Source of the DNA: a virus
Virus record (IMG/VR): IMGVR_UViG_3300030102_003071
Span: 1 to 23,359 of that record
DNA: 23,359 nucleotides
Reading direction: 5' to 3' (one strand)
In this document: one piece after another, positions 1-23,359 of the stretch
How the letters are laid out: every line of letters begins with the position of its first letter
Position numbering within the stretch: position 1 is the stretch's first letter
Program-made: the position numbers and the translations under genes
Notes under the pieces: model-generated
Databases searched by the model: none
Told to the model about the DNA's origin: nothing
What the model saw: only the letters and a program-made list of their open reading frames with translations

Positions 1-928
1 CCTGTTGTGTGTGAGTGATAACGGCTTGATGCCCTACACGCTGTCTAATCTCTGTCACTCTTGCACGAACTCTCTGTTCAGAACATCCAGTAGCTGCCAT
101 TAGTTCACGTGTAGTCGCGCCATGTTCAGACCTCATCATAGTATATTGAACCCCTACACGTGCACCGCGTCTAAAAGGCATAACAGGCGTTTCTACCTCA
201 CGACTAGTTGAACCAGTGTCTAATCGCTCAGTTTCAGACCATTCGATTAGATTGAGAATAAACAAAGCCCAATTAACAGACTTATCGTACTCAGTAGTCG
301 CGGCTGCCTGTCTAAATTCTATTGTGCCTTTTCCAGACCAAGGCAAGTAATTTACAGTGCTATACTTACGATTATAACTAGGTCTAGTATTGCCGTTATG
401 TGTGGTTCGTGTTGCTTCCTGTAATTCCTCAATAGTTCTTGCTGCTTTAAGCTTGCTAACACTAGTTGCCATGCAAAAACCGTTATCAGTTCTAGACTTT
501 GGGAACATGCTATTAACAATTGTTCGGCTTTCAGCATAACGAATTGCAATGTCCTGAGCTAATACAAAAGACATTGGATCAGCATGATCAGTGTGAATGC
601 TTGGGTATGCTGCAATTGCTTTTCTTGTATATTCCTCAATATCTACATTTGGTTTTAAATGCGCATTTGAAACGTGAACATGCAAGCCGCATTTCCTGTT
701 TACCTTACAACCCTCACGCTGCATTACGTCTGTAACTCTTTTGACAAATACCTTTGCAGCATTTGAAGTCATAACCAATGGGCTAGTAGCAATTTCCATG
801 TCAACGCCTGTTGTGCCGTCATATTTTACATCGACATTTAAACCCTCACGAACGAAGACAGCTTTAAGACTATCTATTGTGTGTCGGCTGTTTACTACTT
901 CCCATTCAAATCCAATTGTTCTAGTCAT
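1..928 (-). CDS. Amidoligase_2-like (COOH-NH2 ligase) enzyme with C-terminal winged-helix domain, partial
   Basis: The frame is open from ATG at 928 to the left edge: 309 codons, C-terminus missing. By eye it carries the hallmarks of the Amidoligase_2 family (glutamate-cysteine-ligase/glutamine-synthetase-like fold): GFEWE at residues 6-10, YDGTTGVDMEIATSP at 36-50, CGLHVHVS at 80-87, YSTVNY at 189-194 and GTIEFRQ at 201-207. Family members are predicted ATP-dependent ligases that join a carboxylate to an amine, making peptide-like or isopeptide bonds; the substrate here is unknown. Residues about 255-305 look like a winged helix-turn-helix (GATTRELMAATGCSEQRVRA) and resemble the neighbouring small protein at 931-1242. 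Translation is probably coupled: the upstream stop is 2 bases before the ATG, with AGAGAGGA as ribosome site. The family call is strong; the biological role is inference. Confidence 0.82.
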   Translation of the reverse strand, partial: MTRTIGFEWEVVNSRHTIDSLKAVFVREGLNVDVKYDGTTGVDMEIATSPLVMTSNAAKVFVKRVTDVMQREGCKVNRKCGLHVHVSNAHLKPNVDIEEYTRKAIAAYPSIHTDHADPMSFVLAQDIAIRYAESRTIVNSMFPKSRTDNGFCMATSVSKLKAARTIEELQEATRTTHNGNTRPSYNRKYSTVNYLPWSGKGTIEFRQAAATTEYDKSVNWALFILNLIEWSETERLDTGSTSREVETPVMPFRRGARVGVQYTMMRSEHGATTRELMAATGCSEQRVRARVTEIRQRVGHQAVITHTQQ

Positions 929-930
929 TT

Positions 931-1242
931 TTATATTTCCTCTCTTTTGTAGATAGTTGATTTAATAATCTCTGAATTAATGTCTTTATATTCCTTGCTG
1001 AATTCAATTTCGTTATAAGTGCAATTGTAAAGATCTTGGTAATAATCCACTAATTCATTTAATTCACTTTCATTTGTAGTGATAATTCTAATGTGTCTCA
1101 TTCTTAAATCTGCAATTGCTGCTCTTATTCTATTTGCGCTGCTACATGTTGCTTCCATCAATTCAGATACTGAGGCACCATTTGATGTGCTAATCATTTG
1201 AAGAATGATTGCTACTTTTGATTGTGGTCTAGTGTTAGTCAT
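931..1242 (-). CDS. Small winged helix-turn-helix protein, paralogous to the amidoligase C-terminus
   Basis: A 103-aa protein starting at ATG 1242 with AAGGA nine bases upstream. Residues about 8-55 read as a winged HTH: GASVSELMEATCSSANRIRA followed by a basic recognition-type stretch. This aligns without gaps to GATTRELMAATGCSEQRVRA in the amidoligase encoded immediately downstream (gap 2 bp), so the two domains are probably duplicates. The remaining C-terminal 45 residues are acidic and Tyr-rich and match nothing I know. It is likely a DNA-binding regulator, or a partner of the amidoligase that shares its binding surface or site. Its leader contains GGAAAACAAA, also found upstream of two other genes here and complementary to a loop of the RNA at 4408-4524. 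Confidence 0.75.
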   Translation of the reverse strand: MTNTRPQSKVAIILQMISTSNGASVSELMEATCSSANRIRAAIADLRMRHIRIITTNESELNELVDYYQDLYNCTYNEIEFSKEYKDINSEIIKSTIYKREEI

Positions 1243-1278
1243 TGTTTGTTTTCCTTATAAATTGTTAACATACATACC

Positions 1279-1307
1279 TATCTAATGCTACTTTATCATA
1301 CTTTCAA
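1279..1307 (-). promoter_or_regulatory. Possible sigma-70 promoter for the wHTH-amidoligase pair
   Basis: On the minus strand TTGAAA (1302-1307) is followed after 17 bases by TAGATA (1279-1284), about 35 bases before the ATG at 1242. Spacing is ideal and each hexamer matches consensus in 4-5 positions. No experimental support. Confidence 0.4.
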
Positions 1308-1439
1308 GTACTTTCTGCAAATTAATTAAAATAATTGTTCGGGTTATGGTTTTACATCCGGCAAAATCTAGCCAAAATTTTTCTTTTTTTCTAAGAAAAT
1401 GAACGCGTATATACAGGAAGAAGTAGTATATGTAGTATA

Positions 1440-1475
1440 TATATAAAAATAGGGCACCGAGTTTCCCCGATGCCC
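1440..1475 (-). terminator. Rho-independent terminator after the 67-aa gene
   Basis: Read leftward, GGGCATCG and CGGTGCCC form an 8-position stem with one mismatch around an 8-base loop (1452-1475), followed by TATTTTTATAT. It sits downstream of the 1501-1704 gene and upstream of the 931-1242 promoter, so it separates two leftward units. Confidence 0.65.
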
Positions 1476-1501
1476 GATGCCCGATCAGCCCGATGCCCGA
1501 T
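1465..1501. repeat. Tandem heptamers (C/G)CCCGAT
   Basis: CCCCGAT at 1465-1471 is followed by GCCCGAT at 1472-1478, 1479-1485, 1488-1494 and 1495-1501, in near-perfect tandem between the end of the 67-aa gene and the terminator. The same heptamer recurs twice in the GC-rich block near 1955-1980. Confidence 0.6.
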
Positions 1502-1704
1502 TAGTAGTGCGTCCACCCATATTTATCGAACGCTGATTGAGGCTCTCCATCTTTATTTTGAATAAGAAGCTCTTCCCATCCAGATTGACGTAGACCATCG
1601 TTACGAACATAACCAACTACCCAACTCTTTGCTTCACTGTAATTATCAGTCTCGTGAAGCATTGCTGATCCAGATGTGTCAGCATATCCTAAAACTTGAT
1701 ACAT
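1501..1704 (-). CDS. Hypothetical 67-aa protein
   Basis: ATG at 1704 is preceded by AAGGAG and lies about 40 bases downstream of a strong promoter (1748-1776); a terminator follows, so this is a complete single-gene unit. The protein is soluble and begins MYQVLGYADTSG. It contains a Trp-rich middle and ends WTHY. I do not recognise a family. The short size and own promoter are typical of early phage proteins that act on the host, but nothing in the sequence proves this. Confidence 0.65.
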   Translation of the reverse strand: MYQVLGYADTSGSAMLHETDNYSEAKSWVVGYVRNDGLRQSGWEELLIQNKDGEPQSAFDKYGWTHY

Positions 1705-1747
1705 TTGTCTTTCTCCTTTTTTGTTTTCCTTCTCTTTATATATACTA

Positions 1748-1776
1748 CTTGTAGCATACTAAAAAACAACTGTCAA
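1748..1776 (-). promoter_or_regulatory. Promoter, alphaproteobacterial type, for the 67-aa gene
   Basis: On the minus strand TTGACA (1771-1776, perfect consensus) is followed after 17 bases by TACAAG (1748-1753), preceded by an extended TGC. The overall pattern TTGAC-N-GCTACAAG is shared with promoters at 4373-4401 and 7101-7129 and resembles the Caulobacter housekeeping consensus. The transcript leader carries GGAAAACAAAAAA ahead of the ribosome site. Confidence 0.7.
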
Positions 1777-1785
1777 CACAAAAAA

Positions 1786-1809
1786 TAAAAAAAAGTAAAA
1801 AAATTTGCA
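1786..1809 (+). repeat. 24-bp exact direct repeat, copy 1
   Basis: An A-rich 24-mer (A8, GT, A7, TTTGCA core) is identical to 2946-2969, same orientation, 1160 bp apart. The two copies flank the GC-rich block and the small terminase gene. Confidence 0.75.
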
Positions 1810-1810
1810 C

Positions 1811-2110
1811 CTGGCAATTGCCGGGAGATGTGCCCGGGAGCGCGAACAATTGTTCGGGTTATTTTACCGGGAGCGAAGATCCGGGCACGGGGCTTCCGGG
1901 TAACGGTTTAGTAACGAACAATTATTCGGGTTATTATCCCCGGCGAAGTTTCCGGCCCGATCTCCCCGGTCGCCCGATTAACCCGAACAATTCCTCGGGT
2001 TGTTTCCCGGTCCGGCGTTGTGCCCCGGTAAGCCCCGGTTTTTTTCTTTCCGATGGTGGATTCCCCGCCAGAAAACCCGAACAAGTCTTCACGCCCGACC
2101 CCCCGCAAAG
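1811..2110. repeat. GC-rich non-coding block with CCGG clusters and three spaced palindromic repeats
   Basis: This stretch between the 67-aa gene promoter and the terminase stop is far more GC-rich than its surroundings and holds about 12 CCGG sites in 300 bp. Three copies of a 21-bp unit, CGAACAATT-NNN-TCGGGTT plus RTT, start at 1843, 1915 and 1984 (spacing 72 and 69 bp). The first contains the 14-bp palindrome CGAACAATTGTTCG; the third forms a 7-bp stem AACCCGA/TCGGGTT (1980-1986, 1995-2001). CCGGGAGCG occurs twice. A related unit lies at 4324-4344. The block could be a terminase recognition (pac-like) site, an origin, or a mobile palindromic repeat; I cannot decide. Confidence 0.6.
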
Positions 2111-2118
2111 CGCAGAGG

Positions 2119-2643
2119 TCAACCTGCGGCTTGTTTGTTATCGCAAGTTACTGTGGCTTGTTCGGGTTCTGTGGTGCTTTCTGCGGGTGTTACGTCAATC
2201 ATTCTTGACTGCGCCCGCTCAATAAAATGATTTAGCTGCTCAACGATTTTATCACGATCCATGCTATCAACGTTCTGGTAAGTTACATGTTTTTGATCGA
2301 CCATTACGCCTGACGCTTTTAATCTGGTTTCTTCGGCTTTTATTGCTGCTGAATAGTTTCCTTCGCTCAACGCTCTATCTCTAATTATTTGCAGATCTCT
2401 GATGCTCTTGGCTATTGTTACGCCGTACTTGGCTTGTAGTTCGTTTCTCATTTCCTCCATACGTTCCCGCACAACTGGGTTATTCAGTAGCTGTACGGCT
2501 CTCACGTTCGGGTTAGCATATCCTGCGGCTCTTGCTGCTGCTGTTTGTGTCATGTCTCCATTTATGTAATTGTCTAAAAACTTTTGCTGCTGAGGTTGTA
2601 ACCTGCGCCCACCTTTTTCAATCTGCTCACCGACTTGAACCAT
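2119..2643 (-). CDS. terS: Terminase small subunit (Terminase_2 family)
   Basis: A 174-aa protein whose N-terminal half reads as the small-terminase DNA-binding domain: LQPQQQKFLDNYINGDMT at 15-32, then TAAARAAGYANPNVRAVQLL with NPVVRERM, the usual HTH and following helix. The middle (about 70-115) is helical and probably oligomerises; the C-terminal tail is acidic, Thr/Glu-rich. Small terminases bind the packaging site and load the large-subunit motor. ATG 2643 is preceded by TTTAGGTAG. It has its own promoter (2676-2704) in the divergent region. Oddly, no large terminase follows: the next leftward genes are small proteins and the amidoligase, and a GC-rich repeat block abuts its 3' end. Confidence 0.82.
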   Translation of the reverse strand: MVQVGEQIEKGGRRLQPQQQKFLDNYINGDMTQTAAARAAGYANPNVRAVQLLNNPVVRERMEEMRNELQAKYGVTIAKSIRDLQIIRDRALSEGNYSAAIKAEETRLKASGVMVDQKHVTYQNVDSMDRDKIVEQLNHFIERAQSRMIDVTPAESTTEPEQATVTCDNKQAAG

Positions 2644-2675
2644 TTTAACTACCTAAACAATTTTGCACTATTATA

Positions 2676-2704
2676 AATATCGTATTTTTCCTGCTGTTCG
2701 TCAA
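2676..2704 (-). promoter_or_regulatory. Promoter for the small terminase gene
   Basis: Minus strand TTGACG (2699-2704), 17 bases, GATATT (2676-2681), about 30 bases before the ATG. A TATAAT also lies at 2670-2675 but has no well-spaced -35. The -35 overlaps one of the repeated TTGACG elements of this region. Confidence 0.5.
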
Positions 2705-2945
2705 GCGTGATTTGTCCGATAAAATAGCACAACGGCAACATCAAAAACATCAAGGGGGGTATTAATTATATACCCCCTGTAAGGGGGTTAACGCTGTTGA
2801 CGTTTTTTAACCTATTGATTTTATTGATAAATCTACGTCAAAAGGCATTTTTGACGCTGTTGACGTTTTTAACTAAGTTGTTGTTTTTATTATATATTTT
2901 ACGTTACATCAACTACGTCAAATTTTGACGTTATATATATTGACG
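2699..2945. repeat. TTGACGT repeat cluster in the divergent intergenic region
   Basis: TTGACGT occurs on the plus strand at 2797, 2860, 2925 and 2940 and on the minus strand at 2835-2841 and 2915-2921; TTGACGC is at 2851 and a minus TTGACGA at 2698-2704. ACGTCAA-ATT-TTGACGT (2915-2931) is a perfect spaced palindrome. GCTGTTGACGTTTTT is repeated directly at about 2793 and 2856. Such clusters are typical of operators or of origin iterons. The region contains no convincing gene. Confidence 0.65.
2754..2787. other. Alternative G/C-tract hairpins
   Basis: GGGGGTAT (2755-2762) can pair with ATACCCCC (2770-2777) over a 7-base loop. The same C-tract (2773-2777) can instead pair with GGGGG (2783-2787). 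The two stems are mutually exclusive, as in switch-like structures or protein-binding palindromes. There is no T-run, so it is not a classical terminator. Confidence 0.5.
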
Positions 2946-2969
2946 TAAAAAAAAGTAAAAAAATTTGCA
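2946..2969 (+). repeat. 24-bp exact direct repeat, copy 2
   Basis: Identical to 1786-1809, about 78 bp upstream of the first rightward gene. A shorter, imperfect inverse match lies in the T-run of the RNA terminator near 4514-4530. Confidence 0.75.
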
Positions 2970-2996
2970 TTTTTTTCATTTTAGGGGTTGATTTAT

Positions 2997-3004
2997 GCTA
3001 CTCG
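2997..3004 (+). promoter_or_regulatory. Possible -10 element (GCTACTCG) for the rightward genes
   Basis: TATGCTACTCG matches the extended -10 seen in stronger promoters of this window, 43 bases before ATG 3047. No good -35 lies 17 bases upstream (TTCATT only), so activation from the TTGACGT cluster may be needed. Confidence 0.4.
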
Positions 3005-3046
3005 TATGATAAATGTAATTTTAGTCAAACATGAAAGGAAAACAAA

Positions 3047-3589
3047 ATGACTATCAAACAAAGAATTTTCAACGACCTACAAGGTTCAGAAACAGACAGC
3101 AACCACATCACACGGCGTATGTTTCGCTGTTGGCTTGATGGCTCTTACTTAGGTGAAGAGCATTACCGTCAAAACATTGCAGATCTAAAAAAGATTTGTG
3201 ATGATGGCATGAAGGGCTTTAATATTCGTCTTAACCGTTGGGTTATTAACCAATTCACAAGATACACCGCGCACGATGCACAGTGTTCTTATGGTTACGC
3301 TCAAAAATGCATTGTAGAATATTTCAAGGATCTGGCTAAAAATTACGATGATCCGACTTTAGACTACAAGCATATGCTAGACGTTTACACAGAACATGAT
3401 CTAGCCCAAGACGCTCTTGATTTGATTGACGATTACTACAAAGAAACAAGAGCGAAGTGGGATGCTGAGTGGGCCGAGCGCAAGGCTCACAAAAGAAAAA
3501 CAAAAGGGAAAGTTATTGAGATTACAAAAGCTTTTTCAGACTTAGGAAAGAAATACGCTGCATTACACGGCGTTCGAACTGATCACTAA
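3047..3589 (+). CDS. Hypothetical protein, 180 aa, first gene of the rightward unit
   Basis: ATG 3047 follows AAAGGAAAAC, a good ribosome site. The protein is charged and helical with many aromatic residues. Residues 137-180 are Lys/Arg-rich (AERKAHKRKTKGK), suggesting nucleic-acid or membrane-surface contact. I recognise no family. As the first gene after the divergent control region it is probably expressed early. Its leader GGAAAACAAAA is an 11-base perfect complement to the loop of the RNA at 4408-4524, so it may be a target of that RNA (inference). Confidence 0.75.
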   Translation: MTIKQRIFNDLQGSETDSNHITRRMFRCWLDGSYLGEEHYRQNIADLKKICDDGMKGFNIRLNRWVINQFTRYTAHDAQCSYGYAQKCIVEYFKDLAKNYDDPTLDYKHMLDVYTEHDLAQDALDLIDDYYKETRAKWDAEWAERKAHKRKTKGKVIEITKAFSDLGKKYAALHGVRTDH

Positions 3590-3626
3590 TTGCACTGAGG
3601 TTGCTCCTTAACCTTATTATGCACGA

Positions 3627-3653
3627 TGGGCGGCGTGTAGTGCGAACCGCCCA
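3627..3653 (+). other. Hairpin in the leader of the cyclotransferase gene
   Basis: TGGGCGG (3627-3633) pairs with CCGCCCA (3647-3653) over a 13-base loop in the 94-bp gap before the GGCT-like gene. A competing GCAC/GTGC pairing exists (3621-3624 with 3640-3643). No T-run follows, so it is more likely a leader structure than a terminator. Confidence 0.45.
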
Positions 3654-3683
3654 ATTTACCATTTAACAGAAGGGAAGTAAAAA

Positions 3684-4112
3684 ATGTTTTATATGGCTTA
3701 TGGAATGAATACAAACCGCGCTGCGATGGCTTCACGTTGTCCAAACGCAAAACCGTTAGGCGGCTTTTATCTGCCTGACACACGTTTAATCTTTCGTGGT
3801 GTTGCTGACATTCGCAAAGATATTGACTGTATTTTACCAGTTGTCTTGTGGGAAATTACACAGCATTGCTTAAACAGTCTCGACCAATTGGAAGGTTATC
3901 CAAGACTTTATAACCGATACAAGATCAACGGTGATTGGATTATCTACGACATGAATGGCGACAAAAACAGTCTAGGTGCGCCAAGTGACTTTTATTATGA
4001 TATGATTGCGCAAGGCTACAAAGATTTTGGCCTTGATGATTACTGGTTACGTGCTGCACAAGAAGACGCTTCTTATTTTGCACAGTCACAAAAGGACACG
4101 GTCAATGCGTAG
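3684..4112 (+). CDS. Gamma-glutamylcyclotransferase-like (GGCT/AIG2 fold) protein
   Basis: A 142-aa protein with the family hallmarks: YMAYGMNTN at residues 3-11 (the YGS/TN loop that binds the gamma-glutamyl moiety), LIFRGVADI at 35-43, PVVLWEIT at 52-59, and LDQLEGYPRLYNRY at 66-79, where Glu70 corresponds to the catalytic acid. Family enzymes release 5-oxoproline from gamma-glutamyl amines or cleave gamma-glutamyl-lysine isopeptides. Length is usual for the fold. The ribosome site is GAAGGGAAG. The stop overlaps the start of a 42-aa membrane peptide by 8 bp. With an amidoligase encoded on the other side of the divergent region, the natural reading is an enzyme that undoes or trims the amide product; this pairing is inference, the fold call is good. 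Confidence 0.82.
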   Translation: MFYMAYGMNTNRAAMASRCPNAKPLGGFYLPDTRLIFRGVADIRKDIDCILPVVLWEITQHCLNSLDQLEGYPRLYNRYKINGDWIIYDMNGDKNSLGAPSDFYYDMIAQGYKDFGLDDYWLRAAQEDASYFAQSQKDTVNA

Positions 4113-4233
4113 TTTTGTTCGGTTTTTAGCTAACGACATCAAGCGGATTGATTGGCAAGATGTTGTAATTGCAATTTCAACGTTGCTTCTTGTGTTGCTT
4201 TGGATTGTTGGAGTTGTTTTGCAATGGTGGTAG
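4105..4233 (+). CDS. Single-span membrane peptide, 42 aa
   Basis: The start at ATG 4105 is chosen because it follows AAAGGACACGGTC and overlaps the upstream stop by 8 bp; the longer in-frame start at 4006 lies deep inside the cyclotransferase gene and lacks support. The peptide has a basic N-terminus (MRSFVRFLANDIKRIDW) and one membrane helix (about residues 19-40, IAISTLLLVLLWIVGVV), ending in QWW. This fits N-in topology by the positive-inside rule. It may be a membrane anchor, a small holin-like or a host-interfering peptide. A strong terminator follows 29 bp later. Confidence 0.6.
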   Translation: MRSFVRFLANDIKRIDWQDVVIAISTLLLVLLWIVGVVLQWW

Positions 4234-4261
4234 AAAGTGACATAACCCGAATAATATAAAG

Positions 4262-4292
4262 CCCCCGCTCAAATTTAGGCGGGGGTTTTTTT
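4262..4292 (+). terminator. Rho-independent terminator of the first rightward unit
   Basis: CCCCCGC (4262-4268) and GCGGGGG (4279-4285) form a perfect 7-bp stem with a 10-base loop, followed by T7 (4286-4292). It ends the 3047-4233 unit. Confidence 0.88.
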
Positions 4293-4372
4293 GTGCCCGT
4301 TGTTTTGCTGCGGGATTATAACCCGAACAATACTTCGGTTTATTTACGCTGCAGTTTTTTTTCTTTTTTTTG

Positions 4373-4401
4373 TTGACGAAACTTGGTGTGTATGCTACTT
4401 G
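4373..4401 (+). promoter_or_regulatory. Promoter of the small non-coding RNA
   Basis: TTGACG (4373-4378), 17 bases, TACTTG (4396-4401) with extended TGC upstream. This is the same TTGAC-N-GCTAC architecture as at 1748-1776 and 7101-7129. The predicted start, about 7 bases downstream, is A4408, exactly the first base of the RNA's 5' stem. Confidence 0.65.
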
Positions 4402-4407
4402 TTCCAT

Positions 4408-4524
4408 AGTTAAGCTTTTTTTGTTTTCCATACGCAGCTTAACTTGAGCCGATAACTAGTCATATCGGTTCGCCTCAATTTTGACTCGCCCCGTTCAATT
4501 AATTTTGGCGGGGCAATTTTTTTT
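4408..4524 (+). ncRNA. Predicted structured small RNA, about 117 nt
   Basis: The element has its own promoter, three stems and a terminator, and lies in a 368-bp gap with no ATG or GTG start inside it. Stem 1: AGTTAAGCT (4408-4416) with AGCTTAACT (4436-4444), 9 bp perfect, 19-base U-rich loop containing UUUUUUGUUUUCC. Stem 2: TTGAG (4444-4448) with CTCAA (4474-4478) enclosing CCGATA (4449-4454) with TATCGG (4463-4468), bulge 4469-4473. Stem 3 is the terminator. The exposed loop is a perfect antisense match to leaders of genes at 931-1242 (10 nt), 1501-1704 (13 nt) and 3047-3589 (11 nt). It matches no RNA family I know. Structure and signals are seen; transcription and targets are inference. 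Confidence 0.65.
4488..4524 (+). terminator. Rho-independent terminator of the small RNA
   Basis: GCCCCG (4488-4493) and CGGGGC (4509-4514) form a 6-bp GC stem with a 15-base loop, followed by AA and T8 (4517-4524). Confidence 0.85.
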
Positions 4525-4565
4525 ACTTTTACCCCTTGACCTACCCCGTAAAATATTTTACATAT

Positions 4566-4573
4566 GCTACATG
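4566..4573 (+). promoter_or_regulatory. Possible -10 element (GCTACATG) for the second rightward unit
   Basis: TATGCTACATG resembles the extended -10 of other promoters here and lies 28 bases before ATG 4602. The nearest TTGACC (4536-4541) is 26 bases from the hexamer, too far for normal spacing, so the -35 contact is weak or activator-dependent. Confidence 0.4.
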
Positions 4574-4601
4574 TCTTATATTCTAGTAGGAGTTTTATAA
4601 T

Positions 4602-4865
4602 ATGGGTCGTATGAGTGATTTACAAATCGAGGAAATGGAAACCCCGATTATGGATACTTGTCCCGATTGCGATGGCGAAGGGAAAGTATATTACGAAGTT
4701 GCAAGGCCGCAAAGCTTTACCCGTGACGTTGGTTACTTGGAAGAGGTTTGCGAGACTTGCGAGAAGTGTTTAGGCAGTGGTGAGATTACGCGCACTTGTG
4801 ATTGCGGTCAGCCCGTTACGTTAGGCATGGGACACGATGCCGATCAATGCGAGGAGTGTGTATAA
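4602..4865 (+). CDS. Small zinc-binding protein (CxxC repeats, DnaJ-like zinc ribbon)
   Basis: An 87-aa protein with AGGAG eleven bases before ATG 4602; an alternative ATG is three codons in. Cysteine pairs occur as CPDCDGEG (about 19-26), CETCEKCLGSGE (about 50-61), CDCG and CEEC at the C-terminus. The CxxCxGxG pattern is that of DnaJ-type zinc fingers, without a J domain. It probably binds zinc and contacts nucleic acid or protein. TAATG couples it to the next gene (overlap of 1 base). Confidence 0.75.
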   Translation: MGRMSDLQIEEMETPIMDTCPDCDGEGKVYYEVARPQSFTRDVGYLEEVCETCEKCLGSGEITRTCDCGQPVTLGMGHDADQCEECV

Positions 4866-5809
4866 TGTCAGTTTTAGATAAGAGAAAAGAGAACTTTGGT
4901 TGGGTTCCCGAAAAGCATACTTTCAAGGTTGATCTTATTAATTCTGTTAACATGGTAATGCGTAATTATAGTCAAATTACGTCTAACCCGAACGCAGATA
5001 TTACATACGATCAACGCACAAACATGCGCAGAATTGTGCATGAGTGCAGAACCGCAGACTTATATCATTTAGACCACCAATTTGATGATATGCTAGATGA
5101 TTACTGGTTGCAGTACGAAAGCTTAGAAATTAAAGATGTTCGGCTTTCTGCATTTACAAAGTTACCTAGCCCGTTGTGTGCGATTATGATTAATTACTTG
5201 CAGGTGTATTCATCCGACACAATGGAAGATCCGAGCGGTTGGTCAAACAAAGAACTAAACAACCCGTTAATGTTTATGTGTCAGCAATTTGACCATGATA
5301 ACGTTGTAGAGGTTCGAGGCTTTGGCCCGTTAGGTGATCCGTTGGTTTTAGGCGGCTATCACCCTAGCTACGGCATGGTGTTCCCCGATGGCTTTGATGA
5401 TTGGGAAGATCCGAAGAAAGCAGCGCACCTTGAAATGATGGTTATGATTGCAGGTTCGTTCGAGATTATTAACCACCCAAGGTTCGTGTTATCTGAACCG
5501 TCAGGGCCGCGTCAGCAGCGCAGGGCAATGATGCGAGAACACAATATCCCCGTTGATGCTTGGCACAAGATCAGTTGGGATGTTTCCGAGCCAGTAATTT
5601 CTATTGATCCTACGGAGCGCAAAAGAGCGCGTATGCCGTTGCACTACAATAGAGGGCACTTCAAGAAAGCGGAGCCACACTGGGAGAATATCGTGCAGTG
5701 GAAAGATGGAACATGGAAGAAGTGGGTTGATGGCTACTGGGCAGGACACCCCGCATATGGAATTAAAAAGGGTTATCACGCCCCAAAACTTAGAAAGGGA
5801 AAGCTATGA
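4865..5809 (+). CDS. Hypothetical protein, 314 aa
   Basis: The start at ATG 4865 is chosen because it overlaps the preceding stop (TAATG) and follows GAGGAG; an in-frame ATG at 4802 lies inside the previous gene. The N-terminal part is helical and acidic; the C-terminal part is basic, with RQQRRAMMREH (about 216-226) and a Trp/His-rich tail (HYNRGHF, then WKDGTWKKWVDGYW). A tail with an RGHF-type motif recurs, as far as I recall, in uncharacterised phage proteins, but I cannot name a family. The tail looks like a binding module. It ends in an ATGA overlap with the next gene. Confidence 0.75.
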   Translation: MSVLDKRKENFGWVPEKHTFKVDLINSVNMVMRNYSQITSNPNADITYDQRTNMRRIVHECRTADLYHLDHQFDDMLDDYWLQYESLEIKDVRLSAFTKLPSPLCAIMINYLQVYSSDTMEDPSGWSNKELNNPLMFMCQQFDHDNVVEVRGFGPLGDPLVLGGYHPSYGMVFPDGFDDWEDPKKAAHLEMMVMIAGSFEIINHPRFVLSEPSGPRQQRRAMMREHNIPVDAWHKISWDVSEPVISIDPTERKRARMPLHYNRGHFKKAEPHWENIVQWKDGTWKKWVDGYWAGHPAYGIKKGYHAPKLRKGKL

Positions 5810-6099
5810 GTGGTGATGGAAGAGTAGATATTTGGTACGTTGTAGAAAGGCTTGAAGGAATTAAAACGCAACGCGATGTAGATGAGTTTATTGCAGAACT
5901 AAGAAATGTTCGGGTTGACTTTGATGAGAACGTTGCGCGGGTTCCAGATTACGATGTTTATTCTGCGCTTGATGATGTTAAGCGGGATTACATTTCTAGA
6001 GCGATGGCTACAGCAGGGTCATATACCAAAGCGGCTAAACTGTTAGGACTGAAAAACCGACAAACATTAACAAATTGGGTAAAAGGATTGGAGAAGTAA
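5806..6099 (+). CDS. Fis-type helix-turn-helix protein, 97 aa
   Basis: The start overlaps the previous stop by 4 bases (ATGA). The C-terminal 40 residues read as a Fis/NtrC-type HTH: ISRAMATAGSYTKAAKLLGL, then RQTLTNWVKGLEK. The N-terminal 55 residues are acidic and helical and may dimerise. It is probably a DNA-binding regulator or nucleoid-type protein acting on phage or host promoters. It contains one GTTCGGGTT copy, read as Val-Arg-Val. Confidence 0.75.
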   Translation: MSGDGRVDIWYVVERLEGIKTQRDVDEFIAELRNVRVDFDENVARVPDYDVYSALDDVKRDYISRAMATAGSYTKAAKLLGLKNRQTLTNWVKGLEK

Positions 6100-6332
6100 T
6101 GGAATTTTTTTATGTTATGATTGTAAGCTATACGATTAACAACGCCAGATTGGAAGATAAACAAAATTTTCAAAGTTATTTTTTGTTTGAAACAGCAGCG
6201 CATTGTGAAAAAGCATTAAGAAAATTAGATGATTTTTATAATCTTATTCATAAAAATTATTCTGATACAATGATGGGATGCACAGAAACAAAAATGGCAT
6301 CAAAATCAATTAGACCAAAACAAAAACCATAA
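6099..6332 (+). CDS. Hypothetical protein, 77 aa
   Basis: The ATG at 6099 overlaps the preceding TAA (TAATG) with GGAG upstream; this is preferred to an in-frame ATG at 6075 inside the previous gene. The start reads MEFFYVMIVSYTINNARLED, a beta-strand-like opening, followed by an amphipathic helix with an Ala/Cys/Lys pattern and a basic tail. No family recognised. It is the last gene before the convergent terminator. Confidence 0.6.
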   Translation: MEFFYVMIVSYTINNARLEDKQNFQSYFLFETAAHCEKALRKLDDFYNLIHKNYSDTMMGCTETKMASKSIRPKQKP

Positions 6333-6365
6333 AAAATTAGAGGGCAATCGCCCTCTTTTTTTACC
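6331..6365. terminator. Bidirectional terminator between convergent units
   Basis: AGAGGGC (6339-6345) and GCCCTCT (6350-6356) form a 7-bp stem with a 4-base loop. T7 follows on the plus strand (6356-6362) and an A6 run (6331-6336) gives a T-run for leftward transcripts. It serves the rightward unit ending at 6332 and the leftward unit ending at 6381. Confidence 0.9.
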
Positions 6366-6380
6366 CGGTAAGCCGAACAT

Positions 6381-6680
6381 TTATACGTCTTGTGGAAGTT
6401 CAAATTTATTAATTATTTTTTTTAATCCAGAAATTTTTAGTTGCAGAACTTCTGCAATCTGTTCTTCTGTCATGCCCATTTTCATCATCTTGTTTATAGG
6501 TATGGCTTTTCCGATTAATTTTATTTTTGGCTGCTCTTCTATCTTGCTTACAAATTTACCGTTTCTTCGACTTACAGTATTTTCTTCTATTCGCATTTCT
6601 TTCCATGCGTTAGAGTAAGCATCTTCAAACGGAACCCCGCTTTCTACCATCTGCTTTAGTTTTATCATGTGTTCGTTCAT
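6381..6680 (-). CDS. Hypothetical protein with C-terminal HTH-like segment, 99 aa
   Basis: ATG at 6680 follows AAAGAGAATTACTTG; a TTG one codon upstream (6683) is also possible. Residues about 68-95 (GMTEEQIAEVLQLKISGLKK) look like a helix-turn-helix; the middle is basic. The family is unknown. Its 5' end overlaps the preceding gene by 56 bases, so the two are probably translated as a coupled pair. It is the last gene of the leftward DNA-metabolism unit. Confidence 0.6.
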   Translation of the reverse strand: MNEHMIKLKQMVESGVPFEDAYSNAWKEMRIEENTVSRRNGKFVSKIEEQPKIKLIGKAIPINKMMKMGMTEEQIAEVLQLKISGLKKIINKFELPQDV

Positions 6681-6849
6681 CAAGTAATTCTCTTTCTAAG
6701 ATGTTTACCAAAGACAATATTTCTTCGCCTCTTTGTTTTTGCTGCTCATAACAAAAGCCCACCTGTTTGTCTCCATCTGAGATTAACAAGTGGGCTTTGC
6801 GTTTAAGCGATATTATCGCTGCTTCTGCTGTTTCTGAGGTTATTCCCAA
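6625..6849 (-). CDS. Hypothetical helical protein, 74 aa, probable TTG start
   Basis: A TTG at 6849 preceded by GAAGGGA at a good distance is the best start; the only ATG in frame (6900) is deep inside the upstream gene and would add a Cys-rich, unlikely N-terminus. The product is helical, Glu/Lys-rich, with QQKQRGEEILSLVNILEREL as a possible coiled coil and a basic tail. It overlaps genes on both sides. No family recognised. Confidence 0.5.
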   Translation of the reverse strand: MGITSETAEAAIISLKRKAHLLISDGDKQVGFCYEQQKQRGEEILSLVNILERELLDERTHDKTKADGRKRGSV

Positions 6850-7070
6850 CGTGCTTGTCCCTTCAATACAATTGCAGGACCAACAATGCCCGTACCACAA
6901 ATCTCTGTAGCTTCGTGGTTAAATGGTAAACCTTCTAACAAGCCCTCTTCATGGACTAGAACTTGCCATTCTGGGTGTTCGGGTGAATAAACCATCTCAA
7001 CCAAACCGCCCACAAGCTCCTGTGCTTCTTGTAGCGTAGGAGCCTTTTCTTGAAAGTAATGTACAGTCAT
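6840..7070 (-). CDS. DUF3846-like protein, 76 aa
   Basis: ATG at 7070 follows AGGAGATAAAT. The sequence shows the pattern of DUF3846: LQEAQELVGGLVEMVY near residues 13-28, then VLVHEEGLLEGLPFN (about 37-51) and a C-terminal GIVGPAIVL. The family is small, common in phages and mobile elements, and of unknown function. It is expressed from its own promoter (7101-7129) as well as from the upstream unit. Confidence 0.7.
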   Translation of the reverse strand: MTVHYFQEKAPTLQEAQELVGGLVEMVYSPEHPEWQVLVHEEGLLEGLPFNHEATEICGTGIVGPAIVLKGQARWE

Positions 7071-7100
7071 ATTTATCTCCTTTTCTTTTCAAGACTAGGA

Positions 7101-7129
7101 CTTGTAGCATGTAGTGGTATACTAGTCAA
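7101..7129 (-). promoter_or_regulatory. Internal promoter, alphaproteobacterial type
   Basis: Minus strand TTGACT (7124-7129), 17 bases, TACAAG (7101-7106), with extended TGC. It overlaps the last codons of the primase-helicase gene and drives the three small genes down to 6381. Confidence 0.65.
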
Positions 7130-9305
7130 GTGCTTCTTCATCATTACTTAACACGCCACCAACAACGCCCAACCATTTCCTCGGTCCGTTTCTTGTTCGT
7201 TTAAATCCATCAACTCGACCTTCGTTCTGTAGCTTTGTAACTGCGTTCTTGATTGTTGTCTCGCCAAGACCAGAAAGATTACCTGCATTGATGTCATCAA
7301 CTGGCGCAGATTGTATTTGTGCATAAATACCATCAACTGCACCGCCTTTTGTAACTGGGATTCCTCTGTCTTCTCTATCCCGAATAAATGCAAATACATA
7401 TTCCAAACGATTTCGCTGAACTGCTGACGCACCAACGTTTGCCAAATCAACGCTTTTATCCTCAAGCAAACCCGTGTTCGGGTTACGGATAAAATGTCTG
7501 ATGTCCCTTTTCGCAGGACCGTTCGACTTAACAACTGCGCCATCAAATACAGCATTCCGAACAAATGGTAGGTTTAAGTCTTTGCATCTCGTTCTGGCTG
7601 TTTTTTCCTCAACTTGCCAAACAGCAAATGCTGACCTGACCCCATCAACAATAGCTGACGTACCCCGAATAAAGTTTCTTGCTTGTTCTGGTGTCGTGAT
7701 TGGGTCGTTTTCTTTTACTTTAGCCATGTGGTGATTAACAATAACTGTCGCCCCTGTTTCTGTAGCCATCTGTGCAAGAAAACCCATGAACGCTGCACCC
7801 GCCGCAGGATCTGCATTTACATCTGCGTGTACAAATGATGCCATTGGATCAATAACGATAAGAGCAAGATCATCAATCTCTTTCATCTCTCTGTAAATTC
7901 TGTCGAATGTCTGGTCGATTAGATAAGAACTGTCTTGTTTCAACATAATTGGAAACACACCACCCTCATTTGGTAAGGGCACAACGATTAGTTTATGCTC
8001 ATAACCCGAACGCTTGTTCATAGGATCTAGTCTGCTGACCCTTCGATGTAATTCATCTCTGTCATCTTCTGCTGATAAAATTACTGCTGACCCGTGGGTT
8101 GCAACCAAACCACCGAAAGAACTTTGCATACCTTCGCCCGATGCAACCTTCATTGCCAAATCTAACGTCATCATTCCTTTACCGCTATCTCCCGATGCGG
8201 CAAAGACAACTGGAACACCTAGAGGTATTGTATCTCCGATTAGAAATTTTTGCTCTGGTGCCGATCCTACAAATTGGTTTTCTACTAATAAGTGCGGATC
8301 ACTAAGCGATAATGTTTTCTTAACTTCGTGCGTAGGATTGTTTAGGAACTTTGCTATGTCTGTCCCGTCTTCTACTGCATCTGCTGCGTCCCACTTATCA
8401 GGCTTACCAAAAGGCGGTGTAAGCATAGTAACGGACTTAACACCTGCGTCTTGCGCTAACTCCTGAACCATCTTCGCATGCTTTTTACCTGCGTTGTCAT
8501 TATCAGGCCATATGATTAATTCTTTGCCTTTGAACGGTGAAAAATCGTATTTGCCTTTTGATTTTGCAGAAAGCATTCCTGCACCACCAATAGTGCAAGT
8601 TGCGGTATATCCTAATCTTGTTAATGCATCTGCGCATTTTTCACCTTCAACAAACACAATTCTTTCTGAATCTTGCAACTGAGGAAGGTTGTATAAAGGT
8701 CGAATTTTTTCGCCAAGAGATGGAAACTGTCTAAATTCTTTTTTAGGTTTACCATCACTACCGCGAATAATCTCTCCTGTGTTATCTCTGTCTAAATACT
8801 TTCTGACTGTAAAAAGTATTTCTCCTAACTCTGAGAGATATAAATATTCTGAATCGTGTGGCGTATTTATGTCAATACGAACTTTTTGTTTGCTTTCTTC
8901 TTGCTGCTGATCCGGGGAATCTTGAGAAATGTTCGGCTTAATAGGGTTTTCTACCGGGGCACGTTTCTCCTGTTGAATGTAGTCTGAAAAGTGATCAACG
9001 ACTTCTGGTAATTTCCACCCATATCTATGCATCAATATTTTTGTGATGCCGCCGACACCTTCTCCTGTGGCAAAATCCATTCCTTGCATAAAGTTAGGGC
9101 TAGATGGATCAATATTAATCCGCAGAGATTCACCTGCCTCTCCTTCTAAAGAGCCAAGATAAAAATCATTCCGAACAATTCTGCCATTTGGATACGCTGA
9201 TTTTAAAGAATCAATTTGAACATGATGTGGAACATTATCAGTTATTTCTTTTACAAAATCTCTTTTTGTACCATATCTAGTATTGCTTACTACCTTAAAT
9301 ACCAT
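7122..9305 (-). CDS. TOPRIM primase-like and RecA-fold helicase fusion protein
   Basis: A 727-aa replication protein. Residues 1-110 form an N-terminal region with a CHC2-type primase tail signature (DFATGEGVGGITKIL) but no zinc cysteines. A TOPRIM domain covers about 212-300 with VEGEK (219-223) and WPDNDNAGKK (266-275). A RepA/AAA_25-type ATPase follows, with Walker A GDSGKGM (372-378), Walker B LIVIDP (482-487) and VNHH (523-526). A winged helix probably lies at about 670-715. It likely unwinds DNA and supports primer synthesis at the fork; without a visible archaeo-eukaryotic or DnaG catalytic core, priming activity is uncertain. ATG 9305 follows GGAGCAACATA. Confidence 0.85.
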   Translation of the reverse strand: MVFKVVSNTRYGTKRDFVKEITDNVPHHVQIDSLKSAYPNGRIVRNDFYLGSLEGEAGESLRINIDPSSPNFMQGMDFATGEGVGGITKILMHRYGWKLPEVVDHFSDYIQQEKRAPVENPIKPNISQDSPDQQQEESKQKVRIDINTPHDSEYLYLSELGEILFTVRKYLDRDNTGEIIRGSDGKPKKEFRQFPSLGEKIRPLYNLPQLQDSERIVFVEGEKCADALTRLGYTATCTIGGAGMLSAKSKGKYDFSPFKGKELIIWPDNDNAGKKHAKMVQELAQDAGVKSVTMLTPPFGKPDKWDAADAVEDGTDIAKFLNNPTHEVKKTLSLSDPHLLVENQFVGSAPEQKFLIGDTIPLGVPVVFAASGDSGKGMMTLDLAMKVASGEGMQSSFGGLVATHGSAVILSAEDDRDELHRRVSRLDPMNKRSGYEHKLIVVPLPNEGGVFPIMLKQDSSYLIDQTFDRIYREMKEIDDLALIVIDPMASFVHADVNADPAAGAAFMGFLAQMATETGATVIVNHHMAKVKENDPITTPEQARNFIRGTSAIVDGVRSAFAVWQVEEKTARTRCKDLNLPFVRNAVFDGAVVKSNGPAKRDIRHFIRNPNTGLLEDKSVDLANVGASAVQRNRLEYVFAFIRDREDRGIPVTKGGAVDGIYAQIQSAPVDDINAGNLSGLGETTIKNAVTKLQNEGRVDGFKRTRNGPRKWLGVVGGVLSNDEEALD

Positions 9306-9349
9306 TATGTTGCTCCTATATACTTCCCTTGTATATTTATACTGTTTAT

Positions 9350-9389
9350 AATGAGCGGATTATGACCAAAAAAATCCGCTCATTTTTTT
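9350..9389 (+). terminator. Terminator-like hairpin oriented against the genes around it
   Basis: AATGAGCGGAT (9350-9360) and ATCCGCTCATT (9374-9384) pair perfectly over a 13-base loop. The T-run (9383-9389) lies on the plus strand, so it would stop rightward transcription. Read leftward, no T-run follows. It fills the 82-bp gap between the nuclease and the primase-helicase. Confidence 0.7.
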
Positions 9390-10161
9390 ATTTCCAACAC
9401 CCTTCACGAAACTCACAAAACTTACATAAATAATAATCTCTGCTCGTTGCTATGCGTGGTAGAATGTCACCTGCTTTTGATGCGGTCAAGATATTTACCG
9501 CTTTATCACTTGCAGCTTGCGCTCTGTCTTTGTCAAACGGAATCAACTCGTAATAAATCTCTGATGTATTTTTGTTCACAACTGTAAACAAACAAGGGTT
9601 TTCCGTTAGATCCATATAGGCTTGATAAAGTGCAACTTGCGTAGCATATGTGGGATTTGCCTTTGCCACCCCCATGCGTTGAAACCCTTTGAATTTAGAG
9701 TCATTAGCTGACTTGCATTCCCACAATGCAGGATAACCCATATCAACGGGGCCATCACAGACAACACCATCAATGTGTCCCTTGATTTCATCATCTGCAA
9801 TAGAAAAACCAAACTGTTCACCCATCTTGTCTTCTGTGCGCAAATCAAATCCTGCGTCCCTTAACCACTTGGCTACATAATCCTCTATATTGTGACCGAA
9901 CTCGAATATGCGTAGGGTCTTTGCGCTAAATTCAGAACCTTCGTCCTGTGGAAAATTCATGTACCTGTATTGAATTTTTCTACCGCATTCGTCACCTATG
10001 CTAGATGCCCCTAAGTACTTGCGCTTCTCTCGTTTGGCCTGTTGTTTTTTTATTCCTTCGTCTACTGCTCTACCTATCGCGTCTGCAATTGGATCAGAAC
10101 GGGATACTTGTAGGTGGGAAAGAACCTGTTGACTTAAAGTATTTGTCTTCGAGGTTTCCAA
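9388..10161 (-). CDS. PD-(D/E)XK nuclease of RecB/Cas4 type with Fe-S cysteines
   Basis: A 257-aa protein. The nuclease core reads GHIDGV (Asp131), LWECKSA (Glu148, Lys150) and TQVALYQ (Gln175, Tyr179), the order of motifs in RecB-family/Cas4 nucleases. Cys59 (GDECGRK) and a C-terminal CKFC...C set (Cys246, Cys249, Cys255) give the four cysteines of the iron-sulfur cluster found in Cas4 and AddB. It likely processes DNA ends in recombination with the nearby Sak4-like ATPase and DUF669 protein. No cas1/cas2 is near, so a CRISPR role is not supported. The start is TTG 10161, chosen for GAGGAG exactly 7 bases upstream. Confidence 0.85.
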   Translation of the reverse strand: METSKTNTLSQQVLSHLQVSRSDPIADAIGRAVDEGIKKQQAKREKRKYLGASSIGDECGRKIQYRYMNFPQDEGSEFSAKTLRIFEFGHNIEDYVAKWLRDAGFDLRTEDKMGEQFGFSIADDEIKGHIDGVVCDGPVDMGYPALWECKSANDSKFKGFQRMGVAKANPTYATQVALYQAYMDLTENPCLFTVVNKNTSEIYYELIPFDKDRAQAASDKAVNILTASKAGDILPRIATSRDYYLCKFCEFREGCWK

Positions 10162-10312
10162 TGTCTATCTCCTCAGATATTTTTTCTGCTTCCTGTAGTG
10201 CAAAAATTAAAACGTGAACTTGATCTTCTGACAAATCAGAAAACTTAGTTTCCCAACCAAACTTGCCCAATATAAATGCCAACTCATCTATTGGCTTCGA
10301 TGCCTGTGTCAA
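10094..10312 (-). CDS. Hypothetical protein, 72 aa, TTG start
   Basis: TTG at 10312 overlaps the preceding TGA (TTGA) with AGGA seven bases upstream, a coupled start. The product is acidic and helical: LAFILGKFGWETKFSDLSED and a long EAEKISEEIDIGNLED helix. Its last 68 bases overlap the nuclease gene in another frame. No family recognised. Confidence 0.6.
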   Translation of the reverse strand: MTQASKPIDELAFILGKFGWETKFSDLSEDQVHVLIFALQEAEKISEEIDIGNLEDKYFKSTGSFPPTSIPF

Positions 10313-10614
10313 TGTATTGTCCTCTCTCCTTCTAAGATTAAATCAATTAAACCTTCTAAATTTTCGTGGTTTTTATTTTTAAAATCTACAATGATAGTGT
10401 CTTTTGCACCTAAAACTGCAGTCGCTAACCCGAACAAAACTTCGTCTTTTGACGTAGCTATCTCGTCTTCTATCATCTCACTAATTTTTTCTTTTATGTA
10501 TCCAACGCTCTTTCCTTCATCACAAAAGCAAATGTAATCATATTCTTCTGTATATGTAGAAAATCCATCGTCTTCTATTTTTGCATATACAATGTTCACT
10601 TCAAATCTCGCCAT
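10309..10614 (-). CDS. Hypothetical acidic protein, 101 aa
   Basis: ATG at 10614 with a GGAG ten bases upstream. It begins with a beta strand (FEVNIVYAKIEDDG), has a Tyr/Cys-rich segment (YTEEYDYICFCDEG), and continues helical. There is no recognisable catalytic motif. It is flanked on both sides by overlapping genes, as part of a coupled run from the helicase to the nuclease. It carries one AACCCGAAC copy. Confidence 0.65.
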   Translation of the reverse strand: MARFEVNIVYAKIEDDGFSTYTEEYDYICFCDEGKSVGYIKEKISEMIEDEIATSKDEVLFGLATAVLGAKDTIIVDFKNKNHENLEGLIDLILEGERTIH

Positions 10615-10774
10615 TTTTAGAAGACTCCTGATTATCGTTATGACTTAACCATAACGCCAAATCAGAAAGAAGATACTTAAAATCTGATGTTGGTATCTTG
10701 GCTACTAACTCGCCATTATACCAAACCTTCAAACAATCATCGTAAACTGCCCATCTTGTTTTTGGATCTTTCAT
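10601..10774 (-). CDS. Small protein, 57 aa, coupled to the helicase
   Basis: This gene starts at ATG 10774, whose ATGA overlaps the helicase stop, with AGGA eight bases upstream, and ends at TGA 10601-10603, overlapping the next start by 14 bases. It begins MKDPKTRWAVYDDCLKVWYN and has a compact Trp/Tyr-rich core with a polar tail. The tight coupling argues that it is real and may act with the helicase. No family recognised. Confidence 0.65.
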   Translation of the reverse strand: MKDPKTRWAVYDDCLKVWYNGELVAKIPTSDFKYLLSDLALWLSHNDNQESSKNGEI

Positions 10775-12456
10775 AAATATTTTCCTACTGCTGTATCAAT
10801 GTCTCTTTTGTTCCATAGATAATTAAGCATACCATTAGCCTTGTATCTGTTCCAAGAGCCATCAAACGGTCCTACTTCGATTCCAAACTTTGCAAGGCTT
10901 TGCTTTTGTTTGTCTGTCGGATGTGCGTTTAACCAACGTTTTTGTTTGTTTGCTGCATCTGTTTGCTCAATCTCTCTTAAAAAATCATCGGCTGCTGCCA
11001 TTGCTTGAACAGACTTACCAACTGACAAAACTTTCACTCTGTCGTATGGTGGGAAACCACCGCTTTTTCTTCCAAACGCAACACACAAATCTGAATCTGG
11101 CAAACTTGCAACTCCAACAAAACCTTCAAATCCCAAAGCAACTTTCAAGATATTATCGCCAAACAAATCAATCCATCTAAACGGAGACATTTTTAACAAA
11201 TCAAACTCGGTCATGTTGATTGATGTAAGTTGTTCTTTTTCGTCCTTTTCTGCAGATTCAAAAATGTGTTCACAAAACGGGCAAACCTTTACACCCATAG
11301 GAACGTAAGCATCACAACTTGGACATTCCTTCATAGGTGCTTCGCCAGTTTTTTCCTTATCGTCTAGGTCAACACTTTCATCTAATGAACCGTGAGTAAG
11401 AACACTGGTCCCAAAGTCTAAAACAATGCAATCTGTTTTAACCCTGTCTGGAAATTCTTCTGGATCAATCGTGCGCAATCCACGACCAATCATTTGAACC
11501 ATTGTGCCCTTCTGTGAGCATGGTCTAGTTAAAACCACACAAGATACTGGTGGCGCGTCAAAGCCCTCTGTAAGAACCGCTACGTTAACTAGAACTTGTG
11601 TATCCCCATGCACTAAGTCATGCAGCGTTTCTTCTCTAAAATTCTTTTCTGTCTCGCCTGTAACGTATTCTGCTTTTACGTCAAAATCTTTGAACGTTTT
11701 GCATAGTGCCTCAGCATGTTTTACTGTCGAGCAAAACACAACTGTTTTTCTATCACCTGCTTTTTCTTTCCAATTTTTTACCACCTCTTCATTAATGACT
11801 TCACTGTTCATAATCTCTTCGACTTGATCCATGTCGAACTCACTGCCTCTCTTAGAGACATTTCCCAAACGATCATTAACACCTAGATCAATTACAAATG
11901 TTTTTGGCGGCACAAGGTAGCCTTGCTTTATTAACGCTGCAATCTCAATCTGGTGAGATACGTTATTAAAAATATTTCGTAAGCCCTTACCATCTCCACG
12001 GTTAGGGGTTGCGGTAAAACCAACAATCTCTGCATTTGGATTGTCTTCTTTTACTGCATCAATAACCCGAACATACGTGTCTGCTGCAGCGTGATGGCTC
12101 TCATCAACTACAACCATATCAAACGCAGGTCGTTCATCTAAATTTCTCTGACGCGAAATAGTCTGGATCATGGAAAAGATTGCATCTCCTCTCCAATTCT
12201 TTTCGCTCCCGTTCACAATACTTGTAGTAATGTTCGGGTTAACCTTTGTGAATTTTGTTTTGTTTTGGTCAACCAATTCATCTCTGTGTTGGATAACTAA
12301 AACTTTTTTGCCGTTCATAAACCTTTTGCCAATCAAAGCAGAAAGCATGATTGTTTTTCCTGCACCTGTGGGCGCAACGACAATAGTATTTTTGTGTCGA
12401 TCTAACGCTTTACATGCATCATCAACCGCCACCTCTTGATAGGGACGCAATAACAT
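10771..12456 (-). CDS. SF2 DEAD/DEAH-box helicase with zinc ribbon
   Basis: A 561-aa helicase of the type III restriction-subunit/phage (UvsW-like) kind. Motif I APTGAGKT (28-35), motif II DESH (118-121), motif III TATP (148-151), motif V region VLTEGFDAP (294-302), motif VI QMIGRGLR (321-328). After the motor, four cysteines (378, 381, 392, 395: CPSC...CPFC) form a zinc ribbon, followed by a C-terminal domain of about 160 residues. It probably remodels replication or recombination forks. ATG 12456 has AGGAG six bases upstream. Confidence 0.92.
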   Translation of the reverse strand: MLLRPYQEVAVDDACKALDRHKNTIVVAPTGAGKTIMLSALIGKRFMNGKKVLVIQHRDELVDQNKTKFTKVNPNITTSIVNGSEKNWRGDAIFSMIQTISRQRNLDERPAFDMVVVDESHHAAADTYVRVIDAVKEDNPNAEIVGFTATPNRGDGKGLRNIFNNVSHQIEIAALIKQGYLVPPKTFVIDLGVNDRLGNVSKRGSEFDMDQVEEIMNSEVINEEVVKNWKEKAGDRKTVVFCSTVKHAEALCKTFKDFDVKAEYVTGETEKNFREETLHDLVHGDTQVLVNVAVLTEGFDAPPVSCVVLTRPCSQKGTMVQMIGRGLRTIDPEEFPDRVKTDCIVLDFGTSVLTHGSLDESVDLDDKEKTGEAPMKECPSCDAYVPMGVKVCPFCEHIFESAEKDEKEQLTSINMTEFDLLKMSPFRWIDLFGDNILKVALGFEGFVGVASLPDSDLCVAFGRKSGGFPPYDRVKVLSVGKSVQAMAAADDFLREIEQTDAANKQKRWLNAHPTDKQKQSLAKFGIEVGPFDGSWNRYKANGMLNYLWNKRDIDTAVGKYL

Positions 12457-12475
12457 AACAAACTCCTGAAATTGG

Positions 12476-12543
12476 TGAGGGGAATTTGGCCCACCCCCCC
12501 TCAGCAGGTGGTTCTAGCAGGGGTATGTACCTGTGCCGCTAGA
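12476..12543. other. Two hairpins in the spacer between the DUF669 gene and the helicase
   Basis: TGAGGGG (12476-12482) pairs with CCCCTCA (12497-12503), and TCTAGC (12513-12518) pairs with GCTAGA (12538-12543) with a shorter inner stem. The 89-bp spacer contains a C7 run and no ORF. It is the only sizeable gap inside an otherwise overlapping gene run and may be an mRNA processing or regulatory structure. Confidence 0.5.
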
Positions 12544-12545
12544 CT

Positions 12546-13169
12546 TTATTTTTGTGCCCAACTTGGCACCGCGCCATTATTTTGCACGGGCTGAGTTTGT
12601 TGTGTCTGTGCGCCATAAGACGCTGACGGATTTTGGTGCGCAGGTGCTTGTCCTGATGCGATAAATCCGTTTTGGTTAGGATGCATGGCTACTGTCAATT
12701 TATTTTGATCAGCGTAACCATTTGTCCCTTTCTTAATACCTACTTTAGCGCAAATTTCCATCGCGTTCAAGTCACCGACACCATTAATGTTTCTGCGCTG
12801 TTGCGCTGCTTCTGACATATCGCTTGGATCAATATTATTTGCGCTTTCAATAATCTGACGCAATGTACTTAATCCAATTTCTTTTGCCATAGAAACACCA
12901 TTGTCGCTAAGTTTATCACCATCGACAAAAATTTTGTCCCAAAACTTACGGCGATCAAATTCACCGCCAATGACAGTAAATTCTAACTCAAGCCATTTGG
13001 CATTTGTGTTCGCTGATTTTTTAAACCAGTTACCTCTACCAAACTCTGGAATTTCAATGTCACCTTGTTTGACAAGAATTACTGCACGACAAACTGTTCC
13101 TGCAGGAATAAGTGAAAATTCTGTTGTTGTTGGTGCATCTCCAACTTGTGCATTATTTAAATTAAGCAT
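12546..13169 (-). CDS. DUF669 family protein, probable ssDNA-associated recombination partner
   Basis: The start is ATG 13169 (alternative ATG 13172): AAGGAG gives correct spacing to the second ATG, and upstream residues of the longer frame lie in the previous gene. The product begins MLNLNNAQV and continues EFSLIPAGTVCRAVI, the conserved opening of DUF669; the middle is beta-rich (KWLELEFTVIGGEFDRRKFW). The last 45 residues are Gln/Asn/Pro-rich and end PSWAQK, like a flexible SSB-type tail. DUF669 genes are characteristically next to Sak4-like ATPases in phages, as here. ssDNA binding is the usual assumption, not proven from this sequence. Confidence 0.8.
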   Translation of the reverse strand: MLNLNNAQVGDAPTTTEFSLIPAGTVCRAVILVKQGDIEIPEFGRGNWFKKSANTNAKWLELEFTVIGGEFDRRKFWDKIFVDGDKLSDNGVSMAKEIGLSTLRQIIESANNIDPSDMSEAAQQRRNINGVGDLNAMEICAKVGIKKGTNGYADQNKLTVAMHPNQNGFIASGQAPAHQNPSASYGAQTQQTQPVQNNGAVPSWAQK

Positions 13170-14019
13170 CATTTGCTCCTTGGTTCTGTGTTGCAGGATC
13201 AATAAATTGCAACTTATTATCTTTTGGTTTGTTCGACATTTTGTTGAACAACTTTCCTAAATGCGGCTCTTCTAACATATCAAGCCTACCTGAACGGTCT
13301 TTTGCGGGGAAACCCCACTCGTTTAACGACCCACAAACGAATGCACGATATGGTCCGTTGTCACCTGATAAAACTGCCATTGTAATTACTTCGTCTACAA
13401 TTCCCGGCAATTCACGGCCTGTCTTACTGCCCTCAATTTGCAGCGCATAATTCTTACGCCCGTAATCATCTGTTGTTTCATCCAAGATGCCAACAAAAAC
13501 TACGTTCTTATCACGAATATGCTGTAAGTGTGTTAGCCAAGCCAACATTTCTCGACCATGCATTCCATATGCTGCGCGAGTATCAAGTTTGCCTGATCTT
13601 TCTGATCGTGACTCTGGTTGCTGTAAACACCATGAGAAACAAATACGACCTGCTACTGTAATAGAGTCAACAAAGATAGTATCGTACTTTGCGATCATTT
13701 CATGTGGATCACCATATGTCTGACACACATAATCGTAATGTGCCTGACTAAATGGTTGATCCTCAGAAAGTGACGGATTTGGCCCACCTAAAAAGCAAGC
13801 AAAGTCTCTACAATCTGCCCATGTTAAGGGCCGAATAACATCAATAGGATGTCCTTCGATTGCAGAATCACCTGCCTCTAGATCCATGAACAAAGTCTTG
13901 TCACCTTCTAAAGTCAAAGCAAGTGTGGTTTTCCCTACACCGCTTGGACCGCAGATAACGACTTTATGCCCACGTTTCTCGGCAAGTCGCTGATCTGCAG
14001 TAATAATGGATAATCCCAT
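13162..14019 (-). CDS. Sak4-like RecA-fold ATPase (AAA_24), recombination
   Basis: A 285-aa ATPase with Walker A GPSGVGKT (24-31), FMDLEAGDS (44-52) and Walker B DTIFVDS (113-119). The order and length match phage Sak4-type single-strand-annealing ATPases, which act with an SSB-like partner; the DUF669 protein encoded immediately downstream fits. ATG 14019 overlaps the previous stop (TAATG) and follows AAGGGAAG. It probably promotes annealing in phage recombination and replication. Confidence 0.85.
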   Translation of the reverse strand: MGLSIITADQRLAEKRGHKVVICGPSGVGKTTLALTLEGDKTLFMDLEAGDSAIEGHPIDVIRPLTWADCRDFACFLGGPNPSLSEDQPFSQAHYDYVCQTYGDPHEMIAKYDTIFVDSITVAGRICFSWCLQQPESRSERSGKLDTRAAYGMHGREMLAWLTHLQHIRDKNVVFVGILDETTDDYGRKNYALQIEGSKTGRELPGIVDEVITMAVLSGDNGPYRAFVCGSLNEWGFPAKDRSGRLDMLEEPHLGKLFNKMSNKPKDNKLQFIDPATQNQGANDA

Positions 14020-14423
14020 TAGTCTTCCCTTTCTACTTCTACTGTAAACCCACCAATCTCAGTAGTGCGGCATTCTTCCAACACTTCTCTGATTGCAGGT
14101 GGGGCTGCGTTGTATTTGCGCTCTTCTACAGCAAACGTTGCTTTTGCGTAGTGACGCGCTTCGTCTGCAGTCATGCTATCTAATGCCTGACGCAGTTTAT
14201 CTTGGTCCCACTTGACCTTCTTTGTAACAGTCGCTTTTAACTTATGACCGTCTGCTACAATGTGCGTGGTACCAAAATCTCTTCCATCCGCACGTAAAGA
14301 ATCACGTGCGAAACCCATGTATAAATCTTGTAATTGTTCTTCAATCAACTTTAGTTCAGACCTCAAGTCAGCCATTTGCTGCTTGATTTCGTCACGTTGA
14401 TTGAACAGTTGTGTACTGTTCAT
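14019..14423 (-). CDS. Coiled-coil protein in the recombination cluster, 134 aa
   Basis: ATG 14423 follows AAAGG. Residues 1-35 are a heptad-rich coiled coil (QRDEIKQQMADLRSELKLIE). The rest includes a small beta-rich part (HKLKATVTKKVKWDQ) and a helix. Proteins of this layout are often encoded beside Sak4/DUF669 pairs, but I cannot name a family. Coupled to the ATPase gene by a one-base overlap. Confidence 0.7.
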   Translation of the reverse strand: MNSTQLFNQRDEIKQQMADLRSELKLIEEQLQDLYMGFARDSLRADGRDFGTTHIVADGHKLKATVTKKVKWDQDKLRQALDSMTADEARHYAKATFAVEERKYNAAPPAIREVLEECRTTEIGGFTVEVERED

Positions 14424-14450
14424 AGTTCATACCTTTCGTCTAGAACTCTA

Positions 14451-14479
14451 AACATGGGGCAAAAACTTTTACGTGTCAA
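14451..14479 (-). promoter_or_regulatory. Possible promoter of the recombination cluster
   Basis: Minus strand TTGACA (14474-14479, perfect) is followed after 17 bases by a poor -10, CATGTT (14451-14456), about 28 bases before ATG 14423. The -35 is strong; the -10 is weak, so an activator is possible. Confidence 0.35.
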
Positions 14480-14486
14480 CTACTTT

Positions 14487-14861
14487 CTAGGATTTTTTTT
14501 TAGAAAGATATATTTCTATGTTGTGAACAGCTTTCATTAATTTATTTTTTAGTTTAAATTCAGGGGTTTCTACACCCTTTGCATCTTCAACTATATGTTC
14601 CCAAGAACCGTCTGCTAGTTCCTTATCATATTGAAAGTCTGCAATGTATGTACAAATTTTTTGCGCATTTACAGTTATTATAAACTTTGGCTGCAACTCA
14701 AGATTGCGCACTCTGTCTGCTTTTTCTAATGACTTTAAATACAAATACCTTTGCGACTCCCATTTGGAGTCAAACTTAATACCATCGACAACAGTTTTTT
14801 TATTGCCGTACTTGCTTCTTGACCTTCTGCGTATAGGACTGTATATTGTTTTTGGTAACAT
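14487..14861 (-). CDS. DUF1064 family nuclease (PD-(D/E)XK type)
   Basis: The conserved core starts SKYGNKKTVVDGIKFDSKWE, then LELQPKF, TYIADFQYD and VEDAKG (Asp75 and Glu92/Lys95 of the ATG 14861 product), the signature of DUF1064, a phage family with a restriction-endonuclease-like fold. The start is uncertain: ATG 14861 gives 124 aa but lacks a ribosome site; GTG 14924 would add 21 residues overlapping the opposite-strand gene. It probably cuts or resolves DNA intermediates. Its 5' end abuts the divergent ribbon-helix-helix gene. Confidence 0.78.
   Translation of the reverse strand: MLPKTIYSPIRRRSRSKYGNKKTVVDGIKFDSKWESQRYLYLKSLEKADRVRNLELQPKFIITVNAQKICTYIADFQYDKELADGSWEHIVEDAKGVETPEFKLKNKLMKAVHNIEIYLSKKKS
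14819..14847 (+). promoter_or_regulatory. Sigma-70 promoter for the ribbon-helix-helix gene
   Basis: TTGACC (14819-14824), 17 bases, TATATT (14842-14847): five of six matches at each hexamer with ideal spacing. A transcript starting near 14854 would have a 24-base leader with AGGAG. It lies within the opposite-strand nuclease gene. Confidence 0.6.
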
Positions 14862-14877
14862 TCTAGGAGATATAGTA

Positions 14878-15105
14878 GTGCCAAGGCGAGTTATATACAA
14901 GTCAATTAGTGTAAATGAAGACACTTATCGTAAGATAGTTGAGATTGCGCAAAACGAACGCAGAAAAATTGCTCAACAATTAGCTCTTATGATAGATGAA
15001 GAGCATAGAAAAATGGTAACTGGTGTTGAGCCACAACCTTTGAAACCGCAAATTTATGCTGCGCATTCAAATTCTGGACTAAGCTCAGTAGTTATTGACG
15101 AGTAA
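14878..15105 (+). CDS. Ribbon-helix-helix (Arc/CopG-type) DNA-binding protein, 75 aa
   Basis: GTG 14878 is the start: AGGAG lies eight bases upstream and upstream residues of the longer frame are antisense to the nuclease. The N-terminal 45 residues read as an RHH domain: a strand YKSISVN, helix DTYRKIVEIAQNERR, then helix QQLALMIDEEHRKM. The tail (Pro/Ser-rich) is probably flexible. It is the only rightward gene between 6.4 and 23.4 kb and sits between DNA-metabolism and virion modules, so a role as repressor of one or both is likely. Its last 14 bases overlap the end of the 965-aa gene convergently. Confidence 0.75.
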   Translation: MPRRVIYKSISVNEDTYRKIVEIAQNERRKIAQQLALMIDEEHRKMVTGVEPQPLKPQIYAAHSNSGLSSVVIDE

Positions 15106-17989
15106 GAATATCCTGATTTCCTAAACCACCTAGCAAAGCCAAGGCATCACCTGTGTTTGCCTTAGCCCTTTGACGTACAGAATTTTGTTTTTGCATGTAT
15201 GGTGGTAACATTTCGCTGTAAGGAACCAACTGTCCACTTTTTACTTCAGGAACAGGAACACCGGGTAACACAGACTTTTGTTCGGGTTGTGCCGGGGCAC
15301 GAACTGTTGGAGTTACTGCGGGTCTTTTTTGCTGCTGTACATTTGATACTAATGAAGAAACAGTTTTAGTAGCTTCTTGCGCTGCTTCTTGCGTTGCTTG
15401 TAACGGTGTTTGTCTCATTGCAGATGCAAAAGCATCAGCTAGTAATTGACCAAAAACTTGCGCTTTTGTTTTTTGAGATGCGCCTTTAGTCATCGCTTCG
15501 TACTGTTTTGTAATAGATTTGTATGCAGGTGCTGAAGACAACAATCTACCAAATACACCTAAACGTGCAATTTTACCTAAGTTTTCTAATGGACTTGCTG
15601 CAATGTTTGCTGCAACAAGATCGCCGCCCTCTGCTGCTTTTGAGTTAAACACCATAATACGACCAAACTTATCCATATCTTTAGCCATCTCATCGCCAAA
15701 AACCGTTGTAAGTTTTCCTGTCTTGTATTCGTTTTGAAGACGTTGACCAAACTGTTTAAATAATTTGGTGTCTGTTAAAAAGGAATCTCCAAAATCTCCA
15801 ATGATGTTGTCCACATAATATGCTCTAATTTTATTTATATCATCAGGAGATTCAAAATATTTAATTAGTTTTGCAACATCAGTATCTTTAGTTGTTCCAG
15901 AAGCAATAACTTCTGCTGCTGATTCAACTGTTATTGAACCATCTTGCAACTGTTTAAATGCTCTGCTTTTGTCTAAGGCAGATTTTTCATCAACTACAGT
16001 TTTCAAATTTCTTAATAAGTTAACTGCTGATTCGTCTGCACCTCTTGCAAGAACATCATCAATCATCGTGTCTGTAACATTTGATAAATTTATTGCAGAC
16101 ATTTGTTCGGCTAATTTATTTATCTGAGCCAACTTTTGTTCGCCAAACAATTCTTTGCTTGTTGTTCCAAGCCTTTCTAAACTGTCTCTAAACTTTGTTG
16201 TGCTAAACTTTCCTGACGGACCTTCTGTAAAAGATTCTTTAAATGCATTTCGCATCCATTCTCCCGCAAGCCTTTCACGGACTGTTTCGTATTTATCATC
16301 TCCAACAGCTTTTTTTATGGCTGTTAACTGATCTGGATCATCAGGTTTTATAACGCTTTTCATTATACCTGCGTATTTAGGCGTTCTACCGCCTTTAACA
16401 TCTGATGCTAATTGTCTAACACCTAATTTGCTATTTAGGTTTTCAAATTGTTTTATGCCTTTTTTAAAGGCTTCTCTTGCGGGAACAATTTGTTTAGACG
16501 CAGCCGTGTACAACTCTCTTTGTTCGGGAGTTAATCCTGACAAAGATTTTCTGTTTAATGCTTTCTTGACGCTTTTCTCTGCAAGCATATCATCAAGCCT
16601 ACCTAAAAACTTTTTCTTAACGTCTGCTACGTTTGACGAATCAAAATTTTGTAGCCATGTGTCGTTTAAATTTTTTCTTGCTCTATATATTTGAGCAAAA
16701 GAAGCATTATCTGGCATTGATATAATGTCTTGTAACGCACTTTTTGCAATTGCTTGGTTGCCTGTGCTAACACCTACAAACTGACCTAATCTTTCTTTTG
16801 CATCTTCTTTTATTGCTTTTACATTAAATGCAGCAATGTCACCCCCTGCATCATCCATAAGTTTATTTATTGAACTAAATTGAACTAGCATATCATCATC
16901 GAAAGCTTTGTATGCTTCTCGAACTATGTTGTATAAGTCTTTATTTATAGCTGCGTCTTTAGTTGTAGCTGCTCCTAAAGATTCATTAACTTGTTTTAAG
17001 TTTCGAACTAAGTCTTCGGTAATTCTTTTCTGCTCATCTAAAACAACTCTATTGCCAGTTTTTGCAGCTTGTGTAAGGGCATCTGCTGCCTCTGCAGGAT
17101 TAGCTGCACCATAATCTGATCTAAATTTTGCCAATTTAGCCATAATTGCATCGTGATTATCTCGTAATCTTTTAGAAGTTTTTATGACTTTTTCACTCAT
17201 AGCCTGTTGTCTTGAAACTATGGGATTTGCGCCAACTTGACTAAGGGTGGGAGTAATCCCTTCTTCTAAAGATTCTCCTGCTATTTTTAATTGATCAGGA
17301 GTTAAATCACTACCAGTTTTACCTAAAACTTTACCGAACAACTTACCTACAACACCGAAAACACCTTCACCTGCTGCGGCTATCAATGCGTCTTTACCTG
17401 CTGCTTTACCAACTTCACCGAGCGTTTCTGTCTGTAAACCTTGAAGTTTTTCTTGACCTTCCTCAAGAAGCTTTGCGCCGCCTGTACCTGCAGCCGCTCC
17501 AATCATTGCGCCAAGAATAGGAATAGGTATTGCAGCTTGACCTGCTAAAGCACCTGCAACACCACCTGTTATTTCTCTGCCAAGGCTAGACAGGTCTGCA
17601 AAGTCTGCGCCTGTAAAACCACGTTCATCAATTATAACGTTTTTGTCTGTATCTAAACCTAGCTTTTTTGCGCCCTCTGGCGTCACCGCTAGGTTTCCAC
17701 GCATATCTCTTAAAAAATCTGTTTCAAGAAGACCCATAGACATCATCGCAAGATCTTCTTCTTCTTTATTTTCTGCTCTACTTAATTTGCGCCGAAGTTC
17801 TTTATTTTGTATTCCGGTTGATCTATCGAATAATTGTTCGTCTTTTTTTCTTTCAGCAGATGCTTTTCTTTGTGGTGCTTGGTTGGCTACAATTCTTTGT
17901 ATTCTCATTTGTTCTACAGGAGTAGGTTTGTCACCTGCTATTTTAAACTGCAGAACACCATCGCTTGTGTTAACTTGAACAGTTCCCAT
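15092..17989 (-). CDS. Large virion protein, 965 aa (internal/ejected type)
   Basis: The long protein has an N-terminal charged region, a Gly/Ala-rich hydrophobic segment at about 139-174 (ITGGVAGALAGQAAIP, then ILGAMIGAAAG) and an extended helical body. The C-terminal 100 residues are Gln/Pro-rich. Size, hydrophobic segment and position before the lysis genes resemble podovirus internal virion proteins that are ejected into the cell; no lysozyme motif is seen. I cannot exclude a tape-measure-like role. The start is ATG 17989, one base after the upstream stop. Confidence 0.65.
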   Translation of the reverse strand: MGTVQVNTSDGVLQFKIAGDKPTPVEQMRIQRIVANQAPQRKASAERKKDEQLFDRSTGIQNKELRRKLSRAENKEEEDLAMMSMGLLETDFLRDMRGNLAVTPEGAKKLGLDTDKNVIIDERGFTGADFADLSSLGREITGGVAGALAGQAAIPIPILGAMIGAAAGTGGAKLLEEGQEKLQGLQTETLGEVGKAAGKDALIAAAGEGVFGVVGKLFGKVLGKTGSDLTPDQLKIAGESLEEGITPTLSQVGANPIVSRQQAMSEKVIKTSKRLRDNHDAIMAKLAKFRSDYGAANPAEAADALTQAAKTGNRVVLDEQKRITEDLVRNLKQVNESLGAATTKDAAINKDLYNIVREAYKAFDDDMLVQFSSINKLMDDAGGDIAAFNVKAIKEDAKERLGQFVGVSTGNQAIAKSALQDIISMPDNASFAQIYRARKNLNDTWLQNFDSSNVADVKKKFLGRLDDMLAEKSVKKALNRKSLSGLTPEQRELYTAASKQIVPAREAFKKGIKQFENLNSKLGVRQLASDVKGGRTPKYAGIMKSVIKPDDPDQLTAIKKAVGDDKYETVRERLAGEWMRNAFKESFTEGPSGKFSTTKFRDSLERLGTTSKELFGEQKLAQINKLAEQMSAINLSNVTDTMIDDVLARGADESAVNLLRNLKTVVDEKSALDKSRAFKQLQDGSITVESAAEVIASGTTKDTDVAKLIKYFESPDDINKIRAYYVDNIIGDFGDSFLTDTKLFKQFGQRLQNEYKTGKLTTVFGDEMAKDMDKFGRIMVFNSKAAEGGDLVAANIAASPLENLGKIARLGVFGRLLSSAPAYKSITKQYEAMTKGASQKTKAQVFGQLLADAFASAMRQTPLQATQEAAQEATKTVSSLVSNVQQQKRPAVTPTVRAPAQPEQKSVLPGVPVPEVKSGQLVPYSEMLPPYMQKQNSVRQRAKANTGDALALLGGLGNQDILTRQ

Positions 17990-17990
17990 T

Positions 17991-19895
17991 TTAGTAACTC
18001 ACATCCCACTCAGTAATCGTACTACCATCTTGTGCAGTAATTTCAGTGCCTGTAATTAGATTTGTCTTACCAAATTCTCTGCCAAGAAAATCCATTACTT
18101 TATTGTATTGTTCAGAACCTACATCTCCTTCTCTGTATTCTCTTCTATCACTAAAAAGTTCAACTTCATTTTCAAGAGTTTCTAAGGAAGATGTAAACAT
18201 AGGAGTAACTTCATTAATAGCCATTAATGCTCCATCAATGTCACTAAATGTTTCCATTTTTCCTAGTGCTTTTTCAATCTGTTTAACATCGTATGTAGAA
18301 ATACCATTTCCAGTTTCTGAAGTAAGGTATCTTTTAAAATTAGCTAACAAAGCAGTAGATTTTCTTTCGAATTGCTCTCTAGGAGAAACATTTTCACCGC
18401 CAGTAAATTCTCCAATAGGCATTCCAATTGATTTAGCAATCTTTTTTGCTTGATCTAAAAGTTGCTGTCCTGCTGTTCCACCGAGCGTACCTTCTGCTTC
18501 TTGTTTCATTAACAATAAAAGATCATTCATCTCTGAAATACTGTTTAAACCTTTTACAGTTTTACTATATGATTGAGCAACTTGCCTTACATCACCAACA
18601 GGATCTTGCCAAACAATTCTACCACCACTCGCTTCGTCTGTTCCTCTTTTTAACTTTATTTCTTTTGCGCCGATTTTTATTGTTCTATCGCCCAAAGATT
18701 TTAATGCTTCTGCAGCTTTAGCACTATCTCCTTCTAATAGTGCTTTTTGGGCTTGTTGCTCCATTTTGTTTTTATGTTTTAAATCTTCAAGAGCAAGTTG
18801 CTGTTTTAATGCCCTGTTAGAAGCAATTATAGCATCTCTTGCATCTTCGTCTGATTCTATTTTTTGAAGAGCATATTTACCTGCAGCCATTTTAGCTTGT
18901 TTTGCTTCATTAATTGCAGCAGTCATATAAGGCATTGCTTTTTCGCCTGATTGACCAACAGCGTTTAATATTCTACCAACATTAAACCCTTTACCTGCGC
19001 GGTTCTGCATTAAAGCAAGGCCCATAGCCATTAATGCTTGGCTTTTATCTGGCTTGCCATCAATATTTAAACCAGTAGCTTCAGCAAATTCTTTTTTGTA
19101 CGCTTCAAGAGATTTGTCCCTATCAATTTCATCGGGAACTTCTTGCTTCAATGCGTTGAAATATTCTTTCATGCTGCCTGAAAACAAGTCTTGAACAACT
19201 TTTTCACCTTGCTCTGGTGTTAACTTAGATGCGGTTTCTGCATCAGATATGTTCATAGAATTTAAACCACCTGATTGCTCTGCAATTCTACGCTCTCGCT
19301 CTCTAAATTCTTCAGGAGATAATGCTTTTTGCGCTACTTGTTGGTTTTCTGGACCCTTGTTCGTTTTATTATTTTGACCTGCTGTAATAGCTTTTTCTAC
19401 TTCAGATTGATTATTTTCTGCAGTAGATCCCGCAACAAGTTGCGCTGCAATTGCATCAAGAGGACTTAACTCATTTATACTAGGGGTTTTCTTAATTGCT
19501 CTTTCAACATCTTGCGCATCAAGATTACGGGCTTGCTGTCTTTGCTCCCTCTCTAATCTAGTTTTTGGTGAGGGTGGAGGGTTAAAACGATCAATACCAT
19601 AACGTCTTTGCGCTTTTTCCATTTCTGAAAAAGCACTTGCAATACCTTCTTTGTTTAAATCTTTTTTACCCTCATCAATCAACATAGCTTCTTTCATTCT
19701 ACGATCTATTTGAGGATTGACGATTAAAGGGTGCTGTCCTTGGGCAATTTGCCCTTTACCCATAAGTCTAAGATTTTTTATTTCTTCCATTAATTTTGAT
19801 GACGGGCCTGTTCCCGGCCCTTCTTCAGCAAAAACACTAGGTAGACCTCTTGCTCTCAACCCCTGATTATATGCGATTGTTTTTCTATCTACCAT
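17991..19895 (-). CDS. Virion-associated protein, 634 aa, helical
   Basis: Gln/Lys/Glu-rich and almost wholly helical. The central stretch MAMGLALMQNRAGKGF (about 295-310), followed by GRILNAVGQSGEKAMPYMTA and a long KQAKMAAGKYALQK helix, is a pattern recalled from structural proteins of podovirus-like marine phages. It is likely an internal virion protein working with its two neighbours. ATG 19895 has AAGG upstream. Function not proven. Confidence 0.6.
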   Translation of the reverse strand: MVDRKTIAYNQGLRARGLPSVFAEEGPGTGPSSKLMEEIKNLRLMGKGQIAQGQHPLIVNPQIDRRMKEAMLIDEGKKDLNKEGIASAFSEMEKAQRRYGIDRFNPPPSPKTRLEREQRQQARNLDAQDVERAIKKTPSINELSPLDAIAAQLVAGSTAENNQSEVEKAITAGQNNKTNKGPENQQVAQKALSPEEFRERERRIAEQSGGLNSMNISDAETASKLTPEQGEKVVQDLFSGSMKEYFNALKQEVPDEIDRDKSLEAYKKEFAEATGLNIDGKPDKSQALMAMGLALMQNRAGKGFNVGRILNAVGQSGEKAMPYMTAAINEAKQAKMAAGKYALQKIESDEDARDAIIASNRALKQQLALEDLKHKNKMEQQAQKALLEGDSAKAAEALKSLGDRTIKIGAKEIKLKRGTDEASGGRIVWQDPVGDVRQVAQSYSKTVKGLNSISEMNDLLLLMKQEAEGTLGGTAGQQLLDQAKKIAKSIGMPIGEFTGGENVSPREQFERKSTALLANFKRYLTSETGNGISTYDVKQIEKALGKMETFSDIDGALMAINEVTPMFTSSLETLENEVELFSDRREYREGDVGSEQYNKVMDFLGREFGKTNLITGTEITAQDGSTITEWDVSY

Positions 19896-19906
19896 AATTG
19901 TTCGCC

Positions 19907-21082
19907 TTATCCTCTAATGCCTTGCATTGCAGTATATGCGCCTAATCCGCTAACCATTGGATTTGCCTGTTGAGCGTATGTGTTTTGATACATGCTACTA
20001 ACACCTGCGGATGGCGTTCCTTGAAGCATGCCGATACCTACGTTTAATGGCATCAATGCTTGATCAGTTTTCCTCATATCTTCTAAACGCCCTGTATCAA
20101 TAACGTCTTGCCTATAATCGCGCTCTGTTTGACCAACACCTGTCATAAACGCCAAATCAGCAGGACTTAATGAAGAATGAACACGACCAACATCTGCAGC
20201 CGTTCCTGCTGCGCCAGACATGCCTGTTCCTAAACCACCCATAGCAGTTCCTAAACCGCCATATGATTGACCAAGACCACCCAATAATCTACCTGCCTCA
20301 AGGTCACGTGTCATACCTTTTTCAAATCCGCTCTGAGAAGCAGCCAAAGCCTTATCATAAGAAGCTTGCCGTAGGTCAGCAGAAGCCTTTGCTTTAGCAT
20401 CAAGAATGTTTCTTTCTACTTCTGCAGCTTGCAAGCCTTGTCGTGAACCGCCATATGCTCCTGCTTTTACAGCAGCATCAGCCGCACGTTGTCGTGACTG
20501 ATCACCTTGACGTTCAATGTCTTTCTCGACTTGAGCAAGAACAGCATCGTCATAATCAGTCATATATTTGCTTACGCCGTAGTCTTCGCTTGTAGGGTCA
20601 TACATCCCGCTTCCAGATTGCAATAAATCTGTAGCTGTCATATCTCCTGCTTCTTCATCTACTGAACCATAAAAGTCTTTTGCCTCATCAAGAACTGTAG
20701 ATGCATCATCAAATTGTTGCTTTGCTCCATCTGCGCCCTCGCCAATTCCAAGAAGATCTTGGCTTTGATCAAAATAATCTTGAGAACGACCTAAAAAATC
20801 AGGAACGCCATCACCGTCCACATCTTCCATCATGGCTTCGTAAGCAAATGTTTCTGGACCTAATCCTGTGATATTACCTTCTGAATCACGACCAGTTTGA
20901 CCTGCTATTTTGTATTCAGGTATTTTAAATAAATCTGGGTATTCTTTAGGGTCAAAAAGACCGCCGCTAAAATCGCCTGTGTCCTCATTAAAGGTGCCAA
21001 ATAATTGATCAAGTAAAGCTTTTTCGCGGGCTTCAAGATATGGTGCCTTTCGCGTTGTTTGCGTGAGGGAGTCTTCAGCCAT
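19907..21082 (-). CDS. Virion structural protein, 391 aa, Gly-rich with a Ca-binding-like motif
   Basis: Acidic N-terminal half containing DVDGDGVPD (87-95), the loop of EF-hand/thrombospondin-type calcium sites. Then an Ala/Arg/Gln-rich helix (RQRAADAAVKAGAYGGSRQG) and a Gly-rich stretch with GGLG repeats (about 268-290). The arrangement is seen in marine phage internal/structural proteins. AAGGAGAG precedes ATG 21082, which overlaps the upstream stop (TAATG). Confidence 0.6.
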   Translation of the reverse strand: MAEDSLTQTTRKAPYLEAREKALLDQLFGTFNEDTGDFSGGLFDPKEYPDLFKIPEYKIAGQTGRDSEGNITGLGPETFAYEAMMEDVDGDGVPDFLGRSQDYFDQSQDLLGIGEGADGAKQQFDDASTVLDEAKDFYGSVDEEAGDMTATDLLQSGSGMYDPTSEDYGVSKYMTDYDDAVLAQVEKDIERQGDQSRQRAADAAVKAGAYGGSRQGLQAAEVERNILDAKAKASADLRQASYDKALAASQSGFEKGMTRDLEAGRLLGGLGQSYGGLGTAMGGLGTGMSGAAGTAADVGRVHSSLSPADLAFMTGVGQTERDYRQDVIDTGRLEDMRKTDQALMPLNVGIGMLQGTPSAGVSSMYQNTYAQQANPMVSGLGAYTAMQGIRG

Positions 21083-21888
21083 TATGCTCTCCTTTCCAAA
21101 TTATCCATCATATTATACGCTCTTTCAATTCCTTTAGAAGAATTTCCATCCCCTAAACCTTTTACAGCGTCTTTAGTTAAAACAAATTCACCTGCCATTA
21201 ACATAGCAGGTACGTCATCTTTTGTCCCAGAACCTTCTGATGGCATGATACCACCGTTTCGCCTTGGAAAATATTGACCATCAATAATACCACCTTCTGC
21301 TGCACGGGCAATATTTTTCCCGCCAAAAGTAAAAGTTTTTTTAGATCCACCAAAGGGACGATCTTCATATGTTCCACGCCCCGGTTCTTCTTCTTTATCA
21401 AATAATTTTGACGCTAACCCAGACGCTAACATGGTAGCCACACCTTCTCCAACAGGCGTGTTAAGGGCACTTGTCAAACCAGACTTAGGATCAAGAAGAC
21501 CTGCTTTTACTAAAAAATCTGCATAACCAAGCGTTCCTTCTCCCTTTTCAAAAACAGGTGCTATATTTTTTGCAGTTTGTGCAGCCTGTGCAGCTTTTGC
21601 TGTAGCATCTATATTAGGAAGACCAGAAGATCCTGTTTTTACACCACCTAATCCTTTCATTAAGGGAGACAATTGTTCGGTTTGTTTAGAATTTTTTCCG
21701 AACATTAGTTGGCTTAATGGATCTCCTAAAAGAGTACTTGCCGCTAGAACGTTACCTGCTTTTTTTCCACCTAATGCTCGACCAAGAACATAATTTCCTA
21801 TAGCTTTACCTATTATATTGCCAACAGGATTAGCTCCACCGCCACTTACAAGCTGCAAACCTTTTGTAATTAAATCAGATATAGGCAT
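21082..21888 (-). CDS. Virion structural protein, 268 aa, with DDVPAMLMAGEFV motif
   Basis: The N-terminal 70 residues are Gly/Ala-rich and hydrophobic. The C-terminal part contains GTKDDVPAMLMAGEFVLTKD, which I recognise as a recurrent motif in tape-measure/structural proteins of many tailed phages. It is encoded directly downstream of the endolysin and upstream of the other virion genes. ATG 21888 follows CGGAG. Precise role unknown. Confidence 0.65.
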   Translation of the reverse strand: MPISDLITKGLQLVSGGGANPVGNIIGKAIGNYVLGRALGGKKAGNVLAASTLLGDPLSQLMFGKNSKQTEQLSPLMKGLGGVKTGSSGLPNIDATAKAAQAAQTAKNIAPVFEKGEGTLGYADFLVKAGLLDPKSGLTSALNTPVGEGVATMLASGLASKLFDKEEEPGRGTYEDRPFGGSKKTFTFGGKNIARAAEGGIIDGQYFPRRNGGIMPSEGSGTKDDVPAMLMAGEFVLTKDAVKGLGDGNSSKGIERAYNMMDNLERRA

Positions 21889-21920
21889 CGAAAACTCCGA
21901 ACTTTCTATATTTTAACATA

Positions 21921-22538
21921 TTATTTCTGTAATAACCATTCGTAAATCTTTTTAGTTTCTTTTAACCTATGATCTAGGCCATTGTACCCCCCATTTACGC
22001 GTTTAGTCACACGTTTAATTGTGTCATCATTTACACCTTCGTCACATATTTTCCATATATTATTGCGTTTAAAAAACCACAAAGCTGAATCCATAGCGTA
22101 ATCATTTGCTACTAAATCAGGATTATCCATTACTTCGGGTATTCGCATGTCACTTGCAAATGCTCTATAGTTGTCCCTGTGCGTTAATTGTAAAAATCCT
22201 CGGCCTCGCCACGCGTACCCTTGTCCATCGTTGCCGCCACGGTGTCCGTACACTTTGTCAGCTAACGCTTTTGGATTTTTTGCATATGGTTTCGCCTCTT
22301 CTTCTGTTTTAAAATACTTGCCAAACACTTTAAGACAGGCATCTACAGAATAATTTAAATTTTCTGACGTATATTTAAAAGATCCACTTTCATGCACAGT
22401 CTGACCTAATAAATGTGCGCCACGTTCTGGTGACAATTCGTAGTGCGCCACTATTGCTCTAGCTGTGTTAGGGCCAAATGCACCATCAGCAGATACCCCA
22501 CATTTTTCTTGTAATATTTTTAGTGCTTCAAATGCCAT
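21921..22538 (-). CDS. Endolysin, glycoside hydrolase 19 (chitinase-like) family
   Basis: A 205-aa enzyme. Residues 8-31 resemble a short peptidoglycan-binding motif (GVSADGAFGPNT). The GH19 core includes LLGQTVHESGSF (Glu50, the likely general acid), NLNYS (61-65) and WRGRGFLQLTHRDNY (110-124). It cleaves peptidoglycan glycan strands at lysis. There is no signal peptide, so release depends on a holin, consistent with membrane proteins encoded just upstream. ATG 22538 overlaps the stop of the Lys-rich peptide gene (TAATG). Confidence 0.9.
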   Translation of the reverse strand: MAFEALKILQEKCGVSADGAFGPNTARAIVAHYELSPERGAHLLGQTVHESGSFKYTSENLNYSVDACLKVFGKYFKTEEEAKPYAKNPKALADKVYGHRGGNDGQGYAWRGRGFLQLTHRDNYRAFASDMRIPEVMDNPDLVANDYAMDSALWFFKRNNIWKICDEGVNDDTIKRVTKRVNGGYNGLDHRLKETKKIYEWLLQK

Positions 22539-22657
22539 TACTTTTTACCTTTTATGACTTTCTTTAGTTTCTTTGCTTGACTAGCATGAAGTTTAGAAGC
22601 CTTTTTTAAACCTTTGATAACTTTTTTTACTGTAGATTTTTTTCTTTTATTCATCAT
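22538..22657 (-). CDS. Lys-rich 39-aa peptide
   Basis: ATG 22657 overlaps the preceding stop as ATGA; the TAA overlaps the endolysin ATG. The peptide is extremely basic: 16 Lys and 1 Arg of 39 residues, with repeats KKVIKG at both ends and a central KKASKLHASQAKK. As far as I recall, comparable Lys-rich peptides occur beside lysis genes in other marine phages. It could bind DNA/RNA, membranes or peptidoglycan, or assist lysis; none is demonstrated. Codon reading is continuous and coupling on both sides supports reality. Confidence 0.7.
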   Translation of the reverse strand: MMNKRKKSTVKKVIKGLKKASKLHASQAKKLKKVIKGKK

Positions 22658-22848
22658 TTTATTTTCGCTTTCATAAATAAAACCAAACCGTATACAGTAA
22701 GAGCAAATACAGTAGCAACTCCTACATCTAATAAATGTTCCCGCATGTGGTATATAAACTCAATACCTGCTTGAACATCTCCTTGGCTAGACACTGAATT
22801 AATTTCTACGTTTTTTGTGCCATTAAATGTTTCTATAGTTTGTTCCAT
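22654..22848 (-). CDS. Single-span membrane protein, 64 aa, possible holin or lysis partner
   Basis: The N-terminal 38 residues are soluble and polar; the C-terminal 26 contain one membrane helix (VGVATVFALTVYGLVLFM) ending KAKIK, predicting N-out/C-in topology by positive charge. A TM protein of this size encoded two genes upstream of the endolysin suggests a pinholin/holin or lysis cofactor. Coupled to neighbours by 1- to 4-base overlaps. Confidence 0.6.
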   Translation of the reverse strand: MEQTIETFNGTKNVEINSVSSQGDVQAGIEFIYHMREHLLDVGVATVFALTVYGLVLFMKAKIK

Positions 22849-23252
22849 TATCTAGCATCCGCGCCAATAGGAGTGCGTGTTATGTATTCCATAGTGCTTT
22901 CTAAAGTTTTCATACGGGCCTGAATTTTAATAATCTCCATCATATGGGAAGCCATACTTCCTACATCTTCGTGAATCATATCAACCTCATCCCACAACTC
23001 GTTATCCCAATCTTCTACATCCTCGTATATTTCAGACAAAACATTGATAATTTCATCTATCTTTTCTTTGTTCTGCTCCACATCTCTAATAAGATTAGTC
23101 CTGTCTGTTGCATTGTTTTCAACAGTCAAAATACTTACTGTTTCTTCAAGGTTTGCTATTGTGCTTGCTTGTTGCGCAGTCCACCAAATAAAACCGCCTA
23201 TCTGCAAAATAACCACACCTATTACAGTTATAGGAAGTTTCATATTTTCCAT
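22848..23252 (-). CDS. Membrane-anchored coiled-coil protein, 134 aa, spanin-like or structural
   Basis: N-terminal membrane helix (LPITVIGVVILQIGGFIWW, about 6-24) followed by a long acidic coiled coil (SILTVENNATDRTNLIRDVE and onward) with a second helical part. This layout fits an inner-membrane spanin (Rz-like) although no partner with a lipobox is seen. ATG 23252 follows GAGGA and overlaps the upstream stop (TAATG). A role in lysis is the leading guess. Confidence 0.6.
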   Translation of the reverse strand: MENMKLPITVIGVVILQIGGFIWWTAQQASTIANLEETVSILTVENNATDRTNLIRDVEQNKEKIDEIINVLSEIYEDVEDWDNELWDEVDMIHEDVGSMASHMMEIIKIQARMKTLESTMEYITRTPIGADAR

Positions 23253-23359
23253 TACTTTTTCCTCACAAACTGTTTGTATCCTTTCACACCAAAAGAGGCT
23301 GAAATTGCAATACCTAAGCTATAAAAATACCAGTCTGGTGCCTTGTGAAGTTGTTCAAA
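23252..23359 (-). CDS. C-terminal fragment of a holin-like membrane protein, partial
   Basis: The right edge cuts a leftward gene of which 35 codons remain, ending VKGYKQFVRKK then TAA overlapping the next ATG. WYFYSLGIAISASFGVKGY is a hydrophobic segment near the end with a basic tail, as in the C-terminal helix of 3-TM (GTA-type) holins. The rest of the gene lies outside the window, so this is tentative. Confidence 0.5.
   Translation of the reverse strand, partial: FEQLHKAPDWYFYSLGIAISASFGVKGYKQFVRKK

Follow-up and report, generated by a model that had tools for sequence, protein, structure and literature searches.

A dispersed dyad motif is gained and lost with an amidoligase–winged-helix fusion enzyme in an uncultured podovirus clade

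A short DNA motif scattered across the early genes of an uncultured podovirus clade is a real, selected site, and it is gained and lost together with an enzyme that joins a predicted ligase to a winged-helix domain. Judging from sequence, it is most likely this amidoligase itself that occupies the motif sites on the phage genome. We followed the motif in a 23,359-nt stretch of viral DNA (the window) and in about 80 relatives from the clade, whose genome is about 55.6 kb and whose host is probably alphaproteobacterial.

Neither base composition nor codon usage accounts for the abundance of the motif. The core, GTTCGGGTT, occurs 15 times in 23 kb, 8 times on the plus and 7 times on the minus strand, against 0.11 copies expected from dinucleotide shuffles (maximum 2, n=100). 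Allowing one mismatch gives 26 sites in the window versus 3.3 expected. The original prediction had listed all 15 copies on both strands, with 11 extended to GTTCGGGTTA and 14 lying before 12.3 kb; every copy was recovered where it had been placed, the remaining one at 15280, and the 11 extensions were confirmed. A codon-aware null, in which synonymous codons were shuffled while proteins and codon usage were kept, left the count unexplained, with 10 in-gene copies observed against a mean of 0.34 and a maximum of 4 in 2000 runs. The motif is also present in relatives, partly at orthologous sites. These nulls and this conservation strongly support the proposal of a protein-binding signal under selection.

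The 9-mer first described is real and over-represented but covers less than the functional unit, a 24-bp dyad, TAACCCGAAC-AATT-GTTCGGGTTA, in which it makes up the strong half, the other being weaker. Of 155 array sites, 92 have the left half spaced by exactly N4, and every other spacing accounts for 0–3. Window dyads lie at about 1323, 1838, 1910, 1979 and 4319 (Table 1). The dyad, its array beside the terminase gene and its link to a gene cassette were all absent from the original prediction.

Table 1. Motif sites and landmark genes in the window
Feature	Position	Strand	Remark
Amidoligase gene (PF12224), cut by contig end	2..928	-	C-terminal winged helix from about 196 towards 2; proposed reader
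Separate DUF3489-type winged-helix protein, 103 aa	931..1242	-	In part of clade
Dyad, strong right half (core 1337-1345)	1323..1346	+	Intergenic; upstream of DUF3489/amidoligase genes
Array dyad GAGCGCGAACAATTGTTCGGGTTA (core 1852-1860)	1838..1861	+	
Array dyad, ATTCGGGTT core, one mismatch	1910..1933	+	
Array dyad TAACCCGAACAATTCCTCGGGTTG (core 1980-1988)	1979..2002	-	
Array half-site/weak dyad (core 2074-2082)	2073..2096	-	
Terminase small subunit gene	2119..2643	-	Landmark adjoining array
Half-site, 3' end of terminase small subunit gene	2160..2168	+	Similar position in G001, L015
Half-site within terminase small subunit gene (codons NPNV)	2506..2514	+	
Gamma-glutamyl cyclotransferase gene (GGACT/AIG2-like)	3684..4112	+	Below Pfam cut-off; travels with motif
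Intergenic dyad TAACCCGAACAATACTTCGGTTTA	4319..4342	-	Many relatives also have a dyad ~2 kb from TerS
Half-site in coding gene	4985..4993	-	
Fis-like HTH protein gene	5806-6099		
Half-site in Fis-like HTH gene	5908..5916	+	
Half-site in primase/helicase gene	7476..7484	+	
Half-site in primase/helicase gene	8003..8011	-	Same context in L093, L105, L108, L109
Half-site in small coding gene	10427..10435	-	
Half-site in DNA helicase gene	12064..12072	-	
Half-site in DNA helicase gene	12232..12240	+	
Half-site, 3' end of first virion gene	15280..15288	+	

Across the clade, dyads cluster and half-sites scatter. In relatives the small terminase gene is followed directly by an array of 2–6 dyads, about 60–117 bp apart, and then by an AT-rich stretch. 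Half-sites occur throughout an early-gene region longer than 10 kb and are nearly absent from virion genes. In most relatives picked by terminase alone, no word was more strongly enriched than the dyad, which also recurred among relatives picked by amidoligase alone. Scattered upstream sites number 107 in genes and 21 between them, at equal density (0.65 and 0.68 per kb), and show no strand bias (47 sense, 60 antisense), bearing out in relatives the predicted lack of one-sided Chi-like polarity. In the window and in G001 the motif is confined to the non-structural half, but the virion half of the relative G002 contains three isolated sites. IMG/VR contains more than 250 terminase and more than 500 amidoligase relatives of this mostly marine clade; searching cultured phages and bacterial genomes with the terminase gave no match.

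The motif comes and goes with a two-gene cassette. Among loci with enough flank, dyads are present in 47 of 47 that encode the amidoligase and in 0 of 5 that do not (Fisher, 4e-7). On the tree, motif and amidoligase change together in three independent events; the motif-less lineages are three only, represented mostly by short records. In an unbiased gene-family scan, only the amidoligase and a gamma-glutamyl cyclotransferase accompanied the motif almost everywhere and were missing wherever it was missing; no other family in the surveyed 20 kb tracked it. Where the cassette is missing, the 10 kb upstream hold 0.15 sites per kb instead of 0.67 (Poisson P 1e-5). The scattered sites are thus also lost, as expected if their reader was lost.

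Neighbouring genes hardly change when the motif disappears. The terminase small subunit is 95–100% identical beside the lost motif, with 98% identity between L098/L097, which have no array, and L103, which has one. The Fis-like HTH protein is 98–99% identical across the switch, its L098 and L108 copies being nearly identical. Because both are nearly unchanged across motif loss, they are unlikely readers, and we rejected the terminase in that role and the Fis-like protein as specificity determinant. We likewise rejected GTGATCACA, found in motif-less L055 and L098, as a swapped operator: it forms a local tandem array only and is not dispersed, so there is no heteroimmune replacement.

The enzyme linked to the motif is a predicted carboxylate-amine ligase of the glutamine synthetase (GS) fold. 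The window protein matches Amidoligase_2 (PF12224) at 44.9 bits against a cut-off of 22, and relatives score 24.6–78 bits. An AF2 model of one relative (L107) resembles GS (Z 11.5), GmaS (11.2) and YbdK (10.8), and E, H, R and Q residues are invariant. Every complete amidoligase in the clade ends in a C-terminal winged helix, which is its most conserved part (70.9%, versus 47.6% for the ligase domain). In the AF2 model the structural neighbours of this domain are winged-helix proteins, at modest Z scores of about 7; among the best are the DNA-binding domain of the biotin protein ligase BirA (Z 7.3, 1.7 Å over 60 residues) and DriD bound to DNA. Its winged-helix profile match, DUF3489, has an E value of about 1e-4 and falls below the Pfam cut-off. 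Sequence searches of solved structures with the amidoligase and its C-terminus returned no relative. Residues and bases showed no covariation, the consensus being constant across winged-helix variants, including those with changed recognition-helix residues. No title or abstract retrieved on amidoligases with HTH domains or DNA modification describes this system.

We lean, if only slightly, towards a model in which the amidoligase addresses itself to the phage genome. Its C-terminal winged helix would read the dyad, and the array that separates the small terminase gene from the amidoligase operon would serve as its own operator, allowing autoregulation. Single half-sites, which dot the early/replication half at about 0.7 per kb whatever the gene, strand or frame, would hold more enzyme on phage DNA. 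Ligase action, or a nucleoprotein made of the enzyme, could thereby be concentrated on that half, and the linked cyclotransferase probably reverses or limits ligation.

One close precedent is BirA, a biotin protein ligase that doubles as a repressor and is a trigger enzyme (PMC6978683). As in BirA, a ligase and a predicted winged helix (by the structural model and a weak DUF3489 match) share one polypeptide, the winged helix has BirA-type domains among its best structural neighbours, and a dyad that would be its operator adjoins the enzyme's own operon. Unlike BirA, the phage enzyme has a GS-type fold with an Amidoligase_2 match in place of the biotin-protein-ligase catalytic domain, its winged helix is C-terminal rather than N-terminal, and many sites are scattered across the phage genome.

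Less probably, the motif is an operator or stoperator read by some other DNA-binding protein, for instance the DUF3489 protein or a repressor not yet seen, that comes and goes with the cassette, the amidoligase being just one of the genes under its control. This unlikely reading draws on the array's position upstream of the amidoligase operon, followed in some loci by sigma70-like promoters, and on the separate DUF3489 protein, which could be the reader in the part of the clade that has it. The few motif-less lineages, with their short records, also leave room for an unseen linked regulator. Dispersed repressor sites have a precedent in L5 and other Cluster A mycobacteriophages, whose stoperators share with our sites many dispersed copies of a short site, an operator cluster and a strong asymmetric half (PMC9283540). 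Stoperators, however, are intergenic, oriented with transcription and read by a dedicated immunity repressor (PMC9283540), whereas the sites here are equally dense in genes, mostly genic in number, unoriented and enzyme-linked. The DUF3489 protein is not universal, and no third gene family in the surveyed 20 kb tracks the motif. Among the genes annotated here, a subset of the total, we identified no phage immunity repressor.

A modification role, also raised originally, retains some plausibility because the motif-linked gene is an amidoligase. In its specific form it is rather improbable: the amidoligase, seated by its winged helix at GTTCGGGTTA sites, would add an amide-linked group (glutamyl or an amine, for example) to phage DNA or bound proteins, with the cyclotransferase as eraser and the motif marking the early half for local modification. 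Similar gene pairs exist elsewhere. Bacillus 031MP002 and Acutalibacteraceae phage NatCom_11578 carry Amidoligase_2 and gamma-glutamyl cyclotransferase genes close together, as here, but the matches in other phages cover the catalytic domain only, and no winged-helix fusion appeared in database hits. Phage tf, also with an amidoligase, has localized single-strand nicks at a consensus (PMC3517423); we rejected that consensus as a counterpart of the motif, from which it differs and to which no gene links it.

N15-type dispersed centromere sites, as in ParB-parS systems, likewise combine clusters of inverted-repeat sites with scattered ones within a single phage genome. The sites of our clade resemble them in this, but we noticed no ParB-like gene among the proteins annotated here.

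Packaging and replication, two further roles first suggested, are both very unlikely. A pac or cos array read by the terminase small subunit, with extra sites elsewhere, would suit the densest array, which adjoins and partly enters that gene, a frequent location of pac sites. Yet the small subunit is kept in all three motif-less lineages, 95–98% identical in relatives without the motif, which already largely refutes this reading, and TCGGG-rich repeats beside the gene, retained where the motif is gone, are better pac candidates. An iteron-like origin with titrating copies, read by a phage initiator, would fit the array's copy number, spacing and AT-rich flank, and a scatter that spans the replication half. 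It gains no specific support: relatives that lack the motif still have primase/helicase and the other genes of the replication module, and the array shows no clear helical phasing (weak signal, R 0.2, distinct spacings).

Recognition by a host protein, such as a LexA-like repressor, is more doubtful still. The inner dyad contains a CGAAC-N4-GTTCG core, an exact match to the Gram-positive SOS box (LexA, Cheo box), but conservation reaches outward to GGGTTA, beyond that box. The probable alphaproteobacterial hosts have a different LexA box, the direct repeat GTTC-N7-GTTC. Near-identical phages lack any array sites, and a Rhodobacteraceae MAG has no excess (20 sites versus 19 in the reversed control, with one mismatch). 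An RNA hairpin or attenuator, CCCGAAC-AAUU-GUUCGGG, which a perfect dyad could form as a 9-bp stem and tetraloop, has next to no chance of being right and was rejected, since most changes among 140 dyads affect a single half and compensating changes are almost absent, in-gene half-sites are unable to fold and both strands are used.

Many phages have amidoligase/cyclotransferase pairs, for which we found no established function. The version described here carries a predicted DNA-reading domain, and its probable address is legible in the genome, giving a testable handle on what the enzyme acts on. The motif also serves as a marker for a large clade of uncultured, mostly marine phages. If our model is true, the clade's amidoligase would be one more of the few phage proteins whose binding sites are dispersed genome-wide.

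Shuffling controls established that the excess of the 9-mer GTTCGGGTT in the window is real, ruling out composition or codon usage as its cause. All 15 copies listed in the original prediction were found, where dinucleotide shuffles expect 0.11. The ten genic copies occupy three frames and both senses, as had been described, and a synonymous-codon shuffle that holds proteins and codon usage constant averaged 0.34 genic copies, with a maximum of 4 in 2000 runs. The motif also extends to relatives: a terminase small subunit scan returned 257, of which 80 were retained, and the 9-mer ranked first for enrichment in most of them is GTTCGGGTT or a word that overlaps it.

Aligning site contexts from these relatives revealed a dyad, TAACCCGAAC-AATT-GTTCGGGTTA. 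The opposite half, at 6 or more of 9 matches, lies at a spacing of exactly 4 in 92 of 155 main-cluster sites, and any other spacing yields it at only 0–3 of the 155. An RNA stem fits poorly, since most dyad substitutions hit the weaker half and few have a compensating change opposite them. This pattern instead favors protein half-sites, and the sequences fit a pairing of one strong with one weak.

The motif travels with two genes. Several relatives with near-identical terminase are without it, and unbiased clustering of all ORFs picked out an amidoligase and a gamma-glutamyl cyclotransferase as the two families that nearly every motif carrier has and non-carriers lack. Among loci holding at least 1.9 kb past terminase, all 47 with amidoligase carry at least one dyad there versus 0 of 5 without (Fisher 4e-7). 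Because these loci are related rows, the count must be read beside the tree, which requires three independent changes, on well-supported branches. Upstream site density took no part in defining the groups, and it is 0.15 per kb in the motif-less group versus 0.67 in the motif-bearing one (Poisson P 1e-5). That group was first spotted by its missing motif, a partial circularity from which the reverse test is exempt: in relatives selected by amidoligase only, the motif is present wherever a few hundred upstream bases are available. The single partial exception, a clade member on two contigs of a Rhodobacteraceae MAG, has a degenerate dyad upstream of amidoligase on one and exact sites next to replication genes and the cyclotransferase on the other. 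This member (L239 and L186) also gives a weak host hint.

When 44 non-redundant loci are lined up at their terminase genes, sites are densest, at 6.5 per kb, over the 0.5 kb at the gene end and past it. On the replication-gene side they continue at ~0.3–1 per kb across 10 kb; on the virion side none occurs past ~3.5 kb. The densest stretch consists of an array of 2–6 dyads spaced ~60–117 bp, which in several loci leads into AT-rich DNA and a sigma70-like promoter; the amidoligase operon comes after the array, with additional sites directly before and after the amidoligase gene. Outside the array, density is 0.65 per kb in genes versus 0.68 in intergenic DNA, and orientation is unbiased (47 sense, 60 antisense). 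Conservation at orthologous positions held in part, some being common to relatives and others not, which agrees with selection that may act on site density over exact place.

Candidate readers differ in how they track motif loss. Terminase (95–98% identical across the loss) and a small Fis-like protein (~99%) are unchanged, so neither likely sets the motif. Every complete clade amidoligase has a C-terminal winged-helix-like domain whose recognition helix is conserved and in most cases reads SEQRVRAAVSEIR, and mean pairwise identity is 71% in this domain versus 48% in the ligase domain. In the predicted model of one amidoligase, from locus L107 (pLDDT 87), the ligase domain has a GS fold (Z 11.5 against glutamine synthetase, 11.2 against GmaS, 10.8 against YbdK) and a helix-helix-helix-wing unit lies at the C-terminus. 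Modelled alone, this unit is weaker (pLDDT 62); its neighbours are winged-helix proteins, the best including, at a modest Z of 7.3, the biotin protein ligase winged helix (1.7 A, 60 residues). Matches to amidoligases of Bacteroidota, Desulfovibrio and cultured phages cover chiefly the catalytic part.

At 23,359 bp the window spans its entire IMG/VR record, whose low end cuts the amidoligase gene. A longer relative, G001 (55,591 bp), located through primase/helicase at 57% identity, carries 11 motif copies, every one within 26.0–33.7 kb. Another, G002 (55,718 bp), has a similar map with ends placed elsewhere, so the phage genome probably measures ~55.6 kb and is either circular or circularly permuted. 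Among cultured phages, the portal protein is closest to those of Pelagibacter HTVC023P/HTVC027P and Roseobacter CRP-901/902 (~43–50% identity); CRP-901 and HTVC023P, each examined over 50 kb, have zero motif copies and no annotated amidoligase there. The window's replication/recombination module is nearest, among cultured phages, to those of Wolbachia WO and of Acidithiobacillus AcaML1, while the portal of G001 is pelagiphage-like: the genome is mosaic. The Fis-type protein is kept in all six long genomes compared, twice in G001.

Other repeats surround the terminase gene. TCGGG-rich repeats stay in relatives without the dyad and are a candidate pac/cos site. Two lineages without the main motif have tight arrays of TGTGATCACA palindromes (~17–22 bp spacing). 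TTGACGT/ACGTCAA is possibly a second regulatory motif; TTACGTCAA is enriched in L059, L081 and L094 too.

Coordinates of neighbouring features in the window and in relatives' loci
Feature	Location	Context
CCCGATGCCCGATGCCCGATC short repeats	window 1468-1500	end of 67-aa gene
TAAAAAAAAGTAAAAAAATTTGCA exact 24-bp repeat	window 1786-1809, 2946-2969	flanks terminase small subunit gene
TCGGG-rich repeats	window ~2020-2110; also L098, L055	directly downstream of terminase small subunit gene
TTGACGT/ACGTCAA, several copies	window 2780-2950	divergent intergenic region upstream of terminase gene
Fis-type HTH protein	window 5806-6099	
Replication/recombination module	window 7122-14924	primase-helicase, Cas4-like exonuclease, helicase, Sak4-like
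TGTGATCACA array	L055 ~1113-1205 bp	past terminase gene
TGTGATCACA array	L098 ~230-260 bp	past terminase gene

Most simply, the putative reader of the motif is the amidoligase itself. The array beside its operon would be its operator, and scattered half-sites would hold the bound enzyme on the genome's early half, where these sites may act in gene control, in concentrating the enzyme locally, in compacting the DNA or in placing a chemical mark. The family function of the cyclotransferase suggests a removable gamma-glutamyl product. BirA, a ligase doubling as repressor, is a close functional analogy (PMC6978683). Stoperators share the scatter of sites, but the phage motif, unlike them, sits in genes and is unoriented (PMC9283540). 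The literature found describes neither an amidoligase with a DNA-binding domain nor this motif. We rate the system a putative bifunctional ligase-regulator with phage-wide dispersed sites.
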